Assembly: GCF_024171605.1 (NCBI RefSeq)
Contig: NZ_JALKAA010000004.1
Coordinates: 124,001-188,000, forward strand
From: Pontibacter sp. HSC-36F09
GTDB lineage: Bacteria > Bacteroidota > Bacteroidia > Cytophagales > Hymenobacteraceae
DNA: 64,000 bases
Direction of reading: 5' to 3'
In this document: one piece after another, positions 1 to 64,000 of the stretch
Layout: each line of letters starts with the position of its first letter
How positions within the stretch are numbered: the stretch's first letter is position 1
Translations under genes and position numbers: made by a program
Notes under the pieces: generated by a model
The model's database searches: none
What the model was told of the DNA's origin: nothing
Seen by the model: the letters and a program-made list of their open reading frames with translations, nothing else

Positions 1-612
1 TGTTCGTATGAAATCTGTTAAATGGTGTACATATACAGAGTTGTTGCTTCTTAAATAACTACCAATGTTCTTCTTAATGTTTTGAAAAAGTTGATCGTAA
101 GTTATATTGATGAAATGATTCTTAAGTATAAGGTTCTGATCTACTGGAGAAGTTAGTTTATTTAATGACAGAACTATACAAACAGGCTTTCGTGTGTTGT
201 AGCAATAAGAGTTTACTGTCTTAGAGTAGTCTGCTAAGTCGTTATGTAAATGGTGAAAAATTTTATTTTCAATCCCAATTGCATAGTTGTTAGTAAGAAC
301 TAATATATCTAACCTTTTATCGTTAATTGTTCTCAGTTCTCTTATAACCTCAATTTCTTCAAAGTCGAGGTCAAACCTGAAATCTTCATCAATTAAGTGA
401 ATCAAAGAGTTAAGAACTAAATCACCCAAATTATGCTCTTCATTAGGATTAAGGTAAAACTTCAGGATGTTGCTACAAACATTTTCGTAGTGTGGGTAAC
501 CTGAAATCTCCATAAGAGTCCGAACTCTTTTGGGTTGAGGAATAGCCTTAAAAGCTATTAATAGTTTTGTGTAATCACTTAGCATATTTTCAGTTAGCGT
601 GGGGGTTAACAT
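1..612 (-). CDS. PD-(D/E)XK nuclease superfamily protein (PDDEXK_4-like), 3' end outside window
   Basis: An open frame of 204 codons runs without a stop from an ATG at 612 to base 1, so the C-terminus is missing. An upstream in-frame stop limits the N-terminus; a second ATG at 585 is an equally good start. The protein shows an N-terminal Glu/Asn segment (ENVCSNILKFYLNP, about residues 43-56) and then D102 in KRLDILV and E115-N-K117 in AIGIENKIF. This is the order and spacing of the PF14281-type PD-(D/E)XK family. It starts 38 bases after the hsdR stop on the same strand, so it is probably cotranscribed with hsdR. Members of this family are often accessory genes in restriction or defence loci; the exact substrate is unknown. 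It is AT-rich compared with the chromosomal genes further right, which fits the island context. Confidence 0.75.
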   Translation of the reverse strand, partial: MLTPTLTENMLSDYTKLLIAFKAIPQPKRVRTLMEISGYPHYENVCSNILKFYLNPNEEHNLGDLVLNSLIHLIDEDFRFDLDFEEIEVIRELRTINDKRLDILVLTNNYAIGIENKIFHHLHNDLADYSKTVNSYCYNTRKPVCIVLSLNKLTSPVDQNLILKNHFINITYDQLFQNIKKNIGSYLRSNNSVYVHHLTDFIRT

Positions 613-650
613 TCTTAAGTTATGCAATTCCTAATGCCGACAAACACAGC

Positions 651-2987
651 CTATGCAGACCTGTAAAGCTCCTGTTCAAGCTCATTAATCGCCTTCTCAA
701 AGTCGGCCTTCTTACCAAAGCGCTTTACAATCTCGATTGGGGTTCCAAATTGGTTTAGGGGTTTAACAGTCAGCACAGAGTTGTTCTCCAGAGAACTTAT
801 ACCTTCATCGGCATATTTCTCAAGCAAAGTCTGTAGCACTTCCCGGGCTCCGGAGCCATACTTCTCAAAGTAGTTGCGCTTCTTTACTTCTTCAGCTCTT
901 TCTTTCCGAGTAAGTGGTGGTCTATCAAAAGCGATGTGAACGATCAGATCAAAGGCATCCATGTCTTTACCTATTTCCTGCTGAAGTTCTTCGAATAGCA
1001 CACCTTTTTCTGCCAGTTCATTAATAATAGCTTCTTTACGTTCGCTCTCATTCCACTTGATCAGGAAATCATCCATGGAAGTGTACTCGCTTAATATTTT
1101 ATTGCGGGAATAGTTTTTTAATGACTCTGTGATCAGTTTACCGTCTGCACCATAATACTGCACCCGCTCATTGATCACTGCTACCGCTACATCGTTAACA
1201 TAATACTTCTTTGGTCCGAAAGGCGGATCTGTGATAGGATCATCGTCGTCTTTATCATCAGGCCCTGCTTTATCATCTGGTTTAACAGGAGGAACAGGCG
1301 GTTCGTCTGGCCCTGGCTCATAAATAACAACAGGATCTCCATCAAAATCAGGATCTGCAAACAGATTGGTTACTTGTCTGAAATCCATGATAGAGAAGTA
1401 TACCTTACCGTCATCTTCACGCAGGCGGGTGCCACGCCCTATGATCTGTTTAAATTCCGTCATAGACTGTATGCCAGCTTCCAGCACGATCAGCTTTACC
1501 ATCTTGGTATCTACACCCGTTGTTAAAAGCTTCGATGTAGTTGCAATAACAGGCTCTTTCTCAAGAACTGAGGAGAAGTTGTAAAGCTCCTTTTTGCCAA
1601 TCTCATCATCACCGGTGATGCGCACCACATACTTTGGGTAAGTTTGTAGCATGTCGCTGTTTTCGTTTACCAGTGCCTGTCGCATGCGCTCAGCATGTTC
1701 CGTGTCCACACAAAACACAATGGTTTTGGCCATACGATCTGTCAGCTTCAGGTATTCTGATATTTTCCTGGCTGCTGCCTTGGTGCGATCATCTATAACC
1801 AGGTTGCGGTCAAAGTCTTTGGTGTTGTATATACGGTCCTCTATTTCATGACCATACTTATCTATTTTTCCTTTCTCGGGTCTGTACCCTTCGTCCACGT
1901 TCAGGCTGATGCGCACTACTTTGTAGGGAGCCAAAAAGCCGTCGTCAATACCTTGTTTCAGAGAGTAGGTATAGACCGGTTCTCCAAAGTAGGTAATATT
2001 GGAGGTGTCCTTTGTTTCCTTTGGAGTGGCGGTTAGCCCCAGGTGTATGGCAGAGTCAAAATAGGTCAGCACATCCCGCCAAGCCGATTCTTCCTTTGCG
2101 CTTCCACGATGGCACTCATCCACTACTACCATATCGAAGAAGTCTGGGGAGAACTGCTTGAAGATGTTTTTGTCTTCCTCATTGCCTGTGAGACCCTGGT
2201 ATAGCGCAAAATAAATCTGGTAGGATTTATCTACCTGACGGTTCTGAATCTTGGTCATAATATCAGAGCCGAAAGGCCTGAAGTCGCCTGTCTTAGTCTG
2301 GTCTACTAGTATATTTCTGTCAGCCAGGTATAGCACACGCTTCACAGTCCTGGCCTTCCATAGTCGCCAGATAATCTGGAAAGCGGTATAGGTTTTCCCT
2401 GTACCGGTTGCCATAACTAGGAGCGTTCTCTTCTCACCTCTGGCTACAGCCTCTATCGTTCTGTTGATGGCAATCTGCTGGTAATAGCGAGGGGCAAGAT
2501 CGGTTTCATCCTTATGGTTTTCCTCCTTTACCACTTCCTGCTGCTGCGGGCTTAGGTTTTTAAAAGTGGCATAGCGTTGCCACAATGCCTCCGGAGTGGG
2601 GAATTCCTCAAGCGATAGCTCTTTCTCAACTATACCTTCTTTTACTGACTTGTCATGCTCCAGAAATGCGTCACCGTTAGAACTATAGATGAAGGGAATA
2701 TCCAGGATGTCGGCATAGTCTTTTGCCTGCTGCATGCCATGGCCGACGGAATGATTATTATCCTTAGCCTCAATAATGGCCACCATGGTAGACTTGTAGA
2801 AAAGCACATAGTCTGCTCTCTTGCGCTGGCCGCGTGTGTGCTTATGCCCACGGACAATGATGCGACCATCGGTAAACGCCCACTCTTCGCGAACCTGCTT
2901 TTGAATATCCCATCCGGCTGCTGTCAGGGCAGGCGTAATAAACTTTGTGCAGATATCACGCTCTGTCAGGGCTTTCTTGTTAAGCAT
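651..2987 (-). CDS. hsdR: Type I restriction enzyme R subunit (EcoEI-type HsdR)
   Basis: ATP-dependent translocating and DNA-cleaving subunit of a type I restriction-modification system, 778 residues. An N-terminal HSDR_N nuclease domain shows D59 and E73-A-K75. The SF2 helicase motor follows: Walker A ATGTGKT (193-199), DECH box (290-293), the LTATP motif near 319-322 and a motif VI-like QIIGRGTRLRED. An acidic Asp/Pro-rich linker separates the motor from a C-terminal region resembling EcoEI_R_C. The size suits the short EcoEI-like R subunits rather than the longer EcoKI type. No hsdM or hsdS is present in the window; they would have to lie to the left of base 1, downstream on the same strand. 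Unlike the rest of the island, this gene carries several exact AGGTATA words, which suggests a host-like origin. Confidence 0.9.
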   Translation of the reverse strand: MLNKKALTERDICTKFITPALTAAGWDIQKQVREEWAFTDGRIIVRGHKHTRGQRKRADYVLFYKSTMVAIIEAKDNNHSVGHGMQQAKDYADILDIPFIYSSNGDAFLEHDKSVKEGIVEKELSLEEFPTPEALWQRYATFKNLSPQQQEVVKEENHKDETDLAPRYYQQIAINRTIEAVARGEKRTLLVMATGTGKTYTAFQIIWRLWKARTVKRVLYLADRNILVDQTKTGDFRPFGSDIMTKIQNRQVDKSYQIYFALYQGLTGNEEDKNIFKQFSPDFFDMVVVDECHRGSAKEESAWRDVLTYFDSAIHLGLTATPKETKDTSNITYFGEPVYTYSLKQGIDDGFLAPYKVVRISLNVDEGYRPEKGKIDKYGHEIEDRIYNTKDFDRNLVIDDRTKAAARKISEYLKLTDRMAKTIVFCVDTEHAERMRQALVNENSDMLQTYPKYVVRITGDDEIGKKELYNFSSVLEKEPVIATTSKLLTTGVDTKMVKLIVLEAGIQSMTEFKQIIGRGTRLREDDGKVYFSIMDFRQVTNLFADPDFDGDPVVIYEPGPDEPPVPPVKPDDKAGPDDKDDDDPITDPPFGPKKYYVNDVAVAVINERVQYYGADGKLITESLKNYSRNKILSEYTSMDDFLIKWNESERKEAIINELAEKGVLFEELQQEIGKDMDAFDLIVHIAFDRPPLTRKERAEEVKKRNYFEKYGSGAREVLQTLLEKYADEGISSLENNSVLTVKPLNQFGTPIEIVKRFGKKADFEKAINELEQELYRSA

Positions 2988-3137
2988 GTTTTCAGTTGGT
3001 GTTTAGACAGGTAAATATAGCTTTTGTGTTATTCTTATCAAAATCTATATTTTATGAATTTTATACAGGTAAAAAGCGCTCAAGCTGTACGGCTAATAGG
3101 GAATTTGCTATATTGGTTAAATTAAGTGTTATGATAT

Positions 3138-3177
3138 GCTTACCTGGTTAATGTCGTCAATTGATTAACTGGTAAGC
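3138..3177. promoter_or_regulatory. Imperfect dyad (operator-like) in the hsdR / nuclease divergent promoter region
   Basis: GCTTACC (3138-3144) pairs with GGTAAGC (3171-3177), and GTTAAT (3147-3152) with ATTAAC (3164-3169), around an 11-base centre. It lies 26 bases upstream of the ATG at 3204 and between two divergent genes, so it could be an operator or a 5' UTR hairpin. No regulator gene is adjacent, so the role is inferred only from symmetry and position. Confidence 0.4.
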
Positions 3178-3203
3178 TATCTCTGGTTTAATCTTTTTTC
3201 GGT

Positions 3204-3827
3204 ATGGCTCAATGTGTCCAGTGTGGTGACTTTACTAAATTCAACGGTGGCCTGTGTTTCAAGTGCTACAAAAGCAAGGAAGGGAGCGAGGTTGCAGTTT
3301 TGGAACAAAAAGAGGCATCGCCTGCTGTAAAAGCAAGCTATCCTACCAAAGAGAACAACTGGGTTTTTAATCTCATAAAGGGAAGAATAGCGGAGACACT
3401 AGTCGAGCAACTGTTTCTCTCGCTGGGCTTTCAGGTTTTTAAGTATGGTATGGAAAATACCATTCCTGGTATCATGGAGCTATTGAAAGGGGTAAAGGAT
3501 GATGTGGCAATGGAAATCCGTAGAATGCCTGACTTGGTGGTTTATAAAGATGGAAAGGCGCATTTTATCGAGGTGAAGTTCAGGGCAAGCGGTACCTTCC
3601 AGTTACAAGACATTGACAAAAACAAAGACTATCCTTACCAGAATGCTTTAATCGTGCTTGTCTCCAAGAAGCACATCAAATGTATATCTTATCAGGAATT
3701 GTCAGCAGGAAAGGAAATCTCACCTACCTGCCGTAACTATCTGGGAAGCCGCAAGGAGTTTGAAACGGACAAGGAGAAAATTATCGATTACTGCCAGTAC
3801 GCGGTGAGGTTCTTCGAGAATGTATAA
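3204..3827 (+). CDS. Zn-ribbon plus PD-(D/E)XK nuclease-like protein
   Basis: A 207-residue protein of no family I can name. Residues 4-21 hold four cysteines as CxxC...CxxC (C4, C7, C18, C21), a likely zinc ribbon. After a variable linker the fold elements of a PD-(D/E)XK nuclease can be followed: E64 in RIAETLVEQLF (motif I helix), D110 in RRMPDLVVYKDG, and E123-V-K125 in AHFIEVKFR, then a strand rich in hydrophobic residues (NALIVLVSKK). The gene is divergent from hsdR in the integrated element, with a shared 216-base intergenic space. A DNA-binding zinc ribbon joined to a nuclease core could act in defence, in element recombination or as a Holliday-junction-type enzyme; none of these is shown by the sequence. 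The nuclease call rests on visible motifs only. Confidence 0.65.
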   Translation: MAQCVQCGDFTKFNGGLCFKCYKSKEGSEVAVLEQKEASPAVKASYPTKENNWVFNLIKGRIAETLVEQLFLSLGFQVFKYGMENTIPGIMELLKGVKDDVAMEIRRMPDLVVYKDGKAHFIEVKFRASGTFQLQDIDKNKDYPYQNALIVLVSKKHIKCISYQELSAGKEISPTCRNYLGSRKEFETDKEKIIDYCQYAVRFFENV

Positions 3828-4149
3828 GAGGAATATGCCGTGTTTCAATTACGTTTGAAATTTTAGCAATGCCAAATCGTGAGGGGGAATCCCGACTTGT
3901 AGAGCCGCTTAAGGAGGTAGTCGAATGGAAGGGATGTGGTGAACTGGATCATGCGCACCTTCTGCATGGAAAATGATTGGAACGCCTTTGTAGTTCATTT
4001 TAGTGCAGATTGTCTATGAAACATGAACCAGTAAGATTCCTATAATCAGGAATAATGATAGTAGCAGCTTAAGCTTTGGGCTAATGAAATTAAGCCCAAA
4101 GCACGAGATTTAATTATAAACAGCGTGCTTTGGGGCTATAGCTATACTT
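3828..4149. other. Intergenic region with nested inverted repeats
   Basis: No convincing coding sequence; short open stretches around 3870-3990 are interrupted by stops and may be gene remnants. Its right third holds three complementary arms described separately (4073-4137). Confidence 0.5.
4073..4137 (-). terminator. Terminator-like, mutually exclusive hairpins downstream of the 4150-4416 gene
   Basis: Arm A GCTTTGGGCT (4073-4082), arm B AGCCCAAAGCACG (4093-4105) and arm C CGTGCTTTGGGGCT (4124-4137). B is a perfect partner for A (10 bp) and, with one bulged G, for C (13 bp). Transcription of the minus-strand gene ending at 4150 would read C, B, A. No long U-tract follows, so termination is only likely. 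Confidence 0.5.
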
Positions 4150-4416
4150 TTAGTTGTAACATGAATTGACGATGCTGAATGTTGAGTCCCAGTCAATTTT
4201 GTTGTCAGGTTTGTAGCGCTTAATATAGCCTGCTAAATCGTGCAGCATTTTCTTACTCGCCCACGGTTTATCTAAAACCTGCATCATCCACATCGATTCT
4301 TGTCCTTGAGCCATCCCTAATTCCTTTTTGGGTATAGGGTAAGGACGATAACTACCCTGCCATTCAAAATTAATAGTTACTGCATGGGCATTTTCTTCAA
4401 TGTAATAATCTTTCAT
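4150..4416 (-). CDS. Hypothetical protein, 88 aa
   Basis: Small soluble protein with no signal peptide or membrane segment and no family I recognise. It is rich in aromatic residues (MWMMQ, several Trp and Tyr) and Lys/Asp. The start ATG at 4416 is followed by a normal-looking reading frame, and an AT-rich region upstream could hold its promoter. It stands alone between the nuclease-like gene and the 4765 gene in the integrated element, and a hairpin array follows its stop. Probably a real element gene of unknown role; the call rests only on frame length, composition and spacing. Confidence 0.5.
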   Translation of the reverse strand: MKDYYIEENAHAVTINFEWQGSYRPYPIPKKELGMAQGQESMWMMQVLDKPWASKKMLHDLAGYIKRYKPDNKIDWDSTFSIVNSCYN

Positions 4417-4764
4417 AACTCTCTTAATTTAAGTATTTAATCTTATAATCTGATAAAGCATTTGAAGTCTGAATGCTTTCAAACTATGCTCTATACATAT
4501 CATAACACTAAAACATAGTGAAAGGTATCAAGGCATGATTTACGCTAAGCTTCACGGATATTTATTCACTAGTTTACCAGAGTTTACAGCTATTCCTCCT
4601 TTTCTGATTATGTTAGTTATGCCTAACATAATATAAGATAGCCTTAAAACTTTTCCCAAAATTTTTGCGAAAGTCAGAAAGCCACTCTCCCCATAGCAAG
4701 CCCCCCACCCATTCCAGCGGGTGGAGGTACCCCCCGTTGAATTATAACACTTAATAAAAAAGTA
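4417..4764. other. AT-rich intergenic region with inverted repeats and a GC hairpin
   Basis: No gene seen. It holds a perfect 10-bp inverted repeat (ATTATGTTAG, 4607-4616, and CTAACATAAT, 4623-4632, spacer TTATGC), an 8-bp one (4455-4462 with 4472-4479), and a GC-rich hairpin (CCACCC 4705-4710 with GGGTGG 4719-4724) just before the next gene. Such a layout can be an operator region, an element replication origin or an oriT; nothing here decides between them. Confidence 0.45.
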
Positions 4765-5103
4765 ATGGTAACAATCACTGACTTCAAAAAGCGCACGTCT
4801 GAGGACGGCAGAGAGTTCAACGTACTGCTTCTACAAGGGGAAATGGAATTGGTTCAGTCCAAAGAGTCCGGCAGGTTCTATGCGACCGCTAAAACGTGTA
4901 CCATTCCCTGTACATTCAATGACCCGATGTGTCAAGGTCTTATAGGGAAAACGCTTCCGGGTAACATAGAGAAGATAGAATGTGACCCCTATGACTATCA
5001 CATTCCGGGAACAGATGAGATCATTTCCCTGAGCTATACCTATTACTATGACCCGTTAGAGCGGACAATGGAGCAGGAAGTTTTCGGTAAGGCAGCTGCC
5101 TAA
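4765..5103 (+). CDS. Conserved-looking small element protein, 112 aa
   Basis: A soluble 112-residue protein with three cysteines near the middle (AKTCTIPCTF...PMCQG), which could bind metal, and an aromatic C-terminal strand (SYTYYYDPLE). I do not recognise a family with confidence; proteins of this look occur in Bacteroidota mobile elements. The ATG at 4765 follows an AT-rich leader and the frame ends just before a clear intrinsic terminator (5118-5147), which supports it as an expressed single gene. A degenerate piece with the same LLLQGE core occurs near 5,670-5,730, so the element may once have held two copies. Confidence 0.6.
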   Translation: MVTITDFKKRTSEDGREFNVLLLQGEMELVQSKESGRFYATAKTCTIPCTFNDPMCQGLIGKTLPGNIEKIECDPYDYHIPGTDEIISLSYTYYYDPLERTMEQEVFGKAAA

Positions 5104-5117
5104 CTAACTAATCAATT

Positions 5118-5147
5118 AAAGGGTAGCCGATTGGCTGCCCTTTTTTT
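5118..5147 (+). terminator. Intrinsic terminator of the 4765 gene
   Basis: AAAGGGTAGCC (5118-5128) pairs with GGCTGCCCTTT over a GATT loop with one G-U pair, followed by a T-run. Confidence 0.85.
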
Positions 5148-5169
5148 ATTTAAATAGCCTCCATGTCAT

Positions 5170-5448
5170 ATGTCACTAACAAAGCTGCTTCTGAATCCAG
5201 AATCCCATAGCTTTTCTGACAGTTGCCTTTTCATGTCAAAATACAAACTCCAGAGAGTACACTGCCCTTTCCAAGTGAGTTGTGTTAAAGCTATAAGAGA
5301 CATAAAGGTTGGAGAGAGTAAAGCAGTGGATAAGATTCTTAGCTCTGATTCAGGGCTTCTATTATACTTTATTGGGGGTAAGCTATACCCTCATAATTAT
5401 TTCAGTTATACGCCTCCTACACAGTTTGTAGCGACTGGCATAAAATAG
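5170..5448 (+). CDS. Hypothetical protein, 92 aa (doubtful)
   Basis: An open frame directly after the terminator of the preceding gene. The product has no signal peptide, no recognised domain and three cysteines in the first half; the stretch around GLLLYFIGGKLYPHNYF looks protein-like. There is no clear promoter or ribosome site and no terminator after it. It may be a small element gene or a chance frame in AT-rich DNA. Confidence 0.35.
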   Translation: MSLTKLLLNPESHSFSDSCLFMSKYKLQRVHCPFQVSCVKAIRDIKVGESKAVDKILSSDSGLLLYFIGGKLYPHNYFSYTPPTQFVATGIK

Positions 5449-5668
5449 CTGAAATGGGAGTTATGCTGAATTTCTTAGGCATTGTTCTGTGAGATGGTTC
5501 CTCCTTAAAATCAAACCACTGAAAGAACGTAGCAGGAGTCAATAGCTGTTGATAAGGAAGAGGGTGGTGGAAACACTGCCTTCTTTTCTCAGCTTGATGA
5601 TAGGGAATATGACGTATTTTATTGGTTTCTTAAGTAACTCACTGGTATTCATGTTCTTTTTATCAAAC

Positions 5669-5730
5669 TGGACGAAGAGAGGGTATAGGAAGGCTTGCTT
5701 CTACAAGGAGAAAGTGAAGTATTAAAGTAG
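5669..5730 (+). pseudogene. Degenerate fragment related to the 4765 gene
   Basis: The bases GCTTCTACAAGGAGAAA here nearly repeat GCTTCTACAAGGGGAAA in the 4765 gene, in the same reading phase (LLLQGESEVLK then stop, against LLLQGEMELVQ). Upstream similarity is weaker and broken by an in-frame stop. It is most easily read as the remains of a second copy; chance similarity is possible because the match is short. Confidence 0.4.
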
Positions 5731-5811
5731 TAAAGTTTGGCCACTTTGAGGGCTATTTAACTTTGCTGGTTATCGCAATAATACAAGACATAAAACTCAT
5801 AAACCTCATAA

Positions 5812-5843
5812 AATTAAGAAACCCCACCTGTCTAAGGCGGGGC
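5812..5843 (-). terminator. Intrinsic terminator of the DUF3987 gene
   Basis: CCCCACC (5822-5828) pairs with GGCGGGG (5836-5842) with one G-U pair on the minus transcript; the following minus-strand bases are T-rich (TTTCTTAATTTT). Confidence 0.75.
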
Positions 5844-5884
5844 TCTCAATTTACACTTTATAAGCTTTATGAAGTTTATTAGGC

Positions 5885-7264
5885 TTATTTATGCGTCTTG
5901 TCTTCCAACTTTATATACTCCCCATAAGTCCACTCTTTATCGTCAGGACGTGCTATCAGCTTGTTGGACACCATCTTGTTCAGGTAGGTGTTACATGTTC
6001 CCAAGGGTATTCCATGCTGGTCTGCTACGGCTACTGCTTCAGCCCTTTTGAAACGTGTTGGGAGTAGCTCGAACAACTGAAGCATTCCCTTGTCCTGAAC
6101 TCGCTGCACTACAGGGGGAGCAAATCGAGAATAAAGGAATGTCGCATGTGTTTTAAAGACTTCTGCCAAGGATAGGGCGGTTTCGAAATCTATATCTACA
6201 CATGTTAAATCTCTTCCCTTTGTTTGTTCTTCAGCTTTCCTGATGGCAGACAAAATCATGGCGATTCTAAAGGTAATAGTCCCTAATCTATAGATTATTG
6301 AATCTGCATCTCTGCCATAGATGCCAATAGTTTCCCTCAGCCATACTTTGTACTGATGATCAAACCTCTTTTCTTGTTCTGGTGTAAAGCAGAACTCAGT
6401 AGGATGAGCTTGTGCGAACTTTAATGCTGTATATGCTTCATTTTCTAAACCCTTGAAATATTCAGTTTTGTTTAACTTGTGGGATTTGTCAGACATTCCT
6501 CTCCATTCAGACTCCTGCGCAAACATGTAAAAGCAAAATCGGCTGAATAACCCATTTTCAGTTGAGGAGATAAGAGGACGTACCTGGTCAGGCGTGCCAG
6601 TAGTGCCGATTGACAGGCGAGGTACATTAATCTCGATGTGCTCATTCATGTTTTTACGTGACGCACTCACTGTTTCGTGGTGAAACGTCTGCCTAAATAT
6701 TGTATCGTGTCCCCCATGCTTGTCTTTGAGTTTATTGGAGATGCTGTCTGCCTCAGTCTCAAAAATCACTCCTTTGCCCCCATTGTCTTCCATCCTTGCT
6801 ATAAGTGCAGCAGAGGTAACATCCCCAGGTATGAAACCCATCCGAAGGGGAGGGGCAAGAGGGTCTTTCATGGTTTTATCGAGGTCTTTTTTTGACTTTT
6901 GTTTCTGTAAATAATACTCTCTTGCTAACGTTTTACTCTCAGCAAGCAATTGTGCATGAGCTAGAGCTCCGTAAGCTTTGGCATGTTTAAAACATGATTT
7001 ACCTCCTGAGGCAGGTGCAACAATAAAGGCGTTTATATTCGGGTAGAGACGCTCACCCATGTATATCCCTTGCGTGTTATCAAGGAAGCCGCTCCAGACA
7101 ACGAGCGCCCCAATTAAGAACACATCTTTTTGTCTATCGCTCTCAAAAGCTTCAACTCCTTTTTGAAGCATTTGAGGTAAGTTCTGGTAAATCTTGGAAG
7201 GAAAAGCAGGCAGATCAGCTAATTGATCTGTGATATTGGATAGTGGTTTTGCTTGCTGTGCCAT
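5885..7264 (-). CDS. DUF3987-type P-loop protein of a mobile element
   Basis: A 459-residue soluble protein with a Walker A-like APASGGKS (about residues 83-90) and an acidic segment around FETEAD, matching the DUF3987 proteins common in integrated elements of Bacteroidota. These are thought to be primase/helicase-like replication or mobilisation ATPases; the biochemical role is not established. The C-terminal 60 residues look like a winged-helix module (RAEAVAVADQHGIPLGTCNTYL), which may bind DNA. The start overlaps the stop of the upstream HTH gene by one base (TAATG), so the two are translationally coupled and form an operon ending in a clear terminator. Confidence 0.75.
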   Translation of the reverse strand: MAQQAKPLSNITDQLADLPAFPSKIYQNLPQMLQKGVEAFESDRQKDVFLIGALVVWSGFLDNTQGIYMGERLYPNINAFIVAPASGGKSCFKHAKAYGALAHAQLLAESKTLAREYYLQKQKSKKDLDKTMKDPLAPPLRMGFIPGDVTSAALIARMEDNGGKGVIFETEADSISNKLKDKHGGHDTIFRQTFHHETVSASRKNMNEHIEINVPRLSIGTTGTPDQVRPLISSTENGLFSRFCFYMFAQESEWRGMSDKSHKLNKTEYFKGLENEAYTALKFAQAHPTEFCFTPEQEKRFDHQYKVWLRETIGIYGRDADSIIYRLGTITFRIAMILSAIRKAEEQTKGRDLTCVDIDFETALSLAEVFKTHATFLYSRFAPPVVQRVQDKGMLQLFELLPTRFKRAEAVAVADQHGIPLGTCNTYLNKMVSNKLIARPDDKEWTYGEYIKLEDKTHK

Positions 7265-7572
7265 TACGCTACCCCCTTTCTTGGTTTGGTCATAGAAGCT
7301 ACGCTAGCCACTGAAATCTCAGATCTAGTTTTTTGTGGGTTGCTCTGCATCCAAGCATCTAAATCCTCTTTCTTGAAAAAGAGCATCTTGCCATTAGGGC
7401 AAGAATGGGGGATTGCCCTGGAACTAGTCAGCTTGTAAAGGAAGCTAGTGCTTATGCCAATGTACTGACTAGCTTCCTTTAAGTTTAATACCGGCTTAAA
7501 ATAAATGTTTTGACATAATAGTGCCTGCTCAATTGTTTGGAGCTTTTCAAGCACTTCGTGATAATTCTGCAT
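7264..7572 (-). CDS. Excisionase-like helix-turn-helix protein
   Basis: A 102-residue MerR/excisionase-type (HTH_17) protein. The core reads LKEASQYIGISTSFLYKL followed by the wing-like PHSCPNGKMLFFKKEDLDAWM, ending at about residue 76, with a basic tail. In Bacteroidota elements such a gene next to a DUF3987 gene and an integrase usually acts as recombination directionality factor or element regulator; that role is inferred from context. It is coupled with the DUF3987 gene by a TAATG overlap. Confidence 0.75.
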   Translation of the reverse strand: MQNYHEVLEKLQTIEQALLCQNIYFKPVLNLKEASQYIGISTSFLYKLTSSRAIPHSCPNGKMLFFKKEDLDAWMQSNPQKTRSEISVASVASMTKPRKGVA

Positions 7573-7860
7573 TTTGCTAGAATTAAGAATAAAAAATACA
7601 CTCTGCTTATTAATTGATACTTATTGAAGGGCGGTAAAATCCGGTCGCATTGGATTGTAGTACCTGTACGTGGCAGCATGTATCGATGCACCAACCACTA
7701 AACAGGGCACTATATTCAAACGTTCTGATGTTTTTTAGTAAAGGCTATAGTTGGGAAGGCTATATTTTGATTCGGTATGGTTTAAATACTTTAAAACCAA
7801 TATTTTATAGCAGCGGCTTTGGCTAGGAAAAAAATAAAAAAAATATATGGTTGCTTAATA

Positions 7861-9159
7861 TTACTCCTCTGGAAAAGCAGTTAATCTACTAACGACCTCA
7901 TGCCTAGCATGGTCTTCAAAAGAATCCAGATAATGCTGAGTCGTCTTTTCGCTCGTATGCCCCAAGGATTCAGAAATGAATGCTGTGGGTACTCCGGAGC
8001 GCTTTAATACAGTTGAGAAGGAATGTCTAGCTGTATAAGTAGTTACGTGCTTCTCAATCCCTACGGCATCGGCGACCCGTTGTATATATGTGTTGATGGT
8101 TTTAGTTGCATGTCTGACCTTTGCCAGTTCCTGCTCTGGTGTAAGGCCAGCAGTAAGTATCGGGAAAACATGGGTTTCAGAAGAAAGAGGCTCATTTCCC
8201 CATTTATCAATAATTTCCTGCACCTGTGGGGTTAGTGCGGCTACGATTGTTTTAAGCTGCTGGCGAGTGGAGCGTTCAGTTTTGGAACGCACAAAGCTGA
8301 TAGAGCTCTCCCCAATTTGCTTATACTTAAGTCTAGCTATATCTTTTATATTGATACCGTTGCATAAGTAGGAAAATACCCACAAATCCCTATTGCGCGC
8401 TTCACTGTCTGAGGCAGGCTCATAAGAGAAGATTTTCTTAATATCAGCCAATGTGAGCGCTTTCTTGATATTTTCGCCAGAAGGGATTAGGAATTTCCTT
8501 TTTCCGAACGGGTACAGGTCAGGATTAACATCCCCTGAAGCAATGGCATCGTTGAAGAGGGCTCTCAAAGTTCTCAGGTACATTCCAATGGTCGTCATTG
8601 AACGGCCGCCTTCTTTCATCCATTGCTCATAATCACGTAGGAAATGTGGAGTAATGCTGGTAAACGGGAGAGGGGTATAGCTGCTCATAGCTTCTTTTCT
8701 AGCTGAAATTTCCTTTTTAGAAACCCCCTTTCTCGCTGTAAAAGCTTTCCCGTGGTGGAAGCACCAGAGGGATGTACGTGCACTCTCATAGCTGTCAGCA
8801 GTGCCAGCCCTACCCTCCCTGCTAAGCCTAACTATGGTTTCGTCATAGGCGGAAAACACTTCATTCCTTGCTGAATTGTTGAACAGGCGCCTTTCAAATT
8901 CACTGAAAGAAAAGCTGGGGAGTTTTTCGATGACTAGATTTGCTTTATGCTCTATCGCCTGTAGCTCCAATTTACAGTCTTTGAGATCCTTGCCTGGTTT
9001 TGGAGAGAGAGCCTTGTCAAAGACTTCTTGAGTAAAGCTATAGGAAGTAGGATAGTATTTCCTTACGCCTTTATACGTTACCCGAAGCTTAACGGGGTAA
9101 GTCCCATCTTTTAAAGGTCGGCGGTTATCTAAAAAAATGGAGGTGGTGACGCCTTTCAT
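7861..9159 (-). CDS. Tyrosine site-specific recombinase (integrase)
   Basis: Integrase of the element, 432 residues. It has an arm-binding N-terminal domain (residues 1-90; SIFLDNRRPLKDGTYPVKLR), a SAM-like core-binding domain (about 110-210) and a C-terminal catalytic domain with the TARHSF box, LGHTSEKTTQHY and the nucleophile tyrosine in HYLDSF. This is the Bacteroidota family of phage_int_SAM_5 / Arm-DNA-bind_5 recombinases. It ends the element on the right, 155 bases from the tRNA-Met fragment, which is the usual integrase position. Two tandem 11-bp repeats lie just upstream and may be arm-type sites. It is the last gene on the island side. Confidence 0.92.
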   Translation of the reverse strand: MKGVTTSIFLDNRRPLKDGTYPVKLRVTYKGVRKYYPTSYSFTQEVFDKALSPKPGKDLKDCKLELQAIEHKANLVIEKLPSFSFSEFERRLFNNSARNEVFSAYDETIVRLSREGRAGTADSYESARTSLWCFHHGKAFTARKGVSKKEISARKEAMSSYTPLPFTSITPHFLRDYEQWMKEGGRSMTTIGMYLRTLRALFNDAIASGDVNPDLYPFGKRKFLIPSGENIKKALTLADIKKIFSYEPASDSEARNRDLWVFSYLCNGINIKDIARLKYKQIGESSISFVRSKTERSTRQQLKTIVAALTPQVQEIIDKWGNEPLSSETHVFPILTAGLTPEQELAKVRHATKTINTYIQRVADAVGIEKHVTTYTARHSFSTVLKRSGVPTAFISESLGHTSEKTTQHYLDSFEDHARHEVVSRLTAFPEE

Positions 9160-9179
9160 ACAGAATCATTTTAAACACA

Positions 9180-9201
9180 ATTTGCACATGATTTGCACAT
9201 G
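9180..9201. repeat. Tandem 11-bp direct repeat upstream of the integrase
   Basis: ATTTGCACATG at 9180-9190 is repeated exactly at 9191-9201, between the integrase start (9159) and the attachment site. This is the place where arm-type binding sites for integrase or excisionase are expected. Confidence 0.7.
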
Positions 9202-9313
9202 TTCTATGTAAACAAAGGCAAATATAAGATAATTTAGGCAAACGATTAGTGTATAAATAGTTGATTATGAGGTTATCTGAAAATATATGATAGCAAGTGA
9301 TAAATAGGTGTAA

Positions 9314-9358
9314 TGACTCATAATCAGTAGGTGCCTGGTTCGATTCCAGGTGGGCCCA
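9314..9358 (+). other. Attachment site: 3' fragment of tRNA-Met(CAU), right end of the element
   Basis: The bases read as a tRNA from the anticodon stem onwards: loop CTCATAA (9317-9323, anticodon CAT), 3' stem TCAGT, variable loop AGGTG, T arm CCTGG-TTCGATT-CCAGG (9334-9350), acceptor TGGGCCC (9351-9357) and discriminator A9358. The bases before 9314 do not form the anticodon 5' strand, D arm or acceptor 5' strand, so no complete tRNA is present. The orientation predicts that the intact tRNA gene, restored by the element's own copy, lies at the other element end left of base 1. Confidence 0.85.
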
Positions 9359-9368
9359 CAGAAAATCA

Positions 9369-9403
9369 AGCACTTATCTCGCAGAGAGGTAGGTGCTTTT
9401 TGT
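9369..9403 (+). terminator. Terminator behind the tRNA fragment
   Basis: AGCACTTATCTC (9369-9380) pairs with GAGGTAGGTGCT (9386-9397) with two G-U pairs, followed by TTTTTG. This was presumably the terminator of the original tRNA gene. Confidence 0.75.
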
Positions 9404-9607
9404 TTATAACCATTCCCTAGGATATATATGTTAGAGTTAGGTTAATATCCGAAAAGCTGCAAAACTTAGTTACTTTTCTCTAACTGCTACGTTTTTCCTC
9501 CGCTCTAATTCTCTGATAAAATGGATATCTACCTCAGTAATTAATGCACTGACATGACATCATAGTCTTGATCTCGACTCCGAATAATACCCCATACCCT
9601 GGCAAAA
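9404..9607. other. Intergenic region between attachment site and SusCD operon
   Basis: AT-rich, no gene or repeat recognised. Confidence 0.5.
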
Positions 9608-9640
9608 CAAACGCCGCCTCCTTTCGGAGAGCGGCGTTTG
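9608..9640 (-). terminator. Intrinsic terminator of the SusCD operon
   Basis: CAAACGCCGC (9608-9617) pairs perfectly with GCGGCGTTTG (9631-9640), extended by CTCC/GGAG; the minus-strand continuation is TTTTGCC. Confidence 0.85.
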
Positions 9641-9665
9641 CTAAACACTCAACTAAACAAACTTC

Positions 9666-11069
9666 TTACTTATCCCACCACACACGGCCATACAGGTTGT
9701 CCTGTCCGCCAAACTGGCGCTGAACTGCCTCGTTGTAGCTGGCAGCGTTGTTAAAGGATTCTGTGGCCGGGTAGCTGTTGCGGAGGGGCACCGCTTTACC
9801 GTCAGGCTCCACCAGGTTGGCAGGGTAGCCGGTGCGGCGCCATTCAGCCCAGGCTTCGTAGCCGTGCATGAACAGGTGTATCCAGCGCTGCGTCGCGATC
9901 TGCTCGATGGCGTTGCCCGGATCATATGCAACACCTTCCTGGCTGAGTAAATCTGAAGCGCCGGCTGTGCTGCCCGTCCACTGCAGCAATGACTGCTCAA
10001 TGGCTTTGTTGTAATTTATTTCAGCTTCTGCATCGCCACCGGCTATCCAGCCACGCTTGGCGGCCTCTGCTTTGGCAAACAGGGCTTGTGCGTAAGTAAC
10101 CAGCTGTATGTGTGCGTCCTGCTTCCAGATGGCTGGGCCCATCAGCGAGTAGTTGGTTACGTTTGGCAGACCTTCCATTGTGCCAAAAGGCAAGCCTCTG
10201 TATTCACCTGAGGTGCGGGCCGGTGTGCCGTATACCTCCAGTCTTGGGTCATCTACTGGCTTCAGCTCGTTCACAAGCGTTTCGGTCAATGCCCACCACT
10301 CCCGGTTCTGGTTCGATACCTGCCCGTACCAGTAACTCTGGTTGTTGGCATCGGCCAGGTGACGGAACACCAGGTTGTCTGCATTGGAAGTTATAATACC
10401 TGCCTCCAGGGCTTTGTTGAACTCAGCGGCACCCTTGGTAGGGTCCACTTCGGACAGGCGCAGGGCCATCAGCATACGTATGGTGTTACCAAGGCGCTTC
10501 CACTTGTTAATATCGCCGTTGTACACGATGTCGTTGGAGATATTACCGGTCGTGATCTCGCTATTGGCCTGGTCAAGCAAGGTGAACAGGCTGGTGTAGA
10601 TCGATTCCTGGGTGTCATATTTAGGCGTGAAGTTTTCGGCGCCTTGCAGGGCCTCACTGTAAGGTACATCTCCCCAGCGATCTGTCATGTGCCAGAAATA
10701 GTAAGCCTTCAGGATCTTGGCCACTGCCAGCTGGTTATTCACAGGCCCTTCGGTCGCGCTCAGATTAGCAGTCGTCAGCACTGTTTCCAGGTTTATGAGT
10801 GGCCCCTGGTAAATCCAGTAAAAGCTGGTACCACCATCCGGGTAGAGGGACGCGCCCGGGTACTGTGTCTCGGACAAATACTGGGCATGAAACTGGGCAG
10901 AAGGCGTGGCACTCAGGCTCGACAGCGAAAGCGCCGCATTGGCAATCAGCTGCGTACCCGAGGAAGTGCTCGGCTGATTCGGGTTAGTATTAATGTCCTC
11001 GTCAAACTTATCGCAGCTCGCCAGCAAAAAGCACGACAAAAGAACTGCATATATTTTCTTCATTCTCAT
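9666..11069 (-). CDS. SusD/RagB-family nutrient-binding outer-membrane lipoprotein
   Basis: Surface lipoprotein that caps the SusC channel and binds the substrate, 467 residues. The N-terminus has a signal peptide with lipobox LLASC, cysteine near residue 19, followed by DKFDEDINTNPNQP, typical of the SusD-like_2 subgroup. Helical TPR-type pieces with KAYYFWHMTDRWGDVPYSEA support the family. It starts 5 bases after the SusC stop, and the operon ends at a strong terminator. No glycosidase, sulfatase or sensor is next to it, so the substrate (glycan or peptide) cannot be told. Confidence 0.92.
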   Translation of the reverse strand: MRMKKIYAVLLSCFLLASCDKFDEDINTNPNQPSTSSGTQLIANAALSLSSLSATPSAQFHAQYLSETQYPGASLYPDGGTSFYWIYQGPLINLETVLTTANLSATEGPVNNQLAVAKILKAYYFWHMTDRWGDVPYSEALQGAENFTPKYDTQESIYTSLFTLLDQANSEITTGNISNDIVYNGDINKWKRLGNTIRMLMALRLSEVDPTKGAAEFNKALEAGIITSNADNLVFRHLADANNQSYWYGQVSNQNREWWALTETLVNELKPVDDPRLEVYGTPARTSGEYRGLPFGTMEGLPNVTNYSLMGPAIWKQDAHIQLVTYAQALFAKAEAAKRGWIAGGDAEAEINYNKAIEQSLLQWTGSTAGASDLLSQEGVAYDPGNAIEQIATQRWIHLFMHGYEAWAEWRRTGYPANLVEPDGKAVPLRNSYPATESFNNAASYNEAVQRQFGGQDNLYGRVWWDK

Positions 11070-11074
11070 CTTCC

Positions 11075-14000
11075 TTATAAAGTAATGTTTAGGTTAATGC
11101 CGTAAGAGCGTACTGAGTTGGTCATACCTGACTCGTACCAGCTGATGGACTGGGAGCCGGTTGAAATCTCGGATGGGTCGATGCCTTCCGGAGCTTTCTG
11201 CCACAGTTGTGCCACGTTACGGGAGATCAGGGCAACACTCACTGTCTGGAACGGCAGACGGCCCAGCATAGACTTGTCGATAGTATAGCCCAGGCGTAGT
11301 TCGCGCAGCTTGATGTAAGAAGCGTCGTAGAGCCACTCTTCGTACACGCGACGTCCCACTATGGTGTTGTAGTATGACTGCGCGCTCACGTAGTTAGAGG
11401 CTGGCTGACCGCTCACATCTACACCACCCACTGTCGTGCCCGGAGCGTAGATACCTTCTACTTTCACACCGCCGCCTGCTTCCAGCGGATCGCGTACATT
11501 GGCGCCGCGGTCGTTGGTAGCCACTGTGAGTGGGTCTTGCCCGGTACGCACGGCCAGCATTTTAGAACGGCTGAAGAACTGGCCGCCAAACTGGTAGTCG
11601 ATCATAGCAGAGAGGTCGAACTTCCAGATCTTAAAAATGTTCTGCCAACCACCTGTCGCATCAGGCTGCACTGTACCGAAGTTGTGGGTAGCATCGGTAT
11701 AGAGCGGCATGCCGTTGGAACCGATCAGCTTCTGGCCGGTAGCAGGGTCACGCTGGTAAGCCTGGCCTATAAGGCTACCATAAGGCTGGCCTTCGTAGGA
11801 GTTGAGATAGGAGGTAACAGAGGAGTAAGTGGTCGAGTAATGCGTCAGCACGTCAATTTCCGGGTGAAGCTCAACCACCATGTTACGGTTGCGGCCTGCA
11901 TTGAAAATACTGTTCCAGGTAAAGTTGCTCGACTGAACCGGCGTACCGGACAAAGCCACTTCTATACCTTTGTTTTCAATCAGACCTGCATTAATTGTTG
12001 TGGAGCTATACCCGCTCGTACCGGATACCGGCAGGCGCAGGATCTGGTTTCTGTTTTTCTGCTGATAGAGCGTCAGGTCCAAACCTAAGCGGCCATTAAG
12101 GAAGCGCACGTCCAAACCAGCTTCATACGAATGTGCGAATGATGGCTCTACAAACGGGTTATTCAGGTTGTCCGGCACCGACAGCGTGTTCACGCTGGTG
12201 GCTCCTGCATAGACAGTGCCCACGGAATAGAACGGAGAGATTTCGTAAGGACCAAGGTCAGAGCCTGCCTGTGCGTAGCTGGCGCGGATTTTACCGAAAG
12301 AAAGCGGCGACCAGTCGATCAGCTCACTGAATACCACGCTACCTGATACAGATGGATACCAGTACGAATTGTTGTCTGGTGGCAGGGCAGAGGAGATGTC
12401 GTTACGCAATGATGCGTCGATGAAGTACGTGTCTTTATACCCCACAGAAGCCATACCGAACATACTGCGGATTTGCTTGCGACGCAGATACTGGTTCGTG
12501 CTCGGACGGTCAATGGAGCCATCGATGTGGTAGAAGCCCGGTGTAGCCAGTCCGCCCACCGATGCCATAGAAAGGTAGGTATAGCGAGTGTCGAAAATGT
12601 TGCCACCGGCATTTACGTTAAGCGAGAAGTCGCCGAACTCTTTGTTGTATTGTGCCAGCAACTCGTAGTTAGTATCGCGACCCTGGTACTTACCAGTTGT
12701 GAAAGCCGGTACTCTTCTGCCACCAAAAGCCTGGCGGGTTTCAATGTTCTGGGTATAGCTATCGTTGCGCACAAAACCGCTCACTTTCAGCGAAGGCAGG
12801 ATCTGGTAGGTCAGGCCTACGTCGCCGAACACACGCTCGCGGTTATCGTTGCTGATGTTCTCGTATGCCTCGAAGTAAGGGTTGTTCCAGTACAGTGCAT
12901 TGAAGTTAGTAACCTCACCAGTGGCTGTGCTCGGTCTGCGCAGGTTCCAGTTCAGGAAAGTACCATCATCGTATTTGTAGTTCTTCATGCGCTTCATGTC
13001 CACGTTGCGCTGGAACCACTGCACCATGTAGCGGGCGCCGTACTCCGAGCCCTGTGAAGGACGCTGGGCATTGTTGCGGGCGTAGTTGATGTTGGTAGAC
13101 ACCGTCATCTTTTTAGAAAGGTCCAGGCTGCCGCTCAGGCCCACGTTGTTCCGGTTGAGGAAGGTGTTTGGTTCTACACCTTCTACGCGGGTGTCGTTCA
13201 CGCTCAGGCGGAAGGTACTGTTCTCGTTACCACCTGTTACAGTCACACCATTGTTCAGGTTATAGCCTGTCTCGTAGTAGTCCTGAATGTTATCAGGATG
13301 GGGTACAAAAGGCGTCAATTGGCCATACTCCGGGTCCTGTGGGTAGAAGCTGTATACCTGACGAACGGGTGTGCCGTCCATCTTAGGTCCCCAGCTTTCA
13401 TCTACAGAGAAGTCCACATATTTGTCGCCGTTTGGCAGGGTACGCCAGGTCTGGCTGGAGCCGCCACCATACATGTTCTGCAGCGGCATAAAGTTCACAG
13501 CTTTTTCTACTGAGAAAGCAGAGTTGATCTGTACACCAACTTTTTTCGCGCCTTTCTGGCCTTTCTTGGTCGTGATCATAATCACGCCATACTGACCGCG
13601 TATACCATACAGAGCAGAGGCAGCAGGGCCTTTCAGCACGTTGATCGACTCGATGTCTTCCGGGTTGATGTCCTGCGCCAGGTTACCGTAGTCAGCCTGG
13701 TCGGCACCGGCAAAGTTGGCGTTGGAAATAGGGGTGCCATCCACCACAATCAGGGGCTGGTCGCCACCATTGAGGGAGTTTACACCCCGGATTTTAATTT
13801 TTTGGGTACCGCCCATGCTGGCACCGGAAGAACCTGTTACCTGCACGCCTGCCACTTTACCGGACAACGAGCCCAGCACGTTCTGCTCTTTGGTCAAAGT
13901 CAGGTTTTCGCCCTGCACCTGCTGCGTGGCATAGCCCAGGGAGCGCTCGCTACGCTCAATGCCTAGCGCCGTTACAACTACTTCGTCGAGTTGCCGGGCA

Positions 14001-14299
14001 TCGGTTTGTAGACTGACATTGATAGTGCTCTGGTTGCCAACCGCTACCTCCTGGGTAGTATAGCCCAGAAAGCGGAAAACAAGTGTAGCATTGGCTTCGG
14101 GCACGCGAAGTTGGTAATTGCCCTGCGCATCGGTGGCGATGCCAATTGTTGTGCCTTTAACGGCAACACTTACCCCAGGCAGGCCATTGCCCGTCGAGGC
14201 TTCTGTCACCCTACCGCTTACTGCCCTGTCCTGGGCAAAGGCGCTGGCGGACCAGAGTACCATAAGCGGCAAAATGATGGAAAGTAGTTTTTTCCCCAT
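11075..14299 (-). CDS. SusC/RagA-family TonB-linked outer-membrane transporter
   Basis: TonB-dependent channel of a SusCD pair, 1,074 residues. It has a signal peptide ending near SAFAQ, a carboxypeptidase-like regulatory domain (about 28-105), the SusC signature region ending with the plug (GVNSLNGGDQPLIVVDGTPI, about 170-190), and a long C-terminal beta-barrel with the last strand SYGINLNITL. Length and domain order are normal. It is first gene of the operon with the SusD-like lipoprotein. The promoter region is AT-rich, but I see no exact TAnnTTTG box in it. Confidence 0.93.
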   Translation of the reverse strand: MGKKLLSIILPLMVLWSASAFAQDRAVSGRVTEASTGNGLPGVSVAVKGTTIGIATDAQGNYQLRVPEANATLVFRFLGYTTQEVAVGNQSTINVSLQTDARQLDEVVVTALGIERSERSLGYATQQVQGENLTLTKEQNVLGSLSGKVAGVQVTGSSGASMGGTQKIKIRGVNSLNGGDQPLIVVDGTPISNANFAGADQADYGNLAQDINPEDIESINVLKGPAASALYGIRGQYGVIMITTKKGQKGAKKVGVQINSAFSVEKAVNFMPLQNMYGGGSSQTWRTLPNGDKYVDFSVDESWGPKMDGTPVRQVYSFYPQDPEYGQLTPFVPHPDNIQDYYETGYNLNNGVTVTGGNENSTFRLSVNDTRVEGVEPNTFLNRNNVGLSGSLDLSKKMTVSTNINYARNNAQRPSQGSEYGARYMVQWFQRNVDMKRMKNYKYDDGTFLNWNLRRPSTATGEVTNFNALYWNNPYFEAYENISNDNRERVFGDVGLTYQILPSLKVSGFVRNDSYTQNIETRQAFGGRRVPAFTTGKYQGRDTNYELLAQYNKEFGDFSLNVNAGGNIFDTRYTYLSMASVGGLATPGFYHIDGSIDRPSTNQYLRRKQIRSMFGMASVGYKDTYFIDASLRNDISSALPPDNNSYWYPSVSGSVVFSELIDWSPLSFGKIRASYAQAGSDLGPYEISPFYSVGTVYAGATSVNTLSVPDNLNNPFVEPSFAHSYEAGLDVRFLNGRLGLDLTLYQQKNRNQILRLPVSGTSGYSSTTINAGLIENKGIEVALSGTPVQSSNFTWNSIFNAGRNRNMVVELHPEIDVLTHYSTTYSSVTSYLNSYEGQPYGSLIGQAYQRDPATGQKLIGSNGMPLYTDATHNFGTVQPDATGGWQNIFKIWKFDLSAMIDYQFGGQFFSRSKMLAVRTGQDPLTVATNDRGANVRDPLEAGGGVKVEGIYAPGTTVGGVDVSGQPASNYVSAQSYYNTIVGRRVYEEWLYDASYIKLRELRLGYTIDKSMLGRLPFQTVSVALISRNVAQLWQKAPEGIDPSEISTGSQSISWYESGMTNSVRSYGINLNITL

Positions 14300-14412
14300 A
14301 ATTCAATAATTTGTTTTAAAAATAGTAAGGTTAGATCCGTTGAATATAGGGTATATTTAATTAATATAAAAGTAATATTGTCTTAACATAGTGCGTATTT
14401 GTGCAGGTATAA

Positions 14413-14455
14413 AAAAACACCCCGCATCAGGCCGTAGCCGATGCGGGGTGTTTTT
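14413..14455 (-). terminator. Intrinsic terminator of the csbD-like gene
   Basis: AAAAACACCCCGCATC (14413-14428) pairs perfectly with GATGCGGGGTGTTTTT (14440-14455). It may also work on the other strand. Confidence 0.9.
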
Positions 14456-14477
14456 AGCTGTTAAAGGCTTATTTAGC

Positions 14478-14669
14478 TTATAGCGAGTCGATCCACTTCT
14501 TCAGATCACCTTTTGCTTTGCCGGTCCTCTGCTGGAGTTTGCCGAGCCATTCGTCTTGTTGTCCTTCCTGGTAAGTCAGGTCATCTTCGGTCAGGTCAGC
14601 GTAAGATTTTTTGATCTTACCTTTCAGTTCATTCCAGTTTCCTCTGGTTCTATATTCTGCTTCGTGCAT
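14478..14669 (-). CDS. CsbD-family stress protein
   Basis: A 63-residue hydrophilic helical protein. The core NWNELKGKIKKSYADLTEDDL followed by GQQDEWLGKLQQRTGKAKGDL is the CsbD-like pattern. Family members are induced by general stress in many bacteria, but no biochemical function is known. It is a single gene with its own terminator, which fits abundant, separately controlled expression. Confidence 0.9.
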   Translation of the reverse strand: MHEAEYRTRGNWNELKGKIKKSYADLTEDDLTYQEGQQDEWLGKLQQRTGKAKGDLKKWIDSL

Positions 14670-14835
14670 TTTATTCTTAGCTTAAAATTAAACAAAACTT
14701 ATACCTTGATATACGGGTGAAACAGGACAGTCGTTCGAAACAGCCACTATACCTGCTGCCTGAGTAGCGTGGTCAGGTATAGAAATGGAGCTATGCTTAG
14801 GGCTGAAAGTAGGGGAGAGAATGCTGGCAGAAAAC

Positions 14836-14864
14836 AAAAAACCCTCCTTAGCGGAGGGCCTTTT
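14836..14864 (-). terminator. Intrinsic terminator of the TonB-dependent receptor gene
   Basis: CCCTCC (14842-14847) pairs with GGAGGG (14853-14858); on the minus transcript it is followed by TTTTTTG. Confidence 0.8.
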
Positions 14865-14891
14865 GCTGGTTAAGAGTTATGGGTTAAAATT

Positions 14892-17387
14892 TTAGTTCAT
14901 GCCGTTGCCGTCGCCTTGCTTGGCGTCGTCGTTGCGGATGCTCTTCTTGCGCTTAGGCGCGCGCTGCTGGTCCATCTTGCCGAATCGGTAATCGAAGCTC
15001 ACACGGAATCCGCGGTTGAAGTTGTTGATGCGGATCTCCTGGCTATAGGCTCTAGGATTGGTCGGCGATTCCTCTACACGCACATCGTTACGCATGCGCA
15101 TGCTCTCTCTGAAAGGGTTGTCCAGGCCCAGGCTGATTCCGCCCTTTTTGTCGAACAGCTCCTTCTTGATGGCGATGGTATGGTAAGAGAAGGCAGCGAA
15201 CTCACCCAGCAGCTGGATGCGACGGGAGTTGAAGCCACCGTTAAACTGTGCAGTGATGCCCTTTCCGAAGGTATAAGACGAGTTGGCGTTGATGTTGTAC
15301 ATCCAACCACTGTTGCTGGCGTACTTTCCGTTCAGGTCTACAAAATAGAAATTAGAGCTACCGCCAATCGTCCAGTTGTTGGTCGGTTTGGTGTTTCCGA
15401 ACAAGCTCACGCCATAGGTTTTGTTTTTGGCGATGTTGTCGAACGAAAGGGTTGTCACATCCACAGGCAGACCGCTCGCATCTGTTTCCCGATCAATTGT
15501 CGCTACCGTCTCGATGGCGTTGTCAGTATGGCGCACGTAGCCGGTCACGTTGATCGAAGTGGTCTTGAAGAAGGTACTGTAGCCCAGTTCAAATAAATCA
15601 GTTAGTTCTGCATCGAGTCTGGGGTTACCCTGCACACGGGTGTTGGAAGTCTGCTCCTGCACGTACGGGTTCAGGTAGAACAACGACGGACGCTGGATAC
15701 GCTGTGTGAAGTTGGCACGGAATGTATGCTTCTGCTTCAGGTTGTACGACAAGGCCACGCTAGGTATAAAGTTGTCATAGTCCAGGCTGTAGTCATTGTC
15801 ACCCTGCAGGTCGGCATGGATGTCTGTGAACTCGTAGCGACCACCCATTTTCACGTTCAGTTTTTTCTTTAGCATGAAGCCGTACGTCATATAAGTAGAG
15901 TACACATCCTGCTCGTAAAAGAAAGCATCGATGCGACGGGTTTCGTCCCCTGAGTTGAGGATGTCACGGTAAAGGGCATCGCTTTCCACATCGCGGAAAA
16001 TGGACTTGGCACCCAGTTCCAGTATGGTCTTGTTGGCAAACGGATGGGTATAATCCGCCTGGAAAGTCAATTCCTTGTTAGCGCCTTCATTCAGGTTGCG
16101 CTTCAGCAGATAAGGATCGTTGCCCTCGTTCAGATAGTCCTGGCGGATGTCGTTGTCGGTGTTGGTTACCGAGTAAAGCGACAGGAGTGCAAGTTCCTGT
16201 CCCTGCTTGCTGAACGTGCGGGTGTAGTCGAGGTTATAGTCGGTACCGATGCGCTGGTTGCGGTTGCGGATCTCGTTTCGGAAGTCCTGGATCAGGTTGT
16301 CGCCTTCTCGGCTGGTCACTTCCTGGTCGTTTTCCATCCGGAAAGTACCGCCGTTGCTTCGGATGCTGCCCGATATGTTGTTCTTCGGCGTGAGGTCGTA
16401 GTCAAAGCCTACCAGTGCATTCATGAACTTGCCATTGATGCGGGTTTTGCCAAACTGGTTGCTGGTTGTGTTGCCAGCGAAGATGGTGTTAGTCATGTTG
16501 CCATGGTTGTAGAACATGTTGCCACCGAAGGTGCCGTTGATGCCCAGTTTGCCGCGACGAATGTTGAGACTGGCGTTGGCGTTGCTGCCGCGTGTACCGG
16601 CCGTGGCTGCCACTGAACCGGTCACGCCTTGCAGACCACCGTCTTTTTTGGTGATGATGTTGATGATACCGGCTGTACCTTCTGCATCATACTTGGCAGA
16701 TGGGCTGGTGATCACTTCCACCGACTTGATCTGATCGGCAGGGATCTGCTTGAGGGCGTCGGCCACACTACCCGCCATGATAGCCGAAGGCTTGTTGTTG
16801 ATAAGCACGCGCACGTTCGAGCTGCCACGAAGCTGTACATTACCGTCGTTGTCGAGCGCCAGGGAAGGCACTTTCTGCAGTACATCGGCTGCGTTGCCAC
16901 CCGAGTTGGTAATATCTTTTTCGGCGTTATACACTGTGCGGTCGATCTTCTCTTCTACTAATGGTTTTTCGCCTGTGATCACCACCTCGCCTAGCTGTTT
17001 GGCATCAGAGGCAATGGCCACCGCACCTACGTTTACGCTGGCGTTGTCAGATGATACGGTTACGTCTTCTACCAGCTTTTGCTGATAGCCGAGGAAACTC
17101 ACCTGCAGTCTGTATTTACCAATACCTACCTTGCTGATCGTGAAGCGACCCTTATCGTCAGCCATTGCCCCGTCGATTGGTTTGCCCGTCGCCAGGCTGA
17201 TCAGGGCAACCGTAGCGAACTCCACTGGTTTTTTTGTGTCAGCGTCCTGCACGATACCAACGATAGTAGCGTTGCCACGCGGCGCGGCCATACCTGCCGT
17301 GGATTGTTGCGGGGCACCCTGCGGTGCCTGCGCGAGAGCCGGTACGGTGCTCAACCCAAGCAGGGCAAGCAGCAGGCTCTTTTTCAT
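14892..17387 (-). CDS. TonB-dependent receptor (CarboxypepD_reg, plug, OMP_b-brl_3 barrel)
   Basis: Outer-membrane receptor of 831 residues. I chose the ATG at 17387 because it gives a clean signal peptide (MKKSLLLALLGLSTVPALAQ); the frame extends 37 codons further upstream without a signal-like start. After a Gly/Gln/Ala-rich stretch come a carboxypeptidase-regulatory-like domain (SFLGYQQKLVEDV near its end), a plug domain with NVRVLINNKPSAI and VITSPSAKYDAEGTAGIINI, and a long barrel. The C-terminus ends in a basic tail (QRAPKRKKSIRNDD), not in the usual terminal aromatic residue. This family is unlike SusC and has no SusD partner; ligands include siderophores or small peptides. It is monocistronic with its own terminator. 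Confidence 0.88.
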   Translation of the reverse strand: MKKSLLLALLGLSTVPALAQAPQGAPQQSTAGMAAPRGNATIVGIVQDADTKKPVEFATVALISLATGKPIDGAMADDKGRFTISKVGIGKYRLQVSFLGYQQKLVEDVTVSSDNASVNVGAVAIASDAKQLGEVVITGEKPLVEEKIDRTVYNAEKDITNSGGNAADVLQKVPSLALDNDGNVQLRGSSNVRVLINNKPSAIMAGSVADALKQIPADQIKSVEVITSPSAKYDAEGTAGIINIITKKDGGLQGVTGSVAATAGTRGSNANASLNIRRGKLGINGTFGGNMFYNHGNMTNTIFAGNTTSNQFGKTRINGKFMNALVGFDYDLTPKNNISGSIRSNGGTFRMENDQEVTSREGDNLIQDFRNEIRNRNQRIGTDYNLDYTRTFSKQGQELALLSLYSVTNTDNDIRQDYLNEGNDPYLLKRNLNEGANKELTFQADYTHPFANKTILELGAKSIFRDVESDALYRDILNSGDETRRIDAFFYEQDVYSTYMTYGFMLKKKLNVKMGGRYEFTDIHADLQGDNDYSLDYDNFIPSVALSYNLKQKHTFRANFTQRIQRPSLFYLNPYVQEQTSNTRVQGNPRLDAELTDLFELGYSTFFKTTSINVTGYVRHTDNAIETVATIDRETDASGLPVDVTTLSFDNIAKNKTYGVSLFGNTKPTNNWTIGGSSNFYFVDLNGKYASNSGWMYNINANSSYTFGKGITAQFNGGFNSRRIQLLGEFAAFSYHTIAIKKELFDKKGGISLGLDNPFRESMRMRNDVRVEESPTNPRAYSQEIRINNFNRGFRVSFDYRFGKMDQQRAPKRKKSIRNDDAKQGDGNGMN

Positions 17388-18335
17388 AGTTTTTTCTAGT
17401 TGGCGTAAATGTGTTCTCTTCATATCTCCGGTCTTCCGTAATAATTGCTTCAGTAAAGGAAAAGCTAGTTTTTGAGTCCTGAAAATAGAATATACCAAGG
17501 CACCGCATTTCTATATGAATAGCCTAATATAGCCTATTAGCCTTTCGTCGGGAAATAGGGGAGGTTGGTGGAGGGAAAGGGGGGATGTAGGTATAGCTGC
17601 TGCAGATGTATGCATAGAATGTGGCTCTTTTCATAGCTTCTCTTCTACGGCAAGGCCTTAATGGCGCGAGTGTCTGCGCTCGTGTCTGCTATGGTGGGGC
17701 CTCAGGCCCAAGTATAGGTATAGTATACCACAAGTTTAGCAAAGGCGTAAATGTGGTTTTGCAGAAGGCCAGTTTGCAACTAGCGTAGTGTCTGTAGCAG
17801 GTATAGCATCCTGACTTGTTTTATAGTTTGCCCTGGCCGAGCGGGCCTTACTTGTTTCCTTGATGAAAAGAAAGAGGGCCCCTACCCCCAGTAAGCAAAA
17901 AAGTCAAGACCCTCCAAATTTGCTGAACGTTCAGACAGTGGAGTGTCGTAAAGTGCACTTGGCAAAGTGATCTGTTTCATAGCTGCAGGGGCAAGTTAGT
18001 CTTGCTATACCTGCCAGGGGGCTAGTTTTGCTACGATGCTATACCTGTAGAAGTGGCAGTAGCAGCAACTCCCCCTTCGAAGGGGGCAGGGGGATGTTAA
18101 TCGTGCACACGAAACCGCAGCTCCAACACCTATACCTGCAATTGAGTGGCTTCAGGAAATCCCCTCTTGAGAGGGGTGTGTTATAGCAACTGGTTAACCT
18201 TCCTTCAACCAAGATCCTTTCAGGATGACAGAGAGGAACTGGTATAGCCAAAGCTCCTTCCCCTGTTTTGGGGGTAGAGGCCCTCGACAAAAGGGGAAGG
18301 CTGGGATGGGGTAATTCGTATTGCGCAGCTACTAA
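17388..18335. other. Long intergenic region rich in short repeats
   Basis: No gene is convincing in 0.95 kb. It contains many AGGTATA/TATACCT words, an imperfect direct repeat around 17663-17690 (GTGTCTGC twice), paired G/C runs such as CCCCCTTCGAAGGGGG near 18069, CCCCTCTTGAGAGGGG near 18162, and the unit CAAGATCCTTTCAGGATGACA (18210-18230). These look like dispersed intergenic repeats of the genome. Confidence 0.55.
18209..18230. repeat. Dispersed short repeat, copy 1
   Basis: CCAAGATCCTTTCAGGATGAC recurs with one change at 28077-28097 (CCAAGATACTTTCAGGATGAC), both in gene-free DNA. Confidence 0.55.
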
Positions 18336-18749
18336 CTACACAATCTCAAAGGAATGCGTAATCGTTGCTGTCTTATACAGAATAGCCGCTACAGAGCAGT
18401 ATTTCTCCAACGAAAGCTCAATGGCGCGACGTACCTTGTCCTCGTCCAACTGACCGCCTAGCTTGAAATGGATGTGGATGGTGCTGAAAAGGTTGAACTC
18501 CTCGACCTTTTGGCGTTCGGCCTTTATATTGATATCGAAGCTTTCGATCGGCTGGCGCTGCTTTTTGAGGATGCTGATGATGTCGATGGCGCTGCAGCCA
18601 CCCAGGCCCATTAGCATGAGCTCCATCGGGCGGGCACCCTGGTTGTGGCCACCGATCTCGGGGTTAGCGTCAATGTTAATGGCTACATTGGCAGCGCCTC
18701 TGGCTTCAAAATGATAGTCCTGGTCTACGCGGGTGAGGTTGATCTCCAT
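18336..18749 (-). CDS. OsmC-family peroxide-reducing protein
   Basis: Thiol-dependent peroxidase-like protein of 137 residues. The two conserved cysteines of the family are visible: C52 in LGGCSAID at the start of the central helix and C118 in KYCSVAA. The N-terminal strands and the G-GGHNQGARPMELML segment also match. The family reduces organic hydroperoxides; this short YhfA-like type is less well studied. The stop lies 57 bases downstream-strand-wise from the next gene upstream, so it may be cotranscribed with the 18807 gene. Confidence 0.9.
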   Translation of the reverse strand: MEINLTRVDQDYHFEARGAANVAINIDANPEIGGHNQGARPMELMLMGLGGCSAIDIISILKKQRQPIESFDINIKAERQKVEEFNLFSTIHIHFKLGGQLDEDKVRRAIELSLEKYCSVAAILYKTATITHSFEIV

Positions 18750-18806
18750 ATCGGTTATTTCGTTTTCTGAGGTTCGAAGGTATACATTTATACCTTTTAC
18801 ACCAAG

Positions 18807-19526
18807 TCAGGCTGCCAGTCGGGTCACGTACTTCACTAGCGAACGCTTGGCGATCGGCAACAGCGCGCTGTCGATAGGGCAGGGCACTTTGGCAACCACA
18901 ACAAAGGTGGCGGGGTTGGGCAGTTCCTGGTTTTCTCTGACCAGCTGTACCTTCAGGTTTTCATGTGTTTGGGCCAGGCCGCGACGCACAGTGCGGAGTA
19001 GTTGCGTGTTGATGCCGCGGTACTTCTCGAAGGTGTTCTCAAAAACGGTAATGCGGTACACGTATACCTGCGTTTCCTTGCCGGGGAAAGCATCCAGAAA
19101 TAAGTAGCCCTCGTTGAAGTACATCGGCGTAATGCCCACGGGGTTGATCTCAAGGTGACTCTCAATGAAATCGTACAGCTCCTTGCCCTCGCTGACGGCC
19201 TCCCTAAAAAGCGGTGCGGCATATTGGATCACCTCCTCGATCTGGGCCATGGTCTCGTCGTCCTCCACGATCTTTTCATACACCAACTCCAGCTTCTCGA
19301 AGTCAGCGCGGGTGATTTGCTGCGGAAAGGATTCGTACACCAGTTTCTTGTGCTCCTGCACTTGTTTCAGGTGGCGGTAGTGCATAATCAGGTCCGAAAA
19401 AACAGGGTAGAGGCGCTGCTGCCCGAACTCGGCACGGACAGCCTGCAGGTAGGCCAGCAAACGATATTTCTTAAATTCAAAGTCAAGCAATCCTTCTGTC
19501 AGCCAGTTGATAGGTAAGTTTTGCAT
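18807..19526 (-). CDS. Conserved hypothetical protein, 239 aa
   Basis: Soluble, mostly helical in the first half (LLAYLQAVRAEFGQQRLYPVFSDLIMHYRHLKQV) and mixed strand/helix in the second (TQVYVYRITVFEN, NPATFVVVAKVPCPIDSALLPIAKR). No signal peptide, membrane segment or known catalytic motif. I think it is a conserved protein of Cytophagales with unknown function. It precedes the OsmC gene on the same strand with a 57-base gap, so a shared transcript is possible. The codon use and motif content match the chromosome. Confidence 0.8.
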   Translation of the reverse strand: MQNLPINWLTEGLLDFEFKKYRLLAYLQAVRAEFGQQRLYPVFSDLIMHYRHLKQVQEHKKLVYESFPQQITRADFEKLELVYEKIVEDDETMAQIEEVIQYAAPLFREAVSEGKELYDFIESHLEINPVGITPMYFNEGYLFLDAFPGKETQVYVYRITVFENTFEKYRGINTQLLRTVRRGLAQTHENLKVQLVRENQELPNPATFVVVAKVPCPIDSALLPIAKRSLVKYVTRLAA

Positions 19527-19696
19527 AACGCTAAATATTGGGTGAATATGCTTAAAAACGAGCCGGGCGGCTGCTATGTTGCTTCTGCCAGCGTGTTTGC
19601 ACAGCTAAACTTTAATGCTTTGCCTCCGTTTAAATTCAGCACTGGGATGCCGCTCAAAAGGCTTCCTGCATTCAGAAAATACACATAAGACAGAAC

Positions 19697-20002
19697 ATGA
19701 ACTATACAGAGAATTTCGAAGGAATAAAGATTGATGTACAGGCTGTAGACATTTCCATTTCGGACGACGTGCAGCAGCATATCCGCAATACCATCACCAA
19801 ACTAAAGCGCCACGCCAAGAAGATCGACTCTGTGGACGTATACTTTAAACAAGAGGCCAACCACGCCACTGACTCCAAAAAACTGAGCATGCGCGTAGGT
19901 ATACCTGGCAACGATGCTTTTGCTGAGGATGACGGCGATAACTGGTACGAGCTGCTCAAAAACGTAGAAGAAAAACTCAAGCGTCAGCTCGATAAAAGAT
20001 AA
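19697..20002 (+). CDS. HPF/RaiA-family ribosome-associated protein
   Basis: Short (101-residue) ribosome hibernation-type factor. It shows the start pattern IDVQAVDISISDDVQQHIRNTITKLKRH, the DSVDVYFKQE strand and the SKKLSMRVGIPGND strand typical of this fold, and a final helix ending in KRQLDKR. Short forms block or dimerise 70S ribosomes in stationary phase in other bacteria. It stands alone; a 14-bp inverted repeat follows it. Confidence 0.88.
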   Translation: MNYTENFEGIKIDVQAVDISISDDVQQHIRNTITKLKRHAKKIDSVDVYFKQEANHATDSKKLSMRVGIPGNDAFAEDDGDNWYELLKNVEEKLKRQLDKR

Positions 20003-20019
20003 GCCGACAGGCACCACAA

Positions 20020-20070
20020 AGCAGACCCGCTGCAGGATCAGGTATAGCACCGCCCGGCAGCGGGTCTGCT
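20020..20070. repeat. Perfect 14-bp inverted repeat between the HPF gene and the SDR gene
   Basis: AGCAGACCCGCTGC (20020-20033) and GCAGCGGGTCTGCT (20057-20070), spacer 23 bases containing AGGTATAGC. No T-run follows, so it is a stable stem that is not a standard terminator; it may protect the mRNA 3' end. Confidence 0.7.
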
Positions 20071-20107
20071 GTTGGGTATAAGCAGGCATCAGATCATCAA
20101 AGAAAAT

Positions 20108-20890
20108 ATGGCCACAGGGGATTACAAAGACAAAGTCGTGCTGGTAACTGGCGGTGCGCAAGGTATAGGCTTAGGTATAGCGCAGGCCTTCGGGCAGGCG
20201 GGTGCTTGGGTTGTGCTCACGGATGCAGACGAGGAAGCGGGAGGTGAAGCCTTGCAGCGTTTGCGGGACCAGCAACTGCGGGCTACCTTTATACCTGGCG
20301 ATGTAAGCGTTGAGCAGGAGGTCGTTGCCCTGATGGAAAAAGTGCAGGACAAACACGGCCGTCTGGATGTATTGGTAAATAACGCAGGTATAGCCGATCC
20401 TTTTGCTGGCAAGCTGGATGAATTGCTGATGTCGGATTTCGACCGGATGCTGGCTGTGAACCTGCGCGGACCAATGCTCTGCGCTAAATACGCCCTGCCG
20501 CTGTTGCGCAAAGCAAAACATCCTGCCATCCTTAACATCACGAGCACGCGCGCTTTCATGTCAGAGCCCGATACCTTTGCCTATTCAGCCTCCAAAGGCG
20601 GACTCGAGGCGCTCACGCATTCCCTGGCCGTTAGCCTGGCGCCGGATCGTATTCGGGTGAATGCCATCGCGCCAGGCTGGATTGAGACCGGGAACTGGCA
20701 AAAAGAAAAGGAGCGTTACGAACCGCAGCATACCCGCGAGGATAAGGAACAGCACCCGGTCGGTCGGGTGGGGGAGCCGCAGGACATTGCCGAAGCAGCG
20801 CTCTTTCTGTGTTCTGCGAAAGCTGGTTTTATTACGGGGCAACACTTGGTGGTAGACGGCGGTATGACCGTAAAGATGATCTATACCTGA
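20108..20890 (+). CDS. SDR-family oxidoreductase
   Basis: Classical short-chain dehydrogenase/reductase, 260 residues from the ATG at 20108 (a TTG 36 bases upstream is possible but less likely). The cofactor motif TGGAQGIGLG, the NNAG motif, an active-site Ser in NITSTRAF and Tyr-x-x-x-Lys in YSASK are all present, and a late GQHLVVDGG closes the fold. Substrate and cofactor preference are not evident. The glycine motif is encoded by two copies of the GGTATA word (20163 and 20175 region). Stands before the DsbA-like gene with a 52-base gap. Confidence 0.9.
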   Translation: MATGDYKDKVVLVTGGAQGIGLGIAQAFGQAGAWVVLTDADEEAGGEALQRLRDQQLRATFIPGDVSVEQEVVALMEKVQDKHGRLDVLVNNAGIADPFAGKLDELLMSDFDRMLAVNLRGPMLCAKYALPLLRKAKHPAILNITSTRAFMSEPDTFAYSASKGGLEALTHSLAVSLAPDRIRVNAIAPGWIETGNWQKEKERYEPQHTREDKEQHPVGRVGEPQDIAEAALFLCSAKAGFITGQHLVVDGGMTVKMIYT

Positions 20891-20942
20891 ACCTAACAAC
20901 CTGCATTGGTGTACAACCTCTAAGGAAACGTAGAATTTACCT

Positions 20943-21581
20943 ATGGTCAACAGTCCTTATAACCCGGTTTTGCTGTATGTAACCGACCCGATGTGCGCCT
21001 GGTGCTACGGCTTCACGCATGTTATCCGTCGTTTGCGCGCCCTCTGGCACGGTCGGCTGACGGTAGAGGTGGTAGCCGCTGGGCTGAACCCGTATGCCCG
21101 GGAGCCTATCTCTCGGGAGCAGAAGGAGCGACTGGCCGTGAGTTGGCACCGGGTGCAGGAGCGCACCAGCCTCCCCTTCAATTATGGCCTTTTCCTGCAG
21201 GAAGATTTTGTATACGACACCGAGCCCGCCTGCCGTGCCCTGCATGTGGTGCGCCGACTAAGGCCTGCCCTCACGCTCGAAGTGCTTCGGGCACTGCACT
21301 CAGCCTTCTACGCCGATGCCCTTAACATGGCAGACCCGCAGGTGCTGGCCCATGTGGTGCGTCCCTTTGGCATCCAGGAAAACCTGTTCTATACTTTGTT
21401 TGAGGCCGACGAGATCATCGACGAAACCGAAAAGGAGTTTGAGTTTGTGGAGATGCTGGGCGTCAAGAATCTGCCGAGCGTGTACATGGAAGGCGGTATG
21501 GGGCCTGAATTGCTCACCAGTGGCTTTTGCCAGCTCGATGAACTGGAAGGAAGGCTGCTGCAGCACCTTGAAATGGTATAA
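20943..21581 (+). CDS. DsbA-family thioredoxin-fold protein (FrnE-like)
   Basis: A 212-residue cytoplasmic thioredoxin-fold protein with the redox motif C18-A-W-C21 (DPMCAWCYGF) and the cis-Pro loop in NLPSVYMEGG. The inserted helical domain between them is of the DsbA/FrnE type. There is no signal peptide, so it is not a periplasmic disulfide oxidase; FrnE-like members act in stress-linked thiol chemistry or isomerisation. It follows the SDR gene by 52 bases on the same strand and may be cotranscribed. Confidence 0.88.
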   Translation: MVNSPYNPVLLYVTDPMCAWCYGFTHVIRRLRALWHGRLTVEVVAAGLNPYAREPISREQKERLAVSWHRVQERTSLPFNYGLFLQEDFVYDTEPACRALHVVRRLRPALTLEVLRALHSAFYADALNMADPQVLAHVVRPFGIQENLFYTLFEADEIIDETEKEFEFVEMLGVKNLPSVYMEGGMGPELLTSGFCQLDELEGRLLQHLEMV

Positions 21582-21767
21582 GCCTCATGCTCAGGTATAA
21601 GTAGTATCAAAAGATGAGCGTGACAACCTGCAAACAGGGAACGACAGGTATAGGAGCGCCACTTTTAACTCAACCACATCATCAGATTTTTTGCTCCAAT
21701 ATTAAAAGATATGTATATTTAGCTGTAAATTAACGGCTCTGGCCACAAAGGCCAATACATACCCTGT

Positions 21768-22127
21768 ATGAGAAGCAAGATATCTACCAACCAGGTCGAT
21801 GAGTACATCGACAAATTATCACCTGAGAAACAGCTGTTAGCGCAGGCAGTACGCCAGATCATCAGTCAGACGGCTGCCCATCTGGAGGAGTGTGTGCGCT
21901 GGGAAAATCCCTGTTATTTCTTTTACGGACCTGTATGCTATTTCGCCTCATCGCGTAGCGGGCTGCACTTCGGTTTCTTCCGCGGAAAAGAGCTTAACGA
22001 TACAAATAAGCGCTTGGTGAGCCGCAACGGTCAGTTGCCGCACATCAAACTGCGCACGATTGAGGACATAGACGAGGAGTATTTCAGCGACCTGGTACGC
22101 CAGGCGGTGCAGCTTAACCAGAACTAG
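21768..22127 (+). CDS. DUF1801 domain protein
   Basis: A 119-residue protein of the YdhG/DUF1801 fold (YjbR-like superfamily). The core VRWENPCYFFYGPVCYFA then HFGFFRGKEL matches the family. No function is established for it; some members bind iron-related partners. The upstream region has TTG at 21691 and TATATTTA near 21714, close to a Bacteroidota promoter. The gene overlaps the convergent CDF gene by 14 bases at its 3' end. Confidence 0.85.
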   Translation: MRSKISTNQVDEYIDKLSPEKQLLAQAVRQIISQTAAHLEECVRWENPCYFFYGPVCYFASSRSGLHFGFFRGKELNDTNKRLVSRNGQLPHIKLRTIEDIDEEYFSDLVRQAVQLNQN

Positions 22128-23037
22128 ACAGATCGGGCGTGCAGTGCTCCTGGCTGCATTCCTGCCCCGGCATTTCCAACTCTACCGTAACGTGGTCTAT
22201 CTGCGCGTCCTGCATGGTGTCGCGTATGCGCTGTTTCACTTCATGTGCCTCCTCCAGATTCAGGTTCTCTTCCACAACGGCGTGCATGGTCAGTACATGG
22301 CTGATGCCGTCCAGCGTCCACAGGTGCAGGTCGTGCACGGAGCGTATACCAGGGAGTAACTCCAGGCGACGGCGCACTTCCTGTAAACTAATATTGGCGG
22401 GGGTGCCCTGCAACAGAATCTGAAGCCCTTTGCGCAGGTTGCGCACCACGTTGTAGAGAATGAATCCGGTGATCAGTACCGAAAGCAAGGGATCTATGAT
22501 AGGCCAATCGAAGAAATAGAGCAGAATACCACCCACCAGAACGGCCGCCCAGCCCAGTACATCCTCCAGCAGGTGCAGCATCGCCACCCGTTCGTTCAGC
22601 GAATCCCCTTTGTTAAGGCGCAGGGCCGCGAATCCGTTTACCAGCACACCCAGGATGGCAAAGCCGATCATACCAGGGGCATGCACAGGCTCCGGATTAA
22701 ACAGACGCGGGATCGACGCCCATAGCACTATACCTGAGCCAATCAACAGCACGACCGAGTTAATGACCGCGCCAAGCAGTGAAAAACGTTTGTACCCGTA
22801 AGAGAAGTGCTGATCGCTGCCCCTGCTTGATAAGTGGGCAAAATACCAGGCCAGACCCAGTGAAAGGGAGTCGCCAAAGTCGTGCAGCGCATCCGAGAGG
22901 ATGGCCACGCTGTTGATCCAAAGCCCGCCAAACACCTCGATCACGGTGAAGCCCAGGTTGAGGAAGAAAGCCACCCTGATGTTGTCACCTGCGTGGTGAT
23001 GGCCGTGGCCTCCGTGATGGTGATGATCGTGTGCCAT
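22114..23037 (-). CDS. Cation diffusion facilitator (zinc-type metal exporter)
   Basis: Inner-membrane metal/proton antiporter of 307 residues. I chose the ATG at 23037 because it yields the His-rich cytoplasmic start MAHDHHHHGGHGHHH of CDF proteins; the open frame reaches to 23346 but would overlap the divergent regulator gene. Six membrane segments follow; the transport site residues are visible in LSDALHDFGDSLSL and in the equivalent helix 5 stretch (HLLEDVLGW). The C-terminal domain (SVHDLHLWTLDGISHVLTMH) is the metal-sensing cytoplasmic fold. It is divergent from the OmpR/kinase genes with 117 bases between, which suggests metal-dependent control. Confidence 0.92.
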   Translation of the reverse strand: MAHDHHHHGGHGHHHAGDNIRVAFFLNLGFTVIEVFGGLWINSVAILSDALHDFGDSLSLGLAWYFAHLSSRGSDQHFSYGYKRFSLLGAVINSVVLLIGSGIVLWASIPRLFNPEPVHAPGMIGFAILGVLVNGFAALRLNKGDSLNERVAMLHLLEDVLGWAAVLVGGILLYFFDWPIIDPLLSVLITGFILYNVVRNLRKGLQILLQGTPANISLQEVRRRLELLPGIRSVHDLHLWTLDGISHVLTMHAVVEENLNLEEAHEVKQRIRDTMQDAQIDHVTVELEMPGQECSQEHCTPDLSSSG

Positions 23038-23154
23038 AAACTGCTTTTCTTCTTCTAAAATAGACAGATATTGGCGCAACTGCAAACTAGCAGACGGCTC
23101 AGTTCTTGAGAAATCGTATCTTGTGCCGGCAAAAACGTAAATAGTGACAGGACT

Positions 23155-23835
23155 ATGAGAATACTGCTGGTAGAAGACGAACCCAAAGTAGCTTCCTTTA
23201 TCAAAAAAGGATTGGAAGAGCAGTCGTATGAAGTCGATCAGGCTTATGACGGCAACTTTGGCCTGAAGATGGCCCTGCAAAACGAGTACGACCTGATCAT
23301 ACTGGACATTATACTGCCGCACATGAGCGGGTTGGAGGTATGCCAAGCCGTTCGGAAGAAAAAAACGCAGGTTCCCATCCTGATGCTTACCGCCCTCGGC
23401 TCCACCGACGACAAGATCACCGGACTGGACGCCGGGGCCGACGATTACCTCACCAAGCCCTTTGAGTTCAAGGAACTGCTGGCCCGGCTCCGCGCCCTTT
23501 CCCGCCGCTCAGGCGACAACGGGGGAGGGGAAAAACTCTCGATCGCAGACCTCGAAATGGACCTGGGCAGCAAGACCGTAACCCGTGGCGGGAAGCCCAT
23601 TAACCTAACAGCAAGAGAATTTGCCCTGCTGCATTATTTACTGCGCAACAGGGGGCGTGTGGTATCCCGCGTCGATATTACAGAGAGCGTGTGGGAGACC
23701 TCCTTCGACACCGGCAGCAATGTGATTGATGTATACATCAATTTCCTGCGCAAAAAAATAGACAAAGGCTTTCCTGGTAAGCTGATCCATACCCTGGTAG
23801 GTATGGGCTATGTGCTCAAGGAGGACGACGCATGA
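23155..23835 (+). CDS. OmpR-family response regulator
   Basis: DNA-binding response regulator of 226 residues. The receiver has D8/E7 acidic pocket (LLVEDEP), phospho-acceptor D51 (LIILDIILP), T78 and K100 (LTKPFEF). The C-terminal winged helix (LTAREFALLHYLLRNRGRVVSR, then DTGSNVIDVYINFLRKKID) is of the OmpR/CusR kind. It overlaps the kinase start by 4 bases (ATGA), and lies divergent to the CDF exporter, so a metal-responsive pair like CusRS or CzcRS is likely. Confidence 0.93.
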   Translation: MRILLVEDEPKVASFIKKGLEEQSYEVDQAYDGNFGLKMALQNEYDLIILDIILPHMSGLEVCQAVRKKKTQVPILMLTALGSTDDKITGLDAGADDYLTKPFEFKELLARLRALSRRSGDNGGGEKLSIADLEMDLGSKTVTRGGKPINLTAREFALLHYLLRNRGRVVSRVDITESVWETSFDTGSNVIDVYINFLRKKIDKGFPGKLIHTLVGMGYVLKEDDA

Positions 23836-25229
23836 CCATCCGAAACAAGCTGACCCTGCAGTTTGCAGGTATATTTGCCCTCCTCCTGATCCTGTTCTCG
23901 CTGATGATCTATTATTTTACTTCGCTCTACCGGCAGGACGATTTTTACAAACGCATCGAGGGGCGTGCCTACGATACGGCCGCCCATGTGCTGGAGGCAG
24001 ATGAAGTAAGTGAGAGAGCCCGTCGCAGCAACCAAATTCGCTATTATCAGGTGCTTCCTTTTGAGAAGGTGAGCATTTACCGGCACGACGGCAGCTTGTT
24101 TTTTTCGGATGGAGACGGGCAACTGGAGGTGGCGCCTGAGGTGCTCGAACGCGTGAAGCGGGAAGGCAAGGTGCAGTACGAACAGGATGAGCGCCAGGTG
24201 GTGGCAACGCTTTACGAAGACAACGAAGGAGAATTTATCGTATTCACTTCTTCTGTGGATGCCTACAGTTTACGCAAACTTCAGCATCTTAAAATTATTT
24301 TGATTGTTGGTTTTCTGGGCTCCATGGTTGTGGTACTGCTGGCTGGCTGGGCTTTTGCGCGCGAAGCACTGCGCCCCATTACCAAAGTGGTGGGCGAGGT
24401 GGAGAAGATCAGCGCCTCGGACCTGCACCTGCGCCTTAGCAATGCAGGCGGAAAAGATGAACTATCGCACCTCTCCCAAACCTTCAATAAAATGCTGGAC
24501 CGCCTGGAAAAGGCGTTTGAAATGCAGAGCACCTTTGTGTCTAATGCTTCTCATGAACTACGCACTCCGCTCACTGCCATGATAGGCGAACTGGAAGTGG
24601 CCCTGATGAAACCCCGTGAGAAAGAGGAGTACCAACGGGTACTGGCCTCCACCCTGGAAGACGCTCGTCTGCTGGCCGAGCTGTCAAATGGCCTGCTGCA
24701 GATTGCCCAGGCCAGCGTGGACACTTCCAAGATCAAGCTCGCGCATTTGCGCTTCGATGAATTGCTGTGGATGGCGCACGAGCAGGCGTTGAAGCGACAC
24801 CCGGGCGCGCTGTATGATATCGATTTCGACAACCTCCCTGATGACGAAGACCGCCTGATCGTGAAAGGAAACGATGCCCTGCTGCTGATCGCCATTGTGA
24901 ACGTACTGGAAAATGCGGCCAAGTTCTCGCCTAAGGGGGAGTACAGCACCGTGCGACTTTCAGCGGACCGGCGGGAGGTGGTGTTGCAGGTAACAGACAA
25001 GGGCGTGGGCATTGCACCGCAAGACCTGCTGCACGTGTTTGTGCCATTTTTCAGGGCGAATAACGTGCGCAACATCAATGGCCACGGCATTGGTCTGCCG
25101 CTGACAGAGAGCATCATAAAACTGCACAAAGGCACTATTTCCATTGACTCCCGTGTGGCAGAGGGAACGATCGTGACATTGCGTTTACCGCAGGCAATCG
25201 GACTAATTTCAGCAAAAAACACATTTTAA
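23832..25229 (+). CDS. Sensor histidine kinase (CusS/CzcS-like)
   Basis: Membrane sensor kinase of 465 residues. Two membrane segments (about residues 10-30 and 154-175) flank a 120-residue periplasmic sensor region with no obvious ligand motif. A HAMP domain follows, then the phospho-acceptor H241 in SNASHELRTPL, an N-box in NVLENAAKFS, and G boxes in DKGVGIAPQDL and GHGIGLPL. Translationally coupled to the regulator gene. The domain plan matches metal-sensing kinases, consistent with the CDF neighbour; the actual signal is not proven. Confidence 0.93.
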   Translation: MTIRNKLTLQFAGIFALLLILFSLMIYYFTSLYRQDDFYKRIEGRAYDTAAHVLEADEVSERARRSNQIRYYQVLPFEKVSIYRHDGSLFFSDGDGQLEVAPEVLERVKREGKVQYEQDERQVVATLYEDNEGEFIVFTSSVDAYSLRKLQHLKIILIVGFLGSMVVVLLAGWAFAREALRPITKVVGEVEKISASDLHLRLSNAGGKDELSHLSQTFNKMLDRLEKAFEMQSTFVSNASHELRTPLTAMIGELEVALMKPREKEEYQRVLASTLEDARLLAELSNGLLQIAQASVDTSKIKLAHLRFDELLWMAHEQALKRHPGALYDIDFDNLPDDEDRLIVKGNDALLLIAIVNVLENAAKFSPKGEYSTVRLSADRREVVLQVTDKGVGIAPQDLLHVFVPFFRANNVRNINGHGIGLPLTESIIKLHKGTISIDSRVAEGTIVTLRLPQAIGLISAKNTF

Positions 25230-25273
25230 TTTGTTTTTAATCTGGTTTTAATTTTCCCTTAATACCTCGCCCG

Positions 25274-25281
25274 TACATTTG
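25274..25281 (+). promoter_or_regulatory. Bacteroidota -7 promoter box TACATTTG before the SulP gene
   Basis: Exact TAnnTTTG 98 bases before the SulP ATG, in a short AT-rich gap after the kinase gene. I see no clear -33 TTG at the right distance, so the call is moderate. Confidence 0.45.
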
Positions 25282-25378
25282 TGAGCATAAGGTGAGTATC
25301 TGACTTATGTTCCTGCTGCCAGCCAAAGGCCGGCGCAGGGATGTGAGTTAGGAAGCCTTCGCTGACAACATTTGCTAT

Positions 25379-26950
25379 ATGAAAGAAACCCCCCTAAAGA
25401 CAAACTACATAGCTAGCCTCGGAAAGGATATTCCGGCTGGCCTCGTCGTTTTCCTTGTTGCCCTTCCGCTTTGCTTAGGTATTTCACTTGCCTCTGGCGC
25501 CCCACTTTTTGCCGGTATCGTGACTGGTGTGGTAGGCGGTTTGGTTGTGTCCTGGCTGAGTGGTTCGCACTTGAGCGTGAGTGGCCCGGCAGCTGGCCTA
25601 ACCGTGATCGTGCTCAATGGCATTGAAACCCTGCAGTCGTATGAAGCCTTTTTGCTGGCGGTTGTGCTGGCAGGTATACTGCAGGTAGCGCTTGGTTTTC
25701 TGAAGGCCGGCGTCATCGGTCTTTATTTCCCCTCCTCGGTTATAAAAGGGATGCTGGCCGCCATCGGTCTGATCCTGATTTTGAAGCAGATTCCGCATTT
25801 CATGGGTGCAGATGATGATTTCTTTGGTGAAATGAATTTCTTCCAGCCGGACGGGCGCAATACCTTTTCAGGTATAATCCATGCCTTCAGTGCTATCCAG
25901 TTGGGTGCGCTGTTGATCGGTGTCCTCTCTATGGCCGTATTGATCTTGTGGGAGCAGCCGTTTATGAAACGCATTAAGTTGTTTAAACTGGTGCCGGGTG
26001 CGCTGATCGTGGTGGTGGGTTCTGTAGGTATAAACTATCTGTTCATCAATTATTTTCCTGAGCTGGCCATAGCCGGTACGCACCTGGTGAACCTTCCGGA
26101 GATAACAAGTGTGGGAGCGCTACAGAATGAACTCCGCTTCCCGGCCTTCGATCAACTGACTAACCCGTCGCTTTATGTGGTGGCCTTCACCATCGCTATC
26201 ATTGCCAGTCTGGAGTCCCTGCTAAGCGTGGAGGCCGTGGATAAGCTCGATCCGCACAAGCGCCGCACGCCCAACAACCGCGAACTGAAGGCACAGGGGG
26301 TAGGTAACATTATTGCAGGTATGCTGGGCGGTATACCGATGACGGCCGTGATCGTGCGAAGCTCTGCCAATATCACGGCGGGTGGCAAAACGAAGATGTC
26401 AGCCTTTATCCATGGGGTGTTCCTGTTGCTGGCCGTGCTTTTCCTGGCGGGTTTCCTGAACCAGGTGCCGCTTTCTGCGCTGGCAGCCGTACTTTTGATG
26501 GTGGGTTATAAGCTCACGAAGCCAACGCTATTCAAAGGGCAGCTCAAACTGGGGCACGAGCAGTTTATTCCGTTTGTGGTAACGATCGTGGCCATCCTGT
26601 TTACCGACCTGCTGGTGGGTATCCTGATCGGTCTGGCAGTAGGCATCTTCTTTATCCTGAAGGCAAACTACAAGTCACCTTACTTCTTCCACAAGGAAGA
26701 TCACCGCGAGAAAGAAACGATCCGCATTAAACTAAGTGAGCACGTATCTTTCCTGAACAAAGCCAGCATTGTGCTGACACTCGAGAGATTGCCGAATGAC
26801 AGCCACGTGATTATTGACGGGGCTAACTCCGAGTACATAGACTACGATGTGCTGGAAGCGATACAGGCTTTTAAGGAAACAGCCCACGAGCGTGGTATAT
26901 TTGTAGAAGTTTTGAATATAGAAGAAGTAAAAGTGCTGGATATGCACTAG
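25379..26950 (+). CDS. SulP-family anion transporter (likely bicarbonate)
   Basis: Inner-membrane SLC26/SulP transporter of 523 residues. The N-terminal signature [29 protein letters not shown] and the SGPAAGL segment are present, followed by about 11-14 membrane helices, and a cytoplasmic STAS-like domain at the end (about 440-520; [22 protein letters not shown]). Family members carry sulfate, chloride or bicarbonate. A beta-carbonic anhydrase gene starts only 14 bases after the stop, so the substrate is very likely bicarbonate. It probably has its own promoter just upstream. Confidence 0.92.
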
Positions 26951-26964
26951 AAATAAATAAAATT

Positions 26965-27591
26965 ATGGAGAAGATATTTGAGAATAATAAAAAGTGGGTA
27001 GAGCGAAAGCTCATTGAAGACAAGGACTACTTCAACAAGCTGGCCATGGGGCAGAAGCCACGTTACCTGTACATAGGTTGCTCAGACAGTCGCATTCCGA
27101 TAAATGAGGTAACCGGCACAGGCCCGGGCGAGATTTTCGTGCACCGCAACATCGCCAACATGGTGGTGCATACCGATATGAACCTGCTTTCGGTGCTACA
27201 GTACGCTGTAGAGGTGCTGAAAGTAAAAGATATCATCGTATGCGGACACTACGGCTGCGGTGGGGTAGCGGCGGCGGCCAGCAACAAACAGTTTGGCCTG
27301 CTCGATAACTGGCTGCGCAACATTAAGGATGTGATACGCCTGCACGAGCAAGAATTGATGAGCATCGAGGATGAGGAACAGCGCCAGCGCCGCCTGGTGG
27401 AGCTGAACATTACAGAGCAGGTGCTGAACTTATTTAAGACCCCGATCATACAGAACGCCATGCAAACAGACAATCCGCCCAAGCTTTATGGCCTGGTATA
27501 CGATCTGAATGAAGGCCTGCTGAAGGACCTGAATGTAATGGAGCAGCAAAATTGTATGAAGCGATACGAGCACATTTACGGCCTGCTGTAA
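26965..27591 (+). CDS. Beta-class carbonic anhydrase
   Basis: Zinc enzyme interconverting carbon dioxide and bicarbonate, 208 residues. The zinc ligands C39, H95 and C98 and the D41/R43 dyad are visible in GCSDSRIP and CGHYGCGG, and HRNIAN lies between them. The order and spacing match plant/bacterial beta anhydrases. Fourteen bases separate it from the SulP gene, so the two form an operon whose products probably couple bicarbonate uptake and use; a strong terminator follows. Confidence 0.95.
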
Positions 27592-27651
27592 GATTTCTAA
27601 AGATAACAAAGAAACTACTACTACCTATACCTACCGATTCAGCTGGATCGG

Positions 27652-27687
27652 ACAAAACCCTCGCATTTGTGAGGGTTTTGTGTTTTA
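27652..27687 (+). terminator. Intrinsic terminator of the SulP/carbonic anhydrase operon
   Basis: ACAAAACCCTC (27652-27662) pairs perfectly with GAGGGTTTTGT (27671-27681), followed by GTTTT. Confidence 0.9.
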
Positions 27688-28076
27688 GGGTGGGATGAGA
27701 AGGGAAAGTACAGGTATAGCCAGTTCTTGCTATACCTTATCAAGCGTTGGAAGCAATAAGAAAGCCTGCATCAAACAGGGGAGTCAGTTCATTTCTACTA
27801 AAAACTATCCCCTTGAAAGGATTATAGGTATGTAGATTCGGTGCTAGAATGCTTATAGCTGGCAGTATTGGGATATCTTCACAGCTCTGAACACCCCTCT
27901 GAGAGCTACGCTCGCAAGTTTAGAGCTCCCGTTCTCACTTGTCCTCAAGGGGAGAATTCGCTAGAATTTAACGGCTCTGGCATGGAGCAGGGGAGTCTGG
28001 TCCTGTTTATCTGCTGCCGATCCGCTTGCAAATTGTAAAGAAATCTAGCAGAAGGTAGGGTCAATGCCGGGTGCTG

Positions 28077-28097
28077 CCAAGATACTTTCAGGATGAC
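28077..28097. repeat. Dispersed short repeat, copy 2
   Basis: CCAAGATACTTTCAGGATGAC, one base different from 18209-18229. Confidence 0.55.
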
Positions 28098-28154
28098 GAA
28101 ATAAATAGGTTAATAAGATGTTGCCCTCAAGAGCATAGTACTTTCCTAAAACAA

Positions 28155-28179
28155 AAAGCCCTCCGAAAGGGAGGGCTTT
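28155..28179 (-). terminator. Intrinsic terminator of the PorT-like gene
   Basis: AAAGCCCTCC (28155-28164), loop GAAA, GGAGGGCTTT (28170-28179); A/T-rich flanks on both sides. Confidence 0.85.
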
Positions 28180-28201
28180 AAGGTATATGGTATAGAGAGT
28201 G

Positions 28202-28825
28202 TTAGCGTCCGCCGAGCAGGTAGCTTACCATGAGGCTGAAGCCCGAGTTGCGTCGTTCGCGGTTAACGAATGCACCTTCGTCATCTATCTTTTTCAGGCC
28301 CCCAGTATAGCGTACTTCAAGACCAAGGCCATTGGTGGCACGGTAACCCACAGAGCCTACATAGGCAAAGTCGATAGTATAGGGGTTGTCTGAAATGTTA
28401 TACTTGGTGGTTACGATCTTGTCGCCACTGCTAGAGTGCGCCTCGTGTACGTGGCTAGCGCTGTAGATGAAGGACACCTGCGGACCCAGATCAAAGAACA
28501 TACCGCTGGCCGAAACGTGGAACAGCACCGGAATGTCGATGTAGTTGAGCTTGAACACCTCGGCTGTCTGCAGGTTGCTACCAGAGTATATCTCGCGGCG
28601 GGCACCTTTGGAAGTATACAGGGCTTCCAGTTGCACGCCCATCAGGTTGTTAAGGTGCTTTTGCAGAAATATACCGCCTGTGTACCCAACCCTGTACTTG
28701 TAACCGTCGGTGTCGGCGCCGTTAAAGGTTGTATAGGTAGGGCCGCCTTTAAAGCCCAGCTGTTGGGCAAAACCGGTGCCTGACATAAGCGCCACGCAGC
28801 AGAGAACCAGTAAGAGTCGTTTCAT
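28202..28825 (-). CDS. PorT-like outer-membrane beta-barrel protein
   Basis: Secreted 207-residue protein with signal peptide MKRLLLVLCCVALMSGTGFAQ. The mature part has alternating-residue strands (LGFKGGPTYTTF, YRVGYTGGIFLQ, VQLEALYTSKGA, YIDIPVLFHVS) as in the small 'porin family / PorT' barrels of Bacteroidota, and ends on the strand GFSLMVSYLLG. The role is usually unknown; the name PorT recalls gingipain secretion, which is not implied here. Single gene with its own terminator. Confidence 0.82.
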   Translation of the reverse strand: MKRLLLVLCCVALMSGTGFAQQLGFKGGPTYTTFNGADTDGYKYRVGYTGGIFLQKHLNNLMGVQLEALYTSKGARREIYSGSNLQTAEVFKLNYIDIPVLFHVSASGMFFDLGPQVSFIYSASHVHEAHSSSGDKIVTTKYNISDNPYTIDFAYVGSVGYRATNGLGLEVRYTGGLKKIDDEGAFVNRERRNSGFSLMVSYLLGGR

Positions 28826-28931
28826 AGGAATTGCCTGTTTTTAGGGGTTGGTTTAATCGGGGTGAAATTACTGAGAAGCAGCATACAGGTCAATGGAGGA
28901 AATATATAAATTGTGCTATTTTTCCCATGCA

Positions 28932-28961
28932 AAAAGCCCGGTCAATATTGGCCGGGCTTTT
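28932..28961 (-). terminator. Intrinsic terminator of the SWFGD low-complexity gene
   Basis: AAAAGCCCGG (28932-28941) with CCGGGCTTTT (28952-28961), 10-base loop. Confidence 0.85.
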
Positions 28962-29017
28962 CGTATCCTTAAAAGGTTTAAATCAGGTGATCGGCTCAAA
29001 AGCCATCAATCTGCTTT

Positions 29018-30004
29018 TTACCATTCGTAGTCTCTGCGGGAAGATGAACCATAAGAGTACGGAGGTCCACTGTAAGTGTTGCCGTAGCTGGTATGCGTTC
29101 TGGAGCGGCTGCTGTAGTCGCTGTCATGCTCTCTGTCACGCATTTCGTCCATTCTTCTTCTGCGTTCTGCTTCTTCGTCACCAAACCACGATCTTACTTC
29201 GTCGCCAGCGCGGTCAAAGAAACCTCTCTCGTTGTCTCTGTCTCTATCGCGGTCCCAGTCGCTTGAGCTGCGGCTGCTTCCATAGTTAGAAGAACCATAG
29301 CTGCTTCCACTTCCGCTTCCGTAGCCGGAACCATAGTTTGATGATCCTGATCCGTAGTTAGAAGAACCGGAACCATAATGGCTTGATCCGGTGCCATAGT
29401 TTGAAGAAAGGCCAGAACCATAGTTAGACGATCCTGATCCGTAGTTGCCCGAAGAGCCGTAGCCTGATCCATAATTAGAAGAACCTGAACCGTAGTTCGA
29501 GCTCGAGCCATACCCAGAGCCGCCGTAGTTAGACGAACCGCTGTAGCCACGGTTAGAGCGATAGCTGTCGCTGCTACGGTCGCGCATGTCGTCCATTCTT
29601 CTTCTGCGCTCTGCGTCATCGTCGCCGAACCATGATTTTACCTCGTCAGAACCACGATCCCAGGCATCGCGATCGCTGCTGCCGTAGCGGCGGCTAGAGC
29701 CCGAGCCGTAATTAGACGAACCGGAGCCGGAGCCATAACCTGAGCCGTAAGAGGAACCCGAACCATAGTTCGAGCCAGTTGAACGGCCGTAAGTGGAAGT
29801 GCCGCCATAGCCAGAAGATGAGTAGCTATCACGGCCACTGCCGAAATCGCCACCGCTTCTGCCCGAAGACTCCCTGTTGTAAGAGCCTCTCATACGGTTA
29901 GTTGGGTCATACTCTCCTGAATAATAATTTCTGCCTGAGCCTCTGCTCTCAGTCCTGAAGTTGTCATTGAATGGGTTTGAACCCGAATTTTCATAGCTTC
30001 TCAT
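29018..30004 (-). CDS. Tyr-Gly-Ser low-complexity protein with two SWFGD modules
   Basis: A 328-residue protein without signal peptide or membrane segment. Two near-identical modules, residues about 119-143 and 268-291 (DEV-K/R-SWFGD, AERRRRMD and MRDR), are the SWFGD motif otherwise seen in short stress-type bacterial proteins. They are set in an intrinsically disordered region of repeated NYGSGSS units with more than 20 Tyr-Gly pairs. The N-terminal 110 residues are also Gly/Ser/Tyr/Arg-rich. Charged Arg/Asp blocks (DRDRDRD) precede the second module. Composition resembles FUS-type prion-like domains that condense; that property is inferred, not shown. The gene starts at 30004, is monocistronic and ends at a strong terminator. 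No assigned function is known to me. Confidence 0.8.
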   Translation of the reverse strand: MRSYENSGSNPFNDNFRTESRGSGRNYYSGEYDPTNRMRGSYNRESSGRSGGDFGSGRDSYSSSGYGGTSTYGRSTGSNYGSGSSYGSGYGSGSGSSNYGSGSSRRYGSSDRDAWDRGSDEVKSWFGDDDAERRRRMDDMRDRSSDSYRSNRGYSGSSNYGGSGYGSSSNYGSGSSNYGSGYGSSGNYGSGSSNYGSGLSSNYGTGSSHYGSGSSNYGSGSSNYGSGYGSGSGSSYGSSNYGSSRSSSDWDRDRDRDNERGFFDRAGDEVRSWFGDEEAERRRRMDEMRDREHDSDYSSRSRTHTSYGNTYSGPPYSYGSSSRRDYEW

Positions 30005-30436
30005 AGCTTTAATTAAATTTTTAGATTTTAAAAAAAGAACAAATTAGAGGCATGCCTAAAAAAGGTGCGCCGGTAATTTTTACGGCTGTAGGGCTTATAA
30101 GTTATTTAAGAAACTGTTAGGAGCATAGGGACGCCAACACAACAGGTATAACACAGCTTACGAACGGAATGAGCACAATTATAAATTGTAATAAAATATT
30201 AATAAAACAGGTTTATGTATATAGAGAGAATTGAATTATATAAAGCAGCTGGTTTTAGAGATGCTAAGCTGGTTTATTTCATATGGCTGAAAATTATGTA
30301 ATTAGGTGTGTTTATGCTCGGTTTGTATTAGCGCGCTTTAGTTTTAGGGATTGTATATTTTGCATTTTTTTATTTTTATAAATTACACTGATTTAGTAAA
30401 TTGCGGGCCTTTAGTTTTTTCTCTAGTAGATATATT
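30005..30436. other. AT-rich divergent intergenic region
   Basis: 432 bases between two divergent genes, with no coding potential. Long A/T tracts around 30180-30260 and 30350-30400 mark probable promoters; no exact TAnnTTTG box is convincing (a TATATTTTG at 30352 is one base too long). Confidence 0.45.
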
Positions 30437-30838
30437 ATGAAATTTACAAAATTGCTGGCCTCAGCGGTGATGGTTGTCTCATTCACAGCCTGCGAAGATG
30501 TGTTTGAGGAGGGGAGCCTGCAGCCAGATGGTTCAAAGCCTGCTCTGACGATCCGGAACCCAACGAAAAATCAGGTGCTTGCTAAGTCCTCAGGGCTTCG
30601 TGTGAAATTGACAGCCTCTGACAAAGACAAAGTGAAGGAGTTGCATGTACGGGTGCGGGCTGTTAATGGCGATGCGGATTACATCAACTTCACTACCTTG
30701 CCTGATAAGAAGATTCTAGAATTCGATACGCTGCTTAGCGCCAACGAGCTTCCACAGGGCAACTATACCTTGACGATCAACGCCACAGACTACCGAACGA
30801 ATGTTTCGTTTGGTGAAGTGCTCTTCTCGGTAAAGTAA
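30437..30838 (+). CDS. Small lipoprotein with Ig-like domain
   Basis: A 133-residue lipoprotein from the ATG at 30437 (signal peptide MKFTKLLASAVMVVSFTAC, cysteine 19). The mature part reads as one immunoglobulin-like beta-sandwich (LTIRNPTKNQVLAKSSGLRV, LTASDKDKVKELHVRV, NYTLTINATDY), as in Big-type domains of Bacteroidota surface proteins. The frame could start at a TTG 36 bases upstream, which would spoil the signal peptide. No partner gene is evident; it is convergent with topB. Confidence 0.75.
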   Translation: MKFTKLLASAVMVVSFTACEDVFEEGSLQPDGSKPALTIRNPTKNQVLAKSSGLRVKLTASDKDKVKELHVRVRAVNGDADYINFTTLPDKKILEFDTLLSANELPQGNYTLTINATDYRTNVSFGEVLFSVK

Positions 30839-30879
30839 GACCTATACCTACCGGCTATACCTTGTAGCCGACTGGCATG

Positions 30880-33336
30880 TTAGTTGAGCAGGTATACGAC
30901 TTGCCAGTTGTCATTGATGGCCAGGGCCGCATCGAAACTGTTGCCGGTCTTGGCCGACGTAAAGCCTTTTATTTTACCGGTTTTACCTTTGGTGAGCAAA
31001 GTGCCGATCTGTTTATCGGTGAGTTGCTTGCCGCCCATTTCAAAAGGTACTACAAACTGACAGCCCTCCCGGAAGCGACTGCAGCCATACGCTTTGGATC
31101 CTTTGAGCATACTGCCTTGATTGCACCGTGGACAGGTCGCGAAAGGATCCACCTCCGGCGTTTTCACTGCTTTCTCCAGTACCACCTGCTTATTGCCATC
31201 CAGCTTCAGGCTGGCATCAAAACTATTGCCCTGTTCGTCTTTAAAACCTTTGATAACGGGCGTCTTTCCTTTGCCGAGTAGGGCTATAATCTGTTTATCG
31301 GTCAGGGTTTTGCCCTGCTGCTCAATCGGGATCAGAAAGCGGCAGCCTTCTTTATAGCGGATACAACCATAAGCTTTGGAGCCCTTCAGGATATGGCCTT
31401 CGTCGCAGGCGGGGCAGGCGCCAAGTCCTTTGACAGGTATAGCAGCCTCGGCAGAAGCTTTGGTTTTTTTAGTTGTAGCTTTTTCTTTTCCAGCTTTGGC
31501 AGATTCTCCTTTGGCTGGGGCAGGTTCCGGTTGGGCCTCCATGGTCACGGTGGCTTTGTCGTATTTCACTTCCTGCACCAGACTTACTACAAAGTCCTGT
31601 AATTCCTGCAAAAAAGCCTCCGCCTTAAAAGAACCACCTTCGATCTGACGCAGCTTGCGTTCCCACTGGCCGGTCATCTCCGCCGACTTCAGAGTCTGGT
31701 TACGGATTACCCCAATCAGGTCGATGCCCATTTGGGTAGGTATAATCTTCTTTTTGTCTTTGCGGATGTATTGGCGCTTGAACAGCGTTTCGATGATGGC
31801 GGCTCGGGTGGAAGGTCGGCCGATGCCGTTTTCTTTTAGTGCTTCCTTGAGCTCCTCATCGTCTATCTGGCGACCGGCTGTTTCCATAGCACGCAACAGG
31901 GTCGCTTCGGTGTACTCTTTCGGTGGATTCGTCCATTTCTTATCAAGCAAGGGCGCGTGCGGACCGTGTTCGCCTTTCTCGAAATTGGGCAGGATGCCAG
32001 CTGTTTCTTCCTCTTCTTTGTTGTCCTTGCCGGTGCTTTCGATTTTGATGTCTTCAGCACCATAGAGCACACGCCAGCCAGGCTCCAGAATTTGCTTGCC
32101 GCGCACCCGGAAGGTATAGCCCGCCGATTCTGCCGAAACTGTGGTGTTGCTCACGATACAGTCGGGATAAAAAGCGGCCAGAAAGCGGCGCGTGATGATG
32201 TCGTATACATCCGCCTCACGTCCGTACAGACTGGCTTGGGCACCGGTCGGTATAATGGCGTGGTGATCGGTTACTTTGTTGTTGTTGAATACCTTTTTGC
32301 TCTTGCGGATCTTACTCTGCAGCAAAGGCGCCACATCGTTCTGATAATTGGTGAGACCCTGCAGAATGCCCGGAATCTTTGGATAGATGTCATCTGGCAG
32401 GAACACGGTGTCCACACGCGGGTAAGAAACCACCTTTTTCTCGTAGAGGCTCTGGATGGTTTTGAGTGTTTCGTCGGCCGACATGCTCAGCTTGTTGTTA
32501 CACTCGATCTGCAGCGAGGTCAGGTCAAACAGCTTGGGCGGACTCTCAGTACCTTTCTTGGTCTCGATGTCGGTGATGGTGAGTTCAACCTGCTGGATGG
32601 CGGCTAGTATCTGCTGGCCTTCTTCCTCTTTGTGAAAACGGCCGTTGGTGCTCGAAAAAGTGGTGTCGCGGTATACGGTTTTGAGCTCCCAGTAAGCCTG
32701 CGGCACAAAGTTAGCGATCTCGTGGTGGCGGTTCACGATCATGGCAAGGGTAGGGGTCTGTACCCGTCCGATGGAGAGCGTCTGCCGGCCCTGCGCATAC
32801 TTGAGTGTGAAAAGCCGCGTGGCGTTCAGTCCAAGAAGCCAGTCGCCGATGGCGCGGCTTTTACCGGCCTGGTAGAGCGAGTCGAATTCGGACCCTTCGC
32901 GCAGCCGGGCAAAACCCTGACGGATGGCGTCTTCGGTGAGCGAGGAAATCCAGAGGCGCTTGAAGGGTTTGCGGTAATTGGCCTCGGTGAGTACCCAGCG
33001 CTGTATCACTTCCCCCTCTTGTCCGGCGTCACCGCAGTTGATCACTTCTTCGGCGTTGTCAAGGAGCTTTTTGATGATGTTGAACTGCTGCACCACGCCC
33101 TTGTCCTGCATCAGCTTGATGCCATACCTTTCCGGCAGCATAGGCAGATCGTAGAGGCTCCAGCGCTTCCATTCTGGGCGGTAGTCGTCGGGCTCACGCA
33201 AGGTGCAGAAGTGGCCGAAAGTCCAGGTGACCTGGTAGCCGTTGCCCTCGTAGTAGCCATCCTTTCTGGTTTTGGCACCAATCACGTTGGCTATTTCACG
33301 CGCGACACTCGGTTTCTCAGCAATGCAGACTTTCAA
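30880..33336 (-). CDS. topB: DNA topoisomerase III (type IA)
   Basis: Single-strand-passing type IA topoisomerase of 818 residues. The TOPRIM domain shows MKVCIAEKPSVAREI and the acidic triad region CGDAGQEGEVI. The catalytic tyrosine is in KVVSYPRVDT (about residue 315); most TopB have T in place of V after the arginine. GRVQTPTLAMIV and the hinge region follow. Two C-terminal zinc-ribbon 'Crpt' repeats (KGSKAYGCIRYKEGCRF and KGSKAYGCSRFREGCQF) end the protein. An Ala/Lys/Glu-rich linker (PAPAKGESAKAGKEKATTKK) separates them from the core. It appears to be a chromosomal copy, with no conjugation genes nearby. Confidence 0.95.
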   Translation of the reverse strand: MKVCIAEKPSVAREIANVIGAKTRKDGYYEGNGYQVTWTFGHFCTLREPDDYRPEWKRWSLYDLPMLPERYGIKLMQDKGVVQQFNIIKKLLDNAEEVINCGDAGQEGEVIQRWVLTEANYRKPFKRLWISSLTEDAIRQGFARLREGSEFDSLYQAGKSRAIGDWLLGLNATRLFTLKYAQGRQTLSIGRVQTPTLAMIVNRHHEIANFVPQAYWELKTVYRDTTFSSTNGRFHKEEEGQQILAAIQQVELTITDIETKKGTESPPKLFDLTSLQIECNNKLSMSADETLKTIQSLYEKKVVSYPRVDTVFLPDDIYPKIPGILQGLTNYQNDVAPLLQSKIRKSKKVFNNNKVTDHHAIIPTGAQASLYGREADVYDIITRRFLAAFYPDCIVSNTTVSAESAGYTFRVRGKQILEPGWRVLYGAEDIKIESTGKDNKEEEETAGILPNFEKGEHGPHAPLLDKKWTNPPKEYTEATLLRAMETAGRQIDDEELKEALKENGIGRPSTRAAIIETLFKRQYIRKDKKKIIPTQMGIDLIGVIRNQTLKSAEMTGQWERKLRQIEGGSFKAEAFLQELQDFVVSLVQEVKYDKATVTMEAQPEPAPAKGESAKAGKEKATTKKTKASAEAAIPVKGLGACPACDEGHILKGSKAYGCIRYKEGCRFLIPIEQQGKTLTDKQIIALLGKGKTPVIKGFKDEQGNSFDASLKLDGNKQVVLEKAVKTPEVDPFATCPRCNQGSMLKGSKAYGCSRFREGCQFVVPFEMGGKQLTDKQIGTLLTKGKTGKIKGFTSAKTGNSFDAALAINDNWQVVYLLN

Positions 33337-33368
33337 GGTATAGGGTGTTTTACGGTGACTCTAACATT

Positions 33369-33376
33369 CAAATTTA
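33369..33376 (-). promoter_or_regulatory. Possible -7 box (TAAATTTG on minus strand) before topB
   Basis: Exact TAnnTTTG on the minus strand 33 bases upstream of the topB ATG (33336). No clear -33 TTG is seen. Confidence 0.35.
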
Positions 33377-33448
33377 CGCTTTTAAGGTATAAATCCCTAC
33401 ACTTGCATTGCCGTAAATACATGCGTTGAACCCTAAGATATTGAAACC

Positions 33449-33670
33449 ATGCAGCCACTCGGGAAATACATTGTGATTATAGGTATAGCCATTGTAGTGA
33501 TTGGCCTGGTGTTCTGGCTGGCTGGCGACAAACTGGGCTGGTTTGGCAATCTGCCCGGCGATATTCGGGTGGAGCGGGAGAATTTCAAGTTCTTCATGCC
33601 CATCACCAGCATGATCCTGGTCAGCATTCTGCTCTCACTGCTGCTCTGGGTGTTCCGCCGGTTCTTTTAA
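33449..33670 (+). CDS. DUF2905 small membrane protein
   Basis: 73 residues with two membrane helices (YIVIIGIAIVVIGLVFWLAG and a C-terminal ITSMILVSILLSLLLWVF). The loop DKLGWFGNLPGDIRVERENF is the family signature of DUF2905. No function is known. Next gene begins 66 bases later on the same strand. Confidence 0.9.
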   Translation: MQPLGKYIVIIGIAIVVIGLVFWLAGDKLGWFGNLPGDIRVERENFKFFMPITSMILVSILLSLLLWVFRRFF

Positions 33671-33736
33671 GGTATAGCCTTTCAGAGGTGCAGCAGCTTT
33701 TATACCTTTGCGGCTTCTGCTATACCTGAAACCCCT

Positions 33737-34501
33737 ATGTTTTTTGTGCTCTCTAAGCTGCTGCAGTACTTCCTGATGCCCATTATTTGGATTGCACTAT
33801 TGCTCCTGCTGGCTGTTTTCCTACGATCACCTAAGTGGCGGCGCATCACTTTAATCTCTGCTACCGCGTTGCTGCTGGTTTTTTCCAATCCTTTTCTGGC
33901 GAATGTGGCCATGCGTGCCTGGGAATACGAGAGCGTGCCGCTGGAACAGGTGGAAAATTACGATGTAGCCATCATCCTGACAGGTGTGACCCAGGTCATC
34001 GGCTTCGCGGAAGACCGGGTACATACCAACAAAGGCGCCGACCGCTTCCTGCATCCGCTCAAACTTTACCGCCTGGGCAAAGTGGACAGATTTCTGATTA
34101 CAGGAGGTATAGGCACTGTTGCTTTGGACCGCCGACCGGAGGCCGAAATGCTGCAGGAGATTCTGTTACTGGCAGGCGTACCCCAGGAAGATATCCTGAT
34201 CGAGACTCGCAGCGATAACACCTACCAGAACGCCATCTTTACCGGCGATATGTTGCAGAAGCATCCGGAAATGAAACGCCGCCTGCTCGTGACCTCTGCC
34301 TTTCACATGCGCCGTTCCAAAGCCTGTTTCGACAAAGCAGGTATAGCCACCGACATTTTCCCAACCGACTTCTATACCTCCGAAATCCGCTATACTCCCG
34401 ACGAATTGCTCATACCTAACCCCGACGCCTTCCGGCTCTGGCATCGCCTTATTCACGAAGTAACGGGTTTTGTGGTTTATAAGGTGGTGGGGTATGCGTG
34501 A
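33737..34501 (+). CDS. YdcF/ElyC-type DUF218 membrane protein
   Basis: 254 residues. Two N-terminal hydrophobic helices (IIWIALLLLLAVFL and RITLISATALLLVFSN) anchor a DUF218 domain with NYDVAIILTG, RFLITGGIG and SAFHMRRSKACFDKAG. ElyC/SanA/YdcF proteins act in cell-envelope precursor control, but the enzyme activity is unsettled. The frame holds three AGGTATA/TATACCT words used as Gly-Ile or Ile-Pro-type codons. Follows DUF2905 with 66 bases, so perhaps cotranscribed. Confidence 0.88.
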   Translation: MFFVLSKLLQYFLMPIIWIALLLLLAVFLRSPKWRRITLISATALLLVFSNPFLANVAMRAWEYESVPLEQVENYDVAIILTGVTQVIGFAEDRVHTNKGADRFLHPLKLYRLGKVDRFLITGGIGTVALDRRPEAEMLQEILLLAGVPQEDILIETRSDNTYQNAIFTGDMLQKHPEMKRRLLVTSAFHMRRSKACFDKAGIATDIFPTDFYTSEIRYTPDELLIPNPDAFRLWHRLIHEVTGFVVYKVVGYA

Positions 34502-34868
34502 GGGTTAGTGATTGAGTGAATGAGTGATTGAGCGAGTTAGTGATTTTGAAATTGTTTGGTGCACGATTAACCTGTTCCTCCCTTTGTAGAGGATACCTAC
34601 CCACAAAGAGGAATTCCGTTGTATTATTCGGTTAGGTCGCGACCAAATCTGACATCTTATGAATCAATGAACATTAACTGTCATCTCGAATGCAATGAGA
34701 GATCTGAGCTATTTCGGGTCTCCCTCAATATTTCAGATTTCTCCCAAAAGTCGAAATGACAAAAAGACTGTGGTTTGACGGTATTAGCATCTGACTTACT
34801 CTCCAGACTGTATTTTCTAAACTCTCAAACCCACTCAATCACTCCATCACCAACTCACTCAATCCCAA
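34502..34868. other. Intergenic repeat region
   Basis: No gene seen. It is flanked by related words: TGATTGAGTGAATGAGTGATT after 34509 and, in reverse complement, CACTCAATCACTCCATCACC near 34831. Between them lies the imperfect inverted element at 34679-34761. Confidence 0.6.
34679..34761. repeat. Imperfect palindromic dispersed element
   Basis: Starts with TGTCATCTCGA and ends with TCGAAATGACA; inner halves pair partly (GAGAGATCTGA with TCAGATTTCTC). The same kind of element (TCATTTCGA...TCGAAATGACA) is common between genes in Bacteroidota. It can fold to a long hairpin RNA. Confidence 0.65.
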
Positions 34869-36233
34869 CTACCCCACCAAGATACTCTTCTGGTTCGTGA
34901 ACTCGCGGATGCCGATGTAGGAGAGTTCGCGGCCGTAACCTGATTTTTTGATACCACCGAACGGCATTTCGGGAGTGGAGGAGACCATGGCGTTGACGGA
35001 CATGGCACCGGTTTCTACCTGTCGGGCCACTCGTAAGCCGCGATCTTTGTCGCCGGTGAACACGGTGCCTGCCAGTCCATACCTGTGGTCATTGGCTATC
35101 CGGATAGCTTCTGCTTCGTCTTTCACCACGAATACGATCGCTACCGGCCCGAACAGCTCGTCTTCGTAGGCGGGCGATCCGGGTTTAGGGTTTTGGATGA
35201 TCATCGGCTTGAAGTAGGCGGAGTCCTTGCCTTCACGGCCGCCTTCCAGCACTACCTTAGCGCCTTTCTCCACCGATTCTTGTACCTGCTGCTCCAGTTC
35301 CTCGGCCAGGTCTTTGCGGGCCAACGGTCCGTAGTCGCAATCATCGGTGAGCGGGTTGCCAGTCTTAAGGGTCTGCATCTTCTCCTTCATCTTCTCCAGA
35401 AAGGCATCGGCTATACCTTCAAGCACAATAAAACGCTTGGCTGCAATGCAGCTCTGTCCTGTGTTTACCATGCGCGACTTGACCGCCACGGAAGAAGCCT
35501 CTTCCAGGTCTGCATCCTCCAGAATGATAAAAGGGTCGCTGCCGCCTAACTCTAACACGGTCTTTTTGATCTCACTGCCCGCTTTTTCGGCTACTTTGGA
35601 GCCTGCTCCTTCGCTGCCGGTCAGGGTTACAGCCTTTACGATGGGATTCTCGATGATCGCATCTACTGCCTTTGACTCCACCAGCAAGGTATGGAAGACG
35701 TCTTTCGGGAAGCCGGCTTTGTGTATAATTTCTTCAATAGCCAGGGCGCACTGCGGCACGTTGGAAGCATGTTTGAGCACGCCCACATTGCCGGCCATCA
35801 GGGCAGGGGCCAGAAAACGGAAGACCTGCCAGAACGGAAAATTCCAGGGCATGACGGCGAGCACCACACCCAGCGGTTCATAGGCGATCAGGCTGCGGCT
35901 GGCTCCGGATTCGACTTCTTCATCTTTGAGGAAATCAGCGGCATTATCTGCGTAGTAGCGGCAAACCTTGGCGCACTTCTGTACTTCGGCAACGGAGTCC
36001 TTGACGGGCTTACCCATTTCCAGCGTAATGATACGCCCATACTTTTCAGCTTCCTGCTCCAGAATCTCAGCGCAGCGATTCATCAGGCGCGCCCTTTCCT
36101 CGAAACCGATGTTTTTCCATTGCTGGAAGGCGATGTCGGCCGCTTTCAATTTCTGTTCTACCTGGTCAGCCGTATGGGCCTGAAATGTTTTGATAACTTC
36201 GTTCGTCGCGGGGTTTATAGTCTGTATAGCCAT
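34869..36233 (-). CDS. NAD(P)-dependent succinate-semialdehyde/aldehyde dehydrogenase
   Basis: ALDH-superfamily enzyme of 454 residues. The glutamate motif ELGGSDPFIIL and the catalytic cysteine in NTGQSCIAAKRFIV are both present, with cofactor-site VMPWNFPFWQVFR. Short ALDHs of this length starting with MAIQTINPATNEVIKTF are usually annotated as succinate-semialdehyde dehydrogenase; the substrate is not proven. Single gene; its neighbours do not point to GABA metabolism. A long AT-rich region upstream probably holds the promoter. Confidence 0.88.
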   Translation of the reverse strand: MAIQTINPATNEVIKTFQAHTADQVEQKLKAADIAFQQWKNIGFEERARLMNRCAEILEQEAEKYGRIITLEMGKPVKDSVAEVQKCAKVCRYYADNAADFLKDEEVESGASRSLIAYEPLGVVLAVMPWNFPFWQVFRFLAPALMAGNVGVLKHASNVPQCALAIEEIIHKAGFPKDVFHTLLVESKAVDAIIENPIVKAVTLTGSEGAGSKVAEKAGSEIKKTVLELGGSDPFIILEDADLEEASSVAVKSRMVNTGQSCIAAKRFIVLEGIADAFLEKMKEKMQTLKTGNPLTDDCDYGPLARKDLAEELEQQVQESVEKGAKVVLEGGREGKDSAYFKPMIIQNPKPGSPAYEDELFGPVAIVFVVKDEAEAIRIANDHRYGLAGTVFTGDKDRGLRVARQVETGAMSVNAMVSSTPEMPFGGIKKSGYGRELSYIGIREFTNQKSILVG

Positions 36234-36483
36234 TTTTTAAAATCTGGGATGTGTTGTAAATATACGGAAGCCGGGCCATTTGTGCCGCCGCAGGAAACGA
36301 TCTTATAAATAGATGGTTAAATAAAGTGTCGATAAAGTTCTATTTGCGGTATTTTGCGGATATTGTTACTTCTTTCGCAATTATTCCCTTTTATATAGCC
36401 GGTTTCTTATTAAATTGCCTCTCATTAGAGCAACGAAAGGTTTTTAGGCTAATCGGAAAACGCTCTGATTTAACTCTTCCTTC

Positions 36484-37104
36484 TTGGATACGCCTCAACA
36501 CGATACCGTCATTTTACTGTTTGCCCAGACTCCTGAGCAACAGGTTCGCTATAAAACGTTCACAGAGGAGCAGGGTCCCGAACTGAACCAGCAGGCGGCC
36601 GATCTGCTGTTGCAGCATACCTTGTTTGTGGCCAAAGGGTCCGGTATTCCGCTGGTGGTCATATACCCGGAGCGGCAGGAGGGAAGCAATTTCGGAGAGC
36701 GCCTGGCCAATGCCTTTCAGGAAGTGTTTTCCATGGGTTACCAGCGCGTTATCTGTATCGGCGCCGACTGTGTGGACCTGACCTCAAAGGAACTCGTACT
36801 GGCACAGGAGGCACTCAGCACCGGCCGCATGGTGGTTGGGCCGGGAACAAAAGGCGGTGCTTACCTGGTAGGCCTGCACATCGACAGCTTCGACCCGGAG
36901 GCGCTGGCCATGCTCAACTGGCAAACCGACGAACTGCTGAACGAATTGGTGCTTTACGGCTACCGCATGCAAGCGAGCATGGGCAGCTTGACGGTGCTCG
37001 ACGAAAAGACCGAAGCAGGAAGCGGAGCCGACCTTTCCCATCAACTAAACATCCTCCCCGTTTACCATCATCTGCACAGGCAACTCAGCGCTATTCTGAG
37101 CTAA
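36484..37104 (+). CDS. DUF2064 (CofC/TIGR04282-like nucleotidyl/glycosyltransferase) protein, TTG start
   Basis: 206 residues of the DUF2064 fold. Visible features are VILLFAQTPEQQVRYKTF, CIGADCVDLTSKEL (binding Asp) and GPGTKGGAYLVGL. A stop at 36466 and the lack of any in-frame ATG in the first part force the TTG at 36484. Unlike the paralogue at 39085, the N-terminal 'NPELGKVKTRL' phosphate-binding segment is degenerate (QTPEQQVRYKTF), so it may be inactive or altered. It opens the arsenosugar operon. Confidence 0.75.
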   Translation: MDTPQHDTVILLFAQTPEQQVRYKTFTEEQGPELNQQAADLLLQHTLFVAKGSGIPLVVIYPERQEGSNFGERLANAFQEVFSMGYQRVICIGADCVDLTSKELVLAQEALSTGRMVVGPGTKGGAYLVGLHIDSFDPEALAMLNWQTDELLNELVLYGYRMQASMGSLTVLDEKTEAGSGADLSHQLNILPVYHHLHRQLSAILS

Positions 37105-37163
37105 TCAAACAGGAGTACCTGGATTCTTGTTACCTTTAAGGGTAAATAAGACTTTATACTTCT

Positions 37164-37499
37164 ATGGAAAATACGTATTACAATCCGGCAGACCTGAAGA
37201 AATTCGGGAACATAAGCGAGCTGCAGCCCGAGATGGGACGCAAGTTTTTCGATTACTACGGTGAGGTTTTCAAAGAAGGCGCCCTGACCGAGCGCGAAAA
37301 AGCCCTGATCGCCCTGGCTGTGTCGCATGCCGTGCAGTGCCCTTACTGCATCGATGCCTATACCTCCGACTGCCTCGAAAAAGGTGCCGACGAAAACCAG
37401 ATGATGGAAGCCGTGCACGTGGCCGCCGCTATTAAAGGTGGTGCTGCGTTGGTACACGGCGTGCAGATGATGAACAAGATCAAGGACCTGACCATGTAA
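37164..37499 (+). CDS. Arsenosugar-biosynthesis-associated AhpD/CMD-like protein
   Basis: 111-residue carboxymuconolactone-decarboxylase/AhpD-fold protein with the redox pair C59-P-Y-C62 (VQCPYCIDAYTSDCLEKG). It lies 2 bases before arsS, and such a gene regularly sits beside arsS in bacteria, where it is called a peroxidase-like arsenosugar-associated protein. The exact role is unknown. Confidence 0.88.
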   Translation: MENTYYNPADLKKFGNISELQPEMGRKFFDYYGEVFKEGALTEREKALIALAVSHAVQCPYCIDAYTSDCLEKGADENQMMEAVHVAAAIKGGAALVHGVQMMNKIKDLTM

Positions 37500-37501
37500 C
37501 C

Positions 37502-38566
37502 ATGCCTATACCTGTTAAATCGCTGAAGGCGCAGCAGCACCAGTTTGCCAACCCGGCTTTTCAACTGGAGGTGTTGCAGCATGCGGGAACGGAGGAAGGC
37601 GATTTCCCACTCTTCGGAGCCAAATTGCAACAGCATCAGCTATACCCTTTGCAACCCACGGGCACTACCATCTTGCAGGTGAACGTGGGCAAGATGTGCA
37701 ACCAGACCTGCCGCCACTGCCACGTAGACGCCGGTCCGGACCGCAAAGAGATCATGACCCGCGACACGATGCAGCTCTGCCTCGATGCCCTGGCCAAATC
37801 CCCGCAACTTACCACTGTTGATCTGACGGGCGGTGCGCCGGAAATGAACCCGGATTTTCGTTGGTTCGTGGAGCAGCTGTCAGCTATGGGTCGGCAAGTG
37901 ATTGTGCGCTGCAACCTCACGATCATTCTGGCCAATCCGAAGTACCACGACCTGCCGGAGTTTTTCAAGGCACATAGGGTGCAGGTGGTGTCTTCACTTC
38001 CTTATTTTTCGGCTTCCCGCACCGATGCCCAGCGTGGCGACGGCGTATTTGAGAAATCCATCAAGGCGCTTCAAATGCTCAAACAGGTAGGCTACGGACA
38101 GGAGGGAAGCGGCCTGGAACTCAATCTGGTTTACAATCCATCGGGGGCTTTTTTGCCTGCCAGTCAGAAATCGCTGGAGGCGGAGTTTAAGCGGCGGCTG
38201 AAGAGTGGCTACGATATTGTGTTCAACAACCTATTCTGCATCACCAACCTGCCCATCAGTCGCTACCTCGATTATCTGGTAGAAAGCGGCAACTACAGCA
38301 GCTACATGGGAAAGCTGGTAACAGCCTTTAACCCAGTTGCGGCAGCTAATGTGATGTGTCGCAACACGATTTCGGTGGGCTGGGACGGCGGCCTGTATGA
38401 CTGCGACTTTAACCAGATGCTCGAGCTGAAGGTACAGCCCGGCACTCCGCAGCACATACGTGATTTCGACCTGACGCAGCTTGACCAGCGGCAGATCGTG
38501 CTGAACCAGCACTGCTACGGTTGCACGGCCGGTGCCGGCTCCAGCTGCGGCGGCTCCACCACCTGA
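37502..38566 (+). CDS. arsS: Radical SAM protein ArsS (arsenosugar biosynthesis)
   Basis: 354-residue radical SAM enzyme. The iron-sulfur cluster motif C66-x3-C70-x2-C73 is in KMCNQTCRHCHVDAGPD, and DLTGGAPEMNP is the SAM-binding GGE-like loop. The C-terminus ends NQHCYGCTAGAGSSCGG, the marker of this family. ArsS transfers a 5'-deoxyadenosyl unit to dimethylarsenite. It starts 2 bases after the CMD gene. No arsM (arsenite methyltransferase), arsenate reductase or ArsR regulator is seen in the window, although ArsS needs a methylated arsenic substrate. Confidence 0.95.
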   Translation: MPIPVKSLKAQQHQFANPAFQLEVLQHAGTEEGDFPLFGAKLQQHQLYPLQPTGTTILQVNVGKMCNQTCRHCHVDAGPDRKEIMTRDTMQLCLDALAKSPQLTTVDLTGGAPEMNPDFRWFVEQLSAMGRQVIVRCNLTIILANPKYHDLPEFFKAHRVQVVSSLPYFSASRTDAQRGDGVFEKSIKALQMLKQVGYGQEGSGLELNLVYNPSGAFLPASQKSLEAEFKRRLKSGYDIVFNNLFCITNLPISRYLDYLVESGNYSSYMGKLVTAFNPVAAANVMCRNTISVGWDGGLYDCDFNQMLELKVQPGTPQHIRDFDLTQLDQRQIVLNQHCYGCTAGAGSSCGGSTT

Positions 38567-38573
38567 TCTGCCT

Positions 38574-39092
38574 ATGCGTTATACCTGGCATCATCGGTTA
38601 TACCTGGTTTTATCGTTCTGCCTGTTGCTCCCGGCTTGCAACCAGCCTTCTGATGCGACTTATCATCTGATGCTCCGGCAACTATACAGCCATAGCGTCG
38701 ATACGATTTCGGTAGCGAAAGTGCAGCAGCAGCTACAGCAAGCTGTAGCACCGCTACTGCTCGATACCCGCAGCAAAAGTGAGTACGAGGTAAGTCACCT
38801 GCCCGGGGCCAGGCATGTGGGCTATGCAGACTTTGACCTTTCTGACCTGAAAGACGTACCCCCAAATACACCCCTGGTGGTATACTGTGCTGTCGGCTAC
38901 CGCAGCGAGAAAATAGGGGAGCAGCTACAGGCAGCAGGGTATACCAACGTACGAAATCTGCATGGCGGCTTGTTTGAGTGGGTGAATCACGGGCTGCCTG
39001 TATACAACGAGCAAGGCCAAACTACAAAAGTGCATGGCTATACCCGCGCCTGGGGTATATGGCTGCGCGAAGGAGAGAAAGTATATGACTGA
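38574..39092 (+). CDS. Rhodanese-domain lipoprotein
   Basis: 172 residues from the ATG at 38574. Signal peptide with lipobox LLPAC (C22), then a single rhodanese domain with LLLDTRSKSEYEVSHLPGARH, and the catalytic cysteine C105 in VVYCAVGYRS. Envelope-located rhodanese in the arsS operon suggests sulfur or arsenic chemistry, but that is inference. It starts only 8 bases after the arsS stop and overlaps the next gene by 8 bases. Confidence 0.85.
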   Translation: MRYTWHHRLYLVLSFCLLLPACNQPSDATYHLMLRQLYSHSVDTISVAKVQQQLQQAVAPLLLDTRSKSEYEVSHLPGARHVGYADFDLSDLKDVPPNTPLVVYCAVGYRSEKIGEQLQAAGYTNVRNLHGGLFEWVNHGLPVYNEQGQTTKVHGYTRAWGIWLREGEKVYD

Positions 39093-39690
39093 GAAAAACC
39101 TCTTGATGCTCTTCGTCCGAAATCCGGAGCTAGGCAAGGTGAAAACCCGCCTGGCAGCCAGTGTGGGACCCGAAACGGCGCTCGACATTTACTTGCACCT
39201 GCTCCGCCATACCCGCGACATCACCCAGCACCTGCCCATGGACAAACTGGTGTACTATTCTGAAAAAGTAGAGCAGGACGACCTCTGGCCCGTGCAACAT
39301 TACCACAAAAAGCTTCAGCACCCCGAAGGCGACCTGGGTGAGAAGATGAAAAAGGCTTTTGAAGCGGCTTTTGCAGAGGGCTATACCTCGGTGGTCATCA
39401 TCGGGAGCGACTGTCCGCAGCTTACTTCCGAAATCATTAACCAGGCCTTTGAGGATCTTAAGACGCATGAAGTGGTGATCGGTCCGGCTTTGGACGGTGG
39501 CTACTACCTGCTCGGCATGAAACGCCTATACCGTGATTTTTTTCAGGATAAACGCTGGAGTACCGAGCACGTCTTTCCTGACACGATTGCCGATATAGAA
39601 CGCCTGCACCTGAGCCATACCTTATTGCCCTACCTTTCGGATGTGGATGAGTTGGAGGACCTGCAGGAAAACTGGCCGGAACTGGGCTAG
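39085..39690 (+). CDS. TIGR04282-family arsenosugar-associated glycosyltransferase
   Basis: 201 residues from the ATG at 39085, which overlaps the rhodanese stop by 8 bases (ATGACTGA). The nucleotide-sugar-type fold is shown by MLFVRNPELGKVKTRLAA, VIIGSDCPQLTSEII and GPALDGGYYLLGM. Such DUF2064 proteins are found next to arsS and are named TIGR04282 arsenosugar glycosyltransferases. It closes the operon; no terminator is visible before the convergent transpeptidase gene. Confidence 0.88.
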   Translation: MTEKNLLMLFVRNPELGKVKTRLAASVGPETALDIYLHLLRHTRDITQHLPMDKLVYYSEKVEQDDLWPVQHYHKKLQHPEGDLGEKMKKAFEAAFAEGYTSVVIIGSDCPQLTSEIINQAFEDLKTHEVVIGPALDGGYYLLGMKRLYRDFFQDKRWSTEHVFPDTIADIERLHLSHTLLPYLSDVDELEDLQENWPELG

Positions 39691-39693
39691 TAC

Positions 39694-40860
39694 TTACTGT
39701 CCCAGCCGCGCTTCCTCCACTTTGTCGTACCCATAGATATCTTCCCGAAACTGGATGACTGAAAACTCATCGGCCCATGCCGTCAAGTACACGATGATCA
39801 GGGGCACAGGCTTTTTGAGCCGGATGAATTGCTCGTCCTTGTCAGAGGCCAGCACCTTTTCAATGCGCTTGTCCGATAAGCCGCTCCGCTCTTGCAGCAG
39901 GTATAGCGCCAGGTCCTCGGGGTTTTGTAAACGGATGCAGCCATGGCTCAAGGCCCGCCGCTCGAGTGCGAACAGCTGCCTGTCCTTGGTGTCGTGCAGG
40001 TACTGACTCACGCGGGTGTCGAAGAGGAACTTTATGTGTCCCAGTTCGTTATGCGGCCCGGTGACCTGCACGATCCGGTAATTGAAATTAGCGGCCGTTA
40101 CAGTGCGCCAGTCCACGCTCCAGGGGCTTATCTTTTGCCACCCGCCCAGCGGCTTAGGCCGGAAAAGCTCCATGTCCCGTTTGGCCAGGTAGCCGGGGTT
40201 TCGTTTGAGGATAGGCAAAATCTCTTTGGAGGCAATAGAGTTTGGGATGTACCAATACGGGTTGAAAACGATGGTATGTAGCCTGGTATGGTTGACGATG
40301 GTTGGGACGTTCGGCTTGCCCACAATAGTGCGCATGTTTAGTAAGACACTGTTCCGGTCGATCAGCCGTAAGGTATAGTCCGGTATGTTCACGATGAGGT
40401 AGGGCTGTGGCAGGTCGCGGCTGAAAGCTTCCCAGCGGTAAAGGCTATTCTGCAGCTGGTGCAGTCGCTGCAGGGGCGGAATGTTGAGCGCAGCCACGGT
40501 GCGTGGCCCCACGATACTGTCGGCTTTGAGCGCATGCCTTGCCTGAAACCGCACGACGGCTGTTGCCAGCTGGCGGGTATAATACGTTGTACTTTCGGTG
40601 GTATCGGCACTTGCCAGGTCGCCGGTCAGCAGCAGGTTGGCGCGCAGATACGGGGTATAGCGGCTCGTGTCGCCGGGGCGGAGGAGCAGCTTGCCAGGGA
40701 AGGTATACCAGGTGCTGTCTTTTAACCCCTCGTACTGCGCAATGGCCTGGCGGAGTTGCTGTTTCTGATCCTGCACAAACAGCCATACCTCCGTAGAATC
40801 GCTGGCTATACCTGGAAATGCGTATAGGAACAGCAGGATCGGAAGGAACAGGCGTGCCAT
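39694..40860 (-). CDS. L,D-transpeptidase (YkuD) with peptidoglycan-binding domain
   Basis: Periplasmic cell-wall crosslinking enzyme, 388 residues from the ATG at 40860 (signal peptide MARLFLPILLFLYAFPGIASD). A peptidoglycan-binding helical domain (AVVRFQARHALKADSIVGPRTVAALN) precedes the YkuD fold with the catalytic SHGCIRLQNPEDLA. The layout is like the YcbB-type enzymes of Gram-negative bacteria. Starts 3 bases after the TIGR04282 stop in the opposite strand (convergent). Confidence 0.92.
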   Translation of the reverse strand: MARLFLPILLFLYAFPGIASDSTEVWLFVQDQKQQLRQAIAQYEGLKDSTWYTFPGKLLLRPGDTSRYTPYLRANLLLTGDLASADTTESTTYYTRQLATAVVRFQARHALKADSIVGPRTVAALNIPPLQRLHQLQNSLYRWEAFSRDLPQPYLIVNIPDYTLRLIDRNSVLLNMRTIVGKPNVPTIVNHTRLHTIVFNPYWYIPNSIASKEILPILKRNPGYLAKRDMELFRPKPLGGWQKISPWSVDWRTVTAANFNYRIVQVTGPHNELGHIKFLFDTRVSQYLHDTKDRQLFALERRALSHGCIRLQNPEDLALYLLQERSGLSDKRIEKVLASDKDEQFIRLKKPVPLIIVYLTAWADEFSVIQFREDIYGYDKVEEARLGQ

Positions 40861-41062
40861 GAGCGTTAGAATTGGGGTGGTATTTGGATGTACGCAGTCA
40901 GCTGAAAGAAGACGTATTCCTATCAAGAAAACATCTGTGCCGAGTAATTGGTTTGCTCAGTGCAAAGGTATAAATTGGCTAATCTGGCAAGGACACAAAC
41001 AAAGCCGTAAGGCAGACAGTATAAAGCCCAACGCACCGCTATAAGCACGACGAGATTAGCCC

Positions 41063-41746
41063 ATGGCAACAACGATAGACAAAAACACGCTGGCCTTTCT
41101 GGCCGATCTGACACAGAACAATAACCGCGAGTGGTTTCAGGAAAACAAGAAGCGCTACGATGCTGCCCGCCAAAACTACCTGGATTTTCTGGATGAAATG
41201 CTTGATGAGATGGCCCTTTTTGAGCCTGTGGCCATCGGGCAGAAGGGCAAGGACCTGGTGTTTCGCATTTACCGCGACGTGCGCTTCTCCAACGACAAGC
41301 GACCTTACAAAGACCACTTCGGGGCCTATGTGGCCGAAGGGGGGCGTAAGTCTATTTTGCCGGGGTACTACCTGCACCTGGCCGCCAATAACAATTCCTT
41401 CCTGGCCGGCGGACTGTGGATGCCCCCCGCTGACTATCTCAAAGCCGTGCGACAGGAGATCGACTACAACCTCGATGGCTTGGAGCGTATCATTCAGGCT
41501 CCTGACTTCAAAAACCGTTTTGGTGGCATACAGGGCGAGCAGCTCAAAACCACCCCAAAAGGCTACGACAAAGACAACCCCGCCATCGAGTACCTCCGCT
41601 TCAAGAGCTGGAACGCCACCATGCCGCTACCTGATAAAGTCGTGCTCAGCAAAGATTTCATGAACACTTTGCTGGAAGGTTTTAAAGCTGTGAAACCGTT
41701 TAATGATTTTCTGAGGGAACCGTTAAGAGATATTGGGGAGGAGTAA
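41063..41746 (+). CDS. DUF2461 (TIGR02453) protein
   Basis: 227-residue soluble protein with the family pattern LAFLADLTQNNNREWFQENKKRYD, FRIYRDVRFSNDKRPYKDHFGAY and GYYLHLAANNNSFLAGGLW. It is widespread but has no known function. Single gene, ending before a small terminator. Confidence 0.9.
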   Translation: MATTIDKNTLAFLADLTQNNNREWFQENKKRYDAARQNYLDFLDEMLDEMALFEPVAIGQKGKDLVFRIYRDVRFSNDKRPYKDHFGAYVAEGGRKSILPGYYLHLAANNNSFLAGGLWMPPADYLKAVRQEIDYNLDGLERIIQAPDFKNRFGGIQGEQLKTTPKGYDKDNPAIEYLRFKSWNATMPLPDKVVLSKDFMNTLLEGFKAVKPFNDFLREPLRDIGEE

Positions 41747-41772
41747 AAGTTTTGTAAAGGTAATAGCTGAGG

Positions 41773-41817
41773 CTGAACCGAATTTATTGCTTGAGCCTCT
41801 ATGGGTTCAGTGTTTTT
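41773..41817 (+). terminator. Probable terminator of the DUF2461 gene
   Basis: CTGAACC (41773-41779) pairs with GGTTCAG (41804-41810) over a long loop, then TGTTTTTTAT. Confidence 0.5.
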
Positions 41818-41829
41818 TATAAGGAGATC

Positions 41830-42246
41830 TTAACGTTCTGTTTGGTCTAAAAGCAGGTGATAAAGCTTTTTCCTTCTCAAGACAATCGTTTTATGCTTCT
41901 GACTTGAACCGTCCTGGAGTTGCATTACAATACCGTTCGGCACGATCCTAAAGGTATTTGTCCTTCTCACCGCAGCTATTTCCTTTACGAGAATCTCTGT
42001 GATGCTTACATGCTTACGAAGGAATGTCTTGATAGGAGTGAAAATGAGTTTGGAATCAGTAACGGTGATGATTCCTCCGGGAGCTAAAAACTCACTCTCC
42101 TCTACAAAAGCACTATATCTCGACAGCAGAATGCTTTCCTTTTGGTTTCTACCTTCCTTCGCATCCACGCCCGCTGGCTGACAATTGGCTGTATTTATCA
42201 GGAACAGGGCAGACGTTAAAATTAAACTCGGGACCTTCGTAGGCAT
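41830..42246 (-). CDS. Secreted hypothetical protein, 138 aa
   Basis: Signal-peptide-like start (MPTKVPSLILTSALFLINTANC) with a cysteine at residue 22 that could be lipidated. The mature part looks like a small PH/GRAM-like beta domain (GGIITVTDSKLIFTPI, TNTFRIVPNGIVMQLQDGSS). No named family. Lower GC than its neighbours and next to another AT-rich orphan, so the pair may be recently gained. Confidence 0.55.
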   Translation of the reverse strand: MPTKVPSLILTSALFLINTANCQPAGVDAKEGRNQKESILLSRYSAFVEESEFLAPGGIITVTDSKLIFTPIKTFLRKHVSITEILVKEIAAVRRTNTFRIVPNGIVMQLQDGSSQKHKTIVLRRKKLYHLLLDQTER

Positions 42247-42364
42247 CTTTCAATAGGAGATGAGTATCAAATTGAAATACGAAAGCTTTCATGCTTTGGC
42301 TATTGTGAAACGTACTTGGCTTTGCCATGGCGTAGCTATGGTAAAGGTGTGGTTAGCACAGGAT

Positions 42365-42916
42365 TTATTTATTAGCTCGAATATACTTTCTAATATTATC
42401 ATGAATATTTTTTTCAACCCAACTTGTATATTCTTTCTCTTCTTTCTCTCTGTTAATTTTTTCAGAATAGTAACCACTCTTCTCTATAAACTCATTCCAA
42501 GGTGAACCAATGTTAAAGGTGTCTTTTTGAGTTTTTAGGTCATAGAGACCATAAAAATATCCTCCTCTAGAAAAGACTAAAAACTGATTGTCTATAAGTT
42601 TAATATTTGGATTTTGATAATGATAACCCGCTTCAGCATAGTTGAATAGTATGGTCCTATTATCCATCCAGTCTTGCTGTTCGTGGTTTATGCCATCCAT
42701 ATTTATTTCTACATATACATCCTTAGGATTAATATCTTTTTCTAATTGGAGTACATAATAGCCTTGATCCCCAATGCCCCAACTATCCATATAGAAAGCG
42801 TAATTATATCGGCCTGTTGTTTCTATATGTTCTTTATAATCCAGATAATTAGATGTACATCCTGCGATTGAGAAGCAAGTCAGAATATATATTGTTACGA
42901 TTATCAGTTTATTCAT
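42365..42916 (-). CDS. Hypothetical lipoprotein, 183 aa
   Basis: Lipoprotein with lipobox FSIAGC (C20). The remainder is rich in Tyr, Asn, Asp and Ile and AT-rich at the DNA level, unlike the surrounding genes, which suggests lateral gain. No domain is recognised. C-terminal Glu/Lys-rich helix (SEKINREKEEKEYTSWVEK). Confidence 0.65.
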   Translation of the reverse strand: MNKLIIVTIYILTCFSIAGCTSNYLDYKEHIETTGRYNYAFYMDSWGIGDQGYYVLQLEKDINPKDVYVEINMDGINHEQQDWMDNRTILFNYAEAGYHYQNPNIKLIDNQFLVFSRGGYFYGLYDLKTQKDTFNIGSPWNEFIEKSGYYSEKINREKEEKEYTSWVEKNIHDNIRKYIRANK

Positions 42917-43098
42917 TTAAATCTTTGCTAACTAATGTATAGCAGGAGTACCTACTCCCACTATCTGTACTATGAATGGCATTACTGTACTCATCCCATC
43001 CTCAATCATCTTGCAATGGATTGGACGAAAATCATCCAGTCAATTTAACATTGTTTCTGACTTCATCCAAACGCTTTTACCGGGTTAGGCTCTTGAAA

Positions 43099-44457
43099 TC
43101 ACTGTGGTTGCGCCACACTTTGCCGGGGCAAGTTGGCGTGCTTCTTCTGCTGTCGGTACAGGTATAGCTCAGCTAAAAGCCACAGTCCGACCAAGGTATA
43201 CTCCAGCGCTACAAGCCAGAGGTTTTCGGTATAGTCGCTGGTGCGGTAGGCGGAGTAGCTGAAAATAGCCAGGCAGCTCCAGACGGTGGCGTAACGGAAA
43301 TGGCTCAGAGTGGTGAGGGCAACCAGGGTGGTGATGTACCAGGGGTGTACCGTGGTGGCCAGCAGCAGGTATACGGTAAGTGCTGCCGCCATGTAACCGG
43401 CCAGTCTGCGCACGGAGCCCAGTTTCTTCACCGCCGCCATCGACAAAATAACGATCAGTGCTGCCAGCGAGAGCAGCGGCCCGATCACGGCAATCTGGTT
43501 ATAGCCTGTCAACTGGTAGCCCAGCCAGCGGAGCAGGTAGTAGATACTGGCATTGAACTCAAACCGCTGAAAATACAGGTCAATGCTTTGCCAGATGTTG
43601 CGCAGCACCTCCAGCGAAAGCAGCGGCATAAAAAGCAGCAATAAAACAATTGTCATCACTACTCCGAAGCCGATAAAACGCTTCAGGCCAAGCTTGCGCC
43701 ATACAAAAGGCAGGAACATCAGCGGCAATAGTTTACTGGCAATGGCCAAAGCAAACGGCACCGCTGCAATAAGATACCGCTGAAAGTGTAATTGATAGAG
43801 AGTGAGCAGCAGGAAAAAAATCAACAGCGCCTCCATGTGCAGGTTGCCCGTCAACTCAAGTATCACCAACGGGTTGAGGGCGTAAATGTGCACGTAGCGG
43901 TCGGGCAGGGCCATGCGGCGCAGGAGGCGCAGTAAAAGCAGGATAGAGCCTGTTTCGGCAATCAGAATAATAAGCCGCATCATGAGCATACTCCCCGTCA
44001 GGCTTTCAGGGGAAAGCGCCGCTGCCAGCCAGAACACACCCTGCAGTACCGGCGGGTATAAGGTATAGTAGTTCGGTGAATTAAGCTGCGCAAACAGTTC
44101 AGCCGTGAGGCCAGGTATAGCCATTGCCTCTTCGCCCACAAACTGCGAAGGCAGGTATAGGAAGGGGTTTTCACCGGCCAGCAATAGTCTCCCGTCCCAC
44201 ACAAAACGGAAATAATCGTCGGACAGCGCAGGTATAGCAAACAAAAATAATAACCTGAAAAACAGACCGGCCCCGATGCCATGCCATACGTTCAGTTTCT
44301 GGTTCGTGACATAGGCATAGATGCCAAAAGCCAGTAAAGTGAGCAGAAGCAATTGTGTGAAGTTCTCGCGTGGCGTCGCATAGCCCAGTGCCAGGTATAC
44401 CAGGGCCGATATTCCCAGCAAGGTATAAGTTGCTATGTGCTTTCGGGCGAGGCTCAT
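43099..44457 (-). CDS. GT-C-type polytopic glycosyltransferase (mannosyltransferase-like)
   Basis: 452 residues with about 12 membrane helices. The first periplasmic loop carries SDDYFRFVWDGRLLLAGENPFLY, with the acidic pair of GT-C enzymes that use polyprenyl-phosphate sugars (compare alpha-1,6-mannosyltransferase families). It ends the three-gene operon and overlaps the preceding GT2 gene by 4 bases. Donor and acceptor are unknown. Confidence 0.8.
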   Translation of the reverse strand: MSLARKHIATYTLLGISALVYLALGYATPRENFTQLLLLTLLAFGIYAYVTNQKLNVWHGIGAGLFFRLLFLFAIPALSDDYFRFVWDGRLLLAGENPFLYLPSQFVGEEAMAIPGLTAELFAQLNSPNYYTLYPPVLQGVFWLAAALSPESLTGSMLMMRLIILIAETGSILLLLRLLRRMALPDRYVHIYALNPLVILELTGNLHMEALLIFFLLLTLYQLHFQRYLIAAVPFALAIASKLLPLMFLPFVWRKLGLKRFIGFGVVMTIVLLLLFMPLLSLEVLRNIWQSIDLYFQRFEFNASIYYLLRWLGYQLTGYNQIAVIGPLLSLAALIVILSMAAVKKLGSVRRLAGYMAAALTVYLLLATTVHPWYITTLVALTTLSHFRYATVWSCLAIFSYSAYRTSDYTENLWLVALEYTLVGLWLLAELYLYRQQKKHANLPRQSVAQPQ

Positions 44458-45935
44458 GCGCGGCGGCTGTGGTTGAGCGAGTATACGAAAACGGAGCCAA
44501 AACCGAGCATCAGCATTATATGGAACGGCATCAGACCGTAATCCTGCAACTGAAACCCCACCAAAATACCGTACCCGAAATAAACTGTGAGTAACCCTTC
44601 CAGCAAAGTTACCGGATGCAGGCTGGTGATGGTGTAGGCGTGCTGGCGCCAGGAGTCGAGGCGGTTTTGCAAATTGTGCTTAGGTGTTCGGATAAAAGGT
44701 GTTTTCCGGCCCAGGTAGCCCTCCAGTACCGCTACCGTATTGTGCAGCGACATCCCCATCGAAAGTGACAGGAACAGGAAAAACTCAGGTATAAAGCGCC
44801 GGGTGGTGAGCCATGCCGAACCCGTTTGCTGATAACGGGATGTCCAGTAAAAAACCAGCAAAGCCAGCAGACTAACGATCAGCAGGGAGCCCAGTGCAAA
44901 AAGTAGTTCGAGTCCCGGCACACTGTGTTTCAGGTACAGCATCGGTATGCTGAGCAGGGCTGTGAGCAACACGCAGACAAAAATACCGCTGTTGAGCAGG
45001 TGAAAAATAGCGTGTAGTCGGGTAGAAAAGGGCATGGGTGCTACGAGCACTTTGCCCAGATGTTTGCGGGCAGTTTCGGCAGCGCCTTTAGTCCAGCGGT
45101 ACTGTTGCGACTTGAGCGCACCCATGGCGGCAGGCAATTCGGCGGGAGCATTCACATCCTGCAGGTAACGGAATCGCCAGCCCCGCAACTGGGCGCGGTA
45201 ACTCAGGTCCAGGTCTTCGGTCAGCGTATCGGACTGCCAGCCGCCGGCGTCTTCGATGCAGCTTTTTCGCCATACCCCGGCCGTGCCGTTGAAGTTGATA
45301 AAGTGTCCGCCGCTGTTACGCCCAACCTGCTCTATCGTAAAGTGTGCATCCAGCCCAAAAGCCTGCAGCCGGGTCAGCAGCGAGTAGTTCTGGTTCAGGT
45401 GACCCCAGCGGGTTTGCACCACGCCCACCTGCTCCTGATCAAATGCAGGTATAGTGCGCTTCAGAAAGTCAGGGTTTGGGACGAAATCGGCATCGAAAAT
45501 AGCAATGAACTCTCCCGTAGCTTGCTGCAAACCATACTGCAGGGCACCCGCTTTGTAGCCACTTCGGTCAGGACGACGCACGTGCTCCAGGCGCAGGCAG
45601 GTGCTGGCATACCTATCAATCTTTTGCCGGATCAATTCGCTCGTATCATCAGTGGAGTCATCGAGCAGCTGGATCTGCAGCAGGTGGCGGGGGTAGTCGA
45701 GGGCGGCCACGGCATCGATCAGGCGCTCCACCACATAGCGTTCGTTGTAAAGCGGGAGTTGTACCGTTACCGCAGGCCAGGTATAGCTGTCGTCAGGTAT
45801 AGCCTCCGGAGCAGGCATTGTCTTCCGGCGGGTCCAGAAAAGGTAAGTGAGGTGCAGTTGCACCAGGCTGTAGCAGAAGATAAAGGCCAGACAAAGACCA
45901 TACACGGCAACAAGAAGAAGCTGAGGGATTGTCAT
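44454..45935 (-). CDS. Cellulose-synthase-like family 2 glycosyltransferase
   Basis: 493 residues. One membrane helix at the N-terminus, then a GT-A domain with VQLPLYNER, LLDDSTDDT, IAIFDADFVPNP (DAD donor site), LTEDLDLSYR (TED base) and QQYRWTKG, and four or five C-terminal helices. This is the processive or single-addition CESA-like type. Operon position between a DPM1-type GT2 and a GT-C enzyme suggests a lipid-linked sugar pathway. Confidence 0.9.
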   Translation of the reverse strand: MTIPQLLLVAVYGLCLAFIFCYSLVQLHLTYLFWTRRKTMPAPEAIPDDSYTWPAVTVQLPLYNERYVVERLIDAVAALDYPRHLLQIQLLDDSTDDTSELIRQKIDRYASTCLRLEHVRRPDRSGYKAGALQYGLQQATGEFIAIFDADFVPNPDFLKRTIPAFDQEQVGVVQTRWGHLNQNYSLLTRLQAFGLDAHFTIEQVGRNSGGHFINFNGTAGVWRKSCIEDAGGWQSDTLTEDLDLSYRAQLRGWRFRYLQDVNAPAELPAAMGALKSQQYRWTKGAAETARKHLGKVLVAPMPFSTRLHAIFHLLNSGIFVCVLLTALLSIPMLYLKHSVPGLELLFALGSLLIVSLLALLVFYWTSRYQQTGSAWLTTRRFIPEFFLFLSLSMGMSLHNTVAVLEGYLGRKTPFIRTPKHNLQNRLDSWRQHAYTITSLHPVTLLEGLLTVYFGYGILVGFQLQDYGLMPFHIMLMLGFGSVFVYSLNHSRRA

Positions 45936-45954
45936 GTGGTGGCGCTGGTTAAGG

Positions 45955-46647
45955 CTACAGGAGCTTAAATATAGTCAATAAAATTTTATACCCGGCCAGC
46001 ACGGAGCCCTTGACCGTACCCGACACTTTGGACACGCCGATGCGCTTTCGGTAGTTTACGGGCACTTCCACATACCTGATTTTTTGCTTCGCCGCCCGCG
46101 CCTGCATCTCCACCGTCCAGCCATAATTTCGGTCACGCATGCCCAACTGCTGCAGGGTGCTGAACCGGATGGCCCGGAAAGGCCCCAGATCGGTATAACG
46201 GACTCCATACAGCCAACGCAATAGAGTAGTAGCCAGCCAGTTGCCGAAAATCTGCTGTGGCATCAGGGCACCTACTTCCCGCTGCCCTAATACCCGCGAA
46301 CCAATTACCAGATCGGCTTTTCCGTCCAGAATAGGCTGCACCACCTGCGGCAGTTCACCCGGGTAGTCAGAGTAGTCGCCGTCCAGGAAAAGGATGATGT
46401 CGGGCTGCTCCTGTCTGGGCTTGGCTGCGACATAGGCTATACCTTTGAGGCAGGCGTTGCCATACCCGGGACGGGGCTCATCGAGCACGGTGGCGCCCGC
46501 TGCCCGGGCCACTTCAGAGGTATTGTCCGATGAGTTGTTGTTTACCACGATCACTTCCTGCACCATATTTGCAGGTATGTCCTTGATAACGTGTGCGATA
46601 GATTTTTCTTCGTTGTAGGCAGGTATAATAACGCTGATTCGGGGCAT
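45955..46647 (-). CDS. DPM1/DPG-type GT2 (polyprenyl-phosphate sugar synthase)
   Basis: 230-residue soluble GT-A protein: SVIIPAYNEEKSI, VNNNSSDNT and FLDGDYSDYPGEL (DxD) match polyprenyl-phosphate hexose synthases, with no C-terminal membrane anchor. First gene of the operon (19 bases before the next). It would supply the lipid-linked sugar used by the GT-C gene at 43099. Confidence 0.88.
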   Translation of the reverse strand: MPRISVIIPAYNEEKSIAHVIKDIPANMVQEVIVVNNNSSDNTSEVARAAGATVLDEPRPGYGNACLKGIAYVAAKPRQEQPDIILFLDGDYSDYPGELPQVVQPILDGKADLVIGSRVLGQREVGALMPQQIFGNWLATTLLRWLYGVRYTDLGPFRAIRFSTLQQLGMRDRNYGWTVEMQARAAKQKIRYVEVPVNYRKRIGVSKVSGTVKGSVLAGYKILLTIFKLL

Positions 46648-46700
46648 GCTGCAAATTTGGGCAAAAAAAATATGCGAAGCTATGAAGGATCAGGTATAGC

Positions 46701-46728
46701 TTTTGTGGGAATAAGAATATTACCTTTG
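46701..46728 (+). promoter_or_regulatory. Probable promoter of the PrxQ gene
   Basis: TTTTG (46701-46705) and TACCTTTG (46721-46728, exact TAnnTTTG) with a 15-base spacing, a bit shorter than the consensus. 57 bases before the ATG. Confidence 0.45.
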
Positions 46729-46784
46729 CGGATTGAACCTTTCGGCAATCGGAAGGCTTTTAGAGATTAGCACTTTTTTTTATT

Positions 46785-47273
46785 ATGGGTAAAGATGTAG
46801 TTAAGATTGGAGATAAAGCCCCTGATTTTGAATTGCAGCGATTGGATGGTGGTTTTTTCCGACTTTACGAGTTGTTGAAAAAGAAGAATGTGGTGCTGTA
46901 CTTCTACCCGAAGGACAGTTCAACCGATTGTACCAAACAAGCCTGTGAGTTCAGGGATCACTATGATACGTTCCAGGACCTGGAGACAGAGGTCGTGTGC
47001 ATCAGCTATGACAAAGCCGACTCCCACAAACGCTTCGAGCGGATGTACCGTCTGCCTTTTACGCTGTTGAGCGATTGCGATGCCCAGATCCGGAATCTGT
47101 ACGGGGTGCCGCGCAAGTTCGGTATCATGCCGGGCCGTTCTATCTATGTGATCGACAAGAAAGGGGAAGTGCAGTACGTGTTCAACTCGCTGTCAAAGCC
47201 AGCCGAGCACGTGCAGCAAGTACTGGATGTATTGTACGACATCAACCACGATAGCGTAGCCCAGTACGCCTAA
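46785..47273 (+). CDS. bcp: Thiol peroxidase, Bcp/PrxQ family
   Basis: 162-residue peroxiredoxin with peroxidatic C49 in YPKDSSTDCT and resolving C54 (QACEF), the CxxxxC pattern of PrxQ. The usual T-P-G before the cysteine is replaced by S-T-D, keeping T47. Reduces peroxides using thioredoxin. Single gene with promoter and very strong terminator. Confidence 0.92.
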   Translation: MGKDVVKIGDKAPDFELQRLDGGFFRLYELLKKKNVVLYFYPKDSSTDCTKQACEFRDHYDTFQDLETEVVCISYDKADSHKRFERMYRLPFTLLSDCDAQIRNLYGVPRKFGIMPGRSIYVIDKKGEVQYVFNSLSKPAEHVQQVLDVLYDINHDSVAQYA

Positions 47274-47287
47274 GATTTGTAAAACCT

Positions 47288-47347
47288 TATACCATAGCAA
47301 AGGCCCGGTGTTTTTCGCACCGGGCCTTTGCTATGGTATAGCTTTTT
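47288..47347 (+). terminator. Very long perfect-stem terminator of the PrxQ gene
   Basis: A 23-bp perfect stem: left arm 47288-47310 (begins TATACCATAGC, ends GGCCCGGTG), right arm 47318-47340, 7-base loop, then GCTTTTTT. Far longer than other terminators here, and probably active in both directions for the convergent 47363 gene. Confidence 0.9.
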
Positions 47348-47362
47348 TATAGGTATAGCTTC

Positions 47363-47947
47363 TTATTCGAAGATCAGCTCCAGTTTCTTATCATTGTAAA
47401 ACTCTACACTCAGGAAGCCGCTCTGCTTGTTAAATAGAATGCGCTTCACGTTCGTCACCTTGCTGGCATCGTTGTTTGTCAATTCGTACACGTCGTTATA
47501 GAGCACGTCGTTTACCTCAACAGAGGGGTAGGTAGGCTGGGCAAGATTTAACTTGTACTCACCCCGCTCATCCACGGCCACCGACACTTCCAGGCTGTTT
47601 TCGCGCTTCAGGAAATAGGTGGCAAGACCTGGGTTTTTGTATGTACTGGCGCTGTTTCTGGCCACATCTTCCATCACACTGTAAGCCTGTATATCAAAAT
47701 GGCCGATGCAGTTGTCAGAAATGTTGTAGCCTTCGCCTGGTACCTGCTCGGCTATTAGCGCCGTGTTGGTATACGCGACGGTGTCACCTACCTCGTTCAG
47801 AAAGCGGACAGTGTCTCCCCGATCATAAACAAGCCATTCCACATCTTTTTCGTCAAATTGAGTGGTCGTGGTTTCGCAATCTTTGCAAGAGGTAAAAAGC
47901 AGGGTTGCCAGAATAAATGCGCCTGCCAGTTTAATACGGTGTTTCAT
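47363..47947 (-). CDS. Lipoprotein of a C-x-x-CETT tandem pair (1)
   Basis: 194 residues from the ATG at 47947 (the frame reaches 48031 but that start has no signal peptide). Lipobox FTSC (C21) is followed by KDCETTTTQFDEKD. The rest is beta-rich (DTVRFLNEVGDT, YKLNLAQPTYPSVEVNDVLY, SGFLSVEFYN). No family recognised. Similar over its length to the next gene at 48081: shared DCETT-x2-QF, V-x-Y-x-GD, PG-GF/Y, and the end ILFN-GFL-V. Probably tandem duplicates. Confidence 0.75.
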   Translation of the reverse strand: MKHRIKLAGAFILATLLFTSCKDCETTTTQFDEKDVEWLVYDRGDTVRFLNEVGDTVAYTNTALIAEQVPGEGYNISDNCIGHFDIQAYSVMEDVARNSASTYKNPGLATYFLKRENSLEVSVAVDERGEYKLNLAQPTYPSVEVNDVLYNDVYELTNNDASKVTNVKRILFNKQSGFLSVEFYNDKKLELIFE

Positions 47948-48080
47948 TGAGGTGAAATTTGAATGTAATGGTGAATTGTTCCTTGTATCAGGTATAGCTA
48001 TACCTACTGGTAAGAGTCGTTTTGGAGGCAAAGCGTTGCAAGCAGGTATAAAAATAAATGTTGTAACTTTTTTCAGAGAC

Positions 48081-48662
48081 TTAGGGCGTGGGAGGAACCC
48101 GTGTAAGCGTTCGCTTATTTAAATAAGCAACCTGCAGAAAGCCAAACTCGCGGTTGAACAGGATGCGACTCACCCCAGTCGCGCTACTGTCCGGATTCAC
48201 GACATCGTATACATCCTGATAAGTGATGCCTCCTACGGCAAGGGAGGCATGATCCGGCGTGTCGGTATTTTGGATAGGGAGCTCTGCTTTGCCGGCTACT
48301 ACCAAACTTACACGAATAGAATCGGGCATACGCACGGCCAAAACCGTAAGGGCTGGAAAACGTCGGTCGCTATGCTGCATCACGCTGGTGCGGCGGGTAT
48401 AGTACTGCTCAATGCACACATCGGCCGGACCGAAGCCATCGCCAGGTATAGGATCCGAGTTGATACGTGCGTTCACAAACACACGAACCGTATCGGGTGT
48501 TCTACTGTCAACCATCAGAAGAGAATCGCCGGCGTTGTACACGGTCCAGCTGCTATCGCCGTTCTCAAACTGGGCCACTGTAGTTTCGCAGTCGTTGCAG
48601 GAACTGAGCCATAAAAAGGCACCGAACAGCGATAGGTATAGGAATAAGCGAATTGACTTCAT
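48081..48662 (-). CDS. Lipoprotein of a C-x-x-CETT tandem pair (2)
   Basis: 193 residues, lipobox LSSC (C22) followed by NDCETTVAQFENGD. It keeps the same landmarks as the 47363 gene in the same order but has diverged (roughly a third identical by eye). Both are on the minus strand, 133 bases apart. No function known. Confidence 0.75.
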   Translation of the reverse strand: MKSIRLFLYLSLFGAFLWLSSCNDCETTVAQFENGDSSWTVYNAGDSLLMVDSRTPDTVRVFVNARINSDPIPGDGFGPADVCIEQYYTRRTSVMQHSDRRFPALTVLAVRMPDSIRVSLVVAGKAELPIQNTDTPDHASLAVGGITYQDVYDVVNPDSSATGVSRILFNREFGFLQVAYLNKRTLTRVPPTP

Positions 48663-48807
48663 ACGTTCATCAGGCTATACTGCAAATTAACGAACTTAAT
48701 TTGGTTGGTAGTCTAAAAAACGCAGATTAGCGACTTAAGGTAGGTGTAAAATAAAAACAGCCAGGTATAAACCCGGCTGCTCTGTTTAACTATCATCGTC
48801 ACATCAC

Positions 48808-49047
48808 TTACTCGCGCACCCTCACCATTACTGGCACTGGCTTCAACTCCGGTCTGAACACCAGCCAGAGGATGACCCCCAGGATCGTTCCGGTCATAAA
48901 CGTCGGAATAACGACCAGTAAGCCCCTCACACCGCGACTTTCTGCATCGTGGTAAGTCCACACCAGCATAAATACTACCAGTAAAGAATAAATGGCCAAG
49001 GTTAGGAAAAAGAGTAAACTAGCTATATCTGGCAAAAACGTTTCCAT
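48808..49047 (-). CDS. Small membrane protein, 79 aa
   Basis: From the ATG at 49047 it has two membrane helices (SLLFFLTLAIYSLLVVFMLVW and LLVVIPTFMTGTILGVILWLVF) with YHDAESRGVRG between. No known family; phospholipase_D-nuclease-like 'PLDc_N' proteins share this helix pair, so it may be such a membrane module. The frame extends 19 codons further upstream without change to that picture. Confidence 0.6.
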   Translation of the reverse strand: METFLPDIASLLFFLTLAIYSLLVVFMLVWTYHDAESRGVRGLLVVIPTFMTGTILGVILWLVFRPELKPVPVMVRVRE

Positions 49048-49258
49048 TATCAAATATTTAAGTAACACAAAATAAGGTACAGATGCCCTACACTTGTTAA
49101 ACACATATACTAAGTCTTTTGTTTATAACTATTTCAATACAATCATAGGAATATAGGTGATATGGAAATAGAATATTGTATTTATTGGGTTGAGTAGGTA
49201 TAGAAATAGCAGAGCCAAATAGATTGGGGTTTGCGATTAGCCCAAATGAACCGGTAAG

Positions 49259-50656
49259 TTACTTAATCTGAGGAAGCTTGTATCGGTGTAAAATCCGGTT
49301 CAGGATTTCCGTGAGGTAGCCTCCGCTTTGCGGCCCGTAGAAGTTCATGGACCGGGTTTCATACTTCTTCAATGCATAGTGTTGGTCGGGCGTAATATAC
49401 CCGATGTAGCCGCCATTGAACCCGGTCAGGACCACAGGCTGACCTTGCCGCTCGAGCTGGGGTAGAAGTTCACCAGAGTAATCAGCCGGAACGCCCAGCA
49501 GCAGCACCTCGCCCAACTGCAGACTATTGATATAAGTAGGGTATTTGCCAAACAGCCAGTTAAACAGGAAAGGGGCAAAGCGATAGCTCGTATTCAGACG
49601 CCACTGCGGCTTGGGCAGCAGCAATGAATGCCGGGCATAGCCGAGGCGGGCCGTGTGGGTTAGTTCAACCGCCGGGAGCTTCTCCAGTAGGGCGGCTGCC
49701 AGTTCATTCCCCACAGCAGCTGTGCTCTCATGCGTATCGCCATGCGGTGCCACCACAGCCTGACTCCCGACAGCACCGGCCGCAAAAGCGGCAAAGTCCA
49801 CGCTTTTTTCCAGCTCGTCCACCAATTCTCCCGGATAGTCCCGCGAAAGTACCGGATCCATAGACGGGAGGATGGAGGGATGTGCAGCAAAGGTGGTCAG
49901 GACAGCCGTTTTACCGGAAGCCTGCACTATTTTAAAGAACCGTATAGTTGTATCTCTGCCTGCCAAAGAACCTGTCAGGCGATTGCGAACCAGGTGAGGG
50001 GCATAAGCTGTACCATACCCGATTTGGGAGGGCTGCTTGTTTTGCCGGGCTAGCTGTATACTTTGTACGATACGGGCGGTGGTCTGCTGCACCAGCTGCT
50101 TGCTATACCTGCCCGCCATGAGTCTTCCCACCAGTTTCTGCCCCCAGCCCCCGAAACTGCTATGCGTATGAGTCGCGCTCAGGTATACCTGACCAGGACT
50201 CAAGTCTAACGCGGCATACTCCTTTTCCAGCGCAGCAGCAACCGTCATGGGGGCAATGAGCATATCGAGTGCGACGAAAATGACTTCTGCTTGGCCGTTG
50301 TCAAAAGCGAATGTGCGAACCCACACCGAGTCATGCACGGCGCTATACCTGAGTCCTTTGCGTTTGCCGTAGCCTGCCAACGGACTACCCACAGGAGGCG
50401 TGATGTTTACTTTAGCCCAGCCAACCTGCAGCGAATCGGTTTTACTTGTAACTGGAGGCTGCTTTTCGAGCTCTTGCAAGGTATGGCGGTAGTAGTCGGT
50501 CTGTGCATACGGCGTGTGGTCGATGCGCTGCACCACACAGCTCTGCATCGTGCAAAGCAGCAGACTGAGCAGCGCCCACAGGCAGAATGAATTATGTTTC
50601 CGGAATCTCAAGCCTGCGAAGGTATAAAAATATTTAGCAAACAGTGTGACAGCCAA
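49259..50656 (-). CDS. Neutral/alkaline ceramidase-like lipoprotein, TTG start likely
   Basis: 465 residues related to the N-terminal domain of neutral ceramidase (PF04734): VGWAKVNITPPVGSPLAGYG, FVALDMLIAP, SATHTHSSFGGWG (zinc and catalytic Ser region) and a late LLLGVPADYSGE. The N-terminus is hydrophobic with a possible lipidation Cys in LLLCTMQSC. No ATG is in frame before that point; TTG at 50656 is the most upstream option, and the true start remains uncertain. Substrate is not proven; sphingolipids occur in Bacteroidota. Confidence 0.78.
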   Translation of the reverse strand: MAVTLFAKYFYTFAGLRFRKHNSFCLWALLSLLLCTMQSCVVQRIDHTPYAQTDYYRHTLQELEKQPPVTSKTDSLQVGWAKVNITPPVGSPLAGYGKRKGLRYSAVHDSVWVRTFAFDNGQAEVIFVALDMLIAPMTVAAALEKEYAALDLSPGQVYLSATHTHSSFGGWGQKLVGRLMAGRYSKQLVQQTTARIVQSIQLARQNKQPSQIGYGTAYAPHLVRNRLTGSLAGRDTTIRFFKIVQASGKTAVLTTFAAHPSILPSMDPVLSRDYPGELVDELEKSVDFAAFAAGAVGSQAVVAPHGDTHESTAAVGNELAAALLEKLPAVELTHTARLGYARHSLLLPKPQWRLNTSYRFAPFLFNWLFGKYPTYINSLQLGEVLLLGVPADYSGELLPQLERQGQPVVLTGFNGGYIGYITPDQHYALKKYETRSMNFYGPQSGGYLTEILNRILHRYKLPQIK

Positions 50657-50848
50657 TTAGGGTCTCAGGTCAATTTACAAGCGCCAGATGTTTCGCTTTC
50701 TGGCAATATCGGTTAAATTTGACGTTCCTTAGGCGAGCAGGTATACCTCAAGACAGGGAAAATGTGTGGGTGAATCAGGCAGGGCTGCTTTTATACCTTC
50801 CGCTATGCGATTTCCCACCTTATTTTAGATTACTCTTTACCCAAATAC

Positions 50849-53101
50849 ATGGAATTAAACGTTGACCATTTAATCAAGATTGCCACCGAGCTTTCCATCA
50901 CCATTAAACAGGTGGAGGCCACGGCAACCTTGCTGGACGAAGGCGCCACCGTGCCTTTCATCTCCCGTTACCGAAAAGAGGCCACCGGCTCCCTCGACGA
51001 AGTGCAGGTTGCCGCCGTGCGCGATCGCCTGGAGCAATTGCGTGAACTCGACAAGCGTCGCGAAAGCATCCTCAAGTCGATACGCGATCAGGAAAAGCTG
51101 ACGCCGGAGCTGGAGGCGCGCATCATGGCCGCTGAGACCATGGCCGTGCTCGAAGATATTTACCTGCCTTACAAACCGAAGCGCCGCACCCGTGCCACCA
51201 TCGCCCGCGAAAAAGGACTGGAGCCCTTGGCGCAGCGTCTGTTTGAGCAGGAAAATATAGACGTGTCTGCTGAGGCCGCTCAATACATATCCGAAGAAAA
51301 AGAGGTGAAGGATGCCGAGGAAGCCTTAGCCGGTGCCCGCGACATCATGGCCGAGTGGATGAACGAAAATGCCGAGGCTCGTGCCACCATGCGCCAGCTT
51401 TTCGAGAAGAAAGGCACCTTTAAGAGCCGTGTGATGATGGGCAAGGAGGAAGAAGGCCAGAAGTTCAAAGACTATTTTGAGTGGGAAGAGCCAATCGAAA
51501 AGGCCCCTTCGCACCGCATACTGGCCATGCGTCGCGGCGAAACCGAAATGGTACTGCTGCTCAGCGCCCAGCCAGACGAGGAAGAGGCCCTTGAAAGATT
51601 GGAGCGCATGTTCGTGAAAGGCAACAATGCTGCTGCGCAACAAGTGAAACTAGCTGCCAAAGATTGCTATAAGCGCATGCTCAAGCTGAGCATGGAAACC
51701 GAAGTGCGCCTGACCTCAAAGAAACGTGCCGACGAAGAAGCGATCCGTGTATTTGCCGACAACCTGCGTCAACTGCTCCTTTCTTCACCGCTCGGACAGA
51801 AAACCGTGCTGGCGCTTGATCCGGGGTTCAGAACCGGTGTTAAATCGGTGGTGCTCGATAAGCAGGGCAAGCTGCTGCACAACGAAACGATCTACCCGCA
51901 CACCGGTCAGCACAAGGAAAGTGAAGCGGCACAGGCCGTCAGGTATATGGTGACCCGTTTTGAGGTAGAGGCCATTGCCATCGGCAACGGTACGGCCAGC
52001 CGCGAAACGGAGTCCTTTGTGAAGAGCCTGAAACTGCCGGCTTCGGTGCAGGTAGTGATGGTGAACGAAAGCGGTGCTTCTATTTACTCTGCCTCTGACG
52101 TAGCTCGTGAAGAATTCCCGGATAAGGACGTGACAGTGCGTGGTGCCGTTTCAATCGGACGTCGCCTAATGGACCCGTTGGCTGAACTCGTGAAGATCGA
52201 TCCGAAATCTATCGGCGTAGGCCAATACCAGCACGACGTAGACCAGACTGCTCTTAAGCACTCGCTCGACGATGTGGTGATGAGCTGCGTGAACGCCGTA
52301 GGTGTGGAAGTGAACACGGCCAGCAAGCAACTCCTAACTTATGTGTCGGGCCTGGGGCCATCGCTGGCGCAGAACATTGTGGAGTACCGCAACCAGAACG
52401 GCCCATTCAAAACCAGAACAGAGCTGAAGAAAGTAGCCCGTCTGGGCGATAAAGCCTTTGAGCAGGCAGCAGGTTTCTTAAGAATCCGGGATGCGAAGAA
52501 CCCACTCGACGCCTCAGCCGTGCATCCGGAAAGCTACCCGATCGTGGAGCAGATGGCTAAAGACCTGGGCGTAACCGTGCAGGACCTGATGCAGAAAGAC
52601 GAACTGCGCAAGCAGATCAACCTCAAAAACTACGTGACTGATACCGTTGGCTTGCCTACCCTGCAGGATATCATCAGTGAATTGGCCAAGCCGGGCCGTG
52701 ACCCACGCCAAACCTTTGAAGCCTTTAGCTTTACAGAAGGTATCAACGAAATGAAGGATCTGCGTGAGGGCATGAAACTGCCGGGCCTCGTGACCAATAT
52801 CACTGCTTTCGGTGCTTTCGTGGACATCGGGGTGCACCAGGACGGCCTGGTTCACGTGAGTCATTTGTCGGACCGCTTCGTAACGAACCCGCATGATGTG
52901 GTGAAGGTTGGGCAGAAGGTAGACGTAACGGTGCTGGAAGTGGATGTACCGCGCAAGCGCATCTCCCTGAGCATGAAAGGTGATCCGGCCGCAGCAAGAC
53001 CAGCTGGAGGTGGTGGCAAAAAAGCGGGTACCAAGCGCGAAGAGGAGCCAATGAATGATTTTGCAGCCAAACTGGCTATGCTGAAAGGCAAGTTTAAGTA
53101 A
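50849..53101 (+). CDS. tex: RNA-binding transcription accessory protein Tex
   Basis: 750-residue protein with Tex N-terminal helices (VPFISRYRKEATGSLDEVQV), a YqgF/RNase H-like domain (TVLALDPGFRTGVKSVV), a helix-hairpin-helix pair (SGLGPSLAQNIVEYR) and a C-terminal S1 domain (LPGLVTNITAFGAFVDIGV, about 640-711), then a Gly/Lys/Glu tail. Tex binds nucleic acid and affects transcription. Length and order match the family. Terminator directly after. Confidence 0.95.
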   Translation: MELNVDHLIKIATELSITIKQVEATATLLDEGATVPFISRYRKEATGSLDEVQVAAVRDRLEQLRELDKRRESILKSIRDQEKLTPELEARIMAAETMAVLEDIYLPYKPKRRTRATIAREKGLEPLAQRLFEQENIDVSAEAAQYISEEKEVKDAEEALAGARDIMAEWMNENAEARATMRQLFEKKGTFKSRVMMGKEEEGQKFKDYFEWEEPIEKAPSHRILAMRRGETEMVLLLSAQPDEEEALERLERMFVKGNNAAAQQVKLAAKDCYKRMLKLSMETEVRLTSKKRADEEAIRVFADNLRQLLLSSPLGQKTVLALDPGFRTGVKSVVLDKQGKLLHNETIYPHTGQHKESEAAQAVRYMVTRFEVEAIAIGNGTASRETESFVKSLKLPASVQVVMVNESGASIYSASDVAREEFPDKDVTVRGAVSIGRRLMDPLAELVKIDPKSIGVGQYQHDVDQTALKHSLDDVVMSCVNAVGVEVNTASKQLLTYVSGLGPSLAQNIVEYRNQNGPFKTRTELKKVARLGDKAFEQAAGFLRIRDAKNPLDASAVHPESYPIVEQMAKDLGVTVQDLMQKDELRKQINLKNYVTDTVGLPTLQDIISELAKPGRDPRQTFEAFSFTEGINEMKDLREGMKLPGLVTNITAFGAFVDIGVHQDGLVHVSHLSDRFVTNPHDVVKVGQKVDVTVLEVDVPRKRISLSMKGDPAAARPAGGGGKKAGTKREEEPMNDFAAKLAMLKGKFK

Positions 53102-53121
53102 GCTATACCTGACTCAGGCAT

Positions 53122-53152
53122 AAAAAGCCCCGGCAAACAGCCGGGGCTTTTT
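53122..53152 (+). terminator. Intrinsic terminator of tex
   Basis: AAAAAGCCCCGGC (53122-53134) with GCCGGGGCTTTTT (53140-53152), 5-base loop. Confidence 0.93.
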
Positions 53153-53264
53153 GCTTGTATGCCCGCCCATAGCTGATAGCTGGGAGATATAAATAGCACG
53201 CAGTAACTATAATAGCCCCAACGCACGTATCCATTAAAACGAAATAGAACAAAACCAATAAGCT

Positions 53265-54014
53265 ATGGATACATACAATGCCAATTACTCTAAAATGCTC
53301 CAGACGGAGCATATATTTCCGCCGGCCTCCGGGTCGAGCCACATCAACGTAAGCCGTCCCGAGCGGGTGCTTTCCGCTGTGGGAGGCGCTGCCATGGTTT
53401 TGGTAGGGCTTCGCCAATCCGGCACTTCCGGTATCCTCACGGCCCTGGCAGGCGGTGCTTTGCTTTTTAGAGGCTTTACCGGATTTTGCCCAGTCAACCA
53501 GATGATTGGCCGCGATACGGCAGAGAACGAGGACATATCAGTAGACATCATCAAGACCATTACGGTAGAACGGCCCCGCACGGAGGTATACCAGTTCTGG
53601 CGCATGCTCGAGAATCTGCCGAAGTTTATGGAACACCTCGAAAGCGTGCAGTCCAATGGCCCGCAGCGCTCGCGCTGGGTAGCCAAGATTCCGGGAGGTA
53701 TAGGCACCGTTTCCTGGGATGCGGATATCATCCATGAAAAAGAAAACGAGCTGATTGCCTGGCGTTCGCTGCCAAACTCCGATATTGACAATGCCGGGGA
53801 GGTGCGCTTTTCTGATTCTCCGGATGGTCACGGCACCATTGTGCAGGCTGTTATTTCTTACAGTCCGCCAGCGGGTTCTGTCGGAGGCTTAGCTGCCAAA
53901 ATGCTCAACCCGATGCTCAAGACGATGGTGGAAAAAGACCTGCGCTACTTTAAGCGCTACATGGAAACCGGCGAGGAGAAGCACAAACACCACCAGCCGC
54001 TCGGCGCAACATGA
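53265..54014 (+). CDS. SRPBCC-family membrane-linked protein (DUF2892 plus cyclase/dehydrase-like)
   Basis: 249 residues. The first part (RVLSAVGGAAMVLVGLRQ, ILTALAGGALLFRGFTGFCPVNQMIG) is a DUF2892-like double helix; residues about 105-240 form a SRPBCC/START-type pocket (KTITVERPRTEVYQFWRMLENLPKFMEHL). The combination is frequent in environmental bacteria; ligand unknown. Followed by a terminator. Confidence 0.85.
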   Translation: MDTYNANYSKMLQTEHIFPPASGSSHINVSRPERVLSAVGGAAMVLVGLRQSGTSGILTALAGGALLFRGFTGFCPVNQMIGRDTAENEDISVDIIKTITVERPRTEVYQFWRMLENLPKFMEHLESVQSNGPQRSRWVAKIPGGIGTVSWDADIIHEKENELIAWRSLPNSDIDNAGEVRFSDSPDGHGTIVQAVISYSPPAGSVGGLAAKMLNPMLKTMVEKDLRYFKRYMETGEEKHKHHQPLGAT

Positions 54015-54052
54015 TCGAGCTGTAAGTATACAGCAACATTAAAGATGAAAAA

Positions 54053-54088
54053 AAGCAGGTATGGCTCGGGCTATACCTGCTTTTTTTT
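54053..54088 (+). terminator. Intrinsic terminator containing the AGGTATA-like word
   Basis: AAGCAGGTATGGC (54053-54065), loop TCGG, GCTATACCTGCTT (54070-54082), then a T-run. The right arm has TATACCT; the left pairs with one G-U. Confidence 0.9.
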
Positions 54089-54161
54089 GTGCTATACCTG
54101 AATTACATATTGCGAACTATTGCTTTATTTGCATATCAGAATGTATGATAATGCCCTGAAG

Positions 54162-54773
54162 ATGAATAAAGTATGGAACGTTGCTCTGTCGCTGGCTCTA
54201 ATGCTGGCTGGTCTGTCCTGTAAGCAGGCACAGGATATCAAGGCGTTTACAGAAGCCAGGTATAGTATGCAAAGCGTAAAGGAGATCAAGCTCAACGGAA
54301 TTGACGTAGAGGAGCGTATACAGCAACGACGTGGCTTCATGCATGAGGAGGGCGACAGCTTGCTGGCCTCCGTCACCAGCAACTCGCTGGAGCTAAGCGC
54401 CACCCTGGCACTGCATGTGGCCCTGCAGAACCAAAGCGAAGAAAAACGAAACCTGACCATCACCCGCCTGAAATGGTTGCTGGAAGTGGAAGGAGAGGAT
54501 GCGCTGACCGGCACCATCGAGGAGACCATGGTGCTGCACGAGGGACTGAACCGGCTGTCGATCGCCACGCCTGTGGGGCTGGCCACAGACGGCAACATGC
54601 CCAATTATACAGGTCTCTCGAGGCTGATCACGCTGCTGGGGCAACGGGTGGACATACGCCAACACCTCACCCTCAAGATCAAGCCCACCGTTAAAACCCC
54701 AGTAGGCAATATTGAGTCTCCGGCCTTTATCACGGTTAGTAAACCGAGCAGTTTAGTGGCTTTCTTCCGATAG
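54162..54773 (+). CDS. LEA14-like lipoprotein, paralogue 1
   Basis: 203 residues from the ATG at 54162. Lipoprotein signal (ALMLAGLSC). Shares DI-AF-EARYS, EIKLNGIDV, NLTITRLKWLLEVEG-LTGTIEE, GLNRLSI and a final LTLKIKPTVKTPVGNIESPAF with the 56652 gene. The pattern resembles LEA14/WHy desiccation-related folds (beta-sandwich). Role unknown. Confidence 0.7.
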   Translation: MNKVWNVALSLALMLAGLSCKQAQDIKAFTEARYSMQSVKEIKLNGIDVEERIQQRRGFMHEEGDSLLASVTSNSLELSATLALHVALQNQSEEKRNLTITRLKWLLEVEGEDALTGTIEETMVLHEGLNRLSIATPVGLATDGNMPNYTGLSRLITLLGQRVDIRQHLTLKIKPTVKTPVGNIESPAFITVSKPSSLVAFFR

Positions 54774-54905
54774 GGTATAGGTGCCCGCGCTGGGAGAACG
54801 AAAAGTACAAATCTGGCAAAGTACTTGCATAGCAAGCTATACCAGCCTCCTCTTATTTTTCGTTTTGGATATGCTGTGTTTATCCATCTACAGAAAGGAC
54901 ATCCT

Positions 54906-55814
54906 ATGAATCGATTGAACATCATTTGCCTGGCCCTGCTGCTGGCCCTGACTCCGCTTTTTGTGGCAAGGGCAGCAGCAGTTCCTGGCCCAGCGCCTTA
55001 TACGTCAGTCAAAGCCGCACCCCGTGACGTGATCAGTGAGATCATTGACGTGATCGGACTGAAACCGCGCTTTGAGGTACGGTCTGCCAATATCGAAAAT
55101 GCCGCTGCTGTGATCTACAACGGCAAACGGTATATCCTCTACAACGAGCATTTCCTGGATGCCATCAACAACGCGGTGCATACCGATTGGGCTGGCGTGA
55201 GCATACTGGCACACGAGATCGGGCATCACCTGAACGGCCATACCTTGTCCGGTCAGGGCAGCAACCATGCCGATGAACTGGAGGCTGATGAATTTTCGGG
55301 CTTTGTACTCCGCAAGATGGGGGCCAGTTTGGAGGAGGCACAGGCTGCCATGCAGGTGCTCTCCGATGAAAGGAGCTCTGCCACGCATCCGGGGCGCAGT
55401 TACCGGTTGGCGGCAATCAGCAAAGGGTGGGGCAACGCCGACGCCCAGCTCATGGCCAGCGCGAACGGACAGCAGCAACAATCGATGGCAACCAGGAGCC
55501 GGCCGCCACAGCAGGCAAGGGAGCAAATGCAGCAGCCGACCAGAGCTAACACGGTTGCACAGGGACTGGACAGCCGGCTGGTGCTGCGCAAGGTAGTGTT
55601 CAACAATGCGCCTGACGAGCAGTTCTTCCTGACCACGCGTCTGCAGCTGGTGCACATGACCGAACGGGGCGCCCGCATCATCGGCAAGCTGGCCCGAACC
55701 AATAACCGCGATTATCCTTTCTACTTCGAGAGCGACTACCTGCAGGGCTTGTTTGTGACAGACAGCGGCGTGCTCGTGAACCAGCGTGGGCAAAGGGTAG
55801 GGCATCTCAGCTAA
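54906..55814 (+). CDS. M48-type zinc metalloprotease (secreted)
   Basis: 302 residues from the ATG at 54906 with a signal peptide ending near ARAAA. The zinc site HEIGHHLNGH (about residues 104-113) and the downstream E-A-D-E glutamate (HADELEADEFSGF) mark an M48-like peptidase. The C-terminal third is a second domain of unknown kind (LVLRKVVFNNAPDEQFFLTT). An extended start at 54825 would spoil the signal peptide. Could act in envelope protein quality control. Confidence 0.85.
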   Translation: MNRLNIICLALLLALTPLFVARAAAVPGPAPYTSVKAAPRDVISEIIDVIGLKPRFEVRSANIENAAAVIYNGKRYILYNEHFLDAINNAVHTDWAGVSILAHEIGHHLNGHTLSGQGSNHADELEADEFSGFVLRKMGASLEEAQAAMQVLSDERSSATHPGRSYRLAAISKGWGNADAQLMASANGQQQQSMATRSRPPQQAREQMQQPTRANTVAQGLDSRLVLRKVVFNNAPDEQFFLTTRLQLVHMTERGARIIGKLARTNNRDYPFYFESDYLQGLFVTDSGVLVNQRGQRVGHLS

Positions 55815-55917
55815 AAATTAGTGATGGCATTAAATTATTGAGTGGACAGAACAGACAATTTTATGCAGCTGCAGCAGGTTTATCTAACTTGCAATTCTAA
55901 TTAAGCTGCATAAAACT

Positions 55918-56637
55918 ATGAAATCTACTAATTTTGGGCGCTGGATGCTCCTGCTTATCCTGCCCGTACTGCTGCTTACCTCCTGCGACGATGAGGATTG
56001 TATCCGGGGAAGAGGCGACGTAGAAACCCGGGAGTTTAACCTGGATGCGGTCAGCGGACTGCGCGTGAACGGGGATACCCGCGTTTTTGTTAGACGGGGA
56101 GCCACGCAACGGATCGAGGTGCGGGCGCAACCCAACGTGCTGGATGCGATCAATACCAATGTGTCGAACGGCGTATGGGATCTCAGTTTCGACAGGTGTC
56201 TGCGCAGCCACAAGACGGTGGAGGTGCAGATGACGGTAACAGAGCTGAACAGTGCCGAATTGATCGGGTCGGGGCGTATAGAGCTGCTGGATGAATTTGA
56301 AGCAAATGACTTCCGCGCCGTGCTCGATGGCTCCGGCTACCTCCGCATAAATGCCTTGGCTGATAGGGTAACCAGCAGACTGACCGGTTCGGGCAATATC
56401 GACTTGGTGGGAGAGGCCGGCGCACAGGATATCAGCCTGTCCGGCTCAGGCAACGTAAAGTCCTTTGGGATGCGTAGTGAAAGTGCCGGCGTAGCGCTAA
56501 GTGGCTCAGGAAATGTGGAAGTAAACGCTGCCAATGAACTGGCTGTTACGATCTCCGGCAGCGGAAATGTGTACTACCAGGGAAACCCAACTATTAACTC
56601 AACTATTTCGGGCTCAGGCAAAGTAATCAAGCGCTGA
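55918..56637 (+). CDS. DUF2807 'head GIN' domain lipoprotein
   Basis: 239 residues, lipobox LLTSC (C23). The rest is a right-handed beta-helix with the repeated short turn SGSGN (for example LTGSGNIDLVG, LSGSGNVKSFG, LSGSGNVEVNA, ISGSGNVYYQG), the head-GIN/DUF2807 fold. Function unknown; probably an outer-membrane surface or adhesion element. In operon with the 56652 gene (14 bases apart). Confidence 0.9.
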   Translation: MKSTNFGRWMLLLILPVLLLTSCDDEDCIRGRGDVETREFNLDAVSGLRVNGDTRVFVRRGATQRIEVRAQPNVLDAINTNVSNGVWDLSFDRCLRSHKTVEVQMTVTELNSAELIGSGRIELLDEFEANDFRAVLDGSGYLRINALADRVTSRLTGSGNIDLVGEAGAQDISLSGSGNVKSFGMRSESAGVALSGSGNVEVNAANELAVTISGSGNVYYQGNPTINSTISGSGKVIKR

Positions 56638-56651
56638 GCAGTATAAAGCAA

Positions 56652-57245
56652 ATGATCAAAAAGACAAATCTCCTATCTTTCGCCCTGCTGCTGGGCATCG
56701 CCTTTTTCGCATTTTCTTGCGGCACTAAGAGCGATATTGATGCTTTTAAGGAAGCAAAGTACAGCCTGTCAGGTATAAATGAAGTGAAGCTAAACGGTGT
56801 GAATGTGCTGAACAAAAAGCGGCCCGAGGATTTCTCTTTCAGCGAGGCGGCATTGCTGCTTTCGGCCTTTTCGGACAACAATCTATCCGCCTACTCTAGC
56901 CTGGGCCTGAACGTAGAACTGGACGAGGGCAGCCAGGATCGTAGCATGACCGTGACCAAGTTAAAATGGCAGTTGCTGCTGGATGGCAAGCAAACGCTGA
57001 GCGGTATCGTGGACGAGCCAGTGGAACTTCGACACGGCTTGAACACCATTAACGTACGTACGCCTATCAAACTGGCGGAGGAAAACGGCGGTTCCGGATT
57101 AAATAACCTGTTGCGACTCGTTGCGATGCTTTCTGAGAAAGAAGGTGGCAGCCGACCGGATATCTTACTACAGATCAAACCCACTATTCAAACCTCGGTA
57201 GGGCCGATAGAGTTGCCTGCCTTTATTGATGTCAAGAAAATGTAA
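56652..57245 (+). CDS. LEA14-like lipoprotein, paralogue 2
   Basis: 197 residues, lipobox FAFSC (C23). It is a clear relative of the 54162 gene: DI-AFKEAKYS, EVKLNGVNV, TVTKLKWQLLLDG-LSGIVDEP, GLNTINV and LLQIKPTIQTSVGPIELPAF. Cotranscribed with the GIN-domain lipoprotein. Terminator follows. Confidence 0.75.
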   Translation: MIKKTNLLSFALLLGIAFFAFSCGTKSDIDAFKEAKYSLSGINEVKLNGVNVLNKKRPEDFSFSEAALLLSAFSDNNLSAYSSLGLNVELDEGSQDRSMTVTKLKWQLLLDGKQTLSGIVDEPVELRHGLNTINVRTPIKLAEENGGSGLNNLLRLVAMLSEKEGGSRPDILLQIKPTIQTSVGPIELPAFIDVKKM

Positions 57246-57273
57246 AAAACTAGAATACAATTAGTTGCTATAC

Positions 57274-57313
57274 CTGAACGGGCCGGTCTGCAGATCGGCC
57301 CGTTCAGTTTTCT
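57274..57313 (+). terminator. Intrinsic terminator of the GIN/LEA14-like operon
   Basis: CTGAACGGGCCG (57274-57285) with CGGCCCGTTCAG (57296-57307), then TTTTCT. Confidence 0.9.
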
Positions 57314-57357
57314 GGGCTTTAAATAGCATCTGGAGGCATCTGGGAAGGGTTCTGTAA

Positions 57358-57390
57358 TTTGTTTTAAAATAATTGTAACATTTATATTTG
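57358..57390 (+). promoter_or_regulatory. Bacteroidota promoter before the DUF1737 gene
   Basis: TTTG (57358-57361) and TATATTTG (57383-57390), 21 bases apart, in AT-rich DNA. This matches the TTTG / TAnnTTTG pattern and is the best promoter I see in the window. Confidence 0.6.
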
Positions 57391-57466
57391 ATGAACGTAA
57401 GTGGCACGCTCCTTGTTTAAATCACATCTGACAACCATTTGTAAGACCACTAAAACAGGAACGAAC

Positions 57467-57676
57467 ATGGAATTCGACGTAATCGAAGCAAAAGACCTAC
57501 AGGCACTCGTAAGCAGAGTACAGGACTACGTAAAAACAGGATGGGTGCTGAAAGGCGAGGTTTTTGAGAAAGACGGCAGCTATACCCAGGAAGTAGAGCG
57601 CCGTGTGGCGGAGCAGCAGAAAAAAGCTTCAACTCGCCAGAAAAGCTGGGTAGCCTGGCCTATTCTGAACAACTAA
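57467..57676 (+). CDS. DUF1737 small protein
   Basis: 69 residues from the ATG at 57467 (the open frame starts earlier at 57401 but the extension has no support and an AGGA lies 6 bases before this ATG). FDVIEAKDLQALVSRVQDYVKTGWVLKGEVF is the DUF1737 pattern. Function unknown; the small size, own promoter and strong spacing suggest high expression. Confidence 0.82.
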   Translation: MEFDVIEAKDLQALVSRVQDYVKTGWVLKGEVFEKDGSYTQEVERRVAEQQKKASTRQKSWVAWPILNN

Positions 57677-57731
57677 TCTTTTATAAGGGCGTGCTGGCGA
57701 TTTTATAGTAAATTCGCCCAAAATATAACCT

Positions 57732-58667
57732 ATGAAACGCCACCTCACCTTTGTATTCTTACTCATCTGTACGCTGCAGCTGTCTGCACTCGCTCAGAAA
57801 AGGGTGCTCGATCCGCAGGTGCTGCTGCGCGACGTGCAGATACTGTCCGCCGACTCAATGGCGGGCCGGCTGAGCGGCACGGAGGGCAACCGGATGGCGC
57901 AAGAGTACATCGAAAAGCGTTTCAGCGAGATCGGGTTGCAGACCTATAACAACAGCTACCGCCATACCTTCCGTCTGGAAAGTAGAGGCCTTGTAGTGGA
58001 AGAAGCCGTCAACCTGACCGGCTTTATACCTGGCAAAACCGACAAAGCCCTCGTCCTGACGGCGCACTACGACCACGTGGGCGAGCGCAAAGGCGAGATC
58101 TACAACGGAGCTGACGACAATGCCTCCGGTGTGGGTGCGCTGTTGGCTGCTGCCGCCTATTTTAAGAAAAACAAACCTTACTATACCTTGGTCTTTGCCG
58201 CGCTTGATGGCGAAGAATTGGGTCTGCAGGGTGCCAATGCCTTTCTGGAAAATTCACCGATCGCCTTGGACCTGATCCAACTGAATGTGAACATGGATAT
58301 GCTCAGCCTGAACGACAAGGGCGAGCTATACGCTAGTGGGTCTTATCATTATCCGGCCCTGTTGCCGCTGCTGCAGCAGGTCAAGCCAAGGCCGCAGGCC
58401 AGGGTGTTAACAGGCCATGACCGGCCTGAGCAGGGTAAGAATGACTGGACTCGACAGTCCGATCATTATCAATTCCACAAGCGCCAGATTCCGTTCATCT
58501 ACTTCGGCGTGGAAGACCATCCGCACTACCACAAACCGACGGATGTGTACGAAAATATTAACCCCACTTTTTACCCGGATGCGGCCGCACTCGTCATCGA
58601 TTTTGTTCAGCTGCTGAACAAGAAACGCCCGTCCCTTCGTGCAACTGGTTCAACCACTGGGTCTTAA
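57732..58667 (+). CDS. M28-family zinc aminopeptidase (secreted)
   Basis: 311 residues with signal peptide ending near SALAQ. All five M28 metal ligands are visible: HYDHVG, NGADDNASG, DGEELG, NMDML and DHPHYH. Domain is the peptidase fold alone, without PA insert. Probably periplasmic peptide breakdown; substrate unknown. Confidence 0.92.
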   Translation: MKRHLTFVFLLICTLQLSALAQKRVLDPQVLLRDVQILSADSMAGRLSGTEGNRMAQEYIEKRFSEIGLQTYNNSYRHTFRLESRGLVVEEAVNLTGFIPGKTDKALVLTAHYDHVGERKGEIYNGADDNASGVGALLAAAAYFKKNKPYYTLVFAALDGEELGLQGANAFLENSPIALDLIQLNVNMDMLSLNDKGELYASGSYHYPALLPLLQQVKPRPQARVLTGHDRPEQGKNDWTRQSDHYQFHKRQIPFIYFGVEDHPHYHKPTDVYENINPTFYPDAAALVIDFVQLLNKKRPSLRATGSTTGS

Positions 58668-58870
58668 TAACAAAGAGTAACATCTATCAAACCAGCCTTG
58701 CGACACAACAAGGTATAGCCATGATTATATTATCATAGCTATATTATAATGTATTCATAAATTTTAATGATCCTTTCTTTTAGCCTTGCGTAGATAGGGG
58801 AAGCAGGCCCACTACAGCCAATACCTGGTCTGCGAACCACACAAACCTTAAAGAGAAACCTGTCTGAAGC

Positions 58871-59644
58871 ATGAACAGGAGCAGCTACTTCCTTCTATCA
58901 CTATTTTTGATCGCCCTTACAATTTGCACTACCGCCCAGGCGCAGGATAATGTCATTCGCCGCATGGGGGTGAGTAAGATCCCCGAGCGCGGGCTGGTTA
59001 TACAAGCCGGCGCTGGTCTGGCCGCTGTGAAAAGCGACATATGCGGCAGCTTTGATTGCAATGACATCGGCCCCGCTTTCAGCATCGGTGCCCTGTTCAA
59101 GTATAACTCCTTCTGGTCCCTCAGCGGCGAGGTGGAGTATATTAAGTTAGGCGCGTCAGAGAAAACCTTTCAGGATAACATCACTTTTGAGTCGAGAGTA
59201 ATTGAGGTTTCCGGGATGCTGGTGTACAACCTGTTGGACAGCTACGCTGGGTCAAACAACTACCGCTCTTTGCGTAAGCGCTTTGCCGTACCATTTATTA
59301 AAGGCGGGGCTGGCTTTGTGTATTATACCCCCAGTTCGTACCCCACCAACCGGACGCCCAATTCTGACATCACCTACGACCGCCTGCGCTCATACCCAGC
59401 CATTGCCGGTGTAATTCCGTTTGGCGGCGGTATACGCTTCCGTTTTTCTGATCAGTTCAGCGTTGCGCCTGAGGTTGTGTACCACATCACTACCACAGAC
59501 TACCTTGACAACGTTACCCGCGTGGAGAACACCAAAGACCACTACGGCGTGGTGTCGGTAAAGCTGCTCTATACACCGATGCCTAAAAACGAGGTATTTA
59601 CCAGCAAGCGACAAGGTATAAAGCCTTTCAAGAAGAAAAAGTAA
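58871..59644 (+). CDS. Outer-membrane beta-barrel protein
   Basis: 257 residues with signal peptide (MNRSSYFLLSLFLIALTICTTAQAQ). Alternating strands (LVIQAGAGLAAVKSD, FSIGALFKYNSFWSLSGEVEYI, FIKGGAGFVYYTP, GIRFRFSDQFSVAPEVVYHI) indicate a small barrel of the OmpA/PorT kind. The C-terminal tail is basic (KRQGIKPFKKKK), which differs from a normal last strand. No known role. Confidence 0.75.
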   Translation: MNRSSYFLLSLFLIALTICTTAQAQDNVIRRMGVSKIPERGLVIQAGAGLAAVKSDICGSFDCNDIGPAFSIGALFKYNSFWSLSGEVEYIKLGASEKTFQDNITFESRVIEVSGMLVYNLLDSYAGSNNYRSLRKRFAVPFIKGGAGFVYYTPSSYPTNRTPNSDITYDRLRSYPAIAGVIPFGGGIRFRFSDQFSVAPEVVYHITTTDYLDNVTRVENTKDHYGVVSVKLLYTPMPKNEVFTSKRQGIKPFKKKK

Positions 59645-59708
59645 GCCGCGCTATACCTCCCTGTTTCGGGTACACGAACCTACATCACCCGCCTTACCGT
59701 AGACAAAA

Positions 59709-59742
59709 AGCCGGATCAGCTGTCAGTATGCTGCATCCGGCT
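59709..59742. repeat. Hairpin between barrel gene and SDR gene
   Basis: AGCCGGATCAGC (59709-59720) with GCTG-C-ATCCGGCT (59730-59742, one bulged base). No T-run follows, so termination is only possible. Confidence 0.6.
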
Positions 59743-59765
59743 ATACCTGTTATACCTACAATTCT

Positions 59766-60785
59766 ATGAAAACAGAACAGAAAAGAAACCTGTGGTGGCT
59801 GGCAGTTGGAGCAGGTGCTTTGCTTGCAGCCCGTGCCATTACCCGCAAGTTGAATGCCTACAGCTTCCGGAACAAGACGGTACTGATAACTGGCGGCGCC
59901 CGCGGACTGGGCTTTGTCATGGCGCGTCAACTGGCTAAAGAAGGAGCCCGGCTGGTGCTGTGCTCCCGCGACGAAATACAGCTGGAAGACGCCCGCATGG
60001 AACTGGCAGGCAACGGAGCCGATGTGATAGTGCTACCCTGCGACGTTACCCAACAAGTGCAGGTAGAGCAGATGATCGAGCAGGTGCAGCAGGAGTTCGG
60101 GCAGATCGACGTGCTGATCAACAATGCGGGCATCATCACGGCGGGTCCGTTGGAGGAGATGACCGTAAAAGATTTTGAGGAGGCCATGCAGACGCATTTC
60201 TGGGGTCCCCTCTATACCACGCTGGCCGTGTTGCCTTCCATGAAGGCCCGCGGCGGCGGACGCATTCTGAACATTGCCTCCATTGGCGGAAAACTGGGCG
60301 TACCGCACCTGGTGCCTTACAGTGCCAGCAAATTTGCTCTGGTCGGTTTATCCGAAGGTTTGCGAGCCGAATTGAAACAGTACAATATAACCGTTACCTG
60401 CGCCTCACCGGGCCTGATGCAGACCGGCAGTCCGCGGCACGCCAACGTCAAGGGGCAGCACGAAGAAGAGTATACGCTGTTTAAAATTGTCGACTCGAGC
60501 CGGCTCACTTCTATCAGCGCTGAGGATTCGGCCAAATCGATACTGGATGCCTGCCGACACGGAGATGCCGAAGTAGTCACGTCTATACCTGCCAAGATTG
60601 GCGCTTTCATTCATGGGCTCTCACCAGAAACCACGACCGATTTGTTTGCTGTGCTCAACCGCATGTTGCCCGGACCTACTGGCGAGCAACGAGCCAAAAA
60701 AGGCTACGAGAGTGAAACGCCGCTTTCCATGTCCAGCCTGACGGAGCGCACGCAGAAAGCAGCCTTCCGCAACAACGAACTGTAA
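59766..60785 (+). CDS. Membrane-anchored SDR-family oxidoreductase
   Basis: 339 residues. A hydrophobic N-terminal helix (LWWLAVGAGALLAARAI) precedes an SDR fold with TGGARGLG, NNAG, NIASIGGK and YSASK. C-terminal 80 residues are an extra segment with no known domain. The type is like ketoacyl or retinol-type reductases attached to membranes; substrate unknown. Confidence 0.88.
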   Translation: MKTEQKRNLWWLAVGAGALLAARAITRKLNAYSFRNKTVLITGGARGLGFVMARQLAKEGARLVLCSRDEIQLEDARMELAGNGADVIVLPCDVTQQVQVEQMIEQVQQEFGQIDVLINNAGIITAGPLEEMTVKDFEEAMQTHFWGPLYTTLAVLPSMKARGGGRILNIASIGGKLGVPHLVPYSASKFALVGLSEGLRAELKQYNITVTCASPGLMQTGSPRHANVKGQHEEEYTLFKIVDSSRLTSISAEDSAKSILDACRHGDAEVVTSIPAKIGAFIHGLSPETTTDLFAVLNRMLPGPTGEQRAKKGYESETPLSMSSLTERTQKAAFRNNEL

Positions 60786-60846
60786 CCCGAACTTTAACCT
60801 ATACCTGATGGCAGGCTATACCCTGGCTTTGCCTATATTCGCCCTT

Positions 60847-61359
60847 ATGGAAATCAAAAAGAGAGAAACGGCCTACGATGGCTACTTCAAGATCTATAAA
60901 CTGACGGTAGCGCAGAACGGCCATACCTTTACGCGGGAGCAATTTGACCGCGGCACGGCAGTAGCTGCCATGGTATACGACACCGAAAAGCAGCGCTACA
61001 TCCTGACCCGGCAGTTTCGGGTAGGTTCTGAATCGGAGCTGGTGGAAGTCGTGGCAGGTATGGTGGACGAGGGCGAGAGCCCGGAAACCAGCATTGCCCG
61101 CGAAATAGAAGAGGAGATCGGCTATAGCGTAGACAATCTGCAGCACCTGCATACCTTTTACTCTTCGCCGGGCGGCACAACTGAAAAAGTGCTGTTGTAC
61201 TACGCAGAAGTATCGCACCAGCATGCCGAGGGCGGTGGCAAAGACGATGAACACGAGCACATTGAACTGGTGAGCTATACCCGGGAAGAACTTCTCAAGG
61301 AAAGCTTTGCCGATGCCAAGACCATCATTGCCCAGCAATGGGTACAGTTTCAGGGGTAA
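60847..61359 (+). CDS. NUDIX hydrolase (ADP-ribose pyrophosphatase-like)
   Basis: 170 residues from the ATG at 60847. The NUDIX box GMVDEGESPETSIAREIEEEIGY fits Gx5Ex7REUxEExGU. Length and RQFR substrate-loop are as in NudF/ADP-ribose pyrophosphatase. It may clear ADP-ribose or related sugars. Starts 62 bases after the SDR gene. Confidence 0.9.
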   Translation: MEIKKRETAYDGYFKIYKLTVAQNGHTFTREQFDRGTAVAAMVYDTEKQRYILTRQFRVGSESELVEVVAGMVDEGESPETSIAREIEEEIGYSVDNLQHLHTFYSSPGGTTEKVLLYYAEVSHQHAEGGGKDDEHEHIELVSYTREELLKESFADAKTIIAQQWVQFQG

Positions 61360-61378
61360 TTCCTACTGTAGTGGAATA

Positions 61379-61418
61379 AAAAAGCGTCAGCCATCCTTTA
61401 GGGTAGCTGACGCTTTTT
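61379..61418. terminator. Bidirectional terminator between NUDIX and msrA
   Basis: AAAAAGCGTCAGC (61379-61391) with GCTGACGCTTTTT (61406-61418), 14-base loop; T-runs on both strands. Confidence 0.9.
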
Positions 61419-61431
61419 ATTTTGTATCGAC

Positions 61432-61974
61432 TTATTTGGCCGCTCCGGGTTTCAGTTTGTCTGCAAATACTTTTCTGAACTTATCAACTTTAGGCCGGAT
61501 CACAAAGCTGCAATAAGGCTCGTGGCCGTGAGTGTTGAAGTAATTCTGATGATAGTCTTCGGCCGGGTAGAACTCTTGCAGCGGCTCTACTGTCGTCACG
61601 ATCGGAGCATCAAAGGCACCGGACGCATCAAGTTCTTTCAGGTATTTTTCGGCTTTTTCGCGCTGCTCATCATTGTGGTAGAGCACGATGGAGCGGTACT
61701 GCGGCCCGATGTCGTTGCCCTGTCTGTTCAGCGTGGTCGGGTCGTGGGTTTCCCAAAAAACTTCCAAGAGCTCATCGTAGCTAATAGCATCCGGGTCGTA
61801 GGTGATTTGCAGCACTTCGGCGTGGCCGGTGGTGCCGGAGGTGACTTGCTTATAGGTTGGGTTCTCCATGTGCCCGCCCGCATAGCCTGATTCTACTTTT
61901 TGTACGCCGGCCAAATCCTGAAACACTGCTTCGGTACACCAGAAGCATCCTCCTCCAAATGTCGCTTTTTCCAT
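61432..61974 (-). CDS. msrA: Peptide methionine (S)-S-oxide reductase
   Basis: 180 residues from the ATG at 61974. Catalytic C10 in GGGCFWCTEAVF, with the family stretches GYAGGHMENPTY, HAEVLQITYDP and YHQNYF. No MsrB domain is fused. Repairs oxidised methionine using thioredoxin. Single gene, shares the terminator with the NUDIX gene. Confidence 0.95.
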   Translation of the reverse strand: MEKATFGGGCFWCTEAVFQDLAGVQKVESGYAGGHMENPTYKQVTSGTTGHAEVLQITYDPDAISYDELLEVFWETHDPTTLNRQGNDIGPQYRSIVLYHNDEQREKAEKYLKELDASGAFDAPIVTTVEPLQEFYPAEDYHQNYFNTHGHEPYCSFVIRPKVDKFRKVFADKLKPGAAK

Positions 61975-62071
61975 TTTTTTCGCTTTAATGTAGGTATAGG
62001 CCGTCAACCAAAAGCCTGTGGCTATACCTGTGCAAAGGTATAGGGACTAAACCAAAAAGTCCTCCAATTGT

Positions 62072-62770
62072 TTAATTACGCATATTGCGCATTGTACTCT
62101 GGGCGTCGGCGGCTCCTTCTAAAGTTAGGTACTCAGCTTGTAAAGCTCTGATTTTTAGCTTATCAGTGTTCGAGATCTGGTTCTCTACCTGACCACGTCG
62201 CTGATTCAGTTGCCCGTAAACATTATCTACGTAGTCCCAGTCATGTTGCGTCCAGTTGCGGCGCTTGGCCCGAATCACACCCATAAAGGTCAGGTACGCC
62301 TCTCGCATGTCCTGTGGTGCAATGTTTTCAATTTCTTTGAATTCGCGGAGCAACTGCTCTTCCCACTGTTCCAGCTCGGCACGGTCGAGTGGCGTGTTCA
62401 GGCGTCTTTCCTGTCGGTTCTCCCAGCGTTCGTAGCGTTCCTTCAGTCGGGCGTATTCCGCTTTTGATTCGGCGGAGAGGCTGTCCAGGTTCTGCTCAAT
62501 TTCAGCAGATCGCACCCGGAAATCTTCTTTGATCCCCGGCATTTCACGCTGTATAGCCGTGTCGCCTCGTTCCACTTTCTCGTTCATCCAGCCCCGCAAT
62601 GACTCTAGCCGCTCGCCTACGGTGCGGCCCGTTTGCTCCACTCGGGCAGTGTCGGCGGGTACATCCACGGTTATTTCTTCAGTCTCCTGTGCGGTGCGGT
62701 TGCCTTCGCAGCTCCAGAGGAGCAGGGCTGTCAGGAAGCCAAGCAGGTATGTTGTTCTAATGTTGAGCAT
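62072..62770 (-). CDS. Coiled-coil lipoprotein, 232 aa
   Basis: Lipobox LLLWSC (C21). The mature protein is highly charged and helical with heptad-like patterns (ESLRGWMNEKVERGDTAIQR, EYARLKERYERWENRQERR). No known domain. Perhaps a periplasmic stress or structural protein; nothing in the neighbourhood tells its partner. Confidence 0.65.
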   Translation of the reverse strand: MLNIRTTYLLGFLTALLLWSCEGNRTAQETEEITVDVPADTARVEQTGRTVGERLESLRGWMNEKVERGDTAIQREMPGIKEDFRVRSAEIEQNLDSLSAESKAEYARLKERYERWENRQERRLNTPLDRAELEQWEEQLLREFKEIENIAPQDMREAYLTFMGVIRAKRRNWTQHDWDYVDNVYGQLNQRRGQVENQISNTDKLKIRALQAEYLTLEGAADAQSTMRNMRN

Positions 62771-62855
62771 TTATTTTTCAAAGTTTTAGGGTTGCTGTTT
62801 TTAGGCGATGCCCATACTTGCCATCATACGCAAAGCAATCTTACAAGATACTTAT

Positions 62856-64000
62856 TTAAGGGCTCACGGCCAGTAATGGTTTGTCTTTGCTGATGCCATG
62901 GCCGTACTGGTAGTGCTCGTTTACAGTAACGGGCAGCTTGCCGCGGGCAGGTATTTTGCCGAACAAGAGTTTGGCCGCCGCCACCTGCGCATGCATGTGT
63001 GCCTGATAAGCCAGTATCAGCACACGGCTCTTGTGGATGTCCGGGAACTGATTCAAGGTATAAGGGTTGTCAAAGAGCGTCATAATGGACCTGTCCGAGC
63101 GCGCCAGGTCAGTCACCAGCCCTACTGCCTCTTTGGAGTAGCCCAGCCGGTTGCTTGGCGTGACAGCTGGCCCGTAAAGTCCCACCAGCACCAGGTCATA
63201 CCCTTTGAGCTTCTGCTTCATTTGCTTTACTTCTTTGGCATTGGCCTTCCGGGATAGCGCAAAATTGGCCTCGATGCGGGCATACTTGTTTATTTCGCGC
63301 TGGAATATGCTGGGGCGTACCACGCCAAAAGATAGTGTGGCGATGCGCCTTCGCTTTTTTTGGCGGATGGGTAGAAAATTCTTTTTGTTATTAAGAAGAG
63401 TCATGGCTGCTTCGGCCAGCGCATGGTTGGTGCTGTCGGCTATACCTGGGTTCAGGTCTTCGTACAGGTTCTCCAGCTCAATGGGCTTATACCTGTCCAG
63501 CCCCACCCAGGCCTTGGCGGCCAGCATCTTTTTACAGCGGCGGTCAATTTCTTCCTGCGTGATATACCCCAGGGCAATCGCCTGCTCGATGGCCTGAATG
63601 GCTTTGGGGACACTGTTGAGGCGCTCCAGCACATCGTTACCCGCGATCAGGGCGCGTGCCTCCGCCTCTCCGGGAGGGAAGTACTTGGTTACGCCCTTCA
63701 TGACCATGGCATCCGTGAAGACCAGGCCCTTGAATTCCAGCTTTTTCTTGAGGAGGTTGGTCACGATGGGCTTGGATAGGGTGGAGGGCAGGTTCATGGT
63801 CGTGTCGAGTTCGGGCATGTGCATGTGTGCCACCATGATGCCCCCGATGCCATGCTTGATCAGCTCGCGGAAAGGATATAGCTCCAGCGAGTCGAGCCGG
63901 TCGCGGTCATGCGGAATGATGGGCAGGTCGTAGTGAGAGTCTACATCCGTGTCGCCGTGGCCGGGGAAGTGCTTGGCTACTGCAATGATGCCGTTTTCCT
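62856..64000 (-). CDS. Glycoside hydrolase family 3 (NagZ-like), 5' end outside window
   Basis: The frame continues from the ATG at 63836 without a stop to the window edge, so the listed start is missing. The visible part has KHFPGHGDTDVDSHYDLP, the GH3 signature, then MVAHMHMPELD, catalytic D in FTDAMVMKGV and the GH3 C-terminal domain (NKKNFLPIRQKKRRR). It ends at 62856 without a beta-lactamase-like extension in view. Likely beta-N-acetylglucosaminidase in wall recycling or glycan breakdown. Confidence 0.9.
   Translation of the reverse strand, partial: ENGIIAVAKHFPGHGDTDVDSHYDLPIIPHDRDRLDSLELYPFRELIKHGIGGIMVAHMHMPELDTTMNLPSTLSKPIVTNLLKKKLEFKGLVFTDAMVMKGVTKYFPPGEAEARALIAGNDVLERLNSVPKAIQAIEQAIALGYITQEEIDRRCKKMLAAKAWVGLDRYKPIELENLYEDLNPGIADSTNHALAEAAMTLLNNKKNFLPIRQKKRRRIATLSFGVVRPSIFQREINKYARIEANFALSRKANAKEVKQMKQKLKGYDLVLVGLYGPAVTPSNRLGYSKEAVGLVTDLARSDRSIMTLFDNPYTLNQFPDIHKSRVLILAYQAHMHAQVAAAKLLFGKIPARGKLPVTVNEHYQYGHGISKDKPLLAVSP

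Follow-up and report, generated by a model that had tools for sequence, protein, structure and literature searches.

The window (the whole 64-kb stretch of Pontibacter DNA that was analysed) starts with an island at positions 1 to 9,360, which encodes a type I restriction subunit R, a DUF3987 protein and a tyrosine integrase, and continues at 9,361 to 64,000 as a chromosomal stretch that is rich in one short word. The 7-mer AGGTATA occurs 74 times in the window and its complement TATACCT 54 times, and 122 of these 128 copies fall in 9,361 to 64,000, where a third-order Markov model of the same stretch predicts 23.2. On the same model the 8-mer AGGTATAG (complement CTATACCT) was found there 73 times against 5.7 expected and the 10-mer CAGGTATAGC 27 times against 0.8, and the three rank first among the 7-, 8- and 10-mers of this stretch. 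The island contains 6 copies of AGGTATA, where 20.9 are expected from the density outside (p 0.0006), and 4 of AGGTATAG, where 12.5 are expected. The 204-kb plasmid of one congener (200 kb counted) was likewise word-poor; judged on this one island and one plasmid, the word is scarce in recently acquired DNA, as is typical of uptake words. Pieces of 24 kb and 15 kb of the window DNA, when searched, showed no phage or plasmid similarity.

An earlier note on this DNA had placed the high density outside the island, as is indeed the case, and had pointed to nine copies at 33,336 to 34,379, a cluster that stretches from the topB start over the gap and reaches into a DUF218 gene. All nine were recovered (AGGTATA at 33336, 33385, 33481, 33670, 34105 and 34339; TATACCT at 33701, 33721 and 34373). 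The local excess therefore stands, but the cluster is not exceptional, as 454 kb of the genome contained 8 separate places, this one included, with at least nine copies per 1,044 bp (maximum 13). The absence of an excess over a third-order Markov model, which the note had named as evidence against its claim, was not observed. In the whole genome CAGGTATAGC occurs 1,452 times, in nearly equal numbers on the two strands (748 forward, 704 reverse), and the reversed pattern, taken as control, 8 times (6 forward, 2 reverse). The enrichment in this host (Bacteroidota, Hymenobacteraceae) is real and genome-wide, not local.

Full CAGGTATAGC words lie on the plus strand at 17798..17807, 20039..20048, 20385..20394, 27711..27720, 31434..31443 (within topB), 34338..34347, 39898..39907, 43159..43168, 44112..44121, 44229..44238 and 46691..46700. 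On the minus strand they lie at 18004..18013, 18038..18047, 33719..33728, 40805..40814, 50102..50111, 50342..50351, 53102..53111, 54070..54079, 54091..54100 (21 bp from the preceding copy), 57267..57276, 59740..59749 and 63439..63448. In addition, two copies in the same orientation are found 16 bp apart at 45778..45803 (plus), a plus-strand copy at 47989..48005 is overlapped by an inverted, facing AGGTATAG (8 bp), and an inverted pair at 62021..62043 combines CAGGTATAGC on the minus strand with AGGTATAG on the plus strand, 14 bp apart.

The word is a sharp signal of 8 to 10 bases that is present within genes (0.90/kb) and between genes (2.40/kb). AGGTATAG exceeds a second-order model 34-fold, with most single-base variants of the core near 1, and the related AACTATAG is enriched 53-fold in a second Pontibacter genome, G085 (palindromic places counted twice). 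Coding copies number 325, whereas 40 synonymous-codon shuffles gave 11 on average, a 29-fold excess. In length (~8-12 bp), lack of palindromy, copy number (hundreds to thousands) and presence on both strands the word resembles known uptake words. Inverted pairs spaced 8-40 bp amount to 17 in 454 kb of the window's genome (G000), 5 of which have a T run (background 13.5%), and to 37 in G085, again with 5 having a T run. Of the 77 close pairs within 60 bp, 57 are direct, including 13 with a spacing of exactly 6 bp, and tandem 6-bp slippage arrays are present. Such pairs and arrays would suit a spread of short inserted copies by micro-transposition or templated insertion. Considering that the word is found in every stop-free reading frame and that gaps touch 14 of 466 aligned word cells versus 30 of 645 cells of control words, this explanation is mostly refuted and we regard it as highly improbable.

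Within the genus the word comes in several spellings. Of 50 Pontibacter genomes, 39 bear it, and in 11 it is rare or absent; AGGTATAG (the AGG dialect) is used by 12, and the others use AAGTATAA (AAG) or AACTATAG (AAC), with more than 5,000 copies of AACTATAGY in each of G119 and G085. Among named species, P. actiniarum belongs to the AAG users and P. roseus to the AGG users. The dialects follow the topB tree, in which AGG forms one clade (support 100/100) and AAC has a support of 88/81, and they share the invariant core TA, like the lineage dialects of uptake words. The word-free label requires 4 changes on this tree, 2 of which are forced by well-supported branches. Outside the genus CAGGTATAGC is scarce: 100 genomes from five further genera of the family contain 2-19 copies each, and the remaining genomes of a class-wide sample of 247 contain at most 31, so that the equal level in unrelated genera, which had also been put forward as contrary evidence, did not appear. 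Some members of the class-wide sample are mildly elevated (e.g. G188, with 31 copies versus 2 of the control). A survey for other words covered 40 stretches outside the genus (5 under 6 kb were skipped) and then 20 more (1 skipped). Of the strong words, ACCTAGGG and RGGGTAGG alone recurred in a second stretch or genome; these are abundant in some genomes of two other Hymenobacteraceae genera, with up to thousands of copies, and the wider frame around TA that embraces both was fitted after the fact. The strand distribution of RGGGTAGG is uneven in a number of genomes, such as G053 (2,951 versus 2,273). Two further strong words, ACCGTTAC in G158 and ACTGTTAC in G191, did not recur in this way, and CTACACC was mildly elevated in three survey stretches.

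The sites are well conserved within the AGG clade: of 67 distinct sites in G000, 50 recur unchanged in one or more relatives. A cell count made in both directions, in which a shared site is taken once from each genome (for the word as for the control), showed the word kept in 312 of 466 cells and shuffled words in 136 of 645. The word is gained mainly by substitution. Between dialects 80-90% of the homologous sites are not kept. The AACTATAG spelling was found at 6 of 56 G000 sites in AAC genomes and at none in the AAG (0/51), word-free (0/30) or AGG genomes (0/67); counted by cells, the local AAC spelling occurs in 13 of 76 ungapped cells versus 5 of 6,351 when the identical two-base change is counted elsewhere. 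At 10 of 51 homologous sites the AAG genomes show the AAG spelling, which is weak evidence, because AAGTATAA/G is also present in AGG relatives, at 9 of 67 sites. Distinct sites were preferred for these counts, as the cross-dialect cell tally (51/167) is inflated by few sites in many species pairs. Some homologous sites bear the spelling of the local dialect. The conservation within the AGG clade and the even spread over both strands could also reflect an abundant chromosome-binding protein, such as a nucleoid organiser or segregation factor, that reads the word while selection holds each site. Given that there are thousands of sites and a 29-fold genic excess, selection would then be required at every one of them, and neither the depletion of the plasmid nor the absence from separate lineages is expected for an essential organiser, which makes this reading quite improbable.

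Polarity with respect to replication was analysed in G000 and G085, with the leading strand assigned per stretch by GC skew. In G000 the leading and lagging strands carry 282 and 270 copies (p 0.64), and in G085 572 and 514 (p 0.08), or 471 and 413 (p 0.055) when palindromic places are left out. No clear polarity of the Chi or KOPS type was thus found in these two genomes. Of the functions that it listed, Chi-like and partition signals are disfavoured because of this lack of clear polarity, methylation is unsupported for the one class that was analysed (see below), and uptake-like self-recognition is the one that the data favour. Chi sites show polarity and tend to stay the same throughout a genus. 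An enzyme of recombination, repair or strand exchange inside the cell that starts or stops at the word, as at Chi or a conversion hotspot and with no role in uptake, is nevertheless an alternative that we consider unlikely rather than implausible: if gene conversion favoured the word, accumulation, turnover and shifts of dialect would look alike, about one copy per kb fits, and a slight leading-strand excess, which may exist in G085, would point the same way, against which stand the balance in G000, the occurrence of several dialects within one genus and the clear word-free genomes.

A link with methylation has been proposed for the cyanobacterial HIP1, which is also highly iterated and, in the cited part of the source, tied to solitary methyltransferases (PMC4390886). 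Palindromic cores are seen in the AAC form (CTATAG) and the ACC form (CCTAGG), and in 400 kb of G085 full palindromes (AACTATAGTT) occur at 101 positions, where they make up part of the AAC sites. The preferred full words, however, are not their own reverse complement. Moreover, the N6/N4 methyltransferase family PF01555 is missing from 13 of the 39 word-bearing genomes, G119 and G085 included, and from 6 of the 11 word-free or weak ones, so that the occurrence of this one family does not track the word in the 50 genomes. A methylation-linked word is therefore, in our view, very unlikely.

ComEC is encoded in all 50 Pontibacter genomes and a triple helix-hairpin-helix-type open frame is present in 49. 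These competence genes do not separate word-free from word-bearing genomes, because each of the 11 genomes classed as word-free or weak has an open ComEC frame (707-736 aa). The ATPase family of type IV pili and type II secretion (PF00437) gave only fragment matches in the 50 genomes (~40-65 of 370 positions, three just above cut-off), while the positive control was detected in 14 of 14 cases. Judged on this ATPase, the pilus-type machine with a pilin receptor that the known uptake words rely on appears to be lacking, and a receptor would have to be of another kind. No recogniser was found among DUF5689, the comEC neighbourhood and the neighbours of the helix-hairpin-helix gene, and the literature yielded no report of natural transformation in Pontibacter. 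DUF5689 (PF18942), a receptor candidate derived from Riemerella, was set aside as it occurs in 22 of 50 genomes and is missing from G000 and most word-bearers. Its short form (413-450 aa) was found in 12 genomes, all word-bearing, leaving 27 of the 39 word-bearers without it, and its long form (about 1,100-1,300 aa) in 10, of which 5 are word-free or weak; judging from the N-termini and sizes of the neighbours, the six short-form loci inspected seem to adjoin nutrient-uptake-like genes. Around comEC, compared in 11 word-bearing and 9 word-free genomes, there was no gene common to word-bearers yet missing elsewhere. A 341-aa gene was present in the fetched stretches of 8 of the 9 word-free genomes and of 2 of the 11 word-bearing ones, a difference for which gene order alone may account. 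The neighbours of the helix-hairpin-helix gene in G000 look unrelated. G089 has broken frames in comEC and the helix-hairpin-helix gene and the lowest word density among AAG-only genomes (1,270 AAGTATAAA in 5.5 Mb), but as a possible natural mutant it is a single case, and 1,456 words persist in G046, whose comEC carries one stop.

On the strength of these sequence comparisons, AGGTATAG(C) is on balance probably a self-recognition word of Pontibacter of the DNA-uptake type. We favour this because the word is abundant on balanced strands, sharply specific and in excess in genes over synonymous shuffles, because it is conserved in its clade, has dialects on the topB tree and local spellings and finds counterparts in two further genera, and because plasmid and island are word-poor, polarity is not clear and ComEC and the triple helix-hairpin-helix protein are present. 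The case is weakened by the lack of a receptor, of a transformation report and of a pilus ATPase beyond fragments, by the open ComEC in the 11 word-free or weak genomes, the mostly missing DUF5689 and the few terminator-like pairs, and by the loss of 80-90% of sites between dialects, the weak AAG spelling and the strand-uneven RGGGTAGG. We infer by analogy with Neisseria and Haemophilus that the word may have built up because uptake and recombination are biased towards it. In this view a competence machine that lacks type IV pili would include a DNA-binding protein, at the surface or in the periplasm, with a preference for word-carrying DNA; fragments bearing the word would be taken up and recombined more often, and biased gene conversion would spread the word to all places where the coding of proteins allows it. 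A shift in receptor specificity would lead to the gradual replacement or re-spelling of the words, and loss or relaxation of the receptor to their decay. The broader proposition, that Hymenobacteraceae recognise self-DNA without type IV pili, outside the Proteobacteria, and that repeated receptor shifts (AAG to AGG, AAG to AAC, and towards the ACCTAGGG and GGGTAGG forms) re-spelled thousands of sites, has in our estimate a nearly even chance of being correct.

To our knowledge, uptake words with dialects are known from two proteobacterial groups only, both tied to type IV pili. If the proposal is true, Bacteroidota without such pili would be a third case, in which self-DNA recognition arose independently; it would help to elucidate how DNA passes the outer membrane when members of this phylum are transformed, and the several dialect shifts and the mixed and word-free species would make the joint change of receptor and word observable. 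A 'repeat' of this kind, it should be cautioned, need not mean a mobile element or a regulatory motif.

Among known systems, Chi sites are likewise short, frequent and located within genes, but the Pontibacter word is without clear replication polarity and changes its spelling within a genus. HIP1 is, similarly, a highly iterated short word genome-wide; in the cited part of PMC4390886, however, it is a palindrome (GCGATCGC) tied to methyltransferases, unlike the preferred Pontibacter word. The uptake sequence (USS) of the Pasteurellaceae is an abundant short word linked to competence, a link that would apply to Pontibacter by inference, and differs in being an unrelated word in an unrelated phylum; the cited part of a recent study predicts a type IV minor pilin as its receptor (PMC12616744). 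Transformation of Riemerella anatipestifer, as described in the cited part of PMC8459023, requires ComEC and a triple helix-hairpin-helix protein, and proteins of both kinds occur in Pontibacter; the DUF5689 domain, the sole outer part sought, does not accompany them in most word-bearers, and the phrase 'uptake sequence' has no occurrence in the main text of that paper. The DNA uptake sequence (DUS) of the Neisseriaceae is recognised through the type IV minor pilin ComP (cited parts of PMC3868556, PMC12061091 and PMC3630211), whereas Pontibacter has only fragment matches to the pilus ATPase family, and terminator-like inverted pairs are common in Neisseria and seem few in the two Pontibacter genomes counted. 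In the cited part of PMC3630211 the DUS is nevertheless a short word with thousands of copies, dialects that follow phylogeny, an invariant core (CTG, where Pontibacter has TA) and greater permissiveness between genes, and in all these respects the Pontibacter word is alike.

All nine places of AGGTATA or its complement TATACCT that the earlier note had listed between 33.3 and 34.4 kb of the window are present in the sequence, and the enrichment that it had described outside an island at positions 1-9,360 was confirmed. With 122 copies against 23.2 expected from a third-order Markov model, AGGTATA is the most enriched 7-mer there, and under the same model AGGTATAG (73 vs 5.7) and CAGGTATAGC (27 vs 0.8) rank first among the 8-mers and 10-mers. 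The genome as a whole, 4.43 Mb, holds 748 forward and 704 reverse copies of CAGGTATAGC, against 6 and 2 of the reversed pattern. The nine-copy cluster extends from the start of topB through the adjoining gap into a DUF218 gene, and is itself one of eight clusters of this kind in a 454-kb sample of the genome, which joins 20 stretches totalling 400 kb to the window minus its island.

Within this sample AGGTATAG occurs 34-fold above second-order expectation, and single-base variants of its core mostly remain near 1. A few changes are partly tolerated: position 1 to G (7.1), position 2 to A (3.4), position 7 to G (4.8), and the final position to A (9.9) or C (8.5); C is preferred directly before and directly after the word. 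The density is 2.40 per kb between genes and 0.90 per kb inside them, as divided by a crude gene caller that assigned 80% as coding. Inside genes every stop-free reading frame is used and the stop-bearing frame holds 2 copies; the coding copies number 325, against an average of 11 when the synonymous codons of these genes were shuffled 40 times. Copies lie close together more often than expected: of 77 pairs spaced within 60 bp, 57 are direct, 13 of them as 6-bp slippage arrays. Intergenic tandem arrays of this period (AGGTATAGGTATAG..., at L019:16147 and L020:1071, two stretches of this genome) look like slippage of the word itself.

The proteins of the window indicate Bacteroidota, and by its topB the closest named relatives found are Pontibacter species (94-96% identity), a genus within the Hymenobacteraceae. 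We counted CAGGTATAGC in 150 genomes from this family, 50 from Pontibacter and 100 from five other genera. It reached 559-1,472 copies in 12 Pontibacter genomes, our own included, 19-134 in the other 38 and 2-19 in the other genera, and among 247 genomes drawn from across the class, ours again included, all others had at most 31, a few being mildly enriched (e.g. G188, 31 vs 2 in the control). An equal level in unrelated genera, which the earlier note had considered, is thus not what was found. Counts of k-mers in 40 kb of each of ten other Pontibacter genomes revealed the sister words AAGTATAA (the AAG dialect) and AACTATAG (the AAC dialect), and three genomes without any. In whole-genome counts of the 50, AAGTATAAA, for the AAG dialect, occurred 1,062-4,337 times in 23 and at most 572 times in 27. 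The AAC form AACTATAGY, sites reading AACTATAGTT being scored on both strands, occurred 614-6,359 times in eight, four of which also exceeded 1,000 copies of AAGTATAAA. Over 400 kb sampled from G085 (L147-L166), a genome in a single contig, 101 of the AACTATAG places form the full palindrome AACTATAGTT.

In total a word is strongly represented in 39 of the 50 genomes and scarce or absent in 11 (G002, G013, G028, G075, G097, G109, G113, G115, G125, G127 and G131), although a mild excess was kept in some of the latter, like G131 (572 AAGTATAAA vs 92 in the control). A weak excess of GCCATATAT in G002 (14 copies over 40 kb where 2 were expected; L029, L030) could represent another word. In a tree of 52 TopB proteins, labelled by dialect from about 12-22 kb of sequence in each species, the AGG users form one clade (100/100), as do the AAC users (88/81), adjoining a species with both words. 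The AAG users are scattered over the genus, including early branches of unsettled order, and the word-free label requires four changes, two of them forced by well-supported branches. The simplest reading of the tree would be that AAG is ancestral, with two later shifts and at least two losses.

The aligned topB region allowed comparison of single sites. Among 11 AGG-clade species 312 of 466 word cells were identical; for words of shuffled composition the figure was 136 of 645 (gap-touching cells, 14 and 30), in a tally that counts from both genomes of each pair. When each of the 67 sites of our genome was counted once, 50 had an identical counterpart in one AGG relative or more. In AAC genomes 6 of 56 aligned sites read AACTATAG; none did among 51 sites aligned to AAG genomes, 30 to word-free genomes and 67 to AGG genomes. 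By cells this respelling amounts to 13 of 76 ungapped; the remaining 8-mers of the region show the corresponding two-base change in 5 of 6,351. AAG genomes have the AAG spelling at 10 of their 51 sites and word-free genomes at none of 30 (p 0.011), but the evidence for local respelling is weaker here than for AAC, because this spelling also occurs at 9 of 67 sites among AGG relatives. On these counts some word sites are inherited with local spelling and the majority has turned over.

The word is scarcer in foreign DNA. The low-GC, word-poor segment at 1-9,360 is an integrated island, with a type I restriction R subunit (EcoAI family), a DUF3987 protein and a tyrosine integrase; it contains 4 copies of AGGTATAG where 12.5 are expected (p 0.015). 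Elsewhere in the window, at 37,502-38,566, lies an arsS-type radical SAM gene (arsenosugar biosynthesis family). The second contig of Pontibacter actiniarum (G073) matches plasmid NZ_CP021236.1 at all three listed AACTATAGY places, and AAGTATAA is rarer on this plasmid (1.6 per 10 kb, 4.1-fold; 200 of 204 kb) than on the chromosome (5.3 per 10 kb, 17.6-fold; 60 kb; p 3e-6).

With strands assigned by GC skew per stretch, we counted 282 leading and 270 lagging copies in our genome (p 0.64), and 572 and 514 in the 400 kb of G085 (p 0.08), or 471 and 413 without palindromic places (p 0.055). Neither genome therefore has a clear replication polarity, though G085 may have a slight one toward the leading strand.

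Sampled 20-kb stretches of other genera yielded other words. ACCTAGGG is present at 2,808-3,106 copies (controls 1-5) in three of eight genomes of one genus, and at 2,643, 896 and 337 copies in three of 66 genomes of another, probably Hymenobacter to judge by how large the group is. Eight of these 66 hold 1,468-5,231 copies of RGGGTAGG (controls 171-280) and three more 644-830; the remainder of the 150 have 109-541, often somewhat above their own controls. Its strands are unequal in several genomes, such as G053 (2,951 vs 2,273). AAGTATAA, AGGTATAG, AACTATAG and ACCTAGGG fit a common frame, xxS-TA-(TA or GG)-R, and GGGTAGG matches its first part, the next base in G053 being G or C. Given this frame, which was fitted after the fact, we infer that a single family of recognisers may read all these words. 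In the Rufibacter loci L085, L087 and L103, ACTCACT/CACTCAC is in excess, which may reflect simple repeats.

Searches of the open-access literature, where the string AGGTATAG stands in 539 papers, turned up no account of an uptake word or a hyperabundant word from Pontibacter, Hymenobacter or the Bacteroidetes, which is not proof of novelty; one paper, on LexA (PMC8565304), mentions Pontibacter or Hymenobacter as well as natural transformation. Methyltransferases of PF01555 are patchy and absent from 13 of the 39 word-bearing genomes. A search of the 50 Pontibacter genomes for the ATPase of pili and type II secretion (PF00437) yielded nothing beyond fragments, which span about 40-65 of the 370 positions, three of them barely above the cut-off; the control gave a signal in 14 of 14 genomes. 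All 50 have ComEC, whose frame is interrupted by a stop in G089 and G046. A triple helix-hairpin-helix protein (319 aa in our genome) matches open frames of 304-346 aa in 49, G089 having short pieces only. The broken frames of both genes in G089 (L251, C1:2769501-2773500; L252, C1:2077301-2079700) possibly indicate a loss of natural competence. The single TAG in the comEC match of G046 (C76:160505-161305), a genome of 100 contigs that still has 1,456 copies of CAGGTATAGC, may be a recent loss or a sequence error. Since none of the 11 word-free or weak genomes has a broken ComEC frame, the difference from word-bearing genomes would be one of specificity rather than of competence as a whole, or the word would be unlinked to competence.

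According to PMC8459023, transformation in Riemerella anatipestifer, also of the Bacteroidota, requires both ComEC and a triple helix-hairpin-helix protein, in addition to parts unlike known machines. As Pontibacter has proteins of these two kinds and PF00437 fragments only, a pilus-free competence machine is plausible by analogy. The pilus-based machine of the DUS and USS systems was sought in Pontibacter and not found, and for this reason we do not file the word under either name. The word, its dialects, their inheritance and their distribution are direct observations; in the proposed mechanism a receptor would recognise the word, uptake would be biased toward DNA that bears it, and recombination would drive its spread. 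Our confidence in an uptake-like role of the word, lowered slightly because the AAG spelling occurs among AGG relatives, leans modestly in its favour. It is drawn from the resemblance to the uptake words of Neisseria and Haemophilus that the Pontibacter word shows in its abundance and sharp consensus, its dialects around an invariant core, its local spelling at homologous sites, its placement where the sequence tolerates it and its scarcity in foreign DNA.
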